Source: Carboxylicivirga linearis
GTDB taxonomy: Bacteria > Bacteroidota > Bacteroidia > Bacteroidales > Marinilabiliaceae
Reading direction: 5' to 3'
DNA: 64,000 nt
Assembly (NCBI RefSeq): GCF_018271995.1
Contig: NZ_JAGUCO010000013.1
Location: 62,001-126,000 of the forward strand
Each line of letters starts with the position of its first letter. The stretch's first letter is position 1. The translations under genes were made by a program, and so were the position numbers. The notes under the pieces are model-generated. The model was not told where the DNA came from. It worked only from the letters and a program-made list of their open reading frames with translations, and ran no database searches. Shown here one piece after another: positions 1 through 64,000 of this stretch.

Positions 1-630
1 GGCTTGTGGTACAAAGCCGTTCCTCCTTTATGTAGATGTTATACCGGGTTAACACCGGTTGATTATTTTGGAAGAAAAATGTTGGAATATGTGCCCGATA
101 ATGTTGAAATCGGTGTTGTCAATGTCTCCGTTGGAGGTTGTAAAATAGAATTGTTCGATAAGGACAATTATCAGTCCTACGTTGAATCATCTCCTGATTG
201 GTTGAAAAATATGGTAAAGGAATACGATGGCAATCCATACAAACGGTTGGTTGAAATGGCCAAACTTGGAAAAAAGGATGGTGTTATCAAAGGAATTTTG
301 CTGCATCAGGGCGAATCCAATACAGGTGATACTCTTTGGACAAAGAAGGTAAAGGTGGTTTATGATCAGCTGATGGCAGATTTAGATCTGAATCCTGCTG
401 ATGTGCCACTAATTGCCGGAGAAGTTGTATCAGCTGAAGAAGGAGGTAAATGTGCCAGTATGAACCCAATAATTGCAACGCTTCCTGAAGTGATTGCTAA
501 TGCTCATGTGGTATCGTCAGCAGGCTGTCCCGCAGTTGCTGATCAGCTGCATTTTTCTGCTGAGGGGTATAGAATTTTAGGTAAGCGTTATGCTGATGTT
601 ATGATTTCTCTTATGAAGAAATCTGAATAA
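1..630 (+). CDS. SASA-type carbohydrate acetylesterase, CE6-like (5' end outside window)
   Basis: The frame is open from base 1, so the N-terminus with the nucleophile serine block lies upstream of the window. The visible 209 residues carry the later SGNH/SASA blocks: an NVSVGG glycine block near residue 38, the HQGESN block near residue 102, and the C-terminal DQLH block (Asp181, His184) that supplies the acid and base of the triad. Spacing and short length fit CE6 acetylxylan esterases, which remove O-acetyl groups from xylan. The next gene starts 45 bases downstream on the same strand, so they are probably co-transcribed. Family assignment is good; the exact acyl substrate is inferred from the surrounding xylan genes. 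Confidence 0.8.
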   Translation, partial: GLWYKAVPPLCRCYTGLTPVDYFGRKMLEYVPDNVEIGVVNVSVGGCKIELFDKDNYQSYVESSPDWLKNMVKEYDGNPYKRLVEMAKLGKKDGVIKGILLHQGESNTGDTLWTKKVKVVYDQLMADLDLNPADVPLIAGEVVSAEEGGKCASMNPIIATLPEVIANAHVVSSAGCPAVADQLHFSAEGYRILGKRYADVMISLMKKSE

Positions 631-675
631 TATTAAAATTGAATGAATTTCTGTTTAGATAGTAAATACTAATAA

Positions 676-2625
676 ATGATGAAGAATATTTTGGTACTAT
701 GTTGGGTGTTTTTTTCAATAGTAAACCTTTCTGCAAAAGAACAAATTGTTAAAGGACCTGATGGTAAACTGATTGTTTCCGTTGAAATGAAAGAAGGTCA
801 GCCTTATTATAGTGTCAGCTATAATCACAACGTATATCTCAAAGCATCTCCACTCGGACTTAAAACCACCTGGGGAGATTACACAAGCGGATTAGTAATG
901 ATGGACGAAGTGATTACCAACGAGCTTAGTGAGAGTTATGAGCTGCCTAATATAAAATTCAGTAAAGTGGATTATAAAGCCAATGAGGCTGTTGTGTCTT
1001 TTACCCGTGATGGTAAGTTGGTGTATGATGTTATTTTTAGAGTGAGTAATAATGATGTTGCATTTAAATATAAACTGTATCCGTCAGGTGATCACTTAAG
1101 TTGCATTGTCGAGAATGAAGTTACTGGTTTTGTTTTACCGGAAGGAACCACTACCTTTTTATGTCCACAGAGTAAGGCAATGACTGGTTATGCCCGAACT
1201 GCACCCAGCTACGAAACATCTTATAATACAGATGAATCAATGGGGCAAAATGGCTTTGGAAACGGATACTCATTCCCATGCTTGTTTAAAGTGAATGATG
1301 GTTGGGTTTTAATATCCGAAACAGGTGTAGATAGCAGGTATTGTGCCAGTCGATTGATTGGACATAAAGAAGGGTTATACACGATAGGATTTCCGCAGCC
1401 TGAAGAGAACAATGGAAACGGTACCGCTTCTCCTGGAGTTTCTTTACCCGGAGAAACCCCGTGGCGAACGATTACCGTTGGTGGGTCATTGAAACCCATT
1501 GTTGAAACAACCGTGCCATTTGACGTTGTTAAACCCAAATATGAAGCATCTGGAAAATATAAATTTACCAAAGGATCGTGGAGTTGGATCATGAAGATGG
1601 ATAGTCATACCACCTTTCAGGTTCAGAAAGAATACATTGATTTTAGTGCAGCAATGGGCTATGAAACTATTCTGGTTGACGCTTTGTGGGACACACAGAT
1701 AGGGAAAGATAAAATAGCAGAACTGGCTGCCTATGGGAAATCAAAAAATGTGGGTTTGTATCTTTGGTACAATTCTAATGGATATTGGAATGATGCGCCT
1801 CAGGGACCACGAGGATATATGCACCTATCTTACTTCAGGCGTAAAGAAATGGAGTGGATGCAAGGTGTTGGTATAAAGGGAATAAAGGTTGATTTTTTTG
1901 GGGGAGATAAGCAGATAACAATGCAGTTGTATGAAGAAATTCTGGCTGATGCGAATGATTATGGTTTACAGGTTATTTTTCATGGATGCACCCTCCCAAG
2001 AGGATGGGAGAGAATGTATCCTAATTTTGCCTCCAGCGAAGCCGTTTTAGCTAGTGAGAATCTTCATTTTTCGCAAGGAAGTTGCGATGCCGAAGCGTTT
2101 AATGCCTGTTTACATCCTTTTATCCGAAATGCAGTTGGTAGCATGGATTTTGGCGGTAGTGCACTGAATCAGTTCTATAATGCGAATAATTCTCCAAACA
2201 AAGGTTCAAAGAGAATCACCTCAGACGTATTTGCATTGGCAACGGCTGTGTTGTTTCAAAGCGGAGTGCAGCATTTTGCTTTGGCACCTAATAATCTTCA
2301 TGATGCACCCCAATGGGCTATTGATTTTATGAAAGAAGTGCCCTCAACATGGGATGAGATACGTTTTATTGATGGATACCCGGGTAAGTACGTTTTAATT
2401 GCACGTAGGAGTGGGTCAAAATGGTATATTGCTGGCGTTAATGCTCATTCTGAAACGATTAAAACAAAGTTAGACTTGTCGATGTTGCAAAAAAATGCAA
2501 AAGGCATCATGTATTTTGATGATCAGAACCTGAATGGAACCTTCACAGAATTTAAACTAAATAGTAAGAAACAAGTGAGTATTAGTATTCCTTGCAATGG
2601 AGGAATTTTAATAGTGAGCGAATAA
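676..2625 (+). CDS. GH97 family glycoside hydrolase (retaining type)
   Basis: A 649-residue protein with an N-terminal signal peptide (cleavage near residue 20). It has the GH97 layout: N-terminal beta-sandwich (about 25-280), a (beta/alpha)8 barrel (about 290-560) and a C-terminal beta domain. The barrel contains KVDFF with Asp406 in the nucleophile position of the retaining GH97 branch, and glutamates 455 and 461 in the region that supplies the acid/base. Inverting SusB-type members lack this Asp. Retaining GH97 enzymes act on alpha-galactosides or beta-L-arabinopyranosides; in a heteroxylan locus either is plausible. It follows the CE6-like esterase by 45 bases. A second, divergent GH97 lies at 39526-41454. 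Confidence 0.88.
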   Translation: MMKNILVLCWVFFSIVNLSAKEQIVKGPDGKLIVSVEMKEGQPYYSVSYNHNVYLKASPLGLKTTWGDYTSGLVMMDEVITNELSESYELPNIKFSKVDYKANEAVVSFTRDGKLVYDVIFRVSNNDVAFKYKLYPSGDHLSCIVENEVTGFVLPEGTTTFLCPQSKAMTGYARTAPSYETSYNTDESMGQNGFGNGYSFPCLFKVNDGWVLISETGVDSRYCASRLIGHKEGLYTIGFPQPEENNGNGTASPGVSLPGETPWRTITVGGSLKPIVETTVPFDVVKPKYEASGKYKFTKGSWSWIMKMDSHTTFQVQKEYIDFSAAMGYETILVDALWDTQIGKDKIAELAAYGKSKNVGLYLWYNSNGYWNDAPQGPRGYMHLSYFRRKEMEWMQGVGIKGIKVDFFGGDKQITMQLYEEILADANDYGLQVIFHGCTLPRGWERMYPNFASSEAVLASENLHFSQGSCDAEAFNACLHPFIRNAVGSMDFGGSALNQFYNANNSPNKGSKRITSDVFALATAVLFQSGVQHFALAPNNLHDAPQWAIDFMKEVPSTWDEIRFIDGYPGKYVLIARRSGSKWYIAGVNAHSETIKTKLDLSMLQKNAKGIMYFDDQNLNGTFTEFKLNSKKQVSISIPCNGGILIVSE

Positions 2626-2947
2626 AGCTGTGTCATTTAAAGGAAGAGCTGATTATTTTTGAATGGCTGAAAAGTTCATTGTTGAAGATGGTCTTATTAG
2701 CCACCTCGAAAATTCTGAATGTGAATTTTATTGGCCTCAATCAAATGCTAAAAACAAGCAAGCTATAGAATTTTGGCTTTTGATATTCATCACTACAGTT
2801 GAAAACTATATGCATTTTTTGCTTATAGTAGGTAGAATAGTTTGAACAAGATTAGCACGGTAGAGTGATTAGGATGATGAATCTTAAAAGTAATATTACT
2901 TTAGTTACAATTCATTTTCTATTTGTTACTTCTTTTGCTTTTAGTTA
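2626..2947. other. Intergenic stretch without a convincing gene
   Basis: About 320 bases between the GH97 gene and the operator of the GH5-GH43 gene. It holds one 60-codon open frame (2663-2845, +) with no recognisable domain, no signal peptide and no operon partner; I do not call it a gene. No clear hairpin terminator was found here. Confidence 0.5.
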
Positions 2948-3017
2948 GTAAATATTTATTTTTTGAAGTCAAATATCTATTATTAAAAACTTGAATCAAT
3001 ATTTATAACTTATCTTG
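2948..3017 (+). promoter_or_regulatory. Promoter with tandem HTCS-type operator, site A (GH5-GH43 gene)
   Basis: The proximal motif 2969-2988 reads TCAAATATCTATTATTAAAA. Exactly 21 bases upstream (2948-2967) is a second copy with the same AAATAT core. A -7-like box, TTATCTTG, lies at 3010-3017, so its final G is 29 bases after the motif end. The -33 position falls on the AAAA end of the motif and has no TTTG, which suggests activator dependence. The start codon is 131 bases further on. Recognition by the HTCS at 7004-10930 is inference. Confidence 0.6.
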
Positions 3018-3147
3018 TCGCTTGCGTTTAATTGTCGATGTTATCGCTGGTTTTGATTAATGGCATAACCACATTTTTTATCATTTCAGGAACAAGTTTT
3101 CGATATCCTGATAAGCTTTAGAAATTCGATTGAAAACAATCTATAAT

Positions 3148-6100
3148 ATGAAAAAATCTACTTTTATACTTTTAGTATTCTTACAATTTTTTACAATTAA
3201 TCAAAATATTCTTGCTTGGGATGGAATGCCAACGCCTCGTCTTCATGTTGAGGGGCGTTACCTCAAAGATCCTCATGGTAATATTGTTAATTTACATGGT
3301 TTTGCCCAAACTTATAGCCCATGGTTTAACGAACGAGGTAAATACTGGAACAACTACGATGTAGATGGGTGTCTTACATATAATAAACGAATTATTGACG
3401 GGGTTTTGGATGCTGGATGGAAAGTTAATTTCTTACGTTTGCATATGGATCCATATTGGAGTAATCAATCTGGTTGCACACCTGACGGGCATGAGCTTCC
3501 AAATTGTTTTGATGAAGCTCGTTTTAGAAAGTATCTCGACGAAGTTTTCATCCCTATGGCTGAATATGCCATTTCCAAAGGATTATATGTCATCATGCGA
3601 CCTCCGGGTGTGTGTCCTGAAGTGATTGGTATTGAGGATGATTATAATTATGCAGAGTATTTAATGACGGTTTGGGATATTGTTTCGAGTCATCCTAAAA
3701 TTAAAAAGCTTGATGAAATTATGTTTGAGCTGGCAAATGAACCCGTGAAAATAAAACTGGCGGACGGATCAATAGGCAATAACACACAGGCTCATTTCGA
3801 TGTACTTAAAGAAATATTTCAGCCTATTGTGAATAAAATTCGAGAGAATGGATTTCACAATGTATTATGGATTCCCGGATCTGCATATCAGGCACAATAT
3901 AAGGGTTATGCCATTAATCCTATTGAAGGCAAAAATATTGGTTATGCTGTGCATATTTATCCAGGATGGTTTGGTAGTGCCAACGGATACCAAGAGTTTC
4001 AAAGCGAATGGGATAAGAACGTTAAACCAGTAACCGATTTTGCACCAATTGTTATTACAGAAATGGATTGGGCAGATGAAAAGTATAATTCATCTTGGGG
4101 AAAAGGATATACGGGTACTGCTGGTGGTGATGGATTTGGAGCTAATTTTAAAAAGATTACCGATGAGTCTGGTAATGTTAGTTGGCTGTTGTTTACAGAT
4201 GCCAATTTACTGGCTGATTTTGATGGAGTGCCTCCGGCAGAAGGCGAAGATTATACGTTTCTTAATGATCCGGAAGCTTGTCCATGGCCAGTTTATCATT
4301 GGTATCAGGATTATGCAGAAAAGGAATATCCAAGGCCAGATTTTGAATATAAATCATCTGCGGATAACGGTGATGGAACTTATACCAATCCATTGATTTT
4401 TGCTGACTTTCCCGATCCGGATGTAATTCGGGTGGATGATGTTTATTATATGGTATCTACAACCATGCATGTATTTCCTGGAGCTACCATATTAAAATCT
4501 TACGACCTTGTAAATTGGGAATATTGCAGTAATCCTTTGAATAAAATAGAATCTACTGATTGCTATAACCTTGATGGATGCGATAATTATGGTCATGGTC
4601 AGTGGGCATCAAGTCTAAAATATAATAATGGTCAGTTTTATTTACTATTTACAACATTGGATGAGGGTAGTTATCTGCTTACGGCTGAGTCTGCAGAAGG
4701 GCCTTGGACAAAGAGAAAGCTATCAGGATCTTATTATGATCCTGGACTATTTTTTGATGAAAATGGCAAAGTTTATGTGGTATATGGAATAAATACGCTG
4801 AATATAGCAGAGCTGGACGAAAATTTTGAGACCATTGCTGGGACTGCTAAAGAAGTATTCACTTATAAGATAAAAGAGGGGCTGGAGGGCAGCCATTTAT
4901 ACAAAATTAACGGCAAATACTATATTTATGCTACATATGGTGGATGGCCGGCTTATCAAGTAGCTTTGCGATCAGATGATATTTATGGACCGTACGAAGA
5001 GAAACTGCTTTTGGATGATAATAATATCCATCAAGGAGCTTTAATTGAAACACAAACGGGTGAGTGGTGGACAATCTTGTTTTATGACAGGGGTGCATTC
5101 GGAAGAATGCCTAACCTTCAACCTGTGACTTGGGTTGATGGTTGGCCTGAAATTGGTATAGAAGGAAAAGGCGTTACTACATATACGAAACCCAATGTGG
5201 GGAGTGAGTATCCTGAGACCATTTTACCTACCAATGATAATTTTAGAAATTATAAATTAGGAATGCAATGGGGATGGAATCATAACCCTGATGACTCAAA
5301 ATGGTCTTTAACTGAAAATCCTGATTATTTACGATTGAAAACCGTTAGTGTGGTGGATGATTTGACTTCCGCCAAAAATTCTCTTACACAACGTATTTTT
5401 GGTTATCATCACGCTCCAATTCCATCGTATGGAACCATTAAAGTGAATATTGATAATATGCAGGAAGGTGATGTGGCCGGTTTAGCTATTTTTCAGGATC
5501 CATATGCTTATATCGGAGTCAAAGTTGACAACGGTCAAAAAGTATTGGTGCAATTTAATAATGGGACAGAAACCATCGGAGATGCCGTAAATGTAAGTGA
5601 TATTTATTTAAGAGCAATTGCCAACTATTCAACAAGTAAAGCAAGTTTCTATTATAGCACTGATAACGAAACCTATACTCAGTTTGGTAGTGATTTGGAT
5701 ATGCAATACAATATGTCAATTTTCACAGGTAATAAATTTTGTTTGTTCAATTATGCAACAGAAGCTATCGGCGGATATGTGGATATTGATTGGTTTACAA
5801 CCGAAGAATTGTTTACCGAAGATGCCTTTTTTGATGATTCTTTTGTAGGTTATTCAGAAGATGAGTTAACCCTGTCGGACCTACTCGTTGATAATGGCGA
5901 TATTGATCTGCTAACCGGAGCTATTTCATCATTTTCGGTAACAGCCTTATATCAGAGTGGTCGAACAGAAGACGTTACATTGTCAGCTATTTATGAAAAC
6001 TCCAATCCCAATGCTGTAGAAATTGTTAATGGAAAAATAATCGCTTATGCTAATGGAGAAGCGGTTATCACAGTAAGCTACGAAGGAGAATTGGGAGATA

Positions 6101-6714
6101 GATTGTCAACCCAGTTCACTGTTAGCTCAAGTACTTTTCCTTTAACGGATAGTTTATTTAATCCTTCGATATGGGAGACGGGTACTTTTAATGAAATAAC
6201 ACAAACGTTAATTACCGGTCAATATGGTTTTGGTGGTTGGGAATACAGTGCCGGTGTTGACCTTTCGGATTATAAATATCTGGTGGTTAAACTGGCGAGT
6301 TCCGGGGCTTGTGGTGCTTCTTTCCGATTGTTTGATACAAATAACTATTGGAGTTCCCCAGCTACTTACGAATTAGCAGGCAGTACAATGCAAGTTGTAG
6401 ATCTTGCTAATATGAGTAATTCTGATGGCGTTAAGGTTGATCCTTCTCACCTTTATATTATTGGTTTTTGGTCGTATGGCAGTTGTTCCATCGAAATTGA
6501 AAAGGTATATGTAACCAATTCTGATGATTATGTAGAAACGGGGATTGAAGAAAATGTTTTGTTGCAATATGACGAGAATGAGATCGTAGATGTATACTCG
6601 ATTACAGGAGTATTATTGCGTAAATCAATCCGTAGAAGAGATGCAATTATTGGTTTGCCTTTGGGGGTTTATATTGTTGGAGGTGAAAAGATTATGAAGT
6701 GTAGCTGTTATTAA
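3148..6714 (+). CDS. Multimodular GH5-GH43 enzyme with Ig-like, CBM-like and T9SS-like C-terminal domains
   Basis: Start chosen at ATG 3148, not TTG 3130, because it gives a clean signal peptide (MKKSTFILL...). Modules in order: GH5 (about 30-385; acid/base Glu198 in ANEP, nucleophile Glu305 in ITEMD); GH43 with the PGA loop typical of the xylosidase/arabinofuranosidase branch (about 415-690; base Asp423, modulator Asp531, acid Glu580); a concanavalin-like xylosidase C-terminal domain (about 692-895); a bacterial Ig-like domain (about 915-1000); a CBM-like beta-sandwich (about 1005-1130); and an ending (about 1138-1188) with VYSITG and a GVYIV turn resembling a type IX sorting domain. The likely role is an extracellular endo-xylanase coupled to side-chain or xylose release. 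The GH5 subfamily (possibly GH5_21) is uncertain. All five catalytic acids are present. Confidence 0.88.
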   Translation: MKKSTFILLVFLQFFTINQNILAWDGMPTPRLHVEGRYLKDPHGNIVNLHGFAQTYSPWFNERGKYWNNYDVDGCLTYNKRIIDGVLDAGWKVNFLRLHMDPYWSNQSGCTPDGHELPNCFDEARFRKYLDEVFIPMAEYAISKGLYVIMRPPGVCPEVIGIEDDYNYAEYLMTVWDIVSSHPKIKKLDEIMFELANEPVKIKLADGSIGNNTQAHFDVLKEIFQPIVNKIRENGFHNVLWIPGSAYQAQYKGYAINPIEGKNIGYAVHIYPGWFGSANGYQEFQSEWDKNVKPVTDFAPIVITEMDWADEKYNSSWGKGYTGTAGGDGFGANFKKITDESGNVSWLLFTDANLLADFDGVPPAEGEDYTFLNDPEACPWPVYHWYQDYAEKEYPRPDFEYKSSADNGDGTYTNPLIFADFPDPDVIRVDDVYYMVSTTMHVFPGATILKSYDLVNWEYCSNPLNKIESTDCYNLDGCDNYGHGQWASSLKYNNGQFYLLFTTLDEGSYLLTAESAEGPWTKRKLSGSYYDPGLFFDENGKVYVVYGINTLNIAELDENFETIAGTAKEVFTYKIKEGLEGSHLYKINGKYYIYATYGGWPAYQVALRSDDIYGPYEEKLLLDDNNIHQGALIETQTGEWWTILFYDRGAFGRMPNLQPVTWVDGWPEIGIEGKGVTTYTKPNVGSEYPETILPTNDNFRNYKLGMQWGWNHNPDDSKWSLTENPDYLRLKTVSVVDDLTSAKNSLTQRIFGYHHAPIPSYGTIKVNIDNMQEGDVAGLAIFQDPYAYIGVKVDNGQKVLVQFNNGTETIGDAVNVSDIYLRAIANYSTSKASFYYSTDNETYTQFGSDLDMQYNMSIFTGNKFCLFNYATEAIGGYVDIDWFTTEELFTEDAFFDDSFVGYSEDELTLSDLLVDNGDIDLLTGAISSFSVTALYQSGRTEDVTLSAIYENSNPNAVEIVNGKIIAYANGEAVITVSYEGELGDRLSTQFTVSSSTFPLTDSLFNPSIWETGTFNEITQTLITGQYGFGGWEYSAGVDLSDYKYLVVKLASSGACGASFRLFDTNNYWSSPATYELAGSTMQVVDLANMSNSDGVKVDPSHLYIIGFWSYGSCSIEIEKVYVTNSDDYVETGIEENVLLQYDENEIVDVYSITGVLLRKSIRRRDAIIGLPLGVYIVGGEKIMKCSCY

Positions 6715-7003
6715 AAGGATTGATAGAACTGTTAGTGGACATAACTAAACGTAACATTCTAAAATAAATAAATCAAGAAAATATTTAAATCTGTTTCAAG
6801 AATTGTTATTTGAGAATAAAACTAAATTCATATTGATAATAATAAATTATTGATATTGTTTTTGATCATTAGTAGTTAAAGGTATGAATTGCCTGTTGAT
6901 GGCAGAAAGTTATTCTAAAGTGATACAAATTTTTATTTTCTTTTAATAAATTAAAGTTGATATTTATTACTTAATAAATGACAATTGAATTAATTCAAAT
7001 TAA

Positions 7004-10000
7004 ATGATACACCTGTCTATTATTGACGTAATTTTAAATAGGAAAGGACTTATTTCAATAGTTTTCCTTCTTTTGGGTTATGCTTCTTTTGCCAATATTT
7101 TATCAAATATTGAGTTTGTTAACTTAAATAAGGAGTATAATATTTCTATTAGGGAAACCTACCAGGTATGCTCTGATGACAATGGTTTTATTTGGATTTC
7201 TTCAAAAACGGGAATTTTAAGATATTCTCAAGATGATATTAGGATATATTCTCTACCCTATGAAACTGGCGATGTTATAACTGTATACTTAAGTTACAAA
7301 ATGGGGCAGTTATATGCCTATAGTAACAATGGTCAAATTTTCAAGTACAATTCTATATTGGATAAATTTGAGGTAGTTGTTAATATCTCTCAAATGCTAA
7401 ATAATCCATATCTTATTGTGTATAAGATGTTGATTGATCAAGAACAAACATTATGGGTGGCCAGTTCAAGTGGATTATTGTCTTATTCGAAAGCTGCCGG
7501 GTTAAAAAAAATAATTTCAGACACGACTATTGAATATATTGAATGGAAGGACGAAACAAATTTTTTTTATTGCCAAAAGGGTGTGGTATATACATTTAGT
7601 TTAGATAATAGAAGTCAAAAAGAATATTGTTATTTTCCAATTGAAATAAACCCTTTTGTATCATGTATTTATTATAACAAAGAATCATCTGATTTTTGGA
7701 TCGGGACATTAGGTAATGGACTATTTCGTTTAAATAAGAAAGACTCTTTAAATGTTCTGAAAAGTATTTCTTCAATTCCAGATCAGCCAATCCTCGCAAT
7801 TGAAATAATTTCTGACTCAATTGTGATGGTGGGTTTTGATGGAAAGGGGGTTTGGAGTTTGGATAAAAGTGATGAATCGGTTATCGAGATATTCAAAGAA
7901 GATTTGGATAATCCCAATTCATTAAAAGGCAATGGTGTTTATGACATTCAAGTAGCTCCAAATAATAATGTATGGGTTTGCACATATAGTGGAGGTGCAT
8001 CATATTTTAGTATTGAAAAGCCAGATATAAATAAAATAGCACACATTATCAATGAAGAGAATTCATTAGTTAATAACGATGTCAATTCATTAATAGAAGA
8101 TTCACGAGGAAACTTATGGTTTGCAACAAACAATGGCATAAGCAAGTATAGTCCGAAAAAAAATAAGTGGCAATCATTTTATCATGATAATGAGGAAGAA
8201 GGACAAGTGTTTTTGTCAATATGTGAAGATGATTATGGAAGAATCTGGGCAGGATCATATTCTTCAGGAGTATATGTGATTAAAGCCTCAACTGGTAAAG
8301 AGGAAAACCATTATTGTAGGCAGATAGATGGTGGTTCGTTTGCGTCCGATTTTGTTTTTGATATTATTAAAGATTTAAATGGTGACATTTGGATTGGAGG
8401 TGTACGAGGTGATTTAATTCGTTATGACCAGTCGGAAAATAAATTTAGTTCCTTTAAAGATGTTACTGTTAATGTTCTATATGAGTATTCTGAATCAAAG
8501 CTTTTAATAGGGACAACTTATGGGTTAATTATGTTTGACAAAATATCAGGAGAATCTGATGTTTTGGTTGATGGATATATTGTTTATGATATTAATGTAA
8601 ACAATGATAATGTTTGGTTAGCTACCAGTGGTGATGGTATTGTTACTTATAATCTAAATACGAATGACACTAAACTTATTAATACAGAGAAAGGACTACC
8701 TTCAAATTTCGTTAATAGTATTTCGTATGTGAATGGATATTATTGGGCTGGCACAGAACAAGGACTATGCAGAATTAATGAAGAAGATATACAAGTACAA
8801 ACATTCAACTCAAATTTAAATAATGTATCATTTAATAGAAATGCTAATTATCAAATGAAAAATGGCAATTTGATGTATGGTACCAATAAAGGCGTTATAT
8901 TATTCAATCCGAAACAAATAGAACCTATAGATCAAAATGGGCGCTTATATATTCAGGAAATTGCTGTTTCTGGTAGATCAATCCGAGAAATTGAGAAATT
9001 AAGACCCAATATCCCTTTAGATAGTTTGGAATATCTTCGTTTACCATATGTTAATAACACTATTGGTATAGAACTTTTACCTGTGGGAGGATCATCATCT
9101 GGTGTAAAATATTCATGGATACTTGAAGGATTAGATAATGATTGGAGTAAGCCTGGCAATAATAATGTATTTTCATATTCAAATATTCCAAGCGGGTCTT
9201 ATCGTTTGAAGATTAGAATGTATGATAGGTCTTTAACATATATTGTTAATGAGAGAGAATTGCTACTCAATATTACTCCACCTTATTGGGAAACTTGGTG
9301 GTTTAAGCTTTCTGTTATTTCTTTTGTAAGTCTTTTAATCACCATTTTTGTATTCTATTACATAAGTCGCCTACGCAAAAAACATTCAGAAGAAAAAATA
9401 CGTTTTTTCACAAATACTGCACATGATATGCGTACATCTTTAACCCTCATTAGTGCGCCTATTGAAGAACTAAGAAACGATGAGTCGCTTAGTGCTAAAG
9501 GAAAGAACTATTTAAATATGGCGTCTGTACAAGCTAAGAGGTTGACCAATGTGGTTACACGATTAATGGATTTTCAAAAGGTGGATATAGGCAAAGAAAG
9601 TTTGAATTTATCCAATGTGGATATAGTGAAATTTGTGGAATCACGAATAATGATGTTTGCAGCATCGGCCAAGCGTAGAAATTTGGAAATTGTTTTTGAA
9701 TCAGAATTAAAAGAGTTTGATACATTAATTGATGAAATTATTATTGAAAAAATTATTGATAATTTATTGTCAAATGCCATAAAATACTCATATGATGAAA
9801 ATATAATAAAGGTGCGTTTGTTATTTGGCAATAGTAAATGGAAATTTGAGGTAACAGATAAAGGTATTGGTATAGAAAAGAAAGCTCAAAAGCAATTATT
9901 TAAAGAATATTACAGAGGCGATAATGCAATTAACTCAAAAATTGTTGGATCAGGAATTGGCTTGCTTTTAGTGAAGAATTACGTACTCTTACATGGCGGT

Positions 10001-10930
10001 AAAATTACTTGTGAGAGTTATCCAGAACAAGGTACAACCTTTTCGATAAATATTCCAATTCTAAAAGGGGCAGAAACACAAACTCAGAATTATATCTCTA
10101 GCTCTAATGATTCACAGTATAAAATAAATAGCGAAGATACCGACATTCATATAGAAAAGGTGTTGGATGTAAATAGTTCGGGTATGAAGGTAGTTGTTGT
10201 AGAGGATAATGATTATTTGAGAGAGTTTCTGGCTTCTGCATTAATGGATACATATCAGGTGTTTTTAGCTGAAGATGGCAATGAAGGGTGGAGTGTGATC
10301 AACAAACATTCTCCTGATATGGTGGTATCAGATATTATGATGCCAGGCATGGATGGCTATGATTTGTGTAAAAAAATAAAATCTACCTACGAAACATCGC
10401 ACATACCGGTTATATTATTAACTGCTTTAGGAGGCAAAGAACAACAACTTCAAGGCTTGGGGTTAGGCGCTGATGATTATCTTATAAAACCTTTTGATGT
10501 TAATATATTAAGACAGAGGATAAATACTATTATTCAGAATCGTGAATTAATAAAAGATAGAGCCCTAAAAATAATTAAGCATTCAGATGTAGACGAAACT
10601 CTCTTGCGTAATGAGCTTAATGATAAGTTTTTAAAGAAAATGGTTAAAATAGCTCGCGATAATATTAGTAATTCCACATTTTCGAAGGATGATTTTGCCT
10701 CGGCAATGAATGTCAGTTCTTCTCTCTTATATAAGAAGGTGAAATCTCTTACCAATCAGTCACCTACGGATTTTATTAAGGTAATTCGGTTGGAGTATGC
10801 TCTCGAATTAATTCAATCAAGAAAATACACAATAACAGAAGTTAGTGAAATGTGCGGCTTTGCTAGTGTTGGTTATTTTAGTACGGTCTTCAGAAAACAC
10901 TATGGAAAATCTCCAACACAGGTAAATTGA
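7004..10930 (+). CDS. Hybrid two-component system sensor/regulator (HTCS)
   Basis: A 1308-residue one-protein two-component system. Order: signal or first membrane segment (about 13-33); periplasmic two-propeller sensor made of Reg_prop-type repeats (about 35-690; repeated D-x-x-G-x-(I/L)W-(I/F) blades); Y_Y_Y domain (about 690-760); transmembrane helix (about 766-790); HisKA with His807; HATPase_c with N box LLSNAIKYS and G boxes DKGIGIE and GSGIGL; receiver with phospho-acceptor Asp1110 in SDIMMPGMDG; and an AraC-type HTH (about 1205-1305). Such proteins sense imported oligosaccharides and activate PUL promoters. The H-box reads HDMRTSLT, with Ser where most have Pro. It is the only regulator in the window and sits among the xylan operons, so it is the natural candidate to bind the 21-base-spaced operator described here. 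Confidence 0.96.
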   Translation: MIHLSIIDVILNRKGLISIVFLLLGYASFANILSNIEFVNLNKEYNISIRETYQVCSDDNGFIWISSKTGILRYSQDDIRIYSLPYETGDVITVYLSYKMGQLYAYSNNGQIFKYNSILDKFEVVVNISQMLNNPYLIVYKMLIDQEQTLWVASSSGLLSYSKAAGLKKIISDTTIEYIEWKDETNFFYCQKGVVYTFSLDNRSQKEYCYFPIEINPFVSCIYYNKESSDFWIGTLGNGLFRLNKKDSLNVLKSISSIPDQPILAIEIISDSIVMVGFDGKGVWSLDKSDESVIEIFKEDLDNPNSLKGNGVYDIQVAPNNNVWVCTYSGGASYFSIEKPDINKIAHIINEENSLVNNDVNSLIEDSRGNLWFATNNGISKYSPKKNKWQSFYHDNEEEGQVFLSICEDDYGRIWAGSYSSGVYVIKASTGKEENHYCRQIDGGSFASDFVFDIIKDLNGDIWIGGVRGDLIRYDQSENKFSSFKDVTVNVLYEYSESKLLIGTTYGLIMFDKISGESDVLVDGYIVYDINVNNDNVWLATSGDGIVTYNLNTNDTKLINTEKGLPSNFVNSISYVNGYYWAGTEQGLCRINEEDIQVQTFNSNLNNVSFNRNANYQMKNGNLMYGTNKGVILFNPKQIEPIDQNGRLYIQEIAVSGRSIREIEKLRPNIPLDSLEYLRLPYVNNTIGIELLPVGGSSSGVKYSWILEGLDNDWSKPGNNNVFSYSNIPSGSYRLKIRMYDRSLTYIVNERELLLNITPPYWETWWFKLSVISFVSLLITIFVFYYISRLRKKHSEEKIRFFTNTAHDMRTSLTLISAPIEELRNDESLSAKGKNYLNMASVQAKRLTNVVTRLMDFQKVDIGKESLNLSNVDIVKFVESRIMMFAASAKRRNLEIVFESELKEFDTLIDEIIIEKIIDNLLSNAIKYSYDENIIKVRLLFGNSKWKFEVTDKGIGIEKKAQKQLFKEYYRGDNAINSKIVGSGIGLLLVKNYVLLHGGKITCESYPEQGTTFSINIPILKGAETQTQNYISSSNDSQYKINSEDTDIHIEKVLDVNSSGMKVVVVEDNDYLREFLASALMDTYQVFLAEDGNEGWSVINKHSPDMVVSDIMMPGMDGYDLCKKIKSTYETSHIPVILLTALGGKEQQLQGLGLGADDYLIKPFDVNILRQRINTIIQNRELIKDRALKIIKHSDVDETLLRNELNDKFLKKMVKIARDNISNSTFSKDDFASAMNVSSSLLYKKVKSLTNQSPTDFIKVIRLEYALELIQSRKYTITEVSEMCGFASVGYFSTVFRKHYGKSPTQVN

Positions 10931-10954
10931 AATAGATAATAGAATAATATATTT

Positions 10955-10991
10955 AAAAGTCGATCAAAAGGTATTTGGGTCGACTTTTTTG
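10955..10991 (+). terminator. Intrinsic terminator after the HTCS gene
   Basis: A perfect 9-bp stem (AAAAGTCGA at 10955-10963 with TCGACTTTT at 10980-10988) closes a 16-base loop and runs into a T tract. It lies 24 bases after the HTCS stop codon. Confidence 0.8.
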
Positions 10992-11123
10992 TATGTTAAA
11001 AAATGTGTTCTATTGGTTACATGTGTTGTGAAAAATAAATAATATTCAACATTTATGTTATGAAAGTACTATGAATATTAAGTTGTGATAGGTGTTTAAT
11101 TTAAAGATAATGAGTGTGATATG

Positions 11124-11193
11124 ATCGTTGTCTATATTCGAAAATCAAATATCTAATATTAAAACAGCTCAGATAATGGATAGTCTATTTTTG
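11124..11193 (+). promoter_or_regulatory. Promoter with operator motif, site B (GH43 gene at 11279)
   Basis: The proximal motif 11145-11164, TCAAATATCTAATATTAAAA, differs from site A at one base. The copy 21 bases upstream (11124-11143) is degenerate and keeps only TnTCTA and the AAA end. An exact -7 box TATTTTTG lies at 11186-11193; its G is 29 bases after the motif end. Leader to the chosen ATG is 85 bases. Confidence 0.6.
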
Positions 11194-11278
11194 ATTTGTG
11201 GTTGTAGTCATTTTTAAATTCAATATTGGAAGTGGGTACAATTCAAAATCAAAAACTAACAAATCCATTTTAAGAGTG

Positions 11279-13015
11279 ATGAAAAAAAATCTAAACATAT
11301 ATTTAGTAGCCTTTTTTATAGTTGCTATTATTTTGTCATTAACAAATACTTCATGTACACCACCTTTCAATTCACGAAGTGTTAATTTAGATTCAGATAG
11401 TTTAACAGCGCATTTCGATTACTTCAGGTATAAGGGTGATGATGATTTCTATAAAAACAATCTCTTACCAGGAGATAATTACTATTATAATCCTATTCTT
11501 CCAGGGTGGTATTCCGATCCAAGTATTTGTACTGATGGTGAGAATTATTTTATGGTAACTTCAACGTTCTCATTCTTTCCGGGAGTTCCCATTTTTCATA
11601 GTACTGACTTAATGAATTGGAAACAGATTGGGCATGTTCTTGATCGACCCGAGCAATTACCTTTAGAAGGTCAGCGTACCAGTAGGGGTATATTTGCTCC
11701 CGCAATTAGTTATAACCCGCATAATAAAACATGGTACATGATTACAACCAATATGCAGGGCGGTAACTTTTTTGTAAAAACACAAGATCCGTTTAGTTCA
11801 TGGTCCGATCCTATTTGGTTACCCGATGTTCACGGTATCGATCCTTCTTTTTTGTTTGATGAAGATGGAAAAGCTTACATTGTTAACAACGATGAGCCTG
11901 ATGGAGGATCTACTTATGAAGGACATAGAGCTATACGTATTGTCGAGTTTGATGTTGAAAAAGATAAGACTGTTGGTCCAAGTACAATGTTAGTGAATGG
12001 TGGCGTCAATTTAGATGAGAAACCAATTTGGATTGAAGGACCGCATCTATATAATATAAAAGGTGACTATTATCTGATGTGTGCCGAAGGAGGAACTTCG
12101 GTGGATCATCGAGAAGTTATTTTTAGAGGAAAGTCACCTATGGGCCCATTTATACCTGCTGATGTTAATCCTATTTTAACACAACGTCATTTACCACGCA
12201 ACAGAGAGTTACCTGTTACTTGTGCCGGACATGCTGATTTAATTCAGGATAAAGATGGAAAATGGTGGTCGGTATTCTTGGCTTGTCGTCCTATTGAAAA
12301 TAATTTTGAAAATCTTGGGCGCGAAACCTTTTTAATGCCTGTTGGCTGGAGCGATAGCGGTTTTCCATACATAACAAAAGGAGATGAGTTGATACCACGA
12401 ATTGTACAAATGAAAGGTGTCAAACGTGATGAATCAGCTTTCCCATTCGGTAATTTTGAGAAAACGGACGAATTTGATTCACTTAAGCTGGGGATGGATT
12501 GGTTAACACTTCGTGGTGATGCCTCTGAATTATATTCACTGCAGACAAATCCTGGTTATTTATCATTAAAAAGCGCTGATGTAGCTTCAAACGAGGTAAA
12601 AGAGCTAGCCTATGTTTGTCGTCGACTACAACATCATAAATTCGAGTGTGAAACACGTTTGTATTTCGAGCCAAAATCGGAAGATGAGATGGCAGGTTTG
12701 CTTCTTTATAAAGATGAAACACATCAATATTTAATGGGGATTAAACATTTGGCAACTGATTCTATTGAAATTAATTTAATAAAAGTAAAAGAAGAAGGAG
12801 CTGAAGTACTTGCTTCACAAACGTTAGCAAAAACCAATGGACCTATTGATTTAAAAATTAACTCTACCGGTAAAGAACTAAGCTTCTATTATGCAACAGA
12901 TAATAGCTGGTCGACTTTAGCAACTAATATTAATGCCTACTATTTATCTACCGCTCAATCATATGGTTTTACAGGTACTGAAGTAGGCTTATATGCATCA
13001 CAAAAAGAATATTAG
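11279..13015 (+). CDS. GH43 beta-xylosidase/alpha-L-arabinofuranosidase with xylosidase C-terminal domain
   Basis: The frame is open from 11198, but the ATG at 11279 directly precedes a membrane-type signal (MKKNLNIYL...) ending in a Cys near residue 27, a loose Bacteroidota lipobox; the promoter box at 11186-11193 also supports it. The GH43 five-blade propeller spans about 65-380, with base Asp80 (SDPS), modulator Asp188 (GIDPS) and general acid Glu253 (WIEGPH). The PGVPIFHS loop and C-terminal concanavalin-like domain (about 400-578) place it in the GH43_10/_11/_12 branch. Such enzymes release xylose or arabinose from xylo-oligosaccharides. It is a single-gene unit between the HTCS and the xus operon, and resembles the gene at 35104-36852. 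Confidence 0.9.
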   Translation: MKKNLNIYLVAFFIVAIILSLTNTSCTPPFNSRSVNLDSDSLTAHFDYFRYKGDDDFYKNNLLPGDNYYYNPILPGWYSDPSICTDGENYFMVTSTFSFFPGVPIFHSTDLMNWKQIGHVLDRPEQLPLEGQRTSRGIFAPAISYNPHNKTWYMITTNMQGGNFFVKTQDPFSSWSDPIWLPDVHGIDPSFLFDEDGKAYIVNNDEPDGGSTYEGHRAIRIVEFDVEKDKTVGPSTMLVNGGVNLDEKPIWIEGPHLYNIKGDYYLMCAEGGTSVDHREVIFRGKSPMGPFIPADVNPILTQRHLPRNRELPVTCAGHADLIQDKDGKWWSVFLACRPIENNFENLGRETFLMPVGWSDSGFPYITKGDELIPRIVQMKGVKRDESAFPFGNFEKTDEFDSLKLGMDWLTLRGDASELYSLQTNPGYLSLKSADVASNEVKELAYVCRRLQHHKFECETRLYFEPKSEDEMAGLLLYKDETHQYLMGIKHLATDSIEINLIKVKEEGAEVLASQTLAKTNGPIDLKINSTGKELSFYYATDNSWSTLATNINAYYLSTAQSYGFTGTEVGLYASQKEY

Positions 13016-13261
13016 AACTTAAATAAAAGATTCATCCTTTAAACTGGCTGAAGCTTTGTGAAATCTAAAATGTTAAATATTAACTAAAAATGTAAATCTA
13101 TGATTAAAAGATCTTTGAATGAGAGCCTGCAAAGTAGCGAGCTTCTCTTTCACATTCTCAAAAGAGTTTATGATAATCGGTTCTGTATTTCGAATGGGTA
13201 CAGTGAATTACATTTCTAATCGAGTAGAATACTCACATGCTATTTAAATTTTGAGAATAAA

Positions 13262-16200
13262 ATGAGAAATCCAAATTATTTATTAAGCAAAAAACTATCC
13301 CTATTTAGTTTTGATAGGATAAGCGTAGCAAGATGCTTAGTGTTTTTGATGTTTGTCATGTTTACAGCTTCTGTCTTTGCCCAGAATACAAGGCAAATTA
13401 GTGGAACAGTTTTAGACAGTGATGGACTGCCTGTTATTGGTGCAACAGTTATTGTAGATGGTTCTAGTGGCATTGGAAATATTACCAATGTTGATGGAGT
13501 GTTTTTCTTAGATATACCAACTGGAGAGCAAACATTGGTTATTTCTTTTATTGGAATGGAAACTCAAAAAGTTACAGTTACTAATGAAAGTCAAATTAGT
13601 GTTACCTTAGAAAATTCTACAACTACACTAGGTGAAACGATTGTTGTTGGTTATGGTCAACAAAAGAAAGAAAGTGTTGTTGGTGCAATAACACAAACCT
13701 CAGGAGCTGTTTTAGAACGTGCAGCCGGTATTACAAATGTTGGAGCAGCTTTAACCGGAAATTTACCTGGTGTTACAACAATGGCTAGTTCTGGTATGCC
13801 AGGCGAGGAAAATCCACAAATTATTATTCGATCAGCCAGCTCATGGAATAATAGTGAGCCACTAGTTTTGGTAGACGGAATACAGCGTCCTTTAAATACA
13901 GTTGATGTTGCATCGGTTGAATCAATTTCTGTATTAAAAGATGCATCGGCAACAGCCGTATACGGTGTGCAGGGTGCAAATGGTGTTATTTTAATTACCA
14001 CAAAAAGAGGTAAAGAAGGAAGTGCTAAGATTGATGTATCAGTTAATTCAACGCTTAAGAGGCCGTCGAAATTACCAAATAAAATGGATTCGTATGATGC
14101 CTTAAGGGCAAGAAATGAGGCTGTTGAATATGAGCTGGGAATCAGTCCTGATTCTTGGAAATATATTAGACCTCAGTCTTTTATTGATATGTATCGTAAT
14201 CAGACAACACAAGCGCAAAAGGAAAGATATCCTAATGTAGATTGGCAGGATGCTATTTTTAAGGATTATGCTATGGCATATAATGCTAATTTAAATGTAT
14301 CAGGAGGTACCAAGTTTGTGAAGTATTTTGCATCTGCTGATTTTACCCATGAAGGCGATTTATTTAAGATATATGATAACGGGCGCGGATATGAAGGAGG
14401 ATATGGATTTAATAGATTGAATGTTAGGAGTAATCTAGATTTTCAATTGACTAAATCGACTGTCTTTAAAATGAATTTAGCTGGTTCTACAGGATACAAG
14501 AAGACACCTTGGGATCAAACGGCTTCTAATGACTGGGCAGTGCAACAACAATGGGCAGGTGTATATAATATAGCACCTGATGTGTTCTTACCTCAGTATG
14601 AAGATGGTTCATGGGGTATGTATCCTGATATATCGAATGTTAGTAACTCAGCGATGATAATAGGGATATCCGGAGCAATGTTAACAACTACCACCAGAAT
14701 TAATACTGATTTTGTACTTGAACAAAAATTGGACTTTATCACTAAAGGACTTGGATTCAGAGGAACTGTTTCATGGGATAACAACTTCGTTGAATATAGA
14801 CGAGGGATTGAAGATTTATATAATTCACCACAGCAGAAATACATTAATCCGGTAACTGGTGCCGTGACTTACGAAGAGGCTTTCAATGCTAATAATGGAT
14901 TTGATTTTGCTCAATCTGTGATGTGGAAGACAGAAGGCGGAGAGGTGCGTAACGATCAAACATTAAGAAACCTTGATTATCAATTACAAATAGACTGGAA
15001 TAGAACCTTTGGGAAGCATAATATTACTGCAATGGGACTATTTAGCCGTAAAGAGCGAGCTATTGGAAGTGTGATCCCAATTTATCGTGAAGATTGGGCT
15101 TTTAGATCAACATATAATTTGGCTTCAAAATATTTTCTCGAATACAATGGAGCTTATAATGGTTCTGAAAAGTTTAGCAAAGAATATCGATTTGGTTTCT
15201 TTAATTCAGGTGCAGCAGGTTGGATGATTTCAGAAGAATCATTTATGAAAGGATTATCCTTTTTGGATATGCTTAAATTAAGAGTATCCTACGGTGAGAT
15301 TGGTGATGATTATGGTGATCGTTTCTTGTTTATGACCCAATGGGCTTATGGGGGGAGCACTCCAATTGGTTTAGATCGAAGCGATAGTCCTTATACATGG
15401 TATCGTGAGGCTACCATAGGAAACCCAGATGTAAGGTGGGAAACCGTTAAGAAATTAAATGCCGGTGTTGATTTCGCATTTTTTGAAGGGCTGGTTGCTG
15501 GTAATTTTGAATATTTCCAGGATAAAAGGGTAGATATCCTTATTAAAGGTTCGGATAGAGCTATGCCTCAGTATTTTGGGGGTAAGGCTCCAACAGCAAA
15601 CTTGGGAGAAGTTCATACCAAAGGTTATGAACTTGAATTAAGATTAAATAAGGTCTTAAGTAATGGATTGCGTTTATGGGCTGATTTAAATATGACTCAT
15701 GCTGAGAACGAAGTTATTAAAAGAGATGATCCAGCAATGTTTGAAGATTATCGCAAACAACAAGGTTATAGTATTGGTCAGTCTAGGACGTATGTAGATG
15801 CAGGTTTCCTTAATAGCTACGATCAACTATACGGTAGTCCGAATTATGATGCTACCAATAGTGAAAGGCTTCCTGGTGATTATTACATCTTGGATTTTAA
15901 TGGAGATGGTATAATAGATGCTAAGGATCAAATACCTTATGGTTATTCAAATGTGCCACAGAATACGTATAACGCTACATTTGGTTTTGAATGGAAAGGA
16001 TTTAGTGCTTTTGCACAATTGTATGGAGTAAATAATGTATCACGTTCAGTCCCACTGAATAGCTTTCCTTCAACCTTAAATACTGTATATGAATCTGGAA
16101 CATGGTGGTCAAAAGAGAATCAAAATGCAGATATTAGTGTACCCCGTTACTTATCTACTCCAAACTCAGCGTATAATCAAGGGACTCAGTTTTTATATGA

Positions 16201-16426
16201 TGGTTCATACATACGACTTAAAAATGTTGAGTTGGCTTATACGTTAAGAGCTATGAGCTTAGACCGTATAGGTCTGTCTAGTATGAAAATTTATATTAAC
16301 GGTAATAACCTTTGGGTAAAATCCAAAATGCCTGACGATAGGGAATCTAATTTTGCAGGTTCTGGAGGATCAGGTGCATACCCAACAATGAAGCGTTATG
16401 TTTTAGGCGTTAGATTTACACTTTAA
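13262..16426 (+). CDS. xusA: SusC-family TonB-dependent oligosaccharide transporter (XusA-type)
   Basis: A 1054-residue outer-membrane importer. Signal peptide ends near residue 41 (SVFAQ), followed by a carboxypeptidase-regulatory-like domain (about 43-118), a TonB-box-like ETIVVGYG (about 121-128), a plug (about 130-240, with LVLVDGIQRP and the SVLKDASATAVYG block), then the 22-strand barrel ending in FTL. It pairs with the SusD lipoprotein 11 bases downstream. The symbol follows the order xusA-xusB-xusC-xusD-xusE-xyn10C known from Prevotella/Bacteroides xylan clusters; orthology is inferred from synteny, not from an alignment. Confidence 0.93.
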   Translation: MRNPNYLLSKKLSLFSFDRISVARCLVFLMFVMFTASVFAQNTRQISGTVLDSDGLPVIGATVIVDGSSGIGNITNVDGVFFLDIPTGEQTLVISFIGMETQKVTVTNESQISVTLENSTTTLGETIVVGYGQQKKESVVGAITQTSGAVLERAAGITNVGAALTGNLPGVTTMASSGMPGEENPQIIIRSASSWNNSEPLVLVDGIQRPLNTVDVASVESISVLKDASATAVYGVQGANGVILITTKRGKEGSAKIDVSVNSTLKRPSKLPNKMDSYDALRARNEAVEYELGISPDSWKYIRPQSFIDMYRNQTTQAQKERYPNVDWQDAIFKDYAMAYNANLNVSGGTKFVKYFASADFTHEGDLFKIYDNGRGYEGGYGFNRLNVRSNLDFQLTKSTVFKMNLAGSTGYKKTPWDQTASNDWAVQQQWAGVYNIAPDVFLPQYEDGSWGMYPDISNVSNSAMIIGISGAMLTTTTRINTDFVLEQKLDFITKGLGFRGTVSWDNNFVEYRRGIEDLYNSPQQKYINPVTGAVTYEEAFNANNGFDFAQSVMWKTEGGEVRNDQTLRNLDYQLQIDWNRTFGKHNITAMGLFSRKERAIGSVIPIYREDWAFRSTYNLASKYFLEYNGAYNGSEKFSKEYRFGFFNSGAAGWMISEESFMKGLSFLDMLKLRVSYGEIGDDYGDRFLFMTQWAYGGSTPIGLDRSDSPYTWYREATIGNPDVRWETVKKLNAGVDFAFFEGLVAGNFEYFQDKRVDILIKGSDRAMPQYFGGKAPTANLGEVHTKGYELELRLNKVLSNGLRLWADLNMTHAENEVIKRDDPAMFEDYRKQQGYSIGQSRTYVDAGFLNSYDQLYGSPNYDATNSERLPGDYYILDFNGDGIIDAKDQIPYGYSNVPQNTYNATFGFEWKGFSAFAQLYGVNNVSRSVPLNSFPSTLNTVYESGTWWSKENQNADISVPRYLSTPNSAYNQGTQFLYDGSYIRLKNVELAYTLRAMSLDRIGLSSMKIYINGNNLWVKSKMPDDRESNFAGSGGSGAYPTMKRYVLGVRFTL

Positions 16427-16437
16427 CATTTTGAACT

Positions 16438-18363
16438 ATGAAAAATATATATAAAATACTTCTATACAGCCTGGTTATTTTTTCGATCGGATTAGGGAGC
16501 TGTGAAGATTATTTAGATAGGGATCCCGAATCAATAGTTTCAGAAGAAATAGCCTTTAAGAATTACATTAATTTTCAAGGTTTTATTGATGAGATTTATA
16601 ATTGTATACCTGATAAACAAAAGTACTATTGGGTAACATCTTATAATTGGGGTGATGACGAAATATTCAACGTTCCAGCTAACTTTGTGATGGGACATCA
16701 AATGGACATTGGTAATTTCTGGGCATGGCAAAATAACGATCAAAGCTGGTTAGATGCTGGAAGAGCTGATCCGACCTCGGGAGATAAGTTTAATCATAGA
16801 TTATGGTCTCATGCCTGGTATTGTATTCGCAAGGCCAATATGGGGTTGGAAAACCTGGATAGAATGGTGTCGGCAACAGCTGAAGAAAAAAGACTTATAG
16901 AAGGGCAATTGTATTTCTTCCGTGGATGGTGGCACTTTGAGTTGATGCAATGGTTCGGTGGATTGCAATACATTGATAGAGTGTTATCCCCAACAGAAGC
17001 ATTTGATTTACCTCGTTTAAGTTATCAGGAATGTGCTGATAAGGCAGGAGCCGATTTTAGGAAAGCGGCAGATTTGTTACCAATTAACTGGGATAATACA
17101 TCAACAGGCAATAATACCAGTGGAAAGAACCAATTGCGGATTAATAAAATAGCGGCTTTAGGATATCTCGGTAAAAATTATTTATGGGCAGGTAGCCCTT
17201 TAATGAAAAATGGAGCTCAAGTTGGTGGATCTAAAACTTATGATTATGATCAAGCCTACTGTCAACAAGCAGCAGACGCATTTGGTGAATTATTAAAATT
17301 GATAGAAGGTGGTGAAACTCAGTTTAAACTAGCAAGTTTCGAATATGACGATATATACAATCACGTTAAATCGGGTACCGAGAAATCATATACTGAAATA
17401 TTTTATACCAGAGGCCAAAGCTTCTTACAACCTGGGGCCGATGAAGTAATCTTTAGGGGCAGAACATATGACTCAAATGGTTCGGCATGGAACTTTCTGA
17501 AAACGTGGGGGCCAAAAGTTAATGGGTTGGTGGATCATGATAATGTTATACATCATCCAACGGCTAACTATGTTAGGTATTATGGAATGGCGAATGGTTT
17601 ACCGTTAGATGATCCTAATTCTGGATTTGATCCAGAGTATCCATTTAAGGATAGAGATCCACGTTTCTATCATGACATTATAGTTGATGGATTTAAATAT
17701 GTAAACTCAGCGATGCTTGAGGAGGATGAACATTTAAGGTATACTGGTTTACATACAGGTGGAACGATGAGAGATCCTCAGAATGGAAGCCGTACGGGTT
17801 ATTTTACGCAAAAATTTGCTCCTCATGAATGTAATAAGTATGATAAGGCCTATGATTGGGGGGATGGAATTCAGACATACCAGCCTTATATGAGGCTAAG
17901 TGATGTTTACTTAATGTATGCCGAAGCTTGCGCAGCGATTGGAGGGGCTCAAACTACATCAGCTACCTATCCAAAAACAGCAGAGGAAGCCATTAATACA
18001 ATCCGAGAAAGAGTAGGAGCTGGTTTTGTAGATGCAAGTTACGTTGCAGATAATAATAAGTTCATTGACGAAATTAGAAGAGAAAGAGCCGTAGAATTGG
18101 CTTTCGAAGGATTTAGGTTTAATGATTTACAAAGATGGTTATTGTTAACAGAGTATCCATATAATGTAAAAACTTCTAATGAATTTGATCGGATTGAATC
18201 TTTGGATTGGTTTAAAGAAAATGATTGTAAGGATGCCAGAGTTGCTAATTTTAGAGAGGAAGTTATTTTAACACGCAATTTTAGTAAGAAGCATTATTGG
18301 CTACCTCTAAAAGTTTCTGATGTCTCACTTTATCCTGAATTTAATCAGAATCCTGGTTGGTAG
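16438..18363 (+). CDS. xusB: SusD-family surface glycan-binding lipoprotein (XusB-type)
   Basis: A 641-residue RagB/SusD protein with a lipoprotein signal (Cys22 in GLGSC). It has the SusD hallmarks: a TPR-rich first half with FRGWWHFELMQWFGG, the DRDPRFYHDI block, and a C-terminal section with RLSDVYLMYAEA, ERAVELAFEGFRFNDLQRW and a final NQNPGW, the usual terminal signature. It caps the SusC at 13262-16426 on the cell surface and delivers xylo-oligosaccharides. It is slightly longer than typical SusD proteins. The gap to the previous gene is 11 bases. Confidence 0.94.
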   Translation: MKNIYKILLYSLVIFSIGLGSCEDYLDRDPESIVSEEIAFKNYINFQGFIDEIYNCIPDKQKYYWVTSYNWGDDEIFNVPANFVMGHQMDIGNFWAWQNNDQSWLDAGRADPTSGDKFNHRLWSHAWYCIRKANMGLENLDRMVSATAEEKRLIEGQLYFFRGWWHFELMQWFGGLQYIDRVLSPTEAFDLPRLSYQECADKAGADFRKAADLLPINWDNTSTGNNTSGKNQLRINKIAALGYLGKNYLWAGSPLMKNGAQVGGSKTYDYDQAYCQQAADAFGELLKLIEGGETQFKLASFEYDDIYNHVKSGTEKSYTEIFYTRGQSFLQPGADEVIFRGRTYDSNGSAWNFLKTWGPKVNGLVDHDNVIHHPTANYVRYYGMANGLPLDDPNSGFDPEYPFKDRDPRFYHDIIVDGFKYVNSAMLEEDEHLRYTGLHTGGTMRDPQNGSRTGYFTQKFAPHECNKYDKAYDWGDGIQTYQPYMRLSDVYLMYAEACAAIGGAQTTSATYPKTAEEAINTIRERVGAGFVDASYVADNNKFIDEIRRERAVELAFEGFRFNDLQRWLLLTEYPYNVKTSNEFDRIESLDWFKENDCKDARVANFREEVILTRNFSKKHYWLPLKVSDVSLYPEFNQNPGW

Positions 18364-18406
18364 TACAATCTAACTAAATTATACTGTAACAATAAATGAA
18401 TAAGCA

Positions 18407-21253
18407 ATGAAATATATACAATTAAGATTCATTTGCCTGGCATTATTTATCATGGTTCCGTTATTTCTTATTGAGTCCCAGAATAGTGAAGGAAATGAAG
18501 CTGATACGTTAAAATTAACAGAGGACCCACTGGTGCAGGTTGCTTATAAAAAGGTCGCGAAAGGTGAGCTTTTAGGTGGAGTTTCTGTGGTTGATTTAGC
18601 CGAATTAACAAAAATGAATTATACGACATATAGCCTTGATAATATGCAAGGTTATATAGGTGGATATACAGGTAATTCACTTTGGGGGATGGGTGATTAT
18701 TTGGTTTTAGTAGATGGTATTCCCAGAGATGCTAATAATGTTTTACCTACTGAAATAGACCAAATTACCTTTTTAAAAGGGGCCTCGGCAATTGCCATTT
18801 ATGGTAGTAGGGCTGCAAAAGGCGTCATCTATATTTCAACTAAAAGAGGTACTGATAGTGATCTGAAAGTTAATGTTAGGGCTAATACCGGGTGGCATGT
18901 TGCTAAAAGTTATCCAAAATATTTAGGTTCTGCCGAATATATGACACTCTTTAACGAGGCTTCGTTAAATGATGGGAAAGATGTTGTTTACAGTGATGAA
19001 GACATCTATAATTATGGTTCAGCTAACAATCCTTATCGTTATCCTAATGTTGATTTTTATTCATCTGATTATATTAAAAAATCATATAATCGGACAGATG
19101 TAATTACAGAAATTACGGGTGGTAATAAAAGGGCGAAGTTCTACTCTAATATAGGATATTATACTGAAGGTGATATGATTAACTTTGGTGAAGCTAAAGA
19201 TAATAACACTAATAGATTAAATATACGAGGTAATGTAGACGTTAATATCAATAGTAATGTTAGTGCTTATATTAATGCAAATGCCACGTTCTATAATGCA
19301 AGAACTGCAAATTCAAGTGGAGATAATAACTATTGGCAAAATGCGGCTAGTATGAGACCCAATCGTATTTCACCTCTGATTCCAATTAGCTTTTTAGATC
19401 CGAATGACCAGCAATCGTGGAATTATATTAACAGCAGTAGTAATATAATTGATGATAAATATTTTTTAGCCGGAACGCAGAGTGAACCAACCAATATTTT
19501 TGCCGACTATTATGCAGCAGGATATAATAAATGGACAAGCCGACAATTTCAGTTTGATACAGGCATAGATTTTGACTTGCAGAAAGTATTAAAGGGTTTA
19601 TCATTTCATACACAGTTTGCTGTTGATTACTCTACAACATATAGTACATCATTTAACAATTCATACGCTGTTTTTAATCCGGTTTGGAGAGATTACAATG
19701 GAGTTGAGTATGTTCAGATACCATCAAGAATTGGGAACGATGAGAAATCGGGTAACCAAAACATATCTAATAGTAGCAGTAGGCAAACCACTTTGTTTTC
19801 TGGAAGATTAGTATATGAAAATACTGTAAATGATGCTCATAATTTTAATACTATGCTTATAGCATCTGGATGGCAGCAAAAAGTATCAGCTGAATATCAC
19901 GCAATAAGTAATGCAAATTTAGCTTGGCAACTAGATTATAATTTTAAACATAAGTATTATGCAAGTTTAAGTGCAACTGCAACTCATTCTGCAAGGTTAG
20001 CAGAAGGTAACCGAACGGCTATTTCTCCTTCTGTCACTCTGGCATGGAGAATTAGTAATGAGGATTTCTTATCAGGTTCAAATGTTATTGATGATCTTTT
20101 GTTAAGTGCATCGGCCAGTACTTTGAATACAGATATTGATATTGAAAATTACTATATGTACAGTGGTAGCTACGATAATGCTGATGGAGCGTATTGGGGA
20201 TGGTCAGATGGAAGGCCTGAAAGATCTACTAATGCTAAAAGAGGAGCCAATGAAGATTTGGATTTTATCAAACGCCAAGAATTATCGGCCTCAATTTATG
20301 CTTCTTTGTGGAATAGAAAAGTTGAAATAAATACGTCTGTATTTACCAATAAAATGGATGGAGGGGTCATTATTCCATCAACTATTTACCCAAGTTACTT
20401 CTCAACTTACTATCCTGAATCAACTTTCCGTCCTTATCAAAACTTTAATGTGGATGAAAGAAATGGATTTGATTTTAGTGTTAATTTTAATAAGCATGTT
20501 GGTGAGGTTGATTTAACACTAGGATTGAATGGTGTTTATTATATAACTAATGCAGCTAAACGTGATGAAGCTAATGAATGGGGATATCAAAACCGTCAAG
20601 GACAGCCTTTAGATGGCATTTGGGGATTGGAAAACGATGGATTCTTTAATAGTCAGGAAGAAATTGATAACTCTCCGGAACAACGATTCTCCGGAACAGT
20701 GAAGCCTGGTGATATCAAGTATATCGATCAAAATGGTGATGGTATTATCGATGAGCAAGATAATGTTTATCTGGGTAGAGGAGGATGGTCCGGTGCTCCT
20801 TTTACTGCTGGTGTAAATTTAGTTGCAAAATGGAAGAATCTGACCTTTTTTGCTTTGGGAACAGGTAGTTTTGGAGCTTATGCTATGAAAAATAGTTCTT
20901 ATTTTTGGGTGTCAGGTAATGGTAAATACTCAGAGGCAGTGCGTGACAGATGGACAGAAGCCACCAAAGAAACAGCCACTTATCCGAGATTAACTACCGA
21001 ATCAGGTGATAATAATTTCAGAAATTCAGACTTCTGGTTGTATAAAACGGACCGTTTTAATTTGGCTAAAGTTCAGATTACCTATGATATCCCTAAAAAT
21101 GTCTTGCAGAATTTTGTTTTCCAGGATATATCAATGTATATGAGCGGGTCGAATCTATTAACCATATCAAAAGAACGTGAAATTCTGGAGATGAGTGTGG
21201 GAAGTGCTCCCCAAACGCGTTTTTATAACTTTGGTATAAAAGCCGTTTTTTAA
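18407..21253 (+). CDS. xusC: SusC-family transporter lacking the N-terminal regulatory domain (XusC-type)
   Basis: A 948-residue TonB-dependent transporter. After a short signal region (about 1-25) there is no carboxypeptidase-regulatory-like domain. The sequence goes almost directly to VQVAYKKV, where other SusC proteins have VVVGYG, then to the plug (LVLVDGIPRDANN; ITFLKGASAIAIYGSRAAKG) and the barrel ending in KAVF. This shortened form is characteristic of the second SusC in Bacteroidetes xylan core clusters. It is co-transcribed with the SusD at 21279, 25 bases downstream. Whether VQVAYKK still works as a TonB box cannot be told from sequence alone. Confidence 0.92.
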   Translation: MKYIQLRFICLALFIMVPLFLIESQNSEGNEADTLKLTEDPLVQVAYKKVAKGELLGGVSVVDLAELTKMNYTTYSLDNMQGYIGGYTGNSLWGMGDYLVLVDGIPRDANNVLPTEIDQITFLKGASAIAIYGSRAAKGVIYISTKRGTDSDLKVNVRANTGWHVAKSYPKYLGSAEYMTLFNEASLNDGKDVVYSDEDIYNYGSANNPYRYPNVDFYSSDYIKKSYNRTDVITEITGGNKRAKFYSNIGYYTEGDMINFGEAKDNNTNRLNIRGNVDVNINSNVSAYINANATFYNARTANSSGDNNYWQNAASMRPNRISPLIPISFLDPNDQQSWNYINSSSNIIDDKYFLAGTQSEPTNIFADYYAAGYNKWTSRQFQFDTGIDFDLQKVLKGLSFHTQFAVDYSTTYSTSFNNSYAVFNPVWRDYNGVEYVQIPSRIGNDEKSGNQNISNSSSRQTTLFSGRLVYENTVNDAHNFNTMLIASGWQQKVSAEYHAISNANLAWQLDYNFKHKYYASLSATATHSARLAEGNRTAISPSVTLAWRISNEDFLSGSNVIDDLLLSASASTLNTDIDIENYYMYSGSYDNADGAYWGWSDGRPERSTNAKRGANEDLDFIKRQELSASIYASLWNRKVEINTSVFTNKMDGGVIIPSTIYPSYFSTYYPESTFRPYQNFNVDERNGFDFSVNFNKHVGEVDLTLGLNGVYYITNAAKRDEANEWGYQNRQGQPLDGIWGLENDGFFNSQEEIDNSPEQRFSGTVKPGDIKYIDQNGDGIIDEQDNVYLGRGGWSGAPFTAGVNLVAKWKNLTFFALGTGSFGAYAMKNSSYFWVSGNGKYSEAVRDRWTEATKETATYPRLTTESGDNNFRNSDFWLYKTDRFNLAKVQITYDIPKNVLQNFVFQDISMYMSGSNLLTISKEREILEMSVGSAPQTRFYNFGIKAVF

Positions 21254-21278
21254 GGTCAGTAAATCAAAAAGAAAAGCT

Positions 21279-23045
21279 ATGAAAAATATATTTAGATTTT
21301 TGGTTCTTCTACTTGTAATTACCTCGTGTGATGATGTGTTTGAGCCCGCATTGGAAAACATACGTGATTTGGATGTTATGTACAAAGAACCAGTATATGC
21401 ACAAGGCTTGCTTGCTAATGCTTATATACTACTTCCATATTCATCCAATCCAACCAGTGAAGTTGCTACAGATAATGCAGTAACTAATGATATCTCCAAT
21501 GATTATCTGTCGATGGCAACCGGATCGTGGAGTTCTGATAATAATCCAACTTCCCAATGGGATACTAGGCAAAATGCAATTCAATACATTAATTTGTTTT
21601 TAGCTAATACTGATGAGGTATTATATAGTAAGAATGAAGCTATCAATACAATGTTTAATGATAGACTCAAAGGTGAAAGCTATGCATTGAGAGCATTACA
21701 TACATATTATCTTTTAATGGCTCATGGAGGTTGGTCGGAAGATGGACGATTATTGGGAGTAACTATTCGTACTGAACCAGAAACTGTAGAGTCAGATTTT
21801 AATATGCCCCGTAATACATTTCAGGAATGTCTTGATCAGGTTTTTGATGATATTGATCAAGCATTAGAATTATTACCGTTAGATTATGGAGATATTAGTG
21901 ATGCGGAAATTCCTGAAAAATATAAGGCTTTGGGTGTTACCAATGCAGGAGATTATAACAGAGCTAATGGAGATCATATTAAAGGTCGTATTAGTGGACG
22001 CATTGTTGAAGCAGTCAGAGCTCAAGTTGCACTATTGGCTGCCAGCCCTGCTTATTCTGCTGGTAATGATGTGAATTACGAAGAAGCTGCACAATTTGCA
22101 GCCCAGGTATTAGATCGAATTAATGGAATAGCCGGAATTGATATGAATGGTGGAACTTGGTATGCAAATGCTTCCGAGATTGATAACCTGGGAGCTGGAG
22201 TTGTACCTGCAGAAATTATTTGGCGAAGCCCAATAGAAACAAACAATAATCTTGAGACAGATAATTTTCCACCTTCAATTTATGGGAATGGAAGGATCAA
22301 TCCAACACAAAATTTAGTTGATGCCTTCCCAATGAGTAATGGATATCCCATTTCTCACAATAGCTATGATCCTGAGTTTCCTTATCAAAACCGAGATCCC
22401 CGATTGGAGAAGTATGTTGTGATTAATGAGAGTGTACAAGGACCTAATGATTCGCAAATTATTACAGGTACATATGGTGATAATAACGATGGTATTAATA
22501 AAGATAACGGATGGTCAACAAGGACTGGATATTACCTGAGAAAGTTGTTAAGAAAGGATTGTAATCCGGATCCAACTTATAATACCGAACAAAAACACTA
22601 TACGGCCCGCATTAGGTATACCGAATTATTTCTTATTTATGCAGAGGCGGCTAATGAAGCATGGGGACCAACCGGAACAGGTGGAAATGCTTATTCAGCA
22701 TATGATGTAATTAAAGCTATCCGACAAAGAGCAGGTATAGATGAGGAAGATCTTTACCTTGAATCAATAAAAGGTGATAAAGACCAAATGAGGGAGCTTA
22801 TTAGAAACGAGAGGCGCTTAGAATTATGTTTCGAAAACCATCGTTTTTGGGATTTAAGAAGATGGAAGGTCTCTGATTTAAATGAAACTGCACTCGGAAT
22901 GCAAATAGGAGACGTTGATGGAACCAAGGTTTATACTCCTGTTGAAGTAGAAATAAGAAACTATAAACCACACATGTATTATGGACCTATTCCATACAGA
23001 GAATTACAAAAGTGGAGTGCATTAGTTCAAAATGCGGGTTGGTAA
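21279..23045 (+). CDS. xusD: SusD-family surface glycan-binding lipoprotein (XusD-type)
   Basis: A 588-residue RagB/SusD protein. The lipoprotein signal ends at Cys17 (VITSC). SusD features include the early SYALRALHTYYLLMAHGG helix, the FPYQNRDPRLEKYV block, RYTELFLIYAEAANEA, RRLELCFENHRFWDLRRW, and a terminal LVQNAGW. It pairs with the short SusC immediately upstream. The following gene has an in-frame start overlapping this one at 23032, but the better start is at 23068. Confidence 0.94.
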   Translation: MKNIFRFLVLLLVITSCDDVFEPALENIRDLDVMYKEPVYAQGLLANAYILLPYSSNPTSEVATDNAVTNDISNDYLSMATGSWSSDNNPTSQWDTRQNAIQYINLFLANTDEVLYSKNEAINTMFNDRLKGESYALRALHTYYLLMAHGGWSEDGRLLGVTIRTEPETVESDFNMPRNTFQECLDQVFDDIDQALELLPLDYGDISDAEIPEKYKALGVTNAGDYNRANGDHIKGRISGRIVEAVRAQVALLAASPAYSAGNDVNYEEAAQFAAQVLDRINGIAGIDMNGGTWYANASEIDNLGAGVVPAEIIWRSPIETNNNLETDNFPPSIYGNGRINPTQNLVDAFPMSNGYPISHNSYDPEFPYQNRDPRLEKYVVINESVQGPNDSQIITGTYGDNNDGINKDNGWSTRTGYYLRKLLRKDCNPDPTYNTEQKHYTARIRYTELFLIYAEAANEAWGPTGTGGNAYSAYDVIKAIRQRAGIDEEDLYLESIKGDKDQMRELIRNERRLELCFENHRFWDLRRWKVSDLNETALGMQIGDVDGTKVYTPVEVEIRNYKPHMYYGPIPYRELQKWSALVQNAGW

Positions 23046-23067
23046 TTTAATTGAAAAAGTGAAAGCT

Positions 23068-24105
23068 ATGAATAAGATGAAACAATATAAAGGAATTTGG
23101 GGACTGAGTATTTTATTATTTGGCTTCTTGATTACATCTTGTGAGAATAAAGAAGTCATTTTTCCAGACTTTGAGTATACGACGGTGTATTTTGCTAATC
23201 AATATCCTGTGAGGACTATTGTTTTGGGCGATGACATCTTTGATAATACATTGGATAATGAGCATAAATGCAAGATTTATGCAACCATGGGAGGTGTTTA
23301 TAAAAATGATAAAGACATAGAAATTGATGTAAAAGTAAGCAATGAACTATGTGATAATTTATACTATTCCAATGGTGATGAAGTGTTACCAATGCCATCA
23401 GAATATTATTCATTGGCTTCTGATAAGATTTTATTAAAGAAGCAAATGCAAGGTGGTGTAGAGGTGCAATTGACGGATGCTTTTTTTGCAGATGAAAATG
23501 CCCTCAAAAACACTTATGTAATACCTTTGGTAATGACGAATGTAGTAAATGCTGATTCAATTCTTTCAGGTGTAGCTTTGGGTGACTCGCCAATTAGGCC
23601 TAATGGAGCAGATTGGGATATCGTGCCAAAAGATTATGTAATATATTGTGTCAAGTATATTAATGAGTGGGATGCAATTTACTTAAGAAGAGGAACAGAC
23701 GAAATTGAGACTGGAAATGAGGTTGAGACAGTAATTCGTAGAGAAGAGAATGTTGAAAATGATGAGTTGGCTACTTGCTCAACTGTTTCTTTAAATTCTA
23801 TTGAAATGCCAATCACTATTCAGAATTCGATTAGTGAAAATGTTACATGTACTCTACTTTTAACTTTTAATCAGGATAATAATTGCACAATTTCATCAGC
23901 TGATAGTGATTTTACGGTTGCTGGTTCAGGTAAATTTGTCATTAATGGAGAGAAGAATAGTTGGGGTGACAAAGATCGCAATGCCTTGTATCTTGATTAT
24001 ACAATCAACATGGAAGGTAAAAAATACTCAACCAAAGATACCCTTGTTGTTAGAGACAGGGGTGTTAAACCTGAATATTTTACTCCTGAATATATAGTAT
24101 TGTAG
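23068..24105 (+). CDS. xusE: Surface lipoprotein of the DUF1735 type (XusE-type)
   Basis: The start at ATG 23068 places a lipoprotein signal (Cys25 in LITSC) in the usual position; the longer frame from 23032 adds 12 residues with no function. The 345-residue protein begins with FPDFEYTTVYFANQYPVRT, the opening of the DUF1735 beta-sandwich found in SusE-position proteins, followed by a DUF4361-like C-terminal half. Proteins in this position bind glycan at the cell surface beside SusD. The order SusD - this gene - GH10 with inserted modules matches the xusD-xusE-xyn10C segment of the xylan core cluster. Binding specificity is inferred. Confidence 0.85.
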   Translation: MNKMKQYKGIWGLSILLFGFLITSCENKEVIFPDFEYTTVYFANQYPVRTIVLGDDIFDNTLDNEHKCKIYATMGGVYKNDKDIEIDVKVSNELCDNLYYSNGDEVLPMPSEYYSLASDKILLKKQMQGGVEVQLTDAFFADENALKNTYVIPLVMTNVVNADSILSGVALGDSPIRPNGADWDIVPKDYVIYCVKYINEWDAIYLRRGTDEIETGNEVETVIRREENVENDELATCSTVSLNSIEMPITIQNSISENVTCTLLLTFNQDNNCTISSADSDFTVAGSGKFVINGEKNSWGDKDRNALYLDYTINMEGKKYSTKDTLVVRDRGVKPEYFTPEYIVL

Positions 24106-24124
24106 TATTTAAATCCATAAAATA

Positions 24125-26272
24125 ATGAAGTATTTAAATAGAATAGGATTAGGAGTCATTGCCGTTTTATCAATGGTTTCTTGTGCCGATGATAGTTTAC
24201 TTGACTTTGAAGTCAAGAAACCGGAGAGTATTCAAATGTATGAATACCTGAAAGACTATGATTTATTAAAGACGTATGTAGATCGCACTGAGAATCCTGA
24301 TTTCATTTTAGGAGCAGGTGTCTCGCTTAATGATTATATTCAAAAAGATTACAGAAATAGTTTTATTTCTTCCAATTTTGATGAAATGACTGCTGGTTAT
24401 GCAATGAAGCACGGAGCCATAGTAAAAGATAATGGTAGTATGTCTTTCGTAGGAGTCCAAAATTTTGTTCAAACTGCACAGGAAGATGGTATAACCATTT
24501 ATGGACATACTTTATGTTGGCATGCTAACCAAAATTCAACTTATCTGAATAGCATAATTGCTGATCGTGAAATTGAAGTTGATCCTGAGGATGCCAACAA
24601 TGCATTAAAAATTACAACTCCAGAGGCAAACGCCAATATCTGGGATTGGCAGCTAGAATACACAATGCCTACTCCATTAACTGAGGGAGTGGAATATACA
24701 TTAACAATGCGTGCAAAAGCTTCAAGTGCATATACTGTTGGATTTTGGCGAACAGATGGAGCAACAACCGATTATGGTCCGGACATTGCCTTGGGTGAAA
24801 CTTGGGGCGATGTTATCGTAACATTTACACCAAGTATGAATGCTACCAGATTACAATTTTGTTTCGGAACATTTGGAGGTGATTTATTCTTTGATGATAT
24901 GGTTCTTACCGCAAGTGGTTCTGAAGATAATTTAATTGAAAATGGAAACTTCGATGCAGATGATCTAAGTCAGTGGGGAAAACCGAGTTGGCATGCTTAC
25001 ACTTATTTGATTGAAGCTATTGCAGCAGGGCCAACTACCTATTGGACAAACTTGGTAAACAACAGTGATATCGAAAATGATGATGTTTCCAGTTTCTTTG
25101 CCACAGAGGCAAATGATGGTCCAAATCCCGCCACAATTGGTGATGCAGGAACAGGAGCAGATGGTGTGGGGAGAGCAATTGTTGTTAAATCGGGAGATGC
25201 GCCTAGCAATCCATGGGATACTCAGTTCTTTATCAAAGGACCCCAGCAATTGGAAGAAGGTCAAGCCTATCGTTTTAGCATGAAGGTTAAAGCGGATAAA
25301 GCTGCAAGCACCGAATCTCAAGCGCATAATGAACCGGGAGGCTATTTACATTGGTCAATGGTTGGTAGTCCAAACGTTACTACCGAATGGCAGGAATATT
25401 CTAATTCTGGAGTAATTTCAGAAGCTCAGGCAGGTATGAACACCATTGCTTTTAATCTTTCAGTTTTTGCGGAAGCCAATACGTATTATTTTGATGATAT
25501 TGTATGGGAAATTGAGGAATCGGGAAATTCAATACCTCTGACACCTGAAGAAAAAAGAGATACTATTTCATATGCTTTAGAAACATGGATGTCTGGTATG
25601 TTAGAAGCTTCAAAAGATTATGTAAAAGCATGGGATGTGGTAAACGAGCCAATGGATGATGGCAATCCTTATGAACTAAAATCAGGCTTAAATAAAGCTC
25701 CTGAAGATTTTGCAAGTGATGAATTTTACTGGCAGGATTACCTGGGTAAAGATTACGCAGTAATGGCTTTTAACTTGGCTCGTCAATATGGTAATGAAAA
25801 TGATATTCATTTTATTAATGATTATAATTTAGAGTATAATTTAGATAAATGTAAAGGTTTGATTACCTATGTTGAGTACATTGAGGCTCAAGGTGCCAGA
25901 GTTGATGGAATCGGAACGCAAATGCATATTAATGTTGATTCCGATAAAGATAAGATTGCTCAAATGTTTGAACTTTTAGCAGCAACTGGTAAGCTAATTA
26001 AAGTTTCGGAGTTGGATATTGGCATTAATAAAAAAACATCAGAAGCAACAGAAGAAGATTATCAAGCTCAAGCTGAAATGTATGCCTATGTAGTGAACAA
26101 GTACAAGGAATTGATTCCTGTATCACAACAATATGGGATAACCGTTTGGAGTCCTACGGACAGCCCGGCCGAATCTTCATGGAGAGGTGGAGAACCTATT
26201 GGGTTATGGACATTAAATTATTCACGCAAACACTCTTATGCAGGCTTTGCAGATGCGCTGTCAGGCAAATAA
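24125..26272 (+). CDS. xyn10C: GH10 endo-beta-1,4-xylanase with tandem CBM-like modules inserted in the catalytic domain
   Basis: A 715-residue lipoprotein (Cys20 in SMVSC). The GH10 barrel starts near residue 55, reaches WHANQN (Trp132) and is interrupted by about 320 residues (roughly 150-475) forming two CBM4_9/CBM22-like beta-sandwiches, each ending in a FFDDMVL or YFDDIVW strand. The barrel then resumes: acid/base Glu508 (DVVNEP), nucleophile Glu629 (SELD), with WSPTDSPAESSW near the end. This split design is the hallmark of the Xyn10C xylanase closing the xus operon in Prevotella and Bacteroides. The expected role is surface cleavage of xylan into pieces for the SusC/D pairs. A strong terminator follows. 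Confidence 0.95.
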   Translation: MKYLNRIGLGVIAVLSMVSCADDSLLDFEVKKPESIQMYEYLKDYDLLKTYVDRTENPDFILGAGVSLNDYIQKDYRNSFISSNFDEMTAGYAMKHGAIVKDNGSMSFVGVQNFVQTAQEDGITIYGHTLCWHANQNSTYLNSIIADREIEVDPEDANNALKITTPEANANIWDWQLEYTMPTPLTEGVEYTLTMRAKASSAYTVGFWRTDGATTDYGPDIALGETWGDVIVTFTPSMNATRLQFCFGTFGGDLFFDDMVLTASGSEDNLIENGNFDADDLSQWGKPSWHAYTYLIEAIAAGPTTYWTNLVNNSDIENDDVSSFFATEANDGPNPATIGDAGTGADGVGRAIVVKSGDAPSNPWDTQFFIKGPQQLEEGQAYRFSMKVKADKAASTESQAHNEPGGYLHWSMVGSPNVTTEWQEYSNSGVISEAQAGMNTIAFNLSVFAEANTYYFDDIVWEIEESGNSIPLTPEEKRDTISYALETWMSGMLEASKDYVKAWDVVNEPMDDGNPYELKSGLNKAPEDFASDEFYWQDYLGKDYAVMAFNLARQYGNENDIHFINDYNLEYNLDKCKGLITYVEYIEAQGARVDGIGTQMHINVDSDKDKIAQMFELLAATGKLIKVSELDIGINKKTSEATEEDYQAQAEMYAYVVNKYKELIPVSQQYGITVWSPTDSPAESSWRGGEPIGLWTLNYSRKHSYAGFADALSGK

Positions 26273-26293
26273 TTAGTTGTTGAATTATATTAA

Positions 26294-26331
26294 AATAAAG
26301 GAGGTTTTTATCGAGTAAAACCTCCTTTATT
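26294..26331 (+). terminator. Strong intrinsic terminator closing the xus operon
   Basis: A perfect 15-bp stem (26294-26308 with 26317-26331, core AAAGGAGG/CCTCCTTT) with an 8-base loop and a T-rich 3' arm, 22 bases after the GH10 stop codon. Confidence 0.88.
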
Positions 26332-26381
26332 GTTCATTGTTAAAGCGTACCCTAAAGGTGGATACGAAGCCTGTGATGTGC

Positions 26382-26451
26382 GCGAATATCTTATGTTTGA
26401 AGCAATATACTCAAAATTAAAAGACCTTTTATTCAAGTCAATTTATATTTG
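26382..26451 (+). promoter_or_regulatory. Promoter with tandem operator, site F (GH115 operon)
   Basis: The distal copy 26382-26401 carries the strong GAATATCTTATGTTT core. The proximal copy 26403-26422 reads CAATATACTCAAAATTAAAA and is offset exactly 21 bases. The -7 box TATATTTG (26444-26451) is an exact TAnnTTTG match and its G is 29 bases after the proximal copy. The proximal left half is weaker than at sites A to D. Leader to the GH115 ATG is 132 bases. Confidence 0.55.
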
Positions 26452-26583
26452 ATTTGAGATGAAAAAAACAAAGCTGTTTCATTGAAAGGCAATCACATTG
26501 ATTCGAAATTATAATTCAAAATTAGCCAAAAAGAGATTTATAGAACCAAACCCTTAATCAAAATTAATAGAATACTAAGAACT

Positions 26584-29133
26584 ATGATTTTGCATAAAAT
26601 AATTTTAAAGTTGGTTTTTACAGTTACGTTGTTAAGCGTTTCGTGGCAATGTAATCTAAGTTTGGCACAAAAAATTGATACTCATGTGTCATTTAAACAG
26701 GTTGATGAAAGTTTTGCTCTGGTATCAGAGACTAATCAAGTGGCATCCCTAGTTGTATGTGATTTAGATTATCAAGGTGTTAATGTTGTTGCTAATTGGT
26801 TTGTTAATGATCTGAAAATGGTATCAGGCCAGGAGGCAAAGATTTATCAATCTGAATTACCAAAGTCTAAACACGTAATTTTAGTTGGAACTATCGGTAA
26901 AAATCGGTGGATTGATCAATTAGTAAAAGAAGGGAAAATTGATGTTTCGGATTTAAAAGGTCAGTGGGAGAGAAGTCTTAGCCAGGTTGTTGATAATCCG
27001 TTTCCGGGCATCGAGAAGGCATTAGTACTTACTGGAAGCGATAAACGAGGTACTATTTACGCAATGCTTAACTTATCAAGGGCTATGGGTGTATCGCCAT
27101 GGTACTGGTGGGCAGACGTACCTGTTGATAAACACGAAGCGGTTTATGTGAAGGCAGGGCGTTATGTTACCGAAAGCCCTAAAGTTAAATACCGTGGAAT
27201 TTTTCTGAATGATGAAGAACCGGCCTTAGGAGGTTGGGTTCGTGCAACCTTTGGCGGATTTAATTCTCAATTCTACAGTCATATTTTTGAGTTAACCTTG
27301 CGTTTGCGAGGTAACTTCTTATGGCCTGCTATGTGGGGTAAAGCGTTTTTTGATGATGATCCTGAAAATGGTGTTTTAGCCGATAAGCTTGGAATTGTAA
27401 TGAGCACCTCGCATCACGAACCCATGGGGCGTGCCCAGCAGGAATGGCACAGGTATGGTTCCGGCCCCTGGAATTACAACGAAAACAAAGACGTTCTTTC
27501 TGAATTTTGGAGAAAAGGAATGGAGCGGAATAAGGACTGGGAAACAATTGTAACAGTTGGAATGCGTGGCGATGGGGATGAAGCCATGGAGGAAGGTACA
27601 AACATTTCTCTGTTGGAAAAGATTGTGAAAGATCAGCGCATAGCTATCCGTAAAGTGACAGGTAAAAAAGCGGAAGAAACACCGCAGGTATGGGCTTTGT
27701 ATAAGGAGGTGCAGGATTACTACGATAAAGGTATGCGTGTTCCTGATGATATTACTCTGCTACTTTGCGACGATAATTGGGGAAATGTTAGAAAATTACC
27801 CGATGTGAATGCTCCGGTTCGTAAAGGCGGCTATGGAATGTACTATCATGTGGATTATGTTGGAGGGCCGAGAAGTTACAGATGGATTAATGTGAGCCAG
27901 ATTCAGCGGATTTGGGAGCAAATGAGTCTGACCTATAGTCATGGCGTGGATCGTATTTGGGTGTTAAATGTTGGCGATTTAAAACCAATGGAGTTTCCGA
28001 TAAGTTTTTTCCTTGATATGGCATGGGATCCAACTGTCTTTAATGCTGATAACCTATACCGTTATACTGTTAATTGGTGTGCGGAGCAGTTCGGTGATAA
28101 ATATGCTGAAGACGCAGCACGCATTCTTAATTTGTATACCAAATATAACCATCGGGTTACGCCCGAATTGCTCGATCATAAAACATACAGTCTCAATAAC
28201 TACGATGAGTTTGAACGGGTACGTAATGATTATCGTGATTTAACACTGGATGCATTGCGCATTTATAATTTTTTACCTAACGAGTACAAGGATGCTTTTG
28301 ATCAGTTGGTTCTTTTTCCAACCAATGCCAGTTGCAACCTTTACGAAATGTACTTTGCTGTGGCAAAGAACCATAATCTGGCGGCCGAAAATGATCCGTC
28401 TGCCAATGATTGGGCCGATGTGGTAGAAGAGTGTTTTGAGCGCGATTCGCTGTTTACTGTACATTACAACAAGCAAATAGCCAATGGCAAATGGATTCAT
28501 CAAATGGATCAGATACGTATTGGTTATAAATCATGGGCAGAGCCCCGCCAAAGTACAATGCCGGAAGTTGTTCGGATTGAAGTGCCTATGAAATCTAACT
28601 CAGAACTCGTTTTTGTTGAAGCTGATGGATATGTTTCAATTGAAGCAGCTAATTATCAACATGCAAATGGAACCAATAAAATACGATGGAAGGTTATTCC
28701 CGACTTGGGCAAAACTGATTCAGGCATTACAACGTTCCCGCAGAATCTTTATCCATCTAAAGGAGATTCCGTTTACCTGGAATATGCCATTGATTTTAAA
28801 TCGACCGGAACATTTGATATACATATTTGGGTTTCACCAACATTGAATTTCAATGCAAATAAAGGATTGCGATATGCAGTTTCGGTTGACGGCGGTAAAG
28901 AGCAGGTGGTCAATTTTAATGGTGCATATCGGGGTGAACTTGGAAAATGGCAGGCAGAGAGGATGATTAAATCGACTATTCAACAGTCAATAAGCGATGC
29001 CGGTGTACATCTGCTTCGCATCCGGGTTCTGGAACCAGGTATTGTATTACAGAAAATAATGATTGATACCGGAGGTTTAAAGCCTGCTTATTTGGGTGCA
29101 CCTCAGAGCAAACAAAAAAAAAATAAAAAATGA
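26584..29133 (+). CDS. GH115 xylan alpha-glucuronidase
   Basis: An 849-residue secreted enzyme (signal peptide to about residue 28, SLAQ). The central region has the conserved GH115 blocks: YRGIFLNDEEPALGGW (about 203-218), LRLRGNFLWPAMWGKAFF, the TSHHEPMGRAQQEW block, GMRGDGDEAM, and LLLCDDNWGNVRKLP. A C-terminal beta domain (about 670-835) follows. GH115 enzymes release (4-O-methyl)glucuronic acid from internal xylosyl residues, unlike GH67, which needs the non-reducing end; no GH67 is present in the window. The stop codon overlaps the next start (ATGA at 29130-29133), with an A10 run just before it. First gene of a five-gene operon. Confidence 0.96.
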   Translation: MILHKIILKLVFTVTLLSVSWQCNLSLAQKIDTHVSFKQVDESFALVSETNQVASLVVCDLDYQGVNVVANWFVNDLKMVSGQEAKIYQSELPKSKHVILVGTIGKNRWIDQLVKEGKIDVSDLKGQWERSLSQVVDNPFPGIEKALVLTGSDKRGTIYAMLNLSRAMGVSPWYWWADVPVDKHEAVYVKAGRYVTESPKVKYRGIFLNDEEPALGGWVRATFGGFNSQFYSHIFELTLRLRGNFLWPAMWGKAFFDDDPENGVLADKLGIVMSTSHHEPMGRAQQEWHRYGSGPWNYNENKDVLSEFWRKGMERNKDWETIVTVGMRGDGDEAMEEGTNISLLEKIVKDQRIAIRKVTGKKAEETPQVWALYKEVQDYYDKGMRVPDDITLLLCDDNWGNVRKLPDVNAPVRKGGYGMYYHVDYVGGPRSYRWINVSQIQRIWEQMSLTYSHGVDRIWVLNVGDLKPMEFPISFFLDMAWDPTVFNADNLYRYTVNWCAEQFGDKYAEDAARILNLYTKYNHRVTPELLDHKTYSLNNYDEFERVRNDYRDLTLDALRIYNFLPNEYKDAFDQLVLFPTNASCNLYEMYFAVAKNHNLAAENDPSANDWADVVEECFERDSLFTVHYNKQIANGKWIHQMDQIRIGYKSWAEPRQSTMPEVVRIEVPMKSNSELVFVEADGYVSIEAANYQHANGTNKIRWKVIPDLGKTDSGITTFPQNLYPSKGDSVYLEYAIDFKSTGTFDIHIWVSPTLNFNANKGLRYAVSVDGGKEQVVNFNGAYRGELGKWQAERMIKSTIQQSISDAGVHLLRIRVLEPGIVLQKIMIDTGGLKPAYLGAPQSKQKKNKK

Positions 29134-31061
29134 ATCGATATAAAATGGGGTTACGATTAGTATATATGCTATTGCTTGCGGTAGTTTCACTTCCTTCGCT
29201 GGCAGCAGTAAAATTACCGCGCCTCGTGAGTAATGGCATGATTCTCCAGCGGGATGAACCTTTAAAAATATGGGGATGGGCCGATCCCTCAGAGAAAGTC
29301 ACTGTTAAGTTTTTGGATAAAACCTATAAAACTAAAGCTGATAAAGCCGGCAATTGGCAATTGGAATTGGCTCCAGCTTTAGCAGGTGGACCGTATACAA
29401 TGAAAATAAACGAAATCGAATTAAGCGATATTTTGGTTGGTGATGTGTGGTTATCATCAGGACAATCAAATATGGAATTGCCTGTTCGAAGGGTAATGGA
29501 TTTGTATGCCGAAGAAATCAATAAGGTAAATAATACTAATATCCGATTGTATCGGTCTTCAACCCGAAAAGATGAAATAATGGCACAACCCGACTATCCA
29601 GATGGATCATGGTTGTCTGCAACACCAAAAAATATTGGTAACTTCTCCGCTGTTTCTTGGTTTTATGCCAATAACCTGTATCAAAAATACCAGGTTCCAA
29701 TCGGTATTATTAGTACCGCAATAGGTGGTTCACCAGCCGAATCGTGGTTAAGTAAAAATAAAGTTGAGAAGTACCTTGCTGACTGGACTGTAAAGAAAGC
29801 GCACAGCGATTCAGTTCGGGCAAAGATGAAGGAAGAAGAGCCTGAAAAACTGGCTTATAACTGGAGTGTCGAAGTAAATAAAAATGATCCCGGTATCGGT
29901 AGATGGTCAAAGGATGATGTTGATGTTACGGATTGGAACCAAATTTCCTTACCCGGATACTGGACTGACAAAGGAGTTGAATTGAGAAATGGATCTATTT
30001 GGTTCTGCAAAGAATTCAATGTAGCAGATTCCGTGGCTGTAAAAGAAGCTATTTTGCGTTTGGGATGCATTATCGACAGCGACTCTACATTTGTAAACGG
30101 CATTTTTGTTGGAAACATAACATACCGTTATCCACCGCGTATTTACAACTTGCCCAAAGGTGTGCTTAAAGCCGGAAGAAACAAGTTGATGGTTCGCGTA
30201 TTTTGTCAAGGCGGACGTGGCGGTTTTGTAGAAGAGAAACCTTATGAAGTTCGAGTTGGATCGCAGGTTATTGACCTTACAGGTGACTGGAAATATCATA
30301 TTGGTGCAAAATTAAATCCTCCGTTTGGTCCTTCGGGACTATCCTTCATGCCTGGTGGTTTATTCAATAGTTTAATCAGTCCTGCACTTAATTACAAAAT
30401 CAAAGGAGTGATATGGTTTCAGGGAGAATCGAACACCGGACGTGGAAAAGAATACGAAGAATTGTTTAAAAGTATGATTCAGGATTGGCGGTCACAATTC
30501 GATCATCCCGAACTACCATTCTTGTATGCTCAGTTGGCCAATCTGGGTGTTCCACAAAAACAAACAGTTAATAGTGGTTGGGCTGAAGTTCGTGATGCAC
30601 AGCGTCGCACATTAGAACTGTCAAATACTGGTATGGCTGTTACCTTCGATATTGGAGAGTGGAACGACATTCATCCATTAAACAAAAAAGAAGTAGCACG
30701 ACGTTTGTTTCTCGAGGCTCAGCGTGTTGCCTATAACAATAGTACAATTGTTAGTTCAGGGCCTTTGTATGAATCAATGAAAACCGAAGACGGAAGCATC
30801 ATTCTTACATTCAAATCAGTCGGGCAGGGCCTATATGCCAATAGCCTCTTAGAAGGATTTCAGATTGCCGGAGAGGATGGTGGCTTCGTATGGGCTAATG
30901 CAGTGGTGATGAGCCGAAATACAGTAAAGGTATGGAGTCCAAAAATTTCTGATCCAAAAATAGTACGATATGCCTGGGAGGATAATCCTGAAGGTGCAAA
31001 CCTTAAAAATAAGGAAGAGCTCCCGGCTTCACCTTTTTCAACTGAAATTAAAAACAATTAA
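29130..31061 (+). CDS. SASA/SGNH acetylesterase with inserted jelly-roll domain (CE20-like)
   Basis: A 643-residue secreted esterase (signal peptide MGLRLVYMLLL... to about residue 25). It resembles the sialate 9-O-acetylesterase family: an N-terminal beta-sandwich (about 27-100), the nucleophile block SSGQSNMELP (Ser113), AIGGSPAESW, then a galactose-binding-like jelly roll (about 255-410) inserted into the SGNH fold, then WFQGESN (about 430) and the acid/base block DIHPLNKK (His515). This interrupted arrangement is that of CE20 esterases known from xyloglucan deacetylation; here an acetylated xylan or its glucuronosyl fragments is the likely substrate. It overlaps the GH115 stop by four bases, indicating translational coupling. 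Confidence 0.88.
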   Translation: MNRYKMGLRLVYMLLLAVVSLPSLAAVKLPRLVSNGMILQRDEPLKIWGWADPSEKVTVKFLDKTYKTKADKAGNWQLELAPALAGGPYTMKINEIELSDILVGDVWLSSGQSNMELPVRRVMDLYAEEINKVNNTNIRLYRSSTRKDEIMAQPDYPDGSWLSATPKNIGNFSAVSWFYANNLYQKYQVPIGIISTAIGGSPAESWLSKNKVEKYLADWTVKKAHSDSVRAKMKEEEPEKLAYNWSVEVNKNDPGIGRWSKDDVDVTDWNQISLPGYWTDKGVELRNGSIWFCKEFNVADSVAVKEAILRLGCIIDSDSTFVNGIFVGNITYRYPPRIYNLPKGVLKAGRNKLMVRVFCQGGRGGFVEEKPYEVRVGSQVIDLTGDWKYHIGAKLNPPFGPSGLSFMPGGLFNSLISPALNYKIKGVIWFQGESNTGRGKEYEELFKSMIQDWRSQFDHPELPFLYAQLANLGVPQKQTVNSGWAEVRDAQRRTLELSNTGMAVTFDIGEWNDIHPLNKKEVARRLFLEAQRVAYNNSTIVSSGPLYESMKTEDGSIILTFKSVGQGLYANSLLEGFQIAGEDGGFVWANAVVMSRNTVKVWSPKISDPKIVRYAWEDNPEGANLKNKEELPASPFSTEIKNN

Positions 31062-31069
31062 TCAATTAA

Positions 31070-32533
31070 ATGATGAATACAAGTTCTCATAAGCTCTCTG
31101 TTGTCGAAAAAATCGGGTATAGTCTCGGTGATCTGGCAGCCAATCTGGTTTTTCAAACCTTGATTACCTATTTAGCTTATTTCTATACCGATATTTACGG
31201 TCTTGAAAACAACGATGCCTCAGTAATAATGCTTGTTGTTGGTTTGGTTGCAGCCTTTATGTTTAACCCGATCATTGGTGCATTAGCTGACCGAACAAAT
31301 TCTAGATGGGGAAAGTTTCGACCATGGATTTTATATACATCGGTTCCAATGGGAGTAGTGGCATTATTAGCCTTTACAACGCCCGACTTCTCATACCAGG
31401 GTAAACTGATTTATGCTGCAGCAACCTATACTTTATTATTGTTGTTGTATGCGGGGAGCAATTTACCCTATTCAGCTTTGAGTGGTGTAATTACAGGTGA
31501 TATGGGTGAGCGTAACAGTATCTCTTCTTATCGTTTTGTGGCGGTGATGTTTGCTCAGTTTTTCGTGCAGGTTTTTATGTTGCCAATTATCGAATATGCA
31601 GGTGGTGGCGATAAAGCAGCAGGAATGGAGGTAGTAATGACCTGGTTGGCTATTACTGGAACTATTATGTTGATTATTACCTTTTTTACAACCAAAGAAC
31701 GAATTGTTCCCAAACCCGAACAAAATTCAACTCTAAAAGAAGATATCTCGGATCTTGTAAAAAATAGACCTTGGATCATTATGCTCACGGTGACCATTCT
31801 TATTTTTATCACCCTGGCAATGAAGGGAGGAGCGTATGTTTATTATTTTAACAACTACGTTGATGCAATTGCGTTAGAAAAATTCATTCAACCCATTCTG
31901 AAGGTTTTATCTGCTATCGGACTCAACTTCTTTGGCTCTGATCCAACTTCTGCAGGTTTCGGACTATTTAATGCTGGTGGTATCATCTTTATGATTGTGG
32001 GTATTTCTTTTTCTAAAAAACTGGCCGACAAATATGGTAAACGGGATGTGTATATAAGTGGATTGTTTGTTTCAACCTTGTTCATTCTTGCTTTTTATGT
32101 TTTTCCCGCACAAAGTGTGGTACTAATGTTTACATCTCAGATTTTTCACGGTTTCTTTTACGGTATTACCATTCCAATTCTTTGGGCAATGATTGCCGAT
32201 GTTGCAGATTATTCCGAATGGAGAAATAACCGCCGAGCTACAGCTATTATATTTTCTGCCATGATGGTTGGTTTAAAAGCCGGATTGGCAATTGGTGGAG
32301 CATTGGTTGCCTGGATTCTTGGTTTGTATGGATATGTGCATAAAGAATTGTTGGATGCTGGTAGGGAAATTATTCAGCCCGAATCGGTTAGTGTTGGAGC
32401 AAAGATGCTGGTTAGTGTTTTCCCATCAATTCCTTTCTTAGTGGCTACCGGATTGCTTTTCTTTTATGTAATTAATAAAAAAATGGAAGTGCAGCTCGAA
32501 AAAGATTTGATGGCAAGGCGAAATGAAGAATAA
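31070..32533 (+). CDS. GPH-family (glycoside-pentoside-hexuronide) cation symporter
   Basis: A 487-residue integral membrane protein with about twelve hydrophobic segments. It opens with EKIGYSLGDLAANLVFQ, typical of MelB/XynP-like GPH transporters, and has the cytoplasmic loop signature DRTNSRWGKFRPW (about 75-87). It probably imports xylose or short xylo-oligosaccharides across the inner membrane, feeding the signal-less GH43 encoded two genes downstream. It begins 8 bases after the esterase. The same transporter/GH10/GH43 trio occurs in xylan clusters of Prevotella and Bacteroides. Substrate is inferred from context. Confidence 0.92.
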   Translation: MMNTSSHKLSVVEKIGYSLGDLAANLVFQTLITYLAYFYTDIYGLENNDASVIMLVVGLVAAFMFNPIIGALADRTNSRWGKFRPWILYTSVPMGVVALLAFTTPDFSYQGKLIYAAATYTLLLLLYAGSNLPYSALSGVITGDMGERNSISSYRFVAVMFAQFFVQVFMLPIIEYAGGGDKAAGMEVVMTWLAITGTIMLIITFFTTKERIVPKPEQNSTLKEDISDLVKNRPWIIMLTVTILIFITLAMKGGAYVYYFNNYVDAIALEKFIQPILKVLSAIGLNFFGSDPTSAGFGLFNAGGIIFMIVGISFSKKLADKYGKRDVYISGLFVSTLFILAFYVFPAQSVVLMFTSQIFHGFFYGITIPILWAMIADVADYSEWRNNRRATAIIFSAMMVGLKAGLAIGGALVAWILGLYGYVHKELLDAGREIIQPESVSVGAKMLVSVFPSIPFLVATGLLFFYVINKKMEVQLEKDLMARRNEE

Positions 32534-32573
32534 AAACAATAAAATAACAGTAATTCAATAAAACACAGACAAA

Positions 32574-33716
32574 ATGAAAAAAGTGAAATATAAACCCTTA
32601 TTACTTGTTCTTGCAGCGTTGCAATTGATTGCATGTAACGGACCACAGCAAGTAAATAAGGAAACGCTGAAAGATGCTTTTGCTGGTAAATTCTATATTG
32701 GTACAGCTCTTAATGAATGGCAAATTACGGGTCGGGATACTGCTTCCATAGATGTGGTGAAAGAACATTTTAATGCCATTGTTGCCGAGAATTGTATGAA
32801 AAGTGCTGAAATACAGCCGGAAGAAGGGGTTTTTGATTTTTCACTGGCCGATAAATTTGTTGATTTTGGTGAGCAACACAACATGTTCATCACCGGTCAT
32901 TGCTTGATATGGCATTCGCAGGCTCCTAGATGGTTTTTTACCGATAGCTTGGGAAACGATGTTACACGTGAGGTTTTAATTGGCCGTATGAAAACGCATA
33001 TTGAAACAGTAGTGGGGCGTTATAAAGGTAGAATTAAAGGTTGGGATGTAGTTAATGAGGCGATTGTTGAAGATGGCTCATTTCGTGAAAGCAAATTTTA
33101 TCAGATTGTTGGAGAGGATTTCATTAAGCTGGCCTTTCAGTTTGCCCACGAAGCCGACCCTGATGCAGAGTTGTATTACAACGATTACAACGAATGGTAC
33201 CCGGGAAGGCGCGATGCAATAGTGGCAATGATTAAAAAGTTTAAGGCTGATGGAATACGTATTGACGGAATAGGCATGCAGGGACACATTGGAATGAGTG
33301 GTCCATCTATCGAGGAATATGAAGAAGCCATAATGGCCTATGCCAATGAGGGCATGAAAGTAATGGTGACAGAATTGGATATGTCTATTCTACCCAATCC
33401 GAGTTTTGGCGATTTAGGTGCTGATATATCCACAAATTTCGAATATCGCAAAGAAATAAATCCATATGAAGATGGAATAGTTCCACTGGAAAAGCAAAAT
33501 GAGTGGGATTCGCGCATGGTTGAATTTTTTAATCTGTTTTTAAAACATTCTGATGATATAACAAGGGTAACGCTTTGGGGTGTCAATGACAGAACATCGT
33601 GGAAAAACAATTTTCCAGTTAGAGGACGTACAGATTATCCTTTGTTATTTGACCGGGAAAATCAACCAAAATCCATAGTAGGAAAACTGATTGATTTGGC
33701 TAAGCAGACGAAGTAA
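32574..33716 (+). CDS. GH10 endo-beta-1,4-xylanase, single-domain lipoprotein
   Basis: A 380-residue compact GH10 with a lipoprotein signal (Cys21 in LIAC). It has all family landmarks: FNAIVAENCMK, GHCLIWHSQAP, the acid/base WDVVNEAI (Glu162), YYNDYNEW, GIGMQGH, the nucleophile VTELD (Glu267), and LWGVNDRTSW. It has no binding module, unlike the GH10 at 24125. It probably shortens imported xylo-oligosaccharides in the periplasm before the symporter. It lies 40 bases after the transporter and 29 before the GH43. Confidence 0.96.
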   Translation: MKKVKYKPLLLVLAALQLIACNGPQQVNKETLKDAFAGKFYIGTALNEWQITGRDTASIDVVKEHFNAIVAENCMKSAEIQPEEGVFDFSLADKFVDFGEQHNMFITGHCLIWHSQAPRWFFTDSLGNDVTREVLIGRMKTHIETVVGRYKGRIKGWDVVNEAIVEDGSFRESKFYQIVGEDFIKLAFQFAHEADPDAELYYNDYNEWYPGRRDAIVAMIKKFKADGIRIDGIGMQGHIGMSGPSIEEYEEAIMAYANEGMKVMVTELDMSILPNPSFGDLGADISTNFEYRKEINPYEDGIVPLEKQNEWDSRMVEFFNLFLKHSDDITRVTLWGVNDRTSWKNNFPVRGRTDYPLLFDRENQPKSIVGKLIDLAKQTK

Positions 33717-33745
33717 GTATAAGAAAAACTTTAAAATTATACAGA

Positions 33746-34714
33746 ATGAAAGAACCAAGATACCTTGTACCTCATTTATACACTGCCGATCCGGCTGTAC
33801 ATGTGTTTAATGGCAAGTTATATATTTATCCTTCACACGACGTTGAGTCGGGCATACCCGAAAACGATAATGGTGATCACTTTGATATGCGCGATTATCA
33901 TATCTTTTCGATGGATGATATTGAAGGAGTAGTGACTGATCATGGGGTTGGTCTGGATGTAAAAGACATTCCATGGGCAGGCCGCCAGTTGTGGGATTGT
34001 GATGCAGCCTATAAAAACGGAAGATATTATCTATATTTTCCGTTAAAGGATAAAACCGACATTTTCCGCATTGGAGTGGCAGTTAGTGATAAACCTGAAG
34101 GTCCTTTTATTCCCCAGGAAGCACCAATGAAAGGAAGTTATTCAATTGATCCTTGTGTATTTGAAGATGAAGATGGTGTGCATTACATGTATTTTGGTGG
34201 TTTGTGGGGCGGACAATTGCAGCGATACAGAAACAACAAAGCCATTGAATGCGGACATGAGCCAATTGATGATGAACCGGCATTGCCATCGAGGGTTGTG
34301 AAGTTGAATGATGATATGCTCGAGTTTGGCGAAGAACCCAAAGAAGTGATTATTCTGGATGAAAAAGGTGATGTAATTTCTGCAGGTGACCACGATCGCC
34401 GTTTTTTTGAGGCATCGTGGATGCACAAGTACCAGGGTAAGTACTATTTCTCCTACTCAACCGGAGATACTCACAAACTGTGCTATGCCATCGGTGATAA
34501 TCCGTATGGGCCATTTACCTATCAAGGGGTTATTTTAACACCGGTAGTTGGTTGGACCACACATCATTGTGTTGTTGAGTTTAAAGATAAATGGTACTTG
34601 TTTTATCACGATTGTGTTCCATCTGGTGGCAAAACCTGGTTACGAAGCTTAAAAGTCATTGAACTGCAGTACGACAAAGATGGTCAGATTGAAACTATCA
34701 ATGGAATGATCTAG
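33746..34714 (+). CDS. Cytoplasmic GH43 exo-beta-xylosidase/arabinofuranosidase (GH43_1-like)
   Basis: A 322-residue single-domain GH43 without any signal peptide, so it acts in the cytoplasm. Catalytic residues: base Asp15 (TADPA), modulator Asp135 (SIDPC), acid Glu222 (FFEASW). The DMRDYHIFSMDD block and short length are typical of the GH43_1 xylosidases found beside a GPH transporter and GH10 in xylan clusters. It should hydrolyse xylobiose and short oligosaccharides brought in by the symporter. It is the last gene of the GH115 operon, and a large hairpin follows 36 bases after the stop. Confidence 0.92.
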   Translation: MKEPRYLVPHLYTADPAVHVFNGKLYIYPSHDVESGIPENDNGDHFDMRDYHIFSMDDIEGVVTDHGVGLDVKDIPWAGRQLWDCDAAYKNGRYYLYFPLKDKTDIFRIGVAVSDKPEGPFIPQEAPMKGSYSIDPCVFEDEDGVHYMYFGGLWGGQLQRYRNNKAIECGHEPIDDEPALPSRVVKLNDDMLEFGEEPKEVIILDEKGDVISAGDHDRRFFEASWMHKYQGKYYFSYSTGDTHKLCYAIGDNPYGPFTYQGVILTPVVGWTTHHCVVEFKDKWYLFYHDCVPSGGKTWLRSLKVIELQYDKDGQIETINGMI

Positions 34715-34750
34715 TTTTATCTATGCAATGAAATTAATAAAGGAGTAAAA

Positions 34751-34810
34751 CAGAAACCTTCTAATCTAAGCGACTTTTATTGGTCGTGGATTGGAAGGTT
34801 TTCTTATATC
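34751..34810 (+). terminator. Terminator hairpin closing the GH115 operon
   Basis: A long imperfect stem: GAAACCTTCTAATC side at 34753-34766 pairs with GATTGGAAGGTTTTC at 34789-34803, with G-T pairs and an inner CGAC/GTCG. The 3' arm continues into TTTTCTTA. It could act bidirectionally. Confidence 0.75.
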
Positions 34811-34921
34811 ATAAGGTTTAATTGGCATCGTAGCTTTATTATACTCTTTCTGATATGTGTGCTTCTTAATGATTCTTTAGCAATAACTGTACGCGGTCAT
34901 TGTTTTAAAGCGAACTTCAAA

Positions 34922-34991
34922 CGAAATATCCGAAATTATAGATGGAATATCTAAGATTTAAATAGTAACCTTTTTCTATCAATTAGTTTTA
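34922..34991 (+). promoter_or_regulatory. Promoter with tandem operator, site E (GH43-GH3-GH97 operon)
   Basis: Distal copy 34922-34941 (CGAAATATCCGAAATTATAG) and proximal copy 34943-34962 (TGGAATATCTAAGATTTAAA) are offset by exactly 21 bases. The -7-like box TAGTTTTA (34984-34991) matches TAnnTTTG in all but the last base and ends 29 bases after the proximal copy. Leader to the ATG at 35104 is 112 bases. Confidence 0.6.
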
Positions 34992-35103
34992 CTCCAAATG
35001 AGGTTTGTGTATTTGGTAAGATAGATATTCAATACTTCAATTAATAGCATCGGCCAATGTGGCTTTATGAATAATAAATTGTATATTAAAAATATTGTAG
35101 ACA

Positions 35104-36852
35104 ATGAAGAATACCCGGCAGACAATATGGACACTAATTGCATTACTAATAACTTTGAATGTATATGCGAAACAACCGATAAAGAAAGATAAAGTGACGA
35201 ATGCGCCAGTCTTTTCAGCCTTTATTTATGAGGGTACAGACGAGGTGTATAGTAACAACCCCTTAAAAGAGAATGAGTTTTATAATCCAATCCTGCAAGG
35301 TTGTTACCCCGACCCGGCCATAGCTAAAAAAGGTGACGATTATTTTATGGTTTGTTCATCATTTGCCATGTTTCCGGGGGTTCCGATTTTTCATTCTAAA
35401 GATATGGTCAACTGGACAGACCTTGGTGGAGTGTTAAACCGTGAATCACAACTTGATGTATCCGACTGTGGTATTAGTGCCGGAATATATGCCCCTGGTA
35501 TTACCTATAACAGCTATAATGATACTTTTTACATGATAACAACCGGATTTACCGGTGGATTGGGTAACTTTATTGTAAAAACCAAGGATCCTTTGAAAAA
35601 GAATTGGAGTGATCCTATCAAATTAAAGTTTGACGGTATTGACCCATCGATCTTCTTTGATGATGACGGTAAAGCCTATGTTGTGCACAATGATGCTCCT
35701 GACCAGGGTAAAGAATTATATGTTGGTCATCGTGTCATCAAAATTTGGGAGTACGATATTGAAAATGATCAAATAATTGAAGGAACTGATAAGATTATTG
35801 TAGATGGAGGTGTTGATTTGGCTAAAAAACCAATTTGGATTGAAGCACCGCATATTTATAAAAAAGATGGCAAATATTATTTGATGTGTGCCGAAGGTGG
35901 AACCGGAGGTTGGCATAGCGAAGTTATATTCAAAGCAGATAATCCCAAAGGTCCCTACATCCCGGCTCCTAATAATCCAATTCTTACACAAAGGTATTTT
36001 AATAGAGTTCGTGCAAATAAAGTGGATTGGGCTGGTCATGCCGATATTATTGAAGGTCCGGATGGAAAGCACTATGGGGTGTTTTTAGCAATCCGCCCTA
36101 ATGAAAAGCAGCGTGTAAATACTGGTCGTGAAACCTTTATCTTACCCGTTGACTGGTCGGGTGAATGGCCTGTTTTTGAAAACGGATTGATTCCAATGGA
36201 GCCTAAATTACAACTACCAGAGGGAGTTGAGAATAAAACCGGACAAAGTGAATTCTTTCCAAATGGTAACTTTACTTATAAAGAGGATTTCTCAGGCGAA
36301 CAATTAGATTACAGGTGGATTGGATTAAGAGGACCTCGCGAGAATTTCTTAGAAAAGGCAGCTAGTGGAATTCGAATTAAACCATTTGAAAACAACATTA
36401 AAGAAGTGAAACCTACTTCCACATTGTTCTATCGTCAAATGCATAAGAATTTTTCATATAGTGTTACCATGAGTTATAAGCCTAATAATGAAAAGGATTT
36501 GGCTGGTATTGTTTGTTTGCAAAACGAACATTCCAATTATGTTTTTGGTGTCACAAAGAAAGGCAATGATTACTATCTGCTTTTGCAAAGAAATAGTAAA
36601 CAACGTTTTGCAAAAGAAGTAAATTCTGAAGTGCTTGCTTCAACAAAAATTGACATATCAAAACCGATCGGTTTACAAGTTTCGGCAAAGGGTGATAATT
36701 ATGATTTTTCGTATTCAACCAACGATAGTGATTTTACAAACTTAGGTGGAGTTGTATCGGGAGATATTCTATCAACAGATGTAGCCGGTGGGTTTACCGG
36801 TTGTTTGTTAGGCTTGTATGCAACATCGGCTAATGATGCCATTGTTGATTAA
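35104..36852 (+). CDS. GH43 beta-xylosidase/alpha-L-arabinofuranosidase with xylosidase C-terminal domain
   Basis: A 582-residue secreted enzyme (signal peptide to about residue 22, NVYA). The GH43 propeller spans about 55-370, with base Asp70 (PDPA), modulator Asp180 (GIDPS) and acid Glu247 (WIEAPH). A concanavalin-like C-terminal domain covers about 395-580. The PGVPIFHSKDMVNW loop and KPIWIEAPHIY block closely parallel the GH43 at 11279-13015 (WIEGPHLY), so the two are probably paralogues of one subfamily (GH43_10-like). Expected to trim xylose or arabinose from xylo-oligosaccharides. First gene of an operon with the GH3 40 bases downstream. Confidence 0.92.
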   Translation: MKNTRQTIWTLIALLITLNVYAKQPIKKDKVTNAPVFSAFIYEGTDEVYSNNPLKENEFYNPILQGCYPDPAIAKKGDDYFMVCSSFAMFPGVPIFHSKDMVNWTDLGGVLNRESQLDVSDCGISAGIYAPGITYNSYNDTFYMITTGFTGGLGNFIVKTKDPLKKNWSDPIKLKFDGIDPSIFFDDDGKAYVVHNDAPDQGKELYVGHRVIKIWEYDIENDQIIEGTDKIIVDGGVDLAKKPIWIEAPHIYKKDGKYYLMCAEGGTGGWHSEVIFKADNPKGPYIPAPNNPILTQRYFNRVRANKVDWAGHADIIEGPDGKHYGVFLAIRPNEKQRVNTGRETFILPVDWSGEWPVFENGLIPMEPKLQLPEGVENKTGQSEFFPNGNFTYKEDFSGEQLDYRWIGLRGPRENFLEKAASGIRIKPFENNIKEVKPTSTLFYRQMHKNFSYSVTMSYKPNNEKDLAGIVCLQNEHSNYVFGVTKKGNDYYLLLQRNSKQRFAKEVNSEVLASTKIDISKPIGLQVSAKGDNYDFSYSTNDSDFTNLGGVVSGDILSTDVAGGFTGCLLGLYATSANDAIVD

Positions 36853-36892
36853 TGTTTGTTTGAGAAAGAAAGGTGTACTTAAATAATTATCA

Positions 36893-39490
36893 ATGAATAA
36901 CATTAGGCGAATTTTAGTGGCGGCTATGGTTTTCTCTGCTTTGTCAGTGAAAGCCCAGTTTCCATATCAAAATCCCAACCTGAGTTCTGAAGAACGGGCA
37001 AAAGATTTGATTTCCAGACTAACACTTGAAGAAAAGGCATCCCTGATGTGCGACCAATCAGATCCGATTCCTGAATTAGGAGTAAAACGGTTCAACTGGT
37101 GGAGCGAAGCTCTGCATGGGTATGCGAATAATGATAGTGTTACGGTTTTTCCTGAGCCTATCGGCATGGCAGCCTCTTTCAATGATAAATTATTGTACCA
37201 TATATATGATGCAGTTTCGGATGAAGCGAGGGCAAAGTATCATCAATGGATACGAGCCGGTAATGAAAATAAACGTTTCTTAAGTCTCTCGGTTTGGACG
37301 CCTAATGTTAATATTTTTCGCGACCCTCGCTGGGGGCGTGGACAAGAAACTTATGGGGAAGACCCATACCTTACTTCACGCATGGGGGTTGCAGTGGTAA
37401 AAGGATTACAGGGACCTGAAGATGCAAAATATAGAAAATTGCTGGCTTGTGCAAAGCATTATGCGGTGCATTCAGGTCCCGAATGGAGTCGTCATGAGTT
37501 GAATTTGAATAATGTTAATCCGCGCGAGTTGTATGAAACATATATGCCCGCTTTTAAAGCTTTGGTTCAGGAGGCTGATGTCAGACAGGTGATGTGTGCC
37601 TATCAGCGATTAGATGATGAACCTTGCTGTGGAAATACGCGTTTGTTGCAAAGAATACTGCGTGATGAATGGGGATTCAAATATTTAGTTGTATCAGATT
37701 GTGGTGCAATAACCGACTTCTTTACAACTCATAATGTATCTTCCGATGCTGTTCATGCTGCTTCTAAAGCAGTTCTCTCGGGTACCGATGTTGAATGCGT
37801 ATGGGAGAATTACCCATTTAAGAACCTTCCCGAAGCTGTTGAGCGTGATTTGATAAAAGAGGAAGATATTGACAAAAGTCTGATGCGTGTTTTGGTTGGC
37901 CGTTTTGATCTTGGTGATTTCGATAATGATTCGATTGTACCGTGGGCGCAAATTCCTGCATCAGTTCTTAACAATGAGAAACATCGTCAGCTAGCCCTTG
38001 ACATTGCAAGGCAAAGTATGACTCTTCTGCAGAATAGGAACAATGCGTTACCTCTGTCAAAGAAACATAAAAAGATAGCTGTTATTGGTCCTAATGCGAA
38101 TGACAAACCTATGTTATGGGGAAATTATAATGGTACCCCTGTGCGTACCATTTCTATTCTCGATGGAATACAAACAAAAATTGCAGCAGACAAAATATTA
38201 TATGATAAAGCTTGTGACCTGGTTGAAGATAAGGTAACCGTTAGTTACTTTGGTCAGTGTTCGGTTGATGGTAAACCCGGATTTAAAGCAACTTATTGGA
38301 ATAATCCAACCCGGGAAGGTGATATTGTAACAACTCAGCAAATTGTAAATCCGATTAAAATGACCACTGCTGGTCAGCACGAATTTGCATCCGGTGTGAA
38401 GTTGGAGGGCTTTTCGGCCATTTACGAAACTGATTTCGTTCCAAAGGTCAGTGAAGAAATTGTTTTTAAGGGTGGCGCAACAGGTTATTTTGAATTATTG
38501 GTTAATGGAGAAACAATCAAAAAGTATAACAACTGGAGAACGTTGTCATCACGAATACCTTTTAAGGTTGAGGCCGGACAGAAATATAAAATTCAAATTC
38601 TCTATAATCAGTCAAATAACTGGCAGGCTAATGTTGAATTTGACTTTGGTAAAGAAATAGATGTTGATTATACAAACCTGATCAATAAGTTAAAAGGAGT
38701 TGATGATGTAATTTTTGTTGGAGGATTATCCGGTAACCTTGAAGGAGAAGAAATGCCGGTTAATTATCCGGGTTTTAAAGGTGGAGACCGAACAAATATC
38801 GAACTACCATCGGTACAGCGTAATTGCTTGAAGGCTTTGAAAGAAGCAGGCAAAAAAGTGATTTTCGTGAATTGCTCAGGATCGGCTATTGCATTGGCTC
38901 CTGAAACAGAGAGTTGCGATGCCATTTTACAGGCCTGGTATCCGGGCGAATCGGGTGGTCTAGCGGTTGCTGACGTGTTGTTTGGCGATTATAACCCTTC
39001 AGGAAAGTTACCTGTAACTTTCTATGAAAACTCTGAAAAGCTGGGTGATTTCGAGGATTATTCAATGAAAGGAAAAACCTATCGTTATACAACTGAAGCT
39101 CTGTTTCCGTTTGGGTTTGGTTTAAGTTATACTCAATTCAATATTGGAGAGGCTAAAGCCGACAAAAACAGTATTCAGCCCAATGAATCGGTTGAACTGT
39201 CAATTCCTGTATCCAATGTGGGGCAACACAGCGGAACTGAGATTTTGCAGGTTTATATACGCAAAGTTAACGATATGGATGGACCCCTTAAAAGCCTGAG
39301 AGCTTATGAACGGGTTGAACTGGCAAAAGGTCAAACAGTCAATGCTAAAATAGTATTACCTCCATCATCATTCGAGTTCTACGATTGGTCACAGAGAAAA
39401 ATGACAGTTACCAAAGGTGAGTACGAAGTTTATTATGGAAACAGTTCAAAGGAGGCAGATCTAAAGAAAATTAGAATTACCATTTTATAA
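36893..39490 (+). CDS. GH3 beta-xylosidase/beta-glucosidase with PA14 insertion
   Basis: An 865-residue secreted GH3 (signal peptide MNNIRRILVAAMVFSALSVKA, 22 residues including the Gln). The (beta/alpha)8 domain (about 30-370) contains NWWSEALHGY, the DPRWGRGQETYGEDP signature, KHYAVHSGPE and the nucleophile VVSDCGA (Asp269). The alpha/beta sandwich is split by a PA14-like beta domain (about 455-585; FKATYWNN...). FPFGFGLSYT and a fibronectin-III-like tail (about 760-865) follow. The WWSEALHG and DCGA motifs are those of bacterial Xyl3A-type xylosidases. It probably cleaves xylobiose and longer oligosaccharides in the periplasm. 35 bases separate it from the next gene. Confidence 0.94.
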   Translation: MNNIRRILVAAMVFSALSVKAQFPYQNPNLSSEERAKDLISRLTLEEKASLMCDQSDPIPELGVKRFNWWSEALHGYANNDSVTVFPEPIGMAASFNDKLLYHIYDAVSDEARAKYHQWIRAGNENKRFLSLSVWTPNVNIFRDPRWGRGQETYGEDPYLTSRMGVAVVKGLQGPEDAKYRKLLACAKHYAVHSGPEWSRHELNLNNVNPRELYETYMPAFKALVQEADVRQVMCAYQRLDDEPCCGNTRLLQRILRDEWGFKYLVVSDCGAITDFFTTHNVSSDAVHAASKAVLSGTDVECVWENYPFKNLPEAVERDLIKEEDIDKSLMRVLVGRFDLGDFDNDSIVPWAQIPASVLNNEKHRQLALDIARQSMTLLQNRNNALPLSKKHKKIAVIGPNANDKPMLWGNYNGTPVRTISILDGIQTKIAADKILYDKACDLVEDKVTVSYFGQCSVDGKPGFKATYWNNPTREGDIVTTQQIVNPIKMTTAGQHEFASGVKLEGFSAIYETDFVPKVSEEIVFKGGATGYFELLVNGETIKKYNNWRTLSSRIPFKVEAGQKYKIQILYNQSNNWQANVEFDFGKEIDVDYTNLINKLKGVDDVIFVGGLSGNLEGEEMPVNYPGFKGGDRTNIELPSVQRNCLKALKEAGKKVIFVNCSGSAIALAPETESCDAILQAWYPGESGGLAVADVLFGDYNPSGKLPVTFYENSEKLGDFEDYSMKGKTYRYTTEALFPFGFGLSYTQFNIGEAKADKNSIQPNESVELSIPVSNVGQHSGTEILQVYIRKVNDMDGPLKSLRAYERVELAKGQTVNAKIVLPPSSFEFYDWSQRKMTVTKGEYEVYYGNSSKEADLKKIRITIL

Positions 39491-39525
39491 GTAATCATAT
39501 TAACTTAACTGTTTTAAGTACCGCG

Positions 39526-41454
39526 ATGAGACCTTTAAATGCCTTGATTATTTTTTTACTTCTGGGTGTTGTTAATACTTCTGCCAGTGCATTTGTTATT
39601 AATTCTCCTGACAAGAAACTTCAAGTTCAATTAATAAATGACCAGAAAAGTGACTGTTGTAAATGGTATTTAAAGGTCGAATATCTTGTTGGAGAGTATT
39701 ATAGCGAAATAATTCCCCGCATTGATTTGGGTTTGGTGCGAAATGATCAGGTATTCTCAAAAGAATTAAAACTGGTTAAAACGAGTAAGATACATAGCTT
39801 GTATGAAGACTATCATTCGATGCACGGAAAGCGTTCTAATAGAACAAATGAAGGTAATGAGGTACTTGTGACTTTTGTGACTCCACAGAAATCGAAAATG
39901 AATCTGTTTTTAAGAGTTTATAATGATGGGGTTGCTTTTCGGTATGAATTTCCTGATAAAGAAGGAAGCTATATTATAAATGATGAATTAACAGCTTATT
40001 CTGTTTCAGATAGTACCAAAAGGTGGTTAGAGAAATTTAATCCGGCAAACGAAGGGCTTTATTCCTGCCAGATGGATGGCAGTATACAACAGGATTGGTG
40101 CTATCCGGCACTTTTTCAGTGTCAGGACAGCGATTGTTGGTTTCTGATTCATGAAGCAGATCTTGATCGAAACTACTGCGGAACCAAATTAACAAATTTT
40201 GGAGATGGAAATGTTTATAAACTCACTTTTCCTGATGATTGGAATGGCAGAGGTACAGGCCACATACATCCGTCAATAACGTTACCCTGGAAATCCCCCT
40301 GGAGAAGTATTATTGTTGGTAGTTTGGCCGATATTGTTGAATCAACCCTGATTGATGACATATCATCTCCTTCAGTCATAAAGGATACAAGCTGGATTAA
40401 ACCGGGTTTGTCTTCCTGGAATTATTGGTCGGATAATCATGGCACCAAAGACTATCAGGTTATATGTAAATTTGCTGATTTGGCTGCTGATATGGGATGG
40501 CCTTATACATTACTCGATTGGGAATGGGATGCAATGAGTAATGGAGGTGATCTGAATGATGCATTGACTTATATTCACTCTCTTGGTTTGAAACCTCTGA
40601 TTTGGTATAATTCTGGTGGCGATCATACATGGGTTGGTGCAACTCCTAAGGATAGGATGCTTACTCACGAGAACCGAATGGCTGAGTTTAGGAAACTGAA
40701 AGAAATGGGAATTGCAGGTGTAAAAGTTGATTTTTTTGAATGTGAAAAGCAAAATATGATTAACTATTACCTGGATATACTCGAAGATGCAGCCCGTTTT
40801 GAAATAATGGTGTATTTTCATGGATGTCTTGTGCCACGTGGATGGCAGCGAACTTATCCACACCTGATGACCTATGAGGGAGTTCGCGGTGCCGAATGGT
40901 ATAATAATGGTCCGGAGTTTACTACAACAGCACCTGAACACAATACTACTTTGCCATTTACGCGAAATGTTGTCGGTTCAATGGATTATACTCCGGTAAC
41001 TTTCACCAATTCACAATATCCTCATATCACTTCTTATGGACATGAATTAGCTTTAAGTGTGATATTTGAATCCGGTATTCAGCACATGGCTGATCGTCCT
41101 GAAGGGTATTACCGATTACCCTATGCTGTTAAAAATTTTCTGAGAACTGTACCTTGTAGTTGGGACGATACTAAATTGCTGGATGGCTATCCGGGACAAT
41201 TTTCCGTTTTAGCACGCCGCAAAGGTAATGATTGGTATGTGGGGAGTATTAATTCTGATTCGAAGGAAAAAAATCAAACTGTTCAATTTGATTTCCTAAC
41301 AATTGGTAAAACATACAAACTAACACTAATCTCAGATGGAGAGCACGATCAAGCTTTTTCTATAAAGCATCTGGTAATTGACAGTAATTCGGTTCTTAAT
41401 GTAAATATGCTTCGAAGGGGTGGTTTTGCTGCCAGGATTATCCCCTTAAATTAA
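39526..41454 (+). CDS. GH97 family glycoside hydrolase (retaining type), second copy
   Basis: A 642-residue secreted GH97 (signal peptide to about residue 22, SASA). The barrel holds LLDWEWDAMSNGGD, VKVDFFECEKQ with Asp402 in the retaining nucleophile position, FHGCLVPRGWQRTYP, and EGVRGAEW supplying glutamates 451 and 457. It is clearly diverged from the GH97 at 676-2625 (FFECEKQ against FFGGDKQ; EGVRGAE against EAVLASE), which suggests a different leaving sugar. Likely an alpha-galactosidase or beta-L-arabinopyranosidase acting on side chains. Third gene of the GH43-GH3-GH97 operon. Confidence 0.93.
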   Translation: MRPLNALIIFLLLGVVNTSASAFVINSPDKKLQVQLINDQKSDCCKWYLKVEYLVGEYYSEIIPRIDLGLVRNDQVFSKELKLVKTSKIHSLYEDYHSMHGKRSNRTNEGNEVLVTFVTPQKSKMNLFLRVYNDGVAFRYEFPDKEGSYIINDELTAYSVSDSTKRWLEKFNPANEGLYSCQMDGSIQQDWCYPALFQCQDSDCWFLIHEADLDRNYCGTKLTNFGDGNVYKLTFPDDWNGRGTGHIHPSITLPWKSPWRSIIVGSLADIVESTLIDDISSPSVIKDTSWIKPGLSSWNYWSDNHGTKDYQVICKFADLAADMGWPYTLLDWEWDAMSNGGDLNDALTYIHSLGLKPLIWYNSGGDHTWVGATPKDRMLTHENRMAEFRKLKEMGIAGVKVDFFECEKQNMINYYLDILEDAARFEIMVYFHGCLVPRGWQRTYPHLMTYEGVRGAEWYNNGPEFTTTAPEHNTTLPFTRNVVGSMDYTPVTFTNSQYPHITSYGHELALSVIFESGIQHMADRPEGYYRLPYAVKNFLRTVPCSWDDTKLLDGYPGQFSVLARRKGNDWYVGSINSDSKEKNQTVQFDFLTIGKTYKLTLISDGEHDQAFSIKHLVIDSNSVLNVNMLRRGGFAARIIPLN

Positions 41455-41528
41455 TAAATAAAGCTATGAAGTACCTCAAGTCATATTTTTAATTGTAGTT
41501 TTTATCAAGTAACGATTGATTGAACGTG

Positions 41529-41570
41529 TAATTCAGAGCGACAGTTTTAACTAGGTGCTCTGAATTATTT
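41529..41570 (+). terminator. Probable terminator or attenuator hairpin between GH97 and GH95
   Basis: A perfect 11-bp stem, TAATTCAGAGC (41529-41539) with GCTCTGAATTA (41557-41567), closes a 17-base loop. The T tail is short, so termination may be partial. Confidence 0.55.
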
Positions 41571-41604
41571 GATTGGAATTCAATGGCTTCAAAAAATATA
41601 ATGT

Positions 41605-44037
41605 ATGAAAAGGATCTTACTCAATATCTTAGTCACTATACTATTGATTGGTTGCAATAGTTCATATTCTGATGACGACTTAAAACTATGGTACGATAAG
41701 CCCGCTGTTCACTTCGAAGAGGCTTTAGTTATCGGTAATGGCAAAACAGGAGCAACAGTATTTGGTGGGGTTCATACTGATAAGATTCATCTTAACGATG
41801 CTACTTTGTGGAGTGGGGAACCAGTGGATAGATATATGAACCCTGAAGCTTATAAAAACATTCCTGCTATCAGAGAAGCCTTGGAAAAGGAAGATTATAA
41901 ATTGGCAGAGCAACTAAATAAAAAAATACAGGGTAGATTCTCCCAATCATATGCTCCTCTTGGCACAATGTATCTTGAATTTAATAACCAAAAAGAATTT
42001 GAAGACTATTATAGGGAGCTTGACATTAGTAATGCTATTGCTAAAGTAAATTATAAGTGCGACGGGGTGACTTATTATCGCGAATATCTGGTATCTAATC
42101 CCGATAAGGTGATGGTGATCAAACTATCAGCTGATAAGAAAAACGCACTAAATTTCAATCTGAAATTTGATAGTCAGTTAAAATATAAGAGTGTCGCCAA
42201 CCCAAACAGATTAGAAATATCAGGATATGCTCCGTATCATACTGTACCAAGTTATTGGGGAAGCGATAATCCGGTTCGTTTTGACGAAAAACGTGGTACA
42301 AGATTTTCTGCTCATTTCAACGTTTTGAATGAAGGTGGTGAGGTTATTGTAAGTGATAGTGGTATTCAGGTTAATGAGGCCAATGAGGTTATCTTGCACA
42401 TTTGTACTGCTACAAGCTTTAATGGTTTTGATAAGAATCCAGCTAGTCATGGATTAGATAACCAGTCTATTGCCAGTCAATTGCTCAGGCAGTCTACAAT
42501 AAGAAAGTATGAAACCATAAAAACAGATCATATAAAGGATTATCAGTCGTTTTTTAACAGAGTTAAACTTCAACTTGGCGATTATAATAGACCTGATTTG
42601 CCCACAGATCAGCGCTTAATCAAGTATACTGAGGGAGCTGAGGATAAAGGATTGGAAATATTGTATTTTCAGTATGGGCGGTACTTGCTTATTTCCAGCT
42701 CTCGTACTGATCAGGTTCCGGCTAACCTGCAAGGTATCTGGAATCCGTATATTCGTCCGCCCTGGAGTAGTAACTATACGATGAATATTAATGTAGAAGA
42801 AAACTATTGGTTAGCGGAAGCTGCCAATCTTTCTGAAATGCATCAGCCATTTTTACAATTTATTGGAAATCTGGCCGAAACAGGTGAAGTTACGGCTAAA
42901 ACATTTTACGGGGTTGATAAGGGCTGGGCTGCATGTCATAATTCTGATATATGGGCAATGAGTAATCCGGTTGGAGACTTTGGTTACGGAGATCCCATGT
43001 GGGCTTGCTGGAATATGAGTGGAACTTGGGTAGTTACACACCTTTGGGATCATTATTTATATACGGGTGAGAAAACATTTCTTAGTAATTATGCCTATCC
43101 GCTAATGAAGGGAGCAGCTGAATTCTGTCTTGATTGGTTGGTTGAAGATAAAAATGGATGGCTTATTACTTCACCATCCACATCACCTGAGAATACTTAT
43201 ATTACCCCTGATGGTTTCAGAGGTGCAACACTTTATGGGGCTACTTGTGATTTGGCTATGATTCGTGAGTGCTTGAAACAGACAATCCGAGCTTCTGAAG
43301 TTCTTAAACAGGATGCTTCCCTGAGGGATAGTATGAATAATGTCCTGACCAAATTATACCCTTATCAGATTGGAAAAAAAGGCAATCTTCAGGAGTGGTA
43401 TCACGATTGGGAAGATGCTGAACCTCAACATCGTCACCAGACACACTTGTTTGGATTGTATCCGGGTAATCATATAACTCCTCTAATTGAACCTGAATTA
43501 GCAAAAGCTTGTCGAAAATCACTCGAAATTAAGGGAGATGAGACTACCGGATGGTCAAAAGGCTGGCGAATTAACCTTTGGGCCAGACTTTGGGATGGTA
43601 ATAGAGCCTATAAGCTTTACCGTGAATTGCTGACCTATGTGCCTCCCCATGGAGCCGAAAACGTGAACTATGGTGGTGGCGGTGGCACTTATCCCAATTT
43701 ATTGGATGCTCATCCACCTTTTCAAATAGATGGTAATTTTGGTGGTGCTGCTGGTGTGATAGAAATGTTATTACAATCAAATGAAGAACAGATACTTTTA
43801 TTACCAGCTTTACCCGATGTATGGTCTGACGGTCAGGTGTGCGGACTTTGTGCCAGAGGTGGTTTTGAAATTTCAATGAAGTGGAAGAATGGTAAGCTGA
43901 CAGAAGTGGAAGTTTTTTCTAAAATTGGTAATAGATGCTCTTTAAGGTACAATGAAAAAACGATTGGATTTGATACCAAAGTGGGTGGTAAGTATTGTTT
44001 TGTATACAATAGAGGAGAACTAAAAAATAGAATTTAA
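41605..44037 (+). CDS. GH95 alpha-L-fucosidase/alpha-L-galactosidase
   Basis: An 810-residue lipoprotein (Cys17 in LLIGC). It shows GH95 blocks throughout: the N-terminal LWYDKPAVHFEEALVIGNGKTGATVFGG, DATLWSGEP, VPANLQGIWNP (about 372), PPWSSNYTMNINVEENYW, the SPSTSPENTY block with Glu529, WSKGWRINLWARLWDG, and HPPFQIDGNFGG. GH95 enzymes remove alpha-1,2-linked L-fucose; some in complex-xylan loci remove L-galactose instead. Which sugar applies cannot be decided without aligning the sugar-C6 contact residue. It probably forms an operon with GH31, 30 bases downstream. Confidence 0.93.
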   Translation: MKRILLNILVTILLIGCNSSYSDDDLKLWYDKPAVHFEEALVIGNGKTGATVFGGVHTDKIHLNDATLWSGEPVDRYMNPEAYKNIPAIREALEKEDYKLAEQLNKKIQGRFSQSYAPLGTMYLEFNNQKEFEDYYRELDISNAIAKVNYKCDGVTYYREYLVSNPDKVMVIKLSADKKNALNFNLKFDSQLKYKSVANPNRLEISGYAPYHTVPSYWGSDNPVRFDEKRGTRFSAHFNVLNEGGEVIVSDSGIQVNEANEVILHICTATSFNGFDKNPASHGLDNQSIASQLLRQSTIRKYETIKTDHIKDYQSFFNRVKLQLGDYNRPDLPTDQRLIKYTEGAEDKGLEILYFQYGRYLLISSSRTDQVPANLQGIWNPYIRPPWSSNYTMNINVEENYWLAEAANLSEMHQPFLQFIGNLAETGEVTAKTFYGVDKGWAACHNSDIWAMSNPVGDFGYGDPMWACWNMSGTWVVTHLWDHYLYTGEKTFLSNYAYPLMKGAAEFCLDWLVEDKNGWLITSPSTSPENTYITPDGFRGATLYGATCDLAMIRECLKQTIRASEVLKQDASLRDSMNNVLTKLYPYQIGKKGNLQEWYHDWEDAEPQHRHQTHLFGLYPGNHITPLIEPELAKACRKSLEIKGDETTGWSKGWRINLWARLWDGNRAYKLYRELLTYVPPHGAENVNYGGGGGTYPNLLDAHPPFQIDGNFGGAAGVIEMLLQSNEEQILLLPALPDVWSDGQVCGLCARGGFEISMKWKNGKLTEVEVFSKIGNRCSLRYNEKTIGFDTKVGGKYCFVYNRGELKNRI

Positions 44038-44067
44038 CTTTACAATCAAAATTCTAATTCATAAAAT

Positions 44068-46530
44068 ATGAAAGTAATTAACTCCATGCTGATTCTGGTT
44101 CTTCTCATTGGTATAGGTTGTACTCCACAATCGTATGTCAAGACAGAAACTGGTATAAAGACAACTATTGATTCGATGGTAGTTGAACTAAACTTTTATA
44201 CGGCTGACATAGTTCGGGTCACCAAATCTCTGTCAGGGGAATCTTTTGAAAAGAAAAGTCTTTCTGTAGTTAAAGAACCAGAAAATGTGCCTTTTAAAGT
44301 AAAAGAATCAGGTATCCATATTTTGTTGGAAAGCGAACTATTAATGGTACAGATCGATACCCAAACAGGGGGCATATCCTATCTGGGATCAAATGGTGAT
44401 ACTCTTCTTCTGGAAAAAGCTGCAAGTGCAACTTTCACGCCATTTAACGATGCTGGTAATGAAACATATTCTGTTAAGCAATCGTTTATCCTCGCCCCAG
44501 ACGAAGCTATCTACGGGCTTGGAATCCTTCAAAATGGGATGATGTCTCAACGCAACCAACAAGTACACATGGTTCAGAATAACACCTGGGATTTTTCTAC
44601 ATTTTTTCAATCGGTAAAAGGGTACGGTCTATTTTGGGATAACTATTCACCAACTGATTTTACGGACGATGAATCGGGTACCGAATTCGCTTCAGAAGTT
44701 GGCGATTGTATCGATTATTATTTTATGTATGGCGGAAATGCTGATGGAGTGGTTGCTGAAATGCGCAACCTGACCGGAAAAGTACCTATGTTTCCTCTTT
44801 GGACCTATGGTTTTTGGCAAAGTCGCGAGCGTTACAAAACTCAGGAAGAAACTGTTGGAGTAGTTAAAAAATACCGTGAATTAGGTGTTCCGTTAGACGG
44901 TATTATTCAGGACTGGCAGTATTGGGGTGATAATTACCACTGGAATGGCATGTCTTTTAAAAATCCGGGGTTTCCAGATCCTCAAAAATTTGTCGATGAT
45001 GTTCATAATTTGAATGCACACATGATTATTTCAATCTGGTCATCTTTTGGTCCCAAAACTCCACAATATAAAATTTTGAAGGATAAGGACATGTTAATGG
45101 ATTTTCAAACATGGCCACAATCAGGGAAAGAAGGTTGGCCTCCGGATATGAATTATCCATCAGGAGTGCAGGTCTACGATCCTTATAATCCCGAGGCTCG
45201 AGATATTTATTGGAAATATTTGAGTGAAGGGCTTTTCTCGTTGGGAATTGATGGTTGGTGGATGGATTCGACTGAACCAGACCACATGGATATTAAACCA
45301 GAAGATTTTGATAATAAAACCTATCTGGGCTCTTTCCGCAAAGTGCGCAATGCATTCCCACTTGCAACTGTTGGAGGTGTTTACGATCATCAGCGCAAAG
45401 CCTCTTCTGATAAAAGGGTATTTATTTTAACACGTTCTGGTTTTGCAGGTCAACAACGCTATGGTTGTAATGTTTGGTCTGGAGACCTTGGCTCCTCATG
45501 GGATGCCTTGCGGAATCAAGTTCCGGCCGGACTGAATTTTACCCTGACCGGAAATCCGAATTTCAATACCGATATCGGTGGTTTTTTTGCAGGTGCTTAC
45601 AATAAATCGTGGAATGACGGAACAGCTTCGAAAAATCCACTATTCCAGGAGTTGTATGTACGCTGGATGCAATATGGGGTATTTACCCCAATGATGCGTT
45701 CGCACGGAACCGAAATGAAACGGGAGATCTACTATTTTGGTAAACAAGGCGAGCCAATATACGATGCCATTGCAAGTGCCATCAACCTGCGTTATTTATT
45801 GTTGCCATATATTTATACTACTTCGTGGAATGTTACCAATGCCAATAACAGTTTTATGCGTGCTTTAGTAATGGATTTTCCGTCAGATAAGAAAGTATGG
45901 GACATGAACAACGAGTATATGTTTGGCCAGTCGCTTCTTGTAGCACCGGTACTGTCAGCCCATTATACTCCTGAGAAAATGGTGAAGGTTGATGAAGCAA
46001 CAGGTTGGAACAAAGGAGGTGCAAGAACTAAAGAGGGTTATCCGGTAGTTGATTTTACAAAAACGAAATCCTCCACTGTTTATCTACCGAAAGGAACAAC
46101 CTGGTATGATTTCTGGACAAATGAAAAGTTTGATGGAGGTCAGGAAATTTCAAAAGAAACCACCATAAATACAATACCGTTGTATGTAAAAGCTGGAAGT
46201 ATTCTCCCTATTGGTCCAAAAGTTCAATACGCAACCGAGACGAATTGGGATAATTTAGAAATCCGCATTTACACAGATGCCGATGGTGAATTTACTTTTT
46301 ATGAAGACGAAAACGATAATTATAACTACGAAAAAGGTGTATATTCAACTATTCCTTTTGAGTGGAATGATGCCGAGAAAACACTAACCATTGGTGAACG
46401 TAAGGGTGATTTCCCAGGCATGCTCACTGAAAGAACATTCAACATTGTACTTGCATCTAAAGACAAAAATGTTGGCACATTGAATAAAGTAGTTCATTAT
46501 TCAGGTGAAGAAGTTGTCGTCAAATTGTAA
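44068..46530 (+). CDS. GH31 alpha-xylosidase/alpha-glucosidase
   Basis: An 820-residue lipoprotein (Cys18 in GIGC). N-terminal beta-sandwich (about 30-240), catalytic barrel (about 245-600) and C-terminal beta domains. The nucleophile is Asp400 in GWWMDSTEPD and the acid/base candidate is Asp473 in NVWSGDLGSSW. WTYGFWQSRERY and the IIQDWQYWG block match the alpha-xylosidase group of GH31 more than maltase types. Some xylan loci of Bacteroides carry such a GH31. It could act on alpha-linked xylose or galactose in complex side chains. A hairpin follows 43 bases after the stop. Confidence 0.93.
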   Translation: MKVINSMLILVLLIGIGCTPQSYVKTETGIKTTIDSMVVELNFYTADIVRVTKSLSGESFEKKSLSVVKEPENVPFKVKESGIHILLESELLMVQIDTQTGGISYLGSNGDTLLLEKAASATFTPFNDAGNETYSVKQSFILAPDEAIYGLGILQNGMMSQRNQQVHMVQNNTWDFSTFFQSVKGYGLFWDNYSPTDFTDDESGTEFASEVGDCIDYYFMYGGNADGVVAEMRNLTGKVPMFPLWTYGFWQSRERYKTQEETVGVVKKYRELGVPLDGIIQDWQYWGDNYHWNGMSFKNPGFPDPQKFVDDVHNLNAHMIISIWSSFGPKTPQYKILKDKDMLMDFQTWPQSGKEGWPPDMNYPSGVQVYDPYNPEARDIYWKYLSEGLFSLGIDGWWMDSTEPDHMDIKPEDFDNKTYLGSFRKVRNAFPLATVGGVYDHQRKASSDKRVFILTRSGFAGQQRYGCNVWSGDLGSSWDALRNQVPAGLNFTLTGNPNFNTDIGGFFAGAYNKSWNDGTASKNPLFQELYVRWMQYGVFTPMMRSHGTEMKREIYYFGKQGEPIYDAIASAINLRYLLLPYIYTTSWNVTNANNSFMRALVMDFPSDKKVWDMNNEYMFGQSLLVAPVLSAHYTPEKMVKVDEATGWNKGGARTKEGYPVVDFTKTKSSTVYLPKGTTWYDFWTNEKFDGGQEISKETTINTIPLYVKAGSILPIGPKVQYATETNWDNLEIRIYTDADGEFTFYEDENDNYNYEKGVYSTIPFEWNDAEKTLTIGERKGDFPGMLTERTFNIVLASKDKNVGTLNKVVHYSGEEVVVKL

Positions 46531-46573
46531 TAAGATAAAACTAAAAAATAATAACTTTCTTCTGTATTTTAAT

Positions 46574-46600
46574 CAACCTGAACATGTTTCAGGTTGTTTG
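46574..46600 (+). terminator. Intrinsic terminator after GH31
   Basis: A perfect 9-bp stem, CAACCTGAA (46574-46582) with TTCAGGTTG (46588-46596), closes a 5-base loop and is followed by TTTG. Confidence 0.7.
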
Positions 46601-46667
46601 AAATTACAATGTTTTAGGTATTTGCGAAGGCTAATGTCTTTCATTTTAATACATTCAGATTAATAAT

Positions 46668-47231
46668 ATGAACTCGACCTCTAAACTAAACAGTATAGTA
46701 GTAGCTGTAATTCTGCTATTCTTATTTATTTCCAGGAATACTTTTGCCCAAAGTCCTGAAACGGAAAAAGGAGATAGCATTTATCTCGATTTTAAAATGG
46801 AACTGATGTGGAAGGCTAAGGTCAAGATCGGAAAAACGATTAATGTTGGAGAGAGTAAACGAGGTTCAAGGCATATGATTCCCATTATCGGTGGTACATT
46901 TAGAGGGCCAAATATTAACGGCGAAGTTTTACCATATGGTGAAGACTGGCAGCTAGTACGTCCTGATGGTGATACAGAACTTAATGCGCGATATTTGCTT
47001 CAAACTGAAGATGGTATAATTATTCGCATTGCAAACAAAGCCTTAATGCATAAGCCAGCCAAAGATGATGAAGGTGGTTTTTATGTGAAATCTGTGGTTG
47101 ACATTGAAGCTCCTTCTGAAAGTATTTACGACAATTTAAACCATGCTGTCTTTATAGGAACGCTCGAAATCCCGCAAATAGAGCCAAACGAAGAGCCATA
47201 TGTTGTAATTGGCGTTTATAAAGTACTATAG
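46668..47231 (+). CDS. Secreted DUF3237-family protein
   Basis: A 187-residue protein with a signal peptide (to about residue 28, TFAQ). The body matches the small beta-barrel DUF3237 family: IPIIGGTFRGPNINGEVLPYGEDWQLVRPDG (about 64-94), ARYLLQTEDGIIIRI, and a C-terminal YVVIGVYKV strand. No enzymatic activity is established for this family as far as I know, and I see no catalytic motif. It stands alone between the GH31 terminator and the GH29 gene. Its export and position inside a carbohydrate locus suggest a periplasmic or surface accessory role, but no function can be assigned. Confidence 0.8.
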   Translation: MNSTSKLNSIVVAVILLFLFISRNTFAQSPETEKGDSIYLDFKMELMWKAKVKIGKTINVGESKRGSRHMIPIIGGTFRGPNINGEVLPYGEDWQLVRPDGDTELNARYLLQTEDGIIIRIANKALMHKPAKDDEGGFYVKSVVDIEAPSESIYDNLNHAVFIGTLEIPQIEPNEEPYVVIGVYKVL

Positions 47232-47509
47232 TTTAAGGTCAAATTTGATATTAATTATCATTGTTAGTTTAATATTAAACTTTTAATTTCTTCTTTTTAT
47301 TGAAGAGCTTTAGATTATAATATGTCTTTTGGGGGATTGTTGAAATTTTTTACAAAATTTATCAACTAAATAGTAAATATCAATAATTTTGCCTTTCATT
47401 AGAACTGAGTGTATGTATTTAAATATCAAATGTATAATTCAGTAAAATACTCATTTCTTTTTTGTTAGTTATCAGGTTCTTTTATTGAACTAAAGTTAAA
47501 GTCATAAAT

Positions 47510-49147
47510 ATGAAAAATATAGGGTTAATAATTATAGCTGTTCTACTTAATTTGAATCTAATGGCGCAGTCGGATAATCAAGTGCTTGTAAATACAGATA
47601 ATGAGCCAATTAAGACTGGTAAATTTGAGCCAACTTGGGAATCGTTACAGCAATACAAGGTGCCTGAATGGTTTCGAAATGCAAAATTTGGTATATGGGC
47701 ACATTGGGGACCACAATGTCAACCGGAGCAAGGCGACTGGTATGCCCGATTTATGTATGATGAAGGTAGTAGACAGTATAATTGGCATTTAGAGAACTAT
47801 GGGCATCCCTCAAAAGTCGGATTTAAAGAGGTTATTCATGACTGGAAAGCCGAAAATTGGAACCCAGAAAAATTAGTAGCTCTATACAAACGTGCAGGTG
47901 CTCAATATTTCTTTGCAATGGCTAATCACCACGACAACCTTGATTTGTGGGACAGTAAATATCAAGAATGGAATACGACACGTGTTGGCCCCAAACAGGA
48001 TATTATCGGTGAATGGGCCAAAGCAGCTAAAAAATATGATCTTCCTTTGGGATTAAGTGTTCATGCTGCACATGCTTGGACGTGGATGGAAACATCTCAG
48101 CGTTCGGATAAAAAAGGAAAATTGGCAGGCATATCTTTTGATGGTAAGCTAACAAAAGAAGATGGGAAGGGAACCTGGTGGGAAGGATTGGATCCTCAAG
48201 AATTGTATTCTCAAAATCATCATTTAAGTAAAGGCAGTGAAAGCGTAGGTCGTATTCATAGTCAATGGGCATGGGGAAATGGGGCTTCTATTCCTTCTCA
48301 GGATTACTGTGATAAATTCTACAACCGTACTATGGACCTGATTAATCAGTATAACCCTGATTTGTTATACTTCGATGATACAGCACTTCCTCTTTACCCG
48401 ATCAGTGATGCAGGACTTCAAATTGCGGCCCACTATTACAATAACAATATGGCTACTCACGAAGGGAATCTTGAAGCTGCTTTGTTTGGAAAAGTACTGA
48501 CCGATGACCAGAAAAAATGCATGATATGGGATGTGGAAAGGGGCGCACCCGATAAAATTCAGGCTGATGTCTGGCAAACATGTACCTGTATTGGTGATTG
48601 GCATTATAACAGGTCAACATACGATCATAACTGGTACAAATCAGCAAAAACAGTTATTCACATGTTAGTTGATATTGTCAGTAAAAACGGAAATTTGCTT
48701 TTAAATATTCCTGTTCGTGGCGATGGTACCATTGATGAAAAAGAAATTGAAATACTTGAAGGTATTGCTGACTGGATGGATATCAACAAAGAAAGCATTT
48801 ACGATACCCGTCCATGGAAAAAATTTGGAGAAGGACCAGTAGCTGATCAGGATAATCCAATTAATGCCCAGGGATTTAATGAAGGAAAAATTAAATTTTC
48901 TGAAAAAGATATAAGGTTTAATCAGAAAGGAAAAATTCTGTATGCAACAATTCTTGGAATCCCAACAGAAGATATAGTCATTACTTCATTAGCCAAGGAA
49001 AATGTAAAACAGAAAATAAAAAAGATTGAGATGTTGGGCATCGATGAAAAACTCACATGGAGTCAAACGAATGATTCTCTCGTTATTCGTAAACCAGAGA
49101 ATTGTCCCAATGATATTGCTGTTGTTTTTAAGATGTTTTTCAAATAG
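47510..49147 (+). CDS. GH29 alpha-L-fucosidase
   Basis: A 545-residue secreted enzyme (signal peptide MKNIGLIIIAVLLNLNLMA, then QSDN). GH29 features: WFRNAKFGIWAHWGPQC (about 55-71), the HHDNLDLWDSKYQEWN active-site segment, GLSVHAAHAWTW, the nucleophile region DLLYFDDTA (Asp289 by analogy with the D-L-x-x-D motif), and LLLNIPVRGDGTID near the barrel end. A C-terminal beta-sandwich follows (about 465-545). It should release terminal alpha-linked L-fucose from side chains, complementing the GH95. 278 bases separate it from the DUF3237 gene, so it probably has its own promoter. Confidence 0.94.
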   Translation: MKNIGLIIIAVLLNLNLMAQSDNQVLVNTDNEPIKTGKFEPTWESLQQYKVPEWFRNAKFGIWAHWGPQCQPEQGDWYARFMYDEGSRQYNWHLENYGHPSKVGFKEVIHDWKAENWNPEKLVALYKRAGAQYFFAMANHHDNLDLWDSKYQEWNTTRVGPKQDIIGEWAKAAKKYDLPLGLSVHAAHAWTWMETSQRSDKKGKLAGISFDGKLTKEDGKGTWWEGLDPQELYSQNHHLSKGSESVGRIHSQWAWGNGASIPSQDYCDKFYNRTMDLINQYNPDLLYFDDTALPLYPISDAGLQIAAHYYNNNMATHEGNLEAALFGKVLTDDQKKCMIWDVERGAPDKIQADVWQTCTCIGDWHYNRSTYDHNWYKSAKTVIHMLVDIVSKNGNLLLNIPVRGDGTIDEKEIEILEGIADWMDINKESIYDTRPWKKFGEGPVADQDNPINAQGFNEGKIKFSEKDIRFNQKGKILYATILGIPTEDIVITSLAKENVKQKIKKIEMLGIDEKLTWSQTNDSLVIRKPENCPNDIAVVFKMFFK

Positions 49148-49800
49148 TTTGATTATCAATTTTTGTGTATGAATGTCATTGTTTAAACAATATTTTTATG
49201 CATAACCATATTTTTTTTTGAGATTGCTTATTGAATTTCAATACCAGATTTCAGCCTTGGAATTCAATCATCCCGGTATTTCATAGAAAAAAAGGATTTT
49301 GAACTAAGTCAGATTTAATTATAGAAGTTTTAGAAACCTAACCTTAATTTTTATTTTCATTTAATAATAAGGCTGTCCATTTTCTTAAAGACAGCCTTAT
49401 TCATTTGGGGGAGAAGGGAAACTTAAAAGTTTATAAATATTTTACAGATTCAGTATATTGACCACGTCAAGTGTACAATAAGTGAAAAAAGTCTGAATGA
49501 TACATGTTTTAATGAAATTATAAATAGCTAATAACTTTGTAATTAATTAAAATGGCTCACCATTGAATATGGTGTTAAATGTTGAAAATTTGATGTCTTA
49601 ATTATTAAGACTTATAATTTCGTAAATTTCGTCTATCTTATTTTTACTGTTTCCCTTATTCTTATCTCAGCTCTCATTTTATAAAACACAGTCATTCCTC
49701 GATATATATTTAATTCAAATAACACTTCGTTACATATGTAGGCTTTCAGTTTCCTATTTTTAAGATATTATTCCTAGAATCTATCTAATAATGTTAGAGC
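49148..49800. other. Long intergenic region before the third SusC
   Basis: About 650 bases of AT-rich DNA with no convincing open frame on either strand. Its only clear structure is the terminator at 49366-49401. The operator/promoter begins at 49801. Confidence 0.6.
49366..49401. terminator. Hairpin terminator, possibly bidirectional
   Basis: A perfect 12-bp stem, AATAAGGCTGTC (49366-49377) with GACAGCCTTATT (49390-49401), closes a 12-base loop. It lies about 220 bases after the GH29 stop codon and marks the break between the side-chain genes and the third SusC/D pair. Confidence 0.75.
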
Positions 49801-49869
49801 TCAAATATCTAAAATCTTAATAATTATATCGAATATTAAAACTAAACAACAGGGGAATAGTATACTTTG
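49801..49869 (+). promoter_or_regulatory. Promoter with tandem operator, site C (third SusC/SusD pair)
   Basis: Distal copy 49801-49820 (TCAAATATCTAAAATCTTAA) and proximal copy 49822-49841 (AATTATATCGAATATTAAAA) are offset exactly 21 bases. A -7-like box, TATACTTTG (49861-49869), ends 28 bases after the proximal copy, one base closer than at the other sites. Leader to the SusC ATG is 67 bases. Confidence 0.6.
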
Positions 49870-49936
49870 CGATTTTAATTAACATTTGTTAATAATAATT
49901 GACAAATCATTACTTGATAATTAAAGCCAAAATTCT

Positions 49937-52900
49937 ATGAAAAAAAGAAATCTCATTTTGCTTCTTTTTTTGTTTGTAGGCTTTGCTGCATTTGCCCAAA
50001 AAAAGGTGAGCGGTACTGTTTACGACAATGAGAACATGCCCATTCCCGGGGTAACAGTTCTTGAAAAAGGAACCTCCAACGGAATTATTACCGATATGGA
50101 TGGAAATTATTTAATAACAATTCCAGGAGACGATGCCATATTAGTATTCTCTTTTATTGGAATGAAAACTCAAGAAATCACAGTTGGCACTCAAACTACC
50201 GTTAACGTTAACATGATACCTGACATGGCCGACCTGGACGAAGTGGTGGTTGTTGGATATGGTGTACAAAAGAAGAAACTGGTTACAGGAGCCAACCTTT
50301 CCCTTGGATCGGATGATTTACAACGTCAGAATTCGACACAGGCATTAGATGCTATTCAAACGATGTCTCCAGGGGTGAACATTACTCAAGGATCGGGTAT
50401 GCCAGGGGAAGGTTTTAAAGTGAATATTCGCGGTTTGGGTACTATTGGTGATTCAAATCCGCTTTATGTGATTGACGGTGTTGCTGGTGGTGATATCAAT
50501 ACCCTTAACCCTTCGGATATCGAATCGATCGACGTATTAAAGGATGCGGCTTCAGCTGCCATCTACGGTTCCAGGGCTGCCAACGGTGTTATTTTGGTAA
50601 CCACCAAGAGTGGTAAAAAAGGACGTACTTTGGTGACATATGATGGATTTTATGGTGTGCAGAATGTTTATAAAATGCCTGATTTATTGAATGCTCAGCA
50701 GTTTATGGATATTTACAACGAGGAACGTGTGGTTTCAGGAAAAGATCCCCTTGATTTCGCTTCAATCATTCCTGGCATATACCAGGATATTCAAAATGGA
50801 TGGAAAGGAACTGACTGGATGAAAGAAACCGAAAACAAGAATGCTCCCATCCAAAACCATTCTATAAACATTACCGGAGGATCTGAAAGCTCAGTGTTCG
50901 CAATTGGATTTTCTTATTCGTCAGAAGAAGGTACTTTGGGAAAACCTGTTCAACCAAAAAGCGATAGGTATACCTTACGTTTGAACAGCGACCATATTTT
51001 ATATGAGAAGGACGGATTGGACATCATTAAAATGGGTCAAACTTTAAATTACAGTTATCGTGAAAGAAGTGGTATTGCCATTGGCGGTATGTATTCTAAC
51101 GACATCCGTAATATGATGACAGGAAGTCCCTTGCTACCAGTATACAATGATGAAGGTGAGTATTATGCCAGAACAGATGCTCAGGCCTCAGGTCTTGAGG
51201 CATTATCATCACGCATATACAATCCATTGGCTTTGATGGATTTAAATCGTGGTCAAAACGAGACCATAAATTACAACCTCAATAGTAATGCCTATCTTCA
51301 AATTCAACCAATAAAAGGGTTGATTTGGAAAACTAACTTTGGGTACAGAATGCATTCTGATTCATACCGAAGCTACCAACCTGAGTATTTTTTAGCTGGG
51401 GATGCATTTATGACCCCCGGTCGGATTACCCAAAATGCAGGCAGTGGATATCGTTGGACTCTTGAAAATACATTGAATTATAATTTTAAAATGAATATAC
51501 ATTCATTTGATGTGTTGGTGGGACAATCTGCGGAAAAATGGGGCTATGGGACCAATATGAGTGCTACCAATGCCAATCCTACTTTTATTGGTTATGATTA
51601 CGCATATCTTGACAATACCGATGGGTTAACATCAGGTATAACAAGTATTGGAGGTGCACCCAATGAAAGGGGGGCTCTTGCTTCATACTTTGGAAGGGTC
51701 AATTACGACTTCAACGAGAAGTATCTACTTACCCTGGTGATGCGTGCTGACGGATCTCATAATTTTGCTCAAGGCAATCGTTGGGGATATTTCCCATCAG
51801 TTTCGGGCGGTTGGGTAATGACCGAAGAACGCTTTATGGCCGACAATGGCGTTGTTGATTTCCTAAAATTACGAGCTAGTTGGGGACAAAATGGTAATCA
51901 AAATGTTGATTCTTACCAGTATTTGAGCCTTATTGGCTTTGACGCTGAAAACAATTATAGATTCGGGAACGATCGCTCTAAAATGCAACTGGGTGGTTAT
52001 CCTTCTGTACTCCCAAATACTGCTATTACTTGGGAAACTTCTGAACAATTAGATATCGGTATAGATGTCCATTTCTTAGACTCAAGACTACAGGGGGCAT
52101 TCGATTATTATGTCAAAACCACCAAGGATTGGTTGGTTCGTCCTAATATTTCTGATGTTATGGGTCCTGATGCTGCTTTTGCTAATGCTGGTGATATCGA
52201 GAATAAAGGATTTGAACTAGGGTTACGTTGGAATGACAATGTGGGTGAATTTACTTATGGTGCTCAATTTAACATTTCTAAAAACAAAAATACAGTTACC
52301 AAATTTGGCGATAACACTGGTGCTTTCGAAAGTGATCCAAGTGTTATTTCACAAGGTACCGACCCGGTTTGGCGAGTTGAAAATGGAATGCCTGCGGGCT
52401 ATTTCTACGGATACAAAACTGAAGGTGTTTTCCAGAATGAACAACAAATTGCGGAATGGACTCATGGCTTCCTTCAAGCTGATCCACAGCCAGGAGATGT
52501 TATTTTCTCTGACGTCAATGGTGACGGTGAAGTGACCACAGAAGATAAAACCATGATTGGTAATCCTCATCCCGATATTAGAATTGGTTTTGGCCTTAAC
52601 TTCGCTTACAAAGGATTCGATTTCTCATTGAGTGGTAATGGAGCATTTGGCCATCAAATACTGAAGTCTTATCGTTCATTTGGTGACAACGAATTTCATA
52701 ATTATACTACTGACATTTTGGGGCGTTGGCATGGTGAAGGAACTTCAAATAAAATTCCTCGCATGACTCCAGGCAATGGAACTAACCGGTTAAATATATC
52801 AGAGTTATACATTGAAGATGGTGACTATGTTAAAATTCAGAATATAACCCTTGGTTATGACTTTAAAAAACTGTTACCTAAATTACCATTGTCGCAAGCT

Positions 52901-53062
52901 CGCATGTTCGTGGCAGGACGTAACCTATTTACTTTTACCGATTATTCTGGCTTAGATCCTGAAATAGGTTATGGTGATGGACAAGGTTTTGTACAAGGTA
53001 TTGATCTCGGTTTTTATCCTGCTCCCAAAACTTATATGGTAGGATTTAATTTGAAATTCTAA
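49937..53062 (+). CDS. SusC-family TonB-dependent transporter (third pair)
   Basis: A 1041-residue transporter with a full N-terminus: signal peptide (to about residue 21, FAAFAQ), carboxypeptidase-regulatory-like domain (about 23-100), TonB box DEVVVVGYGVQKKK (about 102-115), plug with LYVIDGVAGGDINTLNP and SIDVLKDAASAAIYGSRAANG, and a barrel ending in GFNLKF. It pairs with the SusD 15 bases downstream. Unlike the two xus SusC proteins it is followed only by SusD and no SusE-type gene. The substrate is probably a xylan-derived oligosaccharide, because its promoter shares the operator of the xylan enzyme genes. Confidence 0.95.
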   Translation: MKKRNLILLLFLFVGFAAFAQKKVSGTVYDNENMPIPGVTVLEKGTSNGIITDMDGNYLITIPGDDAILVFSFIGMKTQEITVGTQTTVNVNMIPDMADLDEVVVVGYGVQKKKLVTGANLSLGSDDLQRQNSTQALDAIQTMSPGVNITQGSGMPGEGFKVNIRGLGTIGDSNPLYVIDGVAGGDINTLNPSDIESIDVLKDAASAAIYGSRAANGVILVTTKSGKKGRTLVTYDGFYGVQNVYKMPDLLNAQQFMDIYNEERVVSGKDPLDFASIIPGIYQDIQNGWKGTDWMKETENKNAPIQNHSINITGGSESSVFAIGFSYSSEEGTLGKPVQPKSDRYTLRLNSDHILYEKDGLDIIKMGQTLNYSYRERSGIAIGGMYSNDIRNMMTGSPLLPVYNDEGEYYARTDAQASGLEALSSRIYNPLALMDLNRGQNETINYNLNSNAYLQIQPIKGLIWKTNFGYRMHSDSYRSYQPEYFLAGDAFMTPGRITQNAGSGYRWTLENTLNYNFKMNIHSFDVLVGQSAEKWGYGTNMSATNANPTFIGYDYAYLDNTDGLTSGITSIGGAPNERGALASYFGRVNYDFNEKYLLTLVMRADGSHNFAQGNRWGYFPSVSGGWVMTEERFMADNGVVDFLKLRASWGQNGNQNVDSYQYLSLIGFDAENNYRFGNDRSKMQLGGYPSVLPNTAITWETSEQLDIGIDVHFLDSRLQGAFDYYVKTTKDWLVRPNISDVMGPDAAFANAGDIENKGFELGLRWNDNVGEFTYGAQFNISKNKNTVTKFGDNTGAFESDPSVISQGTDPVWRVENGMPAGYFYGYKTEGVFQNEQQIAEWTHGFLQADPQPGDVIFSDVNGDGEVTTEDKTMIGNPHPDIRIGFGLNFAYKGFDFSLSGNGAFGHQILKSYRSFGDNEFHNYTTDILGRWHGEGTSNKIPRMTPGNGTNRLNISELYIEDGDYVKIQNITLGYDFKKLLPKLPLSQARMFVAGRNLFTFTDYSGLDPEIGYGDGQGFVQGIDLGFYPAPKTYMVGFNLKF

Positions 53063-53077
53063 TAAACTTAATTTTAG

Positions 53078-54805
53078 ATGATTATGAAAAAAATAGTATA
53101 TTTAATCATTGTTGCTGCGATGTTGGGTAGCTGCTCAGAGAATTTTCTGAATGTGGAGCCACTCACTCAAAAAACTTCGGATAACTTTCCTCAGACAGCA
53201 GATGATGCAAAGCAAATGATGGCAGGTATTTATACAACCATGAATAACGAACAGCGTAACGTAGACCAAAGTTATTTGTTTGTATGTGAAGTGGCCAGTG
53301 ACGAAAAATTGGGCGGCGGCGGCGTTAATGATATTAAAGCTCAATCATACGAGGCCATGATGTATTCAGATCCTGAAATGCTGTCTCATACGTGGGATGT
53401 AACTTACGAAGGAATTCACCGCGCAAATTTTGCCATTGAAAATATGGACCTGCTTAGTGATATTGTTGTGAGTCCCGAACTGAAAAATCAATACAAGGGA
53501 GAAGCCCTTTTCTTAAGAGCTTTCTTTTTCTATCGTTTGGCGACCCTTTTTGGAAATGTGCCGCTAAAAATAACCACGGAAGAAGCTAATTTGCCCGCTG
53601 CAAGTACGGAAGAGATTTACGGGCAGATCACATTAGACTTAAAAACAGCTATTGAACTATTGCCCAAAGTGCCTTATTCTTCAACAGAGGAAGGTCGTGT
53701 AACTGTTTGGGCAGCTCAAGCCTTAATGGCTCGTGTGTGGCTTTTTTATACCGGTTTTTACCAAGAGGCTTCACTGCCTGGTGTTACAAAGGCTGAAGTT
53801 ACTTCTTGGTTGGGAGAATGCATCAGTGCCAGCGGACATTATTTGGTTGACGATTATCACGAACTTTGGCCTTATACAAATTCTTTGACAATCAACGACT
53901 ATCCTTACATGACTGATTATATGGAGCAAACAGACAAGGATCTTCTATATGCTGCTGATAATGGTGCTGTAAGCCCTGAGACAGTATTTGCGCTTAAGTT
54001 TTCGAACTTTGCCAATTGGGACATAAGACGAGGTTATAGTAATACGTTTCAATTGTTCTTCGCATTGCGAGGATTGCAATCGGTAGCTAATACATTTCCT
54101 TTTGCAGGAGGTTGGGGACAAGGTAACTCTATCCCTAAACATATTGTTGATCAATGGCAGATTGATGAACCTAACGACATCCGTCTTTGGGCTTCTGTAA
54201 TTGATATTGAATCTGAGCTTCCTAATTACGCAAAAGGTCAATGGGATTTTGTGATGGAAAGTAATTATTGGGGTAAGAAATATAATGGTGTCACCGCAAA
54301 AGACGCTGATGGCTCAATTAAGAATGATTACAGCGTCATCATGTACGGTAATCAAGACAATAATCAGTTATCGCATGGTGATGATTTGATTTTCATCCGT
54401 TTTGCCGATGTGTTACTGATGATGTCTGAGTTAACTGAAGACGCTTCATATATGAATGAGGTACGTGGTCGCGTTGGCCTTGATCCGGTAGCATATTCGT
54501 TGGAAAATATTCAAAAGGAGCGTCATCATGAGCTTGCTTTTGAAGGATTGCGTTGGAACGATATGCGTCGTTGGGGTGCAGATTATACCAAAACTGCCCT
54601 TGAGACTCAGATGGGAACACCAGTATATAACTTTGGTAGTCCTGAAGTATTTAACGGGCTTAATAGCAAAGGTTATAGTGCTCGTTATGATGAAACCAAA
54701 GGCTTCTTCCCTATTCCTCAGAGACAAATCGATCTTTCAAATGGATTATTGGAACAAACTCCTGGGTTTACTAGTAATGATCTTTATCCAGGATTTAGCA
54801 ATTAA
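53078..54805 (+). CDS. SusD-family surface glycan-binding lipoprotein (third pair)
   Basis: A 575-residue RagB/SusD protein. Two ATGs (53078, 53084) precede the lipoprotein signal; the second gives MKKIVYL with Cys17 in the good lipobox LGSC and may be the true start. SusD landmarks: YKGEALFLRAFFFYRLATLFG, FIRFADVLLMMSELTED, and KERHHELAFEGLRWNDMRRWG. The end lacks the usual NPGY/NAGW and reads TPGFTSNDLYPGFSN. It lies 15 bases after its SusC, and a terminator follows 31 bases after the stop. Confidence 0.94.
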   Translation: MIMKKIVYLIIVAAMLGSCSENFLNVEPLTQKTSDNFPQTADDAKQMMAGIYTTMNNEQRNVDQSYLFVCEVASDEKLGGGGVNDIKAQSYEAMMYSDPEMLSHTWDVTYEGIHRANFAIENMDLLSDIVVSPELKNQYKGEALFLRAFFFYRLATLFGNVPLKITTEEANLPAASTEEIYGQITLDLKTAIELLPKVPYSSTEEGRVTVWAAQALMARVWLFYTGFYQEASLPGVTKAEVTSWLGECISASGHYLVDDYHELWPYTNSLTINDYPYMTDYMEQTDKDLLYAADNGAVSPETVFALKFSNFANWDIRRGYSNTFQLFFALRGLQSVANTFPFAGGWGQGNSIPKHIVDQWQIDEPNDIRLWASVIDIESELPNYAKGQWDFVMESNYWGKKYNGVTAKDADGSIKNDYSVIMYGNQDNNQLSHGDDLIFIRFADVLLMMSELTEDASYMNEVRGRVGLDPVAYSLENIQKERHHELAFEGLRWNDMRRWGADYTKTALETQMGTPVYNFGSPEVFNGLNSKGYSARYDETKGFFPIPQRQIDLSNGLLEQTPGFTSNDLYPGFSN

Positions 54806-54836
54806 ACTACCCTAATAGTATCCTGTATTCAGGACA

Positions 54837-54879
54837 AAAACCGGAAGAAAACTAGATCCTTACTTCCGGTTTTCCTTTT
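54837..54879 (+). terminator. Intrinsic terminator after the third SusD
   Basis: A perfect 11-bp GC-containing stem, AAAACCGGAAG (54837-54847) with CTTCCGGTTTT (54863-54873), closes a 15-base loop and is followed by CCTTTTG. It separates the SusC/D pair from the esterase/GH8/GH9 operon. Confidence 0.85.
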
Positions 54880-55093
54880 GTTATCTTAAAATTCAGAAAA
54901 TCCGAGTTTCTGTTTTATCCTGTTCAATTAACCTGTGTTCGATTTAAATTTTAATATTCAAATTTTATTAAGAAGATGATTTGCAAGGTGAATTTTTGAA
55001 GCTGTCAAAACTATTAATGAAGATCCTAAATAGAAAGTTGTTTTACATTTAATTAAATACTATTTGATTTGAGATATTACTTCCATTATATCA

Positions 55094-55163
55094 TATCTGG
55101 TTCGAAATCTAAAATCAAATATCTAAAATCAAAAATATCAATGCATCAAAATTTCTAAGTTTG
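55094..55163 (+). promoter_or_regulatory. Promoter with operator motif, site D (esterase-GH8-GH9 operon)
   Basis: The proximal motif 55115-55134, TCAAATATCTAAAATCAAAA, shares its first 16 bases with site C. The copy 21 bases upstream (55094-55113) keeps only its right half, AAATCTAAA. An exact -7 box TAAGTTTG (55156-55163) ends 29 bases after the motif. The leader is long (226 bases to the ATG at 55390) and I see no structure in it. Confidence 0.6.
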
Positions 55164-55389
55164 GTTAATACTAATAGATTGAAGTGCCGCAATATCCAAA
55201 CCTTGTTAGTTTTTCTTTAAGCTTTTCTCAGACATTTGGAAGCAATCACCAGAATAACTTTATGGGGCTTTAACGATAATAAATCATGAGAAAAGAAATA
55301 GTCAGTTAGCGGAAGAAAGGATCATCTATTGTTCTTTAAATATACATTAATAAACAAATCGATAAGTGAGAAGAATAACTCAAAAAACA

Positions 55390-56286
55390 ATGAATATCTT
55401 AAAGCGATTACTGTTTCTGCTAATGTTTACTATGGTTTTATGCCAGACAAGTGCCCAGGAAATTATTAAACTTTACGACGATGAGCAAGATTATCTTGAG
55501 GTTGTCGAAAACCTAAGTTTGGATAATGAGTCATCGGATGGACTTATCAGAAAAGTCATATCTCCAAGTATAGAAATGTATTCACCAGAGGAAATTAATA
55601 CTTTTCGACCTGCCGTAATTATTTGTCCAGGTGGAGGATATAGTGTAATTGTTTACAAGGGAGAAGGAGTTACTACTGCAAAAAAGCTAGCTGCAAACGG
55701 AGTTGTCGCATTTGTTCTTAAGTACCGACTGCCCGATCCCTCTTCTGATAGTAGCACTATGATCCCTCTGCAGGATGCGCAGAAAGCGATAAAAATAGTT
55801 AGGGAAAACGCGTCAGAATGGAATATAAACCCTGATAAAATTGGGATTATGGGTTTTTCTGCCGGGGGACACCTGGCTTCCACATTAGCTACGCATTATG
55901 ATCCCGTAATCAATAATCCCGAAGGCACAAATCTGCGTCCCGATTTTCAAATATTAGTTTATCCAGTCATTAGTATGAGCGACAGTCTCACCCATATGGG
56001 ATCCAGAACCCAGCTACTTGGAGAAAATCCAGATCCTGATCAAATTATTCAATATTCATCGGAATGGCAGGTAACTAAAGATACTCCTCCAGCTTATATT
56101 ACTCACGCTGCTGATGACAATGTGGTAGATGTTGACAATAGCATCTTCTATTTCGAACAATTAAGACACCATCAGGTACCTGTTGAAATGCATATCTACC
56201 CCAAAGGAAATCATGGGTTTATCTTTAAGCAAGAATCCTGGATAGATCCTCTTTTTCTGTGGATGAAGAGTTCAGAAATTCTCTAA
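55390..56286 (+). CDS. Alpha/beta-hydrolase acetylesterase (xylan acetylesterase-like)
   Basis: The ATG at 55390 is preferred to the GTG at 55366 because it begins a standard signal peptide (MNILKRLLFLLMF... ending about residue 23, TSAQ). The remaining protein is a BD-FAE/acetylxylan-esterase-type alpha/beta hydrolase: oxyanion block CPGGGYS, nucleophile GFSAGG (Ser157), acid in AADDNVVD, base in GNHGF. At 298 residues it is single-domain. It likely removes acetyl groups from xylo-oligosaccharides ahead of the GH8 enzyme, which starts about 50 bases downstream. The acyl group is not proven by sequence. Confidence 0.85.
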   Translation: MNILKRLLFLLMFTMVLCQTSAQEIIKLYDDEQDYLEVVENLSLDNESSDGLIRKVISPSIEMYSPEEINTFRPAVIICPGGGYSVIVYKGEGVTTAKKLAANGVVAFVLKYRLPDPSSDSSTMIPLQDAQKAIKIVRENASEWNINPDKIGIMGFSAGGHLASTLATHYDPVINNPEGTNLRPDFQILVYPVISMSDSLTHMGSRTQLLGENPDPDQIIQYSSEWQVTKDTPPAYITHAADDNVVDVDNSIFYFEQLRHHQVPVEMHIYPKGNHGFIFKQESWIDPLFLWMKSSEIL

Positions 56287-56338
56287 TTCTTCTATTATGA
56301 AACCGTTGTTTATGGACCCTAAAAGCAAGTATAAGACT

Positions 56339-57601
56339 ATGAAATTGCAATTCAAAAAAACAGTTACCTTTTTAATGTTTACCTTTTCTTTAATGCAAAT
56401 CTCCCTTTTTGCGCAGAACCACTCATCCGGAAGTTACCGAAATCTCTTTCTTGAAGCCGGGTACAGTCAGAACGAAATTGACAAGAAGGTTGAAAAAGCT
56501 TATTTCGATCTGTTTGAAGGACCAGATCGCATCTATTTCGAAGTTGGTGATTCATTGGGGTATGTTTCTGATATAAAAAATAAGGATGTACGCACCGAAG
56601 GTGTTTCATATGGTATGATGGTTGCCGTTCAGTTGGATAAAAAAGATGTTTTTGATCGTATTTGGCGTTGGTCAAAAAAATATCTACAACATCAGGATGG
56701 TCCGGGAAAAGGCTATTTTGCATGGAGCTTTGATCCTGAAAAGATGAAGATTAATTCTCCCGGAAGTGCTTCCGACGGAGAATTATATTTTGTCACAACT
56801 CTGTTGCTTGCATCTAACCGTTGGGGTAATGACACCGGCATCGACTATTATTCAGAAGCCAGACACATACTCGATGCCATGTGGGAAAAAGACGGGGCTG
56901 AATATGTGCGACCTTTTATAAATCTTGAACACAAGCAAATTTCTTTTGTTCCGGGAGGACACGGATACAATTGGACCGACCCCTCTTACCATGTCCCTGC
57001 GTTTTATGAATTATGGGCTGAGTATGCCAATGACGGTCACGAACAATTTTATCGTGATTGCGCCGATACGTCTAGGGTTTTTCTGCACCATGCATGTCAC
57101 CCTGTTACCGGTCTTAATTCTGACTATACTGAGTTCAATGGTGAGCCTCATCCTACTCCGTGGATGAAACCCGGATTTCGGTATGATTCATGGAGAGTTC
57201 CAATGAATATTGCGATGGACTATTTGTGGTGCGGAAAAGATAAAGAATGGCAGGAAAGTTATGCGGAGCGATTTCAAAACTTCCTCAGATCGAAAGGAAT
57301 GAATTCGTTTAAAGATCAGTACAATTTAGATGGTTCTGAGCCAGAATGGATACTTCCGGCAGGTGATTATGAACCCAAATTAAGACATTCGTTGGGGTTA
57401 ATATCTACTGCAGCCACAGCTTCACTGATTAATATTAACAACAACGATACTAGTATGGATTTTGTCTATAAACTCTGGGATGCAAAATTGGAACCTTACG
57501 ATGATGGGTATTTTGATCCCTATTATGATGGGTTGCTATACTTGTTCAGTCTTATGCATCTGAGTGGAAAATATCAGATCATCCTTCCTGATCAGAATTA
57601 A
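56339..57601 (+). CDS. GH8 reducing-end xylose-releasing exo-oligoxylanase (Rex-type)
   Basis: The ATG at 56339 is chosen over 56297 because it starts the signal peptide (MKLQFKKTVTFLMF... ending about residue 26, LFAQ). The 420-residue protein has the GH8 (alpha/alpha)6 pattern with general acid Glu87 in RTEGVSYGMM and base candidate Asp283 in FRYDSWRVPMN. The EGVSYGMM context and PGGHGYNWTDPSYHVPAFYELWA block are those of Rex enzymes, which cut xylose from the reducing end of oligosaccharides. Most known Rex are cytoplasmic; this one is exported. It is co-transcribed with the esterase upstream, and 178 bases precede the GH9. Confidence 0.9.
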   Translation: MKLQFKKTVTFLMFTFSLMQISLFAQNHSSGSYRNLFLEAGYSQNEIDKKVEKAYFDLFEGPDRIYFEVGDSLGYVSDIKNKDVRTEGVSYGMMVAVQLDKKDVFDRIWRWSKKYLQHQDGPGKGYFAWSFDPEKMKINSPGSASDGELYFVTTLLLASNRWGNDTGIDYYSEARHILDAMWEKDGAEYVRPFINLEHKQISFVPGGHGYNWTDPSYHVPAFYELWAEYANDGHEQFYRDCADTSRVFLHHACHPVTGLNSDYTEFNGEPHPTPWMKPGFRYDSWRVPMNIAMDYLWCGKDKEWQESYAERFQNFLRSKGMNSFKDQYNLDGSEPEWILPAGDYEPKLRHSLGLISTAATASLININNNDTSMDFVYKLWDAKLEPYDDGYFDPYYDGLLYLFSLMHLSGKYQIILPDQN

Positions 57602-57779
57602 AAGCCTTTCAAATGTGCGCAATATTCTAACCGAGAATTAATGATGGCAAAGTTTTATGAAACCGACTCCAATTATACCTGTTTTGCTTATCCAGGAGGC
57701 CAAGAATAGGTAGGCTGGTGCAATTACCTTTATCATTCCTCTTAATTATTTTACCCTTCAAATACCTAAATCTATAACA

Positions 57780-61462
<3,683 letters not shown>

Positions 61463-61479
61463 TCATCTATAGTGTCATT

Positions 61480-61522
61480 TTTAGTCAACTTCATTGGTGC
61501 ACTGCCGATGAAGTTGACTAAA
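61480..61522. terminator. Perfect 15-bp inverted repeat after CE1, probable bidirectional terminator
   Basis: TTTAGTCAACTTCAT (61480-61494) pairs perfectly with ATGAAGTTGACTAAA (61508-61522) around a 13-base loop, 18 bases after the CE1 stop. The 3' side lacks a long T tract, so it may be a weak terminator or another structured element. Confidence 0.55.
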
Positions 61523-61687
61523 TTTATGGGTAAAGTGGCATCGAGTATGCTGAATGCTTTTTCAATCACCGATGTCATTTCAACGCATTGACTTTTTCAT
61601 TTTTTTGCAATCCCCAAGGCACAACAATGAATAAATTAAAAATTGGTTGCTGATTTTATCAGTAGCCCATCATAAACCCACTTAACA

Positions 61688-63250
61688 ATGAAAAATTTAA
61701 AAACCTTATTATTTCTGCTTTTTGTTTTGGGGATGATCTCATGCAATAGTAAACTTCAACCAGGCCAGTTAAAGGTTGAGGGCGGCATCATCCAGGGAAC
61801 AGTCATGGAAGACATGAACATTTATAGAGGTATCCCATTTGCTGCTGCTCCTGTAGGAGATTTACGCTGGAAAGCCCCACAGCCCGTTAAAGAATGGGAA
61901 GGAGTTAAACAAACCACAGATTATGCTCCAGCCCCAATGCAGGGAGGTAATCCTCCTTCAGGCAAAAGCGAAGATTGCTTATACCTGAATGTTTGGACAC
62001 CGGCAAAGTCAGCAGATGAAAAACTACCTGTTATGGTTTGGATTTACGGTGGGGGCTTTAGTTTTGGCTCTACATCAGAACCTGTATCTGATGGACAAGC
62101 CTTGGCTGACAAAGGAGTTGTTTTAGTAAGTATTGCTTATCGTGTTGGGCAACTTGGATTTCTGGCTCATCCTGAATTAAGTGCTGAAAGTCCGGAAGGC
62201 GTGTCTGGAAACTATGGTTTGCTGGATCAGATAGCAGCATTGAAATGGATTCAAAATAACATTGCTGCTTTTGGAGGTGATCCGGACAGAGTGACCATTT
62301 TCGGCGAATCAGCAGGTGGAATATCAGTTAGTATGTTGTGTGCATCGCCATTGGCGAAAGGTCTTTTTCATGGTGCTATATCTCAGAGTGGAGGCTCATT
62401 TGGACCATCGCGTCCGACTACTTATCCAGGTGAAAATATGAAAACCTTAAAACAAGCAGAATCCGATGGTATTGAATATGTGAAACAACATGGAGGAACA
62501 TCAATTGCCGATTTACGCAAGATAGAAGCTGAAAAATTTATACCTGCCGGGTGGACAATGCCTGGAGGATGGCCAATTGTAGATGGTGTTGTTATTCCAG
62601 ACGATCAATATAAGTTATATGAAAAAAACCAATACAATGATGTACCTGTCCTGATCGGTTATAATTCCGACGAAGGCGCCAGTTTTATGCGGGAGAAGAA
62701 TCCTGAGGATGTTAGAAATAGTGTGATTCAACGTTTCGGGAAGCATGCTGATGCTTTGTTGGAAGCTTATCCGCTTGCTGAAAATAGTGTACCAAAAACA
62801 GCCCGTGACCTTATGCGCGATGTAGCCTTTGGCTGGCAAACTTGGATTTGGGCAAGGCTTCAATCTCAAACTGGCAAATCTAATGTGTACTATTACTATT
62901 TCGATCAACATCCTGAATTTCCAGAAGATTCACCATTGTATGGATATGGCTCACCACATGGACAGGATGTGGCATTTGTTTTTCAACATTTAGATCCGAA
63001 TAACTCTTCGCAATCGGATATTGATATTTCTGAGGCAATGGGTACTTATTGGACAAATTTTGCAAAATATGGTAATCCCAATGGTGAAGGTATTCCACAG
63101 TGGCCTGCCTTTAGTAATGATAAGCCGGAAGTAATGTATTTGCAGCAAAAAACTCATGTAGGTCCTGTACCAAGTGAAGAATCATTAAAAGTGCTTGATG
63201 AGTATTTTAAATGGAGAAGAACAGATGAAGGAGCTGAATGGGCTAAGTGA
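61688..63250 (+). CDS. Type B carboxylesterase (CE10-like), lipoprotein
   Basis: A 520-residue carboxylesterase with a lipoprotein signal (Cys19 in GMISC). Family signatures: IYRGIPFAAAPVGDLRW, EDCLYLNVWTP, VWIYGGGF (oxyanion), nucleophile GESAGG (Ser208), YNSDEGASF (acid), and SPHGQDVAFVF (base). Such proteins in PULs are annotated CE10-like but usually have unproven carbohydrate substrates. Its place among xylan esterases suggests an aromatic or acetyl ester on oligosaccharides. It is 225 bases after CE1, beyond a hairpin, so it may be transcribed separately. Confidence 0.9.
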   Translation: MKNLKTLLFLLFVLGMISCNSKLQPGQLKVEGGIIQGTVMEDMNIYRGIPFAAAPVGDLRWKAPQPVKEWEGVKQTTDYAPAPMQGGNPPSGKSEDCLYLNVWTPAKSADEKLPVMVWIYGGGFSFGSTSEPVSDGQALADKGVVLVSIAYRVGQLGFLAHPELSAESPEGVSGNYGLLDQIAALKWIQNNIAAFGGDPDRVTIFGESAGGISVSMLCASPLAKGLFHGAISQSGGSFGPSRPTTYPGENMKTLKQAESDGIEYVKQHGGTSIADLRKIEAEKFIPAGWTMPGGWPIVDGVVIPDDQYKLYEKNQYNDVPVLIGYNSDEGASFMREKNPEDVRNSVIQRFGKHADALLEAYPLAENSVPKTARDLMRDVAFGWQTWIWARLQSQTGKSNVYYYYFDQHPEFPEDSPLYGYGSPHGQDVAFVFQHLDPNNSSQSDIDISEAMGTYWTNFAKYGNPNGEGIPQWPAFSNDKPEVMYLQQKTHVGPVPSEESLKVLDEYFKWRRTDEGAEWAK

Positions 63251-63448
63251 TAAATACTTGTTGTTTAGAGAGATAAGCGTTGTAAACTTTTGATGAATAA
63301 TCGAAAATGATGAAATTAATTGTTTTTGAAAAACTCATTAATTCATCTACCCATGAGAATATTGAAAAACGACGTTTTCGTTACCAGGTCTTCGATTTGT
63401 TTTGGAATATTGAATCCATAAAATAATATCAATCCAGAAATTACAATA

Positions 63449-64000
63449 ATGCATAGAAAAGTAATATTATCAATTATAACTGTTTTTTTATCGGGGATGT
63501 CGGTTTATGCGCAAAACCCCATTGTCCAAACCTACTTTACTGCCGATCCGGCACCCATGGTTTATAATGATACAGTCTATGTTTATACCTCTCATGATGA
63601 GGATAGTACAAAGGCTAATTTCTTTACCATGTACGATTGGCGTTGCTACTCAACAGCCGATATGGTTAACTGGACGGATCATGGCGCAGTTGCCTCATTA
63701 AAATCTTTTAAATGGCTTGAAAAGGATAATGGGGCATGGGCACCTCAATGTATTGAACGAAATGGTAAATTTTACTTGTACGTACCGATTCACGGAACCG
63801 GTGTTTGTGTTTTGGTGGCCGATTCGCCCTATGGTCCTTTTACCGACCCTTTGGGTAAAAAACTGGTTGATAGCGATCATTTATGGCAAGATATTGACCC
63901 TACTGTTTTTGTCGATGACGATGGGCAGGCTTACCTGTATTGGGGTAACCCTAGTGTATGGTATGTGAAATTGAACGAAGATATGATTTCGTACGACAAA
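63449..64000 (+). CDS. GH43 glycoside hydrolase, arabinofuranosidase-like (3' end outside window)
   Basis: An ATG at 63449 begins a frame open to the window end (184 codons). A signal peptide ([15 protein letters not shown]... ending about residue 22, VYAQ) leads into a GH43 propeller: base Asp33 in FTADPAP, then [33 protein letters not shown], modulator Asp150 in DIDPTVF and [12 protein letters not shown]. The general acid lies beyond the window. The YTSHDED and AWAPQ features resemble the GH43_29-type arabinoxylan arabinofuranohydrolases that often carry a C-terminal CBM6; that part is not visible. Confidence 0.88.

Follow-up and report, generated by a model that had tools for sequence, protein, structure and literature searches.

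A 41-bp tandem of two half-sites spaced by 21 bp precedes six operons of a xylan cluster of Carboxylicivirga linearis, and it very probably constitutes the operator of the xylan HTCS encoded at 7004, which would act as an AraC-type class II activator. This proposal is supported by the tandem and its spacing, the -7 geometry at most sites, the lack of a TTTG at -33, the conservation of the site, its specificity for the cluster as far as the scan reaches, and its co-occurrence with the HTCS. The window, that is the whole stretch of DNA analyzed, comprises 64,000 nt (GCF_018271995.1, NZ_JAGUCO010000013.1, positions 62,001-126,000, forward strand). Coordinates are window positions, C44:130608 corresponding to window 68608.

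Tandem Sites of the Xylan Cluster

The sites were scored with a 41-bp tandem matrix trained on 29 sites, all from other genera; these had originally been located with window-site matrices and carry the 21-bp spacing in relatives as a built-in feature. The following features were identified:

2948..2988, + strand: tandem operator (distal 2948-2967, proximal 2969-2988) before the GH5-GH43 gene; 27.6 bits (other-genera matrix)
3010..3017, + strand: weak -7 box TTATCTTG, position set by geometry; 2 mismatches to TAnnTTTG
7004..10930, + strand: HTCS with propeller sensor, HisKA, HATPase, receiver and AraC-type output domain (Pfam); proposed operator ligand
11124..11164, + strand: tandem operator before GH43a-SusC1-SusD1-SusC2-SusD2-DUF5627-GH10a; 28.0 bits
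11186..11193, + strand: -7 box TATTTTTG, exact match
26382..26422, + strand: tandem operator before GH115-SASA-MFS-GH10b-GH43b; 12.9 bits, weakest of the six
26444..26451, + strand: -7 box TATATTTG, exact match
34922..34962, + strand: tandem operator before GH43c-GH3-GH97b and possibly the genes after; 37.7 bits
34984..34991, + strand: -7 box TAGTTTTA, 1 mismatch
49801..49841, + strand: tandem operator before SusC3-SusD3; 23.3 bits
49861..49869, + strand: -7-like box TATACTTTG, one base short of the common register
55094..55134, + strand: tandem operator before the BD-FAE esterase and GH8 genes, possibly also the genes after; 27.4 bits
55156..55163, + strand: -7 box TAAGTTTG, exact match
68608 (C44:130608), outside the window: further site before a GH11 xylanase gene (other-genera matrix)
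about -3713 (C44:58287), outside the window: further, less certain site before an esterase operon (other-genera matrix)

An earlier sequence-only reading had placed proximal copies at 2969, 11145, 26403, 34943, 49822 and 55115, and all six are present there. Its second copy 21 bases upstream was borne out in offset, the two copies being unequal and the proximal one poor at 26403 and 49822. Mismatches to the consensus of that reading (proximal/distal) were 1/7 at 2969, 0/10 at 11145, 6/6 at 26403, 3/6 at 34943, 5/3 at 49822 and 1/11 at 55115. When a proximal matrix was applied to seven own sites, the second copy appeared at offset -21 with a mean of 7.5, and at none of 18 other offsets, where every mean was negative. 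A third copy at 21 bp scored above threshold in 0 of 57 sites. Separately, overlapping matches in G014 suggest a third copy there.

The gaps that hold the six sites measure 504, 267, 311, 389, 789 and 560 bp. Window gaps of 289 (before the HTCS), 246, 278 and 225 bp hold no site, and the HTCS gene has none directly upstream. Direct repeats about 21 bp apart precede the susCD operons of the locus, as in HTCS-controlled PUL regulons. Searches against Rfam gave no match in the window or in L031.

The Tandem, Not the Single Copy, Is Enriched

The single copy shows no genome-wide enrichment. Allowing up to 5 mismatches, the 20-mer occurred at 21 window positions, 15 of them non-sites, and in the whole genome the 17-base core, at 2 mismatches or fewer, had 54 matches versus 54 for its reversed control, so that the single-copy consensus was rejected as evidence. 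A matrix built from six sites including the promoter was also set aside, being weak in leave-one-out scoring at 26403 (4.5) and 34943 (2.9), and the 41-bp tandem was used instead. The tandem is enriched: with the other-genera matrix the six window sites scored 12.9-37.7 bits, and the real window held 5 positions of at least 23 bits; sixty order-1 Markov 64-kb windows contained a mean of 0.07 positions of at least 12.9 bits, with a maximum of 16.1. A motif equally common elsewhere, which the sequence-only reading had named as grounds for abandoning its proposal, is what the single copy shows and the tandem does not. An A-T-rich coincidence selected by eye would account for a single core as frequent as its reversed control, but it can practically be dismissed in view of the tandem statistics, the constant offset of the -7 box and the presence of the site in other genera.

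Promoter Geometry

A -7 box had been predicted at a fixed distance from the motif. At that position an exact TAnnTTTG was found in three of the six sites and TAGTTTTA in another, the boxes at 2969 and 49822 being poor; both sites outside the window (68608 and about -3713) are without a good -7 box. Across 57 sites from nine genera, TAnnTTT begins at base 22 past the proximal copy in 37, and in just 4 of 8 own sites. The box at 11186 falls directly ahead of the GTG at 11198, the mechanical start codon, so translation probably begins at the in-frame ATG at 11279.

The absence of a TTTG at -33 was confirmed, none beginning from -5 to +5 around the proximal end in the 57 sites (the nearest starts being two at -6 and one at +6). 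Neither strand of the window contains an exact TTTG-N19-21-TAnnTTTG. These promoters hence depart from the canonical Bacteroidota primary-sigma type, with the -7 element in most sites and the -33 element absent. The proximal half-site covers the -33/-35 region where that element is missing, and this arrangement, together with the 21-base repeat, fits an AraC class II layout.

The fixed distance to the -7 box could also be expected if the tandem were an extended promoter for an alternative (ECF) sigma factor and not an activator site. To our knowledge, a 41-bp direct repeat is no usual sigma element, and Pfam scans of 30 window proteins revealed no sigma, anti-sigma or STN domain, such as would be expected for PUL control by an ECF sigma factor. 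ECF sigma/anti-sigma pairs are described as standard regulators of such genes (PMC10766802), but the -7 box is of the type described for the primary sigma factor (PMC7366714), and we consider the ECF explanation very improbable.

Distribution in the Genome

The proposed scan with a two-copy matrix was run over the 6.05-Mb genome, and its five best matches all lie in the cluster, headed by the 34922 tandem (E 3.8e-6). The profile scan is non-exhaustive: in each genome, 150 first-look candidates out of several hundred to ~10,000 were scored, and the own-genome run passed over the sites at 26382 and C44:58287. The margin is small, the fifth cluster match reaching 18.2 bits versus 17.4 for the first elsewhere, inside a gene. 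Among the 30 of 74 matches that were placed (those with loci), 24 were outside the cluster, 18 of these within genes, and none of the 24 had a -7 box with fewer than 2 mismatches. In the 132 kb around the window, the other-genera matrix gave the six sites and the two outside the window, and nothing else above 12 bits. Four of eight minus-strand own-genome matches do not exceed 8.2 under the full matrix and may be one-half matches or misplaced.

Several candidates were discarded: one before SusC1 (10.9-12.8 with the window matrix), with no -7 box in place and at most 12 bits with the other-genera matrix; a match at 57758, 22 bp before GH9, the start being too near; C44:128422 before a GH51 gene, which overlaps the start codon of that gene; and C11:143852 (24.4) and, in a relative, G022:C177 (26.8), both inside genes and without a -7 box, which were taken as background.

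Conservation and Co-occurrence in Relatives

As the earlier reading had proposed, upstream regions of relatives keeping the HTCS were compared, and the site was found conserved before orthologous operons together with the orthologous HTCS. In three to four congeneric genomes, invariant columns amounted to 183/246 in the motif and 37/48 in the -7 box, and to 74/126 in the spacer and 741/1560 in other upstream bases. For the 49801 tandem, three genomes agree in 37 of 41 columns, versus 125 of 260 in its remaining upstream region. Counterparts of the 2948 tandem are present in G001, G002 and G006, and those of the weak 26382 tandem score 21.5 bits in G002 and 15.0 in G001. In stretches taken for matches outside the training regions, 17 of 26 matrix matches had a -7 box of at most 1 mismatch at the predicted place.

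HTCS orthologues were searched by scoring 10 candidates per genome. Site matches of E 1e-3 or better, a threshold chosen after the results were known, occurred in 11/11 relatives with an HTCS orthologue and 0/24 without; leaving out the eight training-site genomes, the figures were 3/3 and 0/24. Weaker matches (E up to 0.05) appeared in 11 of the 24 HTCS-less genomes (4/10 of the genus, 7/14 of the family), two of these at 0.0016. A separate related-loci search for the HTCS yielded 80 loci of at most 33% identity, which were left out of the analysis.

In relatives, sites also precede unlinked genes: GH8 (G027), GH43 and GH115 (G014), and GH11 (G019, G025 and G033). As a control, 30 of 40 GH115 matches (those with loci) were examined. 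None of 12 GH115 genes in HTCS-less genomes had both site and -7 box; one upstream region, in G022, scored 13.3, above the own GH115 site, but without a -7 box. In HTCS-bearing genomes, 14 of 18 GH115 upstream regions were without the site. GH8 was unusable as a control, being found at E 1e-30 only in HTCS-bearing genomes (11 of 36 searched); its 1.5-kb upstream regions had the site in 6 of 12. Four repeated sites in G021 do not precede recognized xylan genes, and G033:C67 (27.6) and G033:C34 (25.9), both with a good -7 box, overlap a long mechanical ORF, the next ORF lying 33-34 bp on.

The HTCS as Candidate Regulator

The window HTCS combines sensor, kinase, receiver and AraC-type output in one protein (Pfam), with the kinase His and the receiver Asp present. 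Chain A of 12aw, a solved relative, matches residues 1061-1306 (E 3.4e-44). The receiver carries the SHIP motif; this S/C-H-I-P motif deviates in 6 of 13 HTCS copies reaching the receiver (G002, G006, G027, G033 and both G035 copies). In nine full-length copies from other genera the output domain is the best conserved, 60-70% versus 40-45% for the sensor. This conservation, the co-occurrence and the lack of any other DNA-binding domain in the 30 window proteins scanned with Pfam favor the HTCS as the ligand of the motif, as the sequence-only reading had supposed.

The tandem might instead be the operator of another regulator, such as a one-component AraC protein or a different HTCS with its gene elsewhere, travelling with the xylan cluster. 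The genome holds many further HTCS-like proteins (28 matches at E 0.001, G000), and co-occurrence cannot fully separate the HTCS from the PUL because both are inherited together. However, Pfam scans of those 30 window proteins revealed no other DNA-binding domain, other HTCS loci have different half-sites, and the HTCS adjoins the conserved SusC1-SusD1-SusC2-SusD2-DUF5627-GH10 block in 7 of 8 other-genera relatives (in G014 it lies at a contig end), which makes this second regulator unlikely.

For the HTCS encoded at 7004, we infer a scheme of ligand, phosphorylation control, binding and activation. Xylo-oligosaccharides would bind the periplasmic propeller, and the HTCS would phosphorylate its own receiver, freeing the AraC-type domain. 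Two such domains would then occupy the two half-sites (AATATCTnAAATTnAAA), 21 bp apart and on the same helix face. The proximal one, ending where the -33 TTTG would otherwise be, would recruit primary-sigma polymerase to the TAnnTTTG 21 bp downstream. Seven or eight operons, whose sites span ~72 kb, would be switched on, as would unlinked genes of relatives, GH11 and GH8 among them.

A Possible General Rule for HTCS Promoters

On balance we lean toward HTCS promoters sharing one rule, namely half-sites 21 bp apart, about 21 bp to TAnnTTT(G/A), and no -33 element, with the half-site sequence alone differing. The rule was examined with 210 intergenic -7-like boxes in 51 stretches, which were selected around other HTCS genes of eight genomes; a preliminary look at 20 of these stretches had prompted this larger lag test. 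At lag 21, 7 boxes scored at least 13 versus 0-3 for each of the remaining lags (12 to 31), and 14 scored at least 10 versus 1-6. The half-sites of the lag-21 boxes differ between loci, and an identical half-site occurs twice at one locus. Against the rule, the mean score is slightly higher at lag 22, the boxes making up the lag-21 excess have spacers anywhere from about 11 to 31, and the 51 stretches include orthologous or adjacent ones.

For 20 of 36 Bacteroides thetaiotaomicron HTCSs, Ravcheev et al. (2013; PMC3878776) were unable to predict a motif. A similar layout with other half-sites before other HTCS loci would help to decode the many HTCSs lacking known targets and, if the rule is general, operators and regulons of uncharacterized HTCSs could be read from sequence. 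For the uncharacterized xylan HTCS, the analysis provides a candidate operator and a candidate regulon that takes in seven or eight operons of one cluster, to which relatives add unlinked xylanase genes, and a promoter layout precise enough for footprinting.

Comparison With Known Systems

In class II AraC activation, as at araI1-I2, the proximal half-site of a 21-bp direct repeat overlaps the -35 or -33 region. The window tandem differs in having a Bacteroidota-type promoter and a proposed activator fused to a membrane kinase. The HTCS fragments of BT4124 and BT4663 (PMC11253607) have the same receiver-AraC output as the window HTCS and share its S/C-H-I-P receiver motif, whereas their ligands and DNA sites, as described there, are others. 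Also close are the B. thetaiotaomicron HTCS operators predicted by comparative genomics (PMC3878776). Like the window tandem, these are direct repeats (on average 21 bp apart) before susCD operons, with one motif serving several operons, some of them distant; in one locus, two HTCSs share one motif. The window tandem has a different half-site and belongs to another species and to a xylan cluster. The text of section 8 of that paper, its additional-file logos aside, gives no fixed distance to a -7 box and nothing on a -33 element. As repeats of this spacing had already been proposed for HTCSs in 2013 (PMC3878776), the kind of site is known, and the operator proposed here is new.

The Tandem Site in the Xylan Cluster

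Pfam analysis of 30 proteins of the window (C44:62001-126000), in a genome of 6.05 Mb, revealed a xylan cluster containing GH5-GH43, the HTCS, GH43s, three SusC/SusD pairs and GH10s, together with GH115, GH3, GH97, GH95, GH31, GH29, GH8, GH9 and esterases. Among these 30 proteins, only the HTCS at 7004 (7004..10930, + strand) showed a DNA-binding domain at E 1e-3. The mechanical starts at 11198, 3130 and 55366 seem too early; better candidates are the ATGs in the same frame at 11279, 3148 and 55390, each of which precedes a signal-like sequence.

Eleven relatives have an HTCS orthologue (44-96% identical; the G014 copy is cut by the contig end). Their homologous regions were compared, and a 41-bp matrix was built from 29 tandem sites of the eight lying outside the genus. 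These training sites were located by matrices begun from window sites, so selection was not blind and the 21-bp spacing was built in; the actual tests were the specificity of this other-genera matrix and the -7 box. Run over 132 kb around the window, both strands included, this matrix found eight positions exceeding 12 bits: the six window sites (proximal copies at 2969, 11145, 26403, 34943, 49822 and 55115), a site preceding a GH11 xylanase past the window end, and a site ahead of an esterase operon that lies upstream of the window. All six sites named by the sequence-only reading were real and carried its motif, but the copies were uneven in quality and a single copy carries little meaning. 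The esterase-operon site (15.1 bits) lacks a good -7 box, yet it recurs in the relatives G001, G002 and G006. The window GH115 site scored 12.9 bits; order-1 Markov windows held on average 0.07 positions per 64 kb scoring at least that much.

Promoter Geometry

A second copy 21 bases upstream had been proposed, and this was borne out in seven own sites, with a mean score of 7.5 at -21 and values below 0 at all 18 other offsets tried. Of 57 sites, 37 had TAnnTTT starting at base 22 past the proximal copy (15/27 in the genus, 22/30 in other genera); no other start between bases 1 and 45 was seen in more than two. The -7 geometry claimed earlier was present in most, not all, of the 57 sites, and in 4 of 8 own sites.

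AraC-type activators of class II have a proximal half-site that overlaps the -33/-35 region, and the same layout is seen here. As had been noted from the sequence, TTTG is absent from this position: none began from -5 to +5 around the proximal-copy end in 57 sites. Since primary-sigma promoters in the phylum are described as TTTG near -33 plus TAnnTTTG at -7 (PMC7366714), the proximal half-site would replace the -33 element. Flavobacterium johnsoniae is one phylum member where the -33 motif was not found (PMC7366714).

Specificity and Conservation

The own genome was scanned with the matrix as a sequence-only model, scoring 150 first-look candidates. In this non-exhaustive scan, the GH11 site and four window sites took the first five places; the sixth match, 0.8 bit below the fifth, sits inside a gene. 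Placement covered 30 of 74 matches, those with loci, the other 44 being weaker; of the 30, 24 lay outside the cluster, 18 of them inside genes (four minus-strand rows being doubtfully placed), and each of the 24 showed at least two mismatches to the -7 box.

Across three to four congeneric genomes, invariant columns amounted to 183/246 in the site and 37/48 in the -7 box, against 74/126 in the spacer and 741/1560 in the remaining upstream 330 bases. GH115 lowers the conservation figure because G006 carries other sequence there. Upstream of SusC3 in G002, the tandem site stands out amid diverged sequence.

The HTCS and GH43a (7004-13015) are 64-73% and 65-66% identical to their counterparts in G002 and G006, and most neighbours 84-99%. 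This block looks to have been exchanged as one unit, though most operators remain alike.

Link Between the Site and the HTCS

Among 35 relatives scanned, matches at E 1e-3 or better occurred in 11/11 with an HTCS orthologue and 0/24 without, a threshold chosen after the results, eight of the 11 having supplied training sites. Weaker matches (up to E 0.05) were found in 11 of the 24 HTCS-less relatives, two at 0.0016. Compared with the window HTCS, the nine full-length copies found in other genera share 60-70% identity in the output domain and 40-45% in the sensor.

GH115 genes served as a control. None of 12 upstreams from HTCS-less genomes held a site with a -7 box, although the best (G022, 13.3 bits) exceeded the own GH115 site, and only 4 of 18 from HTCS-bearing genomes held a site. 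The site thus follows the regulon and not the gene family. The tandem is very probably the operator of the window HTCS, a predicted AraC-type class II activator. G025:C38 and G035:C14 each carry a pair of HTCS paralogues within one cluster, 44-47% identical to the window HTCS, and the pair shares one operator type.

Sites Elsewhere in Relatives

Fifteen further regions (20 fetched stretches) around matches elsewhere were examined with a matrix cut-off of 19. They contained 26 positions, 22 intergenic, and 17 of the 26 had an in-register -7 box with no more than one mismatch. Downstream of these positions, Pfam or protein searches identified GH11 genes (G019, G025 and G033), GH8 (G027) and, in G014, GH43 and GH115. 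Of the three GH11 sites, one keeps the exact register and two show TAnnTTTA shifted by one base away from the site. From translations judged by eye, others precede GH3, a double esterase and SusC in G014, and GH97 in G030. Four G021 sites and those in G001 and G022 have no recognised xylan gene downstream.

The G021 positions (C5:66302, 71068, 92642 and 98388) mark the four copies, 86-94% identical, of a dispersed repeat roughly 0.5-1.1 kb long. It begins directly at a tandem operator or no more than about 30 bases away, far from the HTCS; one copy is followed by a 6-bladed propeller gene (DUF5128). Leaders from operator to GH11 start measure 355, 414 and 307 bp (L031:4649-5002 and the GH11 loci of G019 and G025), exceeding those of the six window sites, and 129 bp in G033; no Rfam family was found in the window or L031. 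Overlapping matches 21 bp apart at G014:C10:3262-3323 and near 7,500 of G014:C26 suggest three half-sites in a row. In G027, a tandem site whose -7 box has one mismatch lies upstream of a LacI-family regulator gene (L287:3185-4171), a possible regulatory cascade.

Comparison with Known HTCS Systems

In the window HTCS the kinase histidine and the receiver aspartate are retained, as is the SHIP motif of the receiver; in Bacteroides HTCSs this motif goes with phosphorylation-dependent DNA binding (PMC11253607). It is therefore taken to be a putative phosphorylation-dependent activator; the motif deviates in 6 of 13 HTCS copies reaching the receiver.

Generality was tested on 51 stretches around other HTCS genes from eight genomes (mostly G001, G004 and G021; also G000, the own genome, G012, G030, G033 and G035), taking 210 intergenic -7-like boxes and looking for a repeat that stops 21 bp short of the box. 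Seven boxes scored at least 13 at lag 21, against 0-3 at each other lag from 12 to 31, and half-sites varied from one HTCS locus to another. Because the excess extended across spacers of roughly 11 to 31 and lag 22 had a slightly higher mean than lag 21, the test backs the repeat better than its distance. On balance we lean towards a general rule, in which HTCS promoters would carry locus-specific half-sites spaced 21 bp apart at a set -7 distance.

Our literature search turned up no paper describing this motif, although one may exist. Direct repeats averaging 21 bp apart were predicted for 16 B. thetaiotaomicron HTCSs (Ravcheev et al., 2013; PMC3878776); the main-text section on HTCS motifs, additional files aside, gives no fixed distance to a -7 box, and passages of PMC12125979, PMC10766802, PMC10994844, PMC12596196 and PMC11501099 add nothing on it. 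The window tandem is a further case of the same 21-bp direct-repeat kind as those predicted operators.
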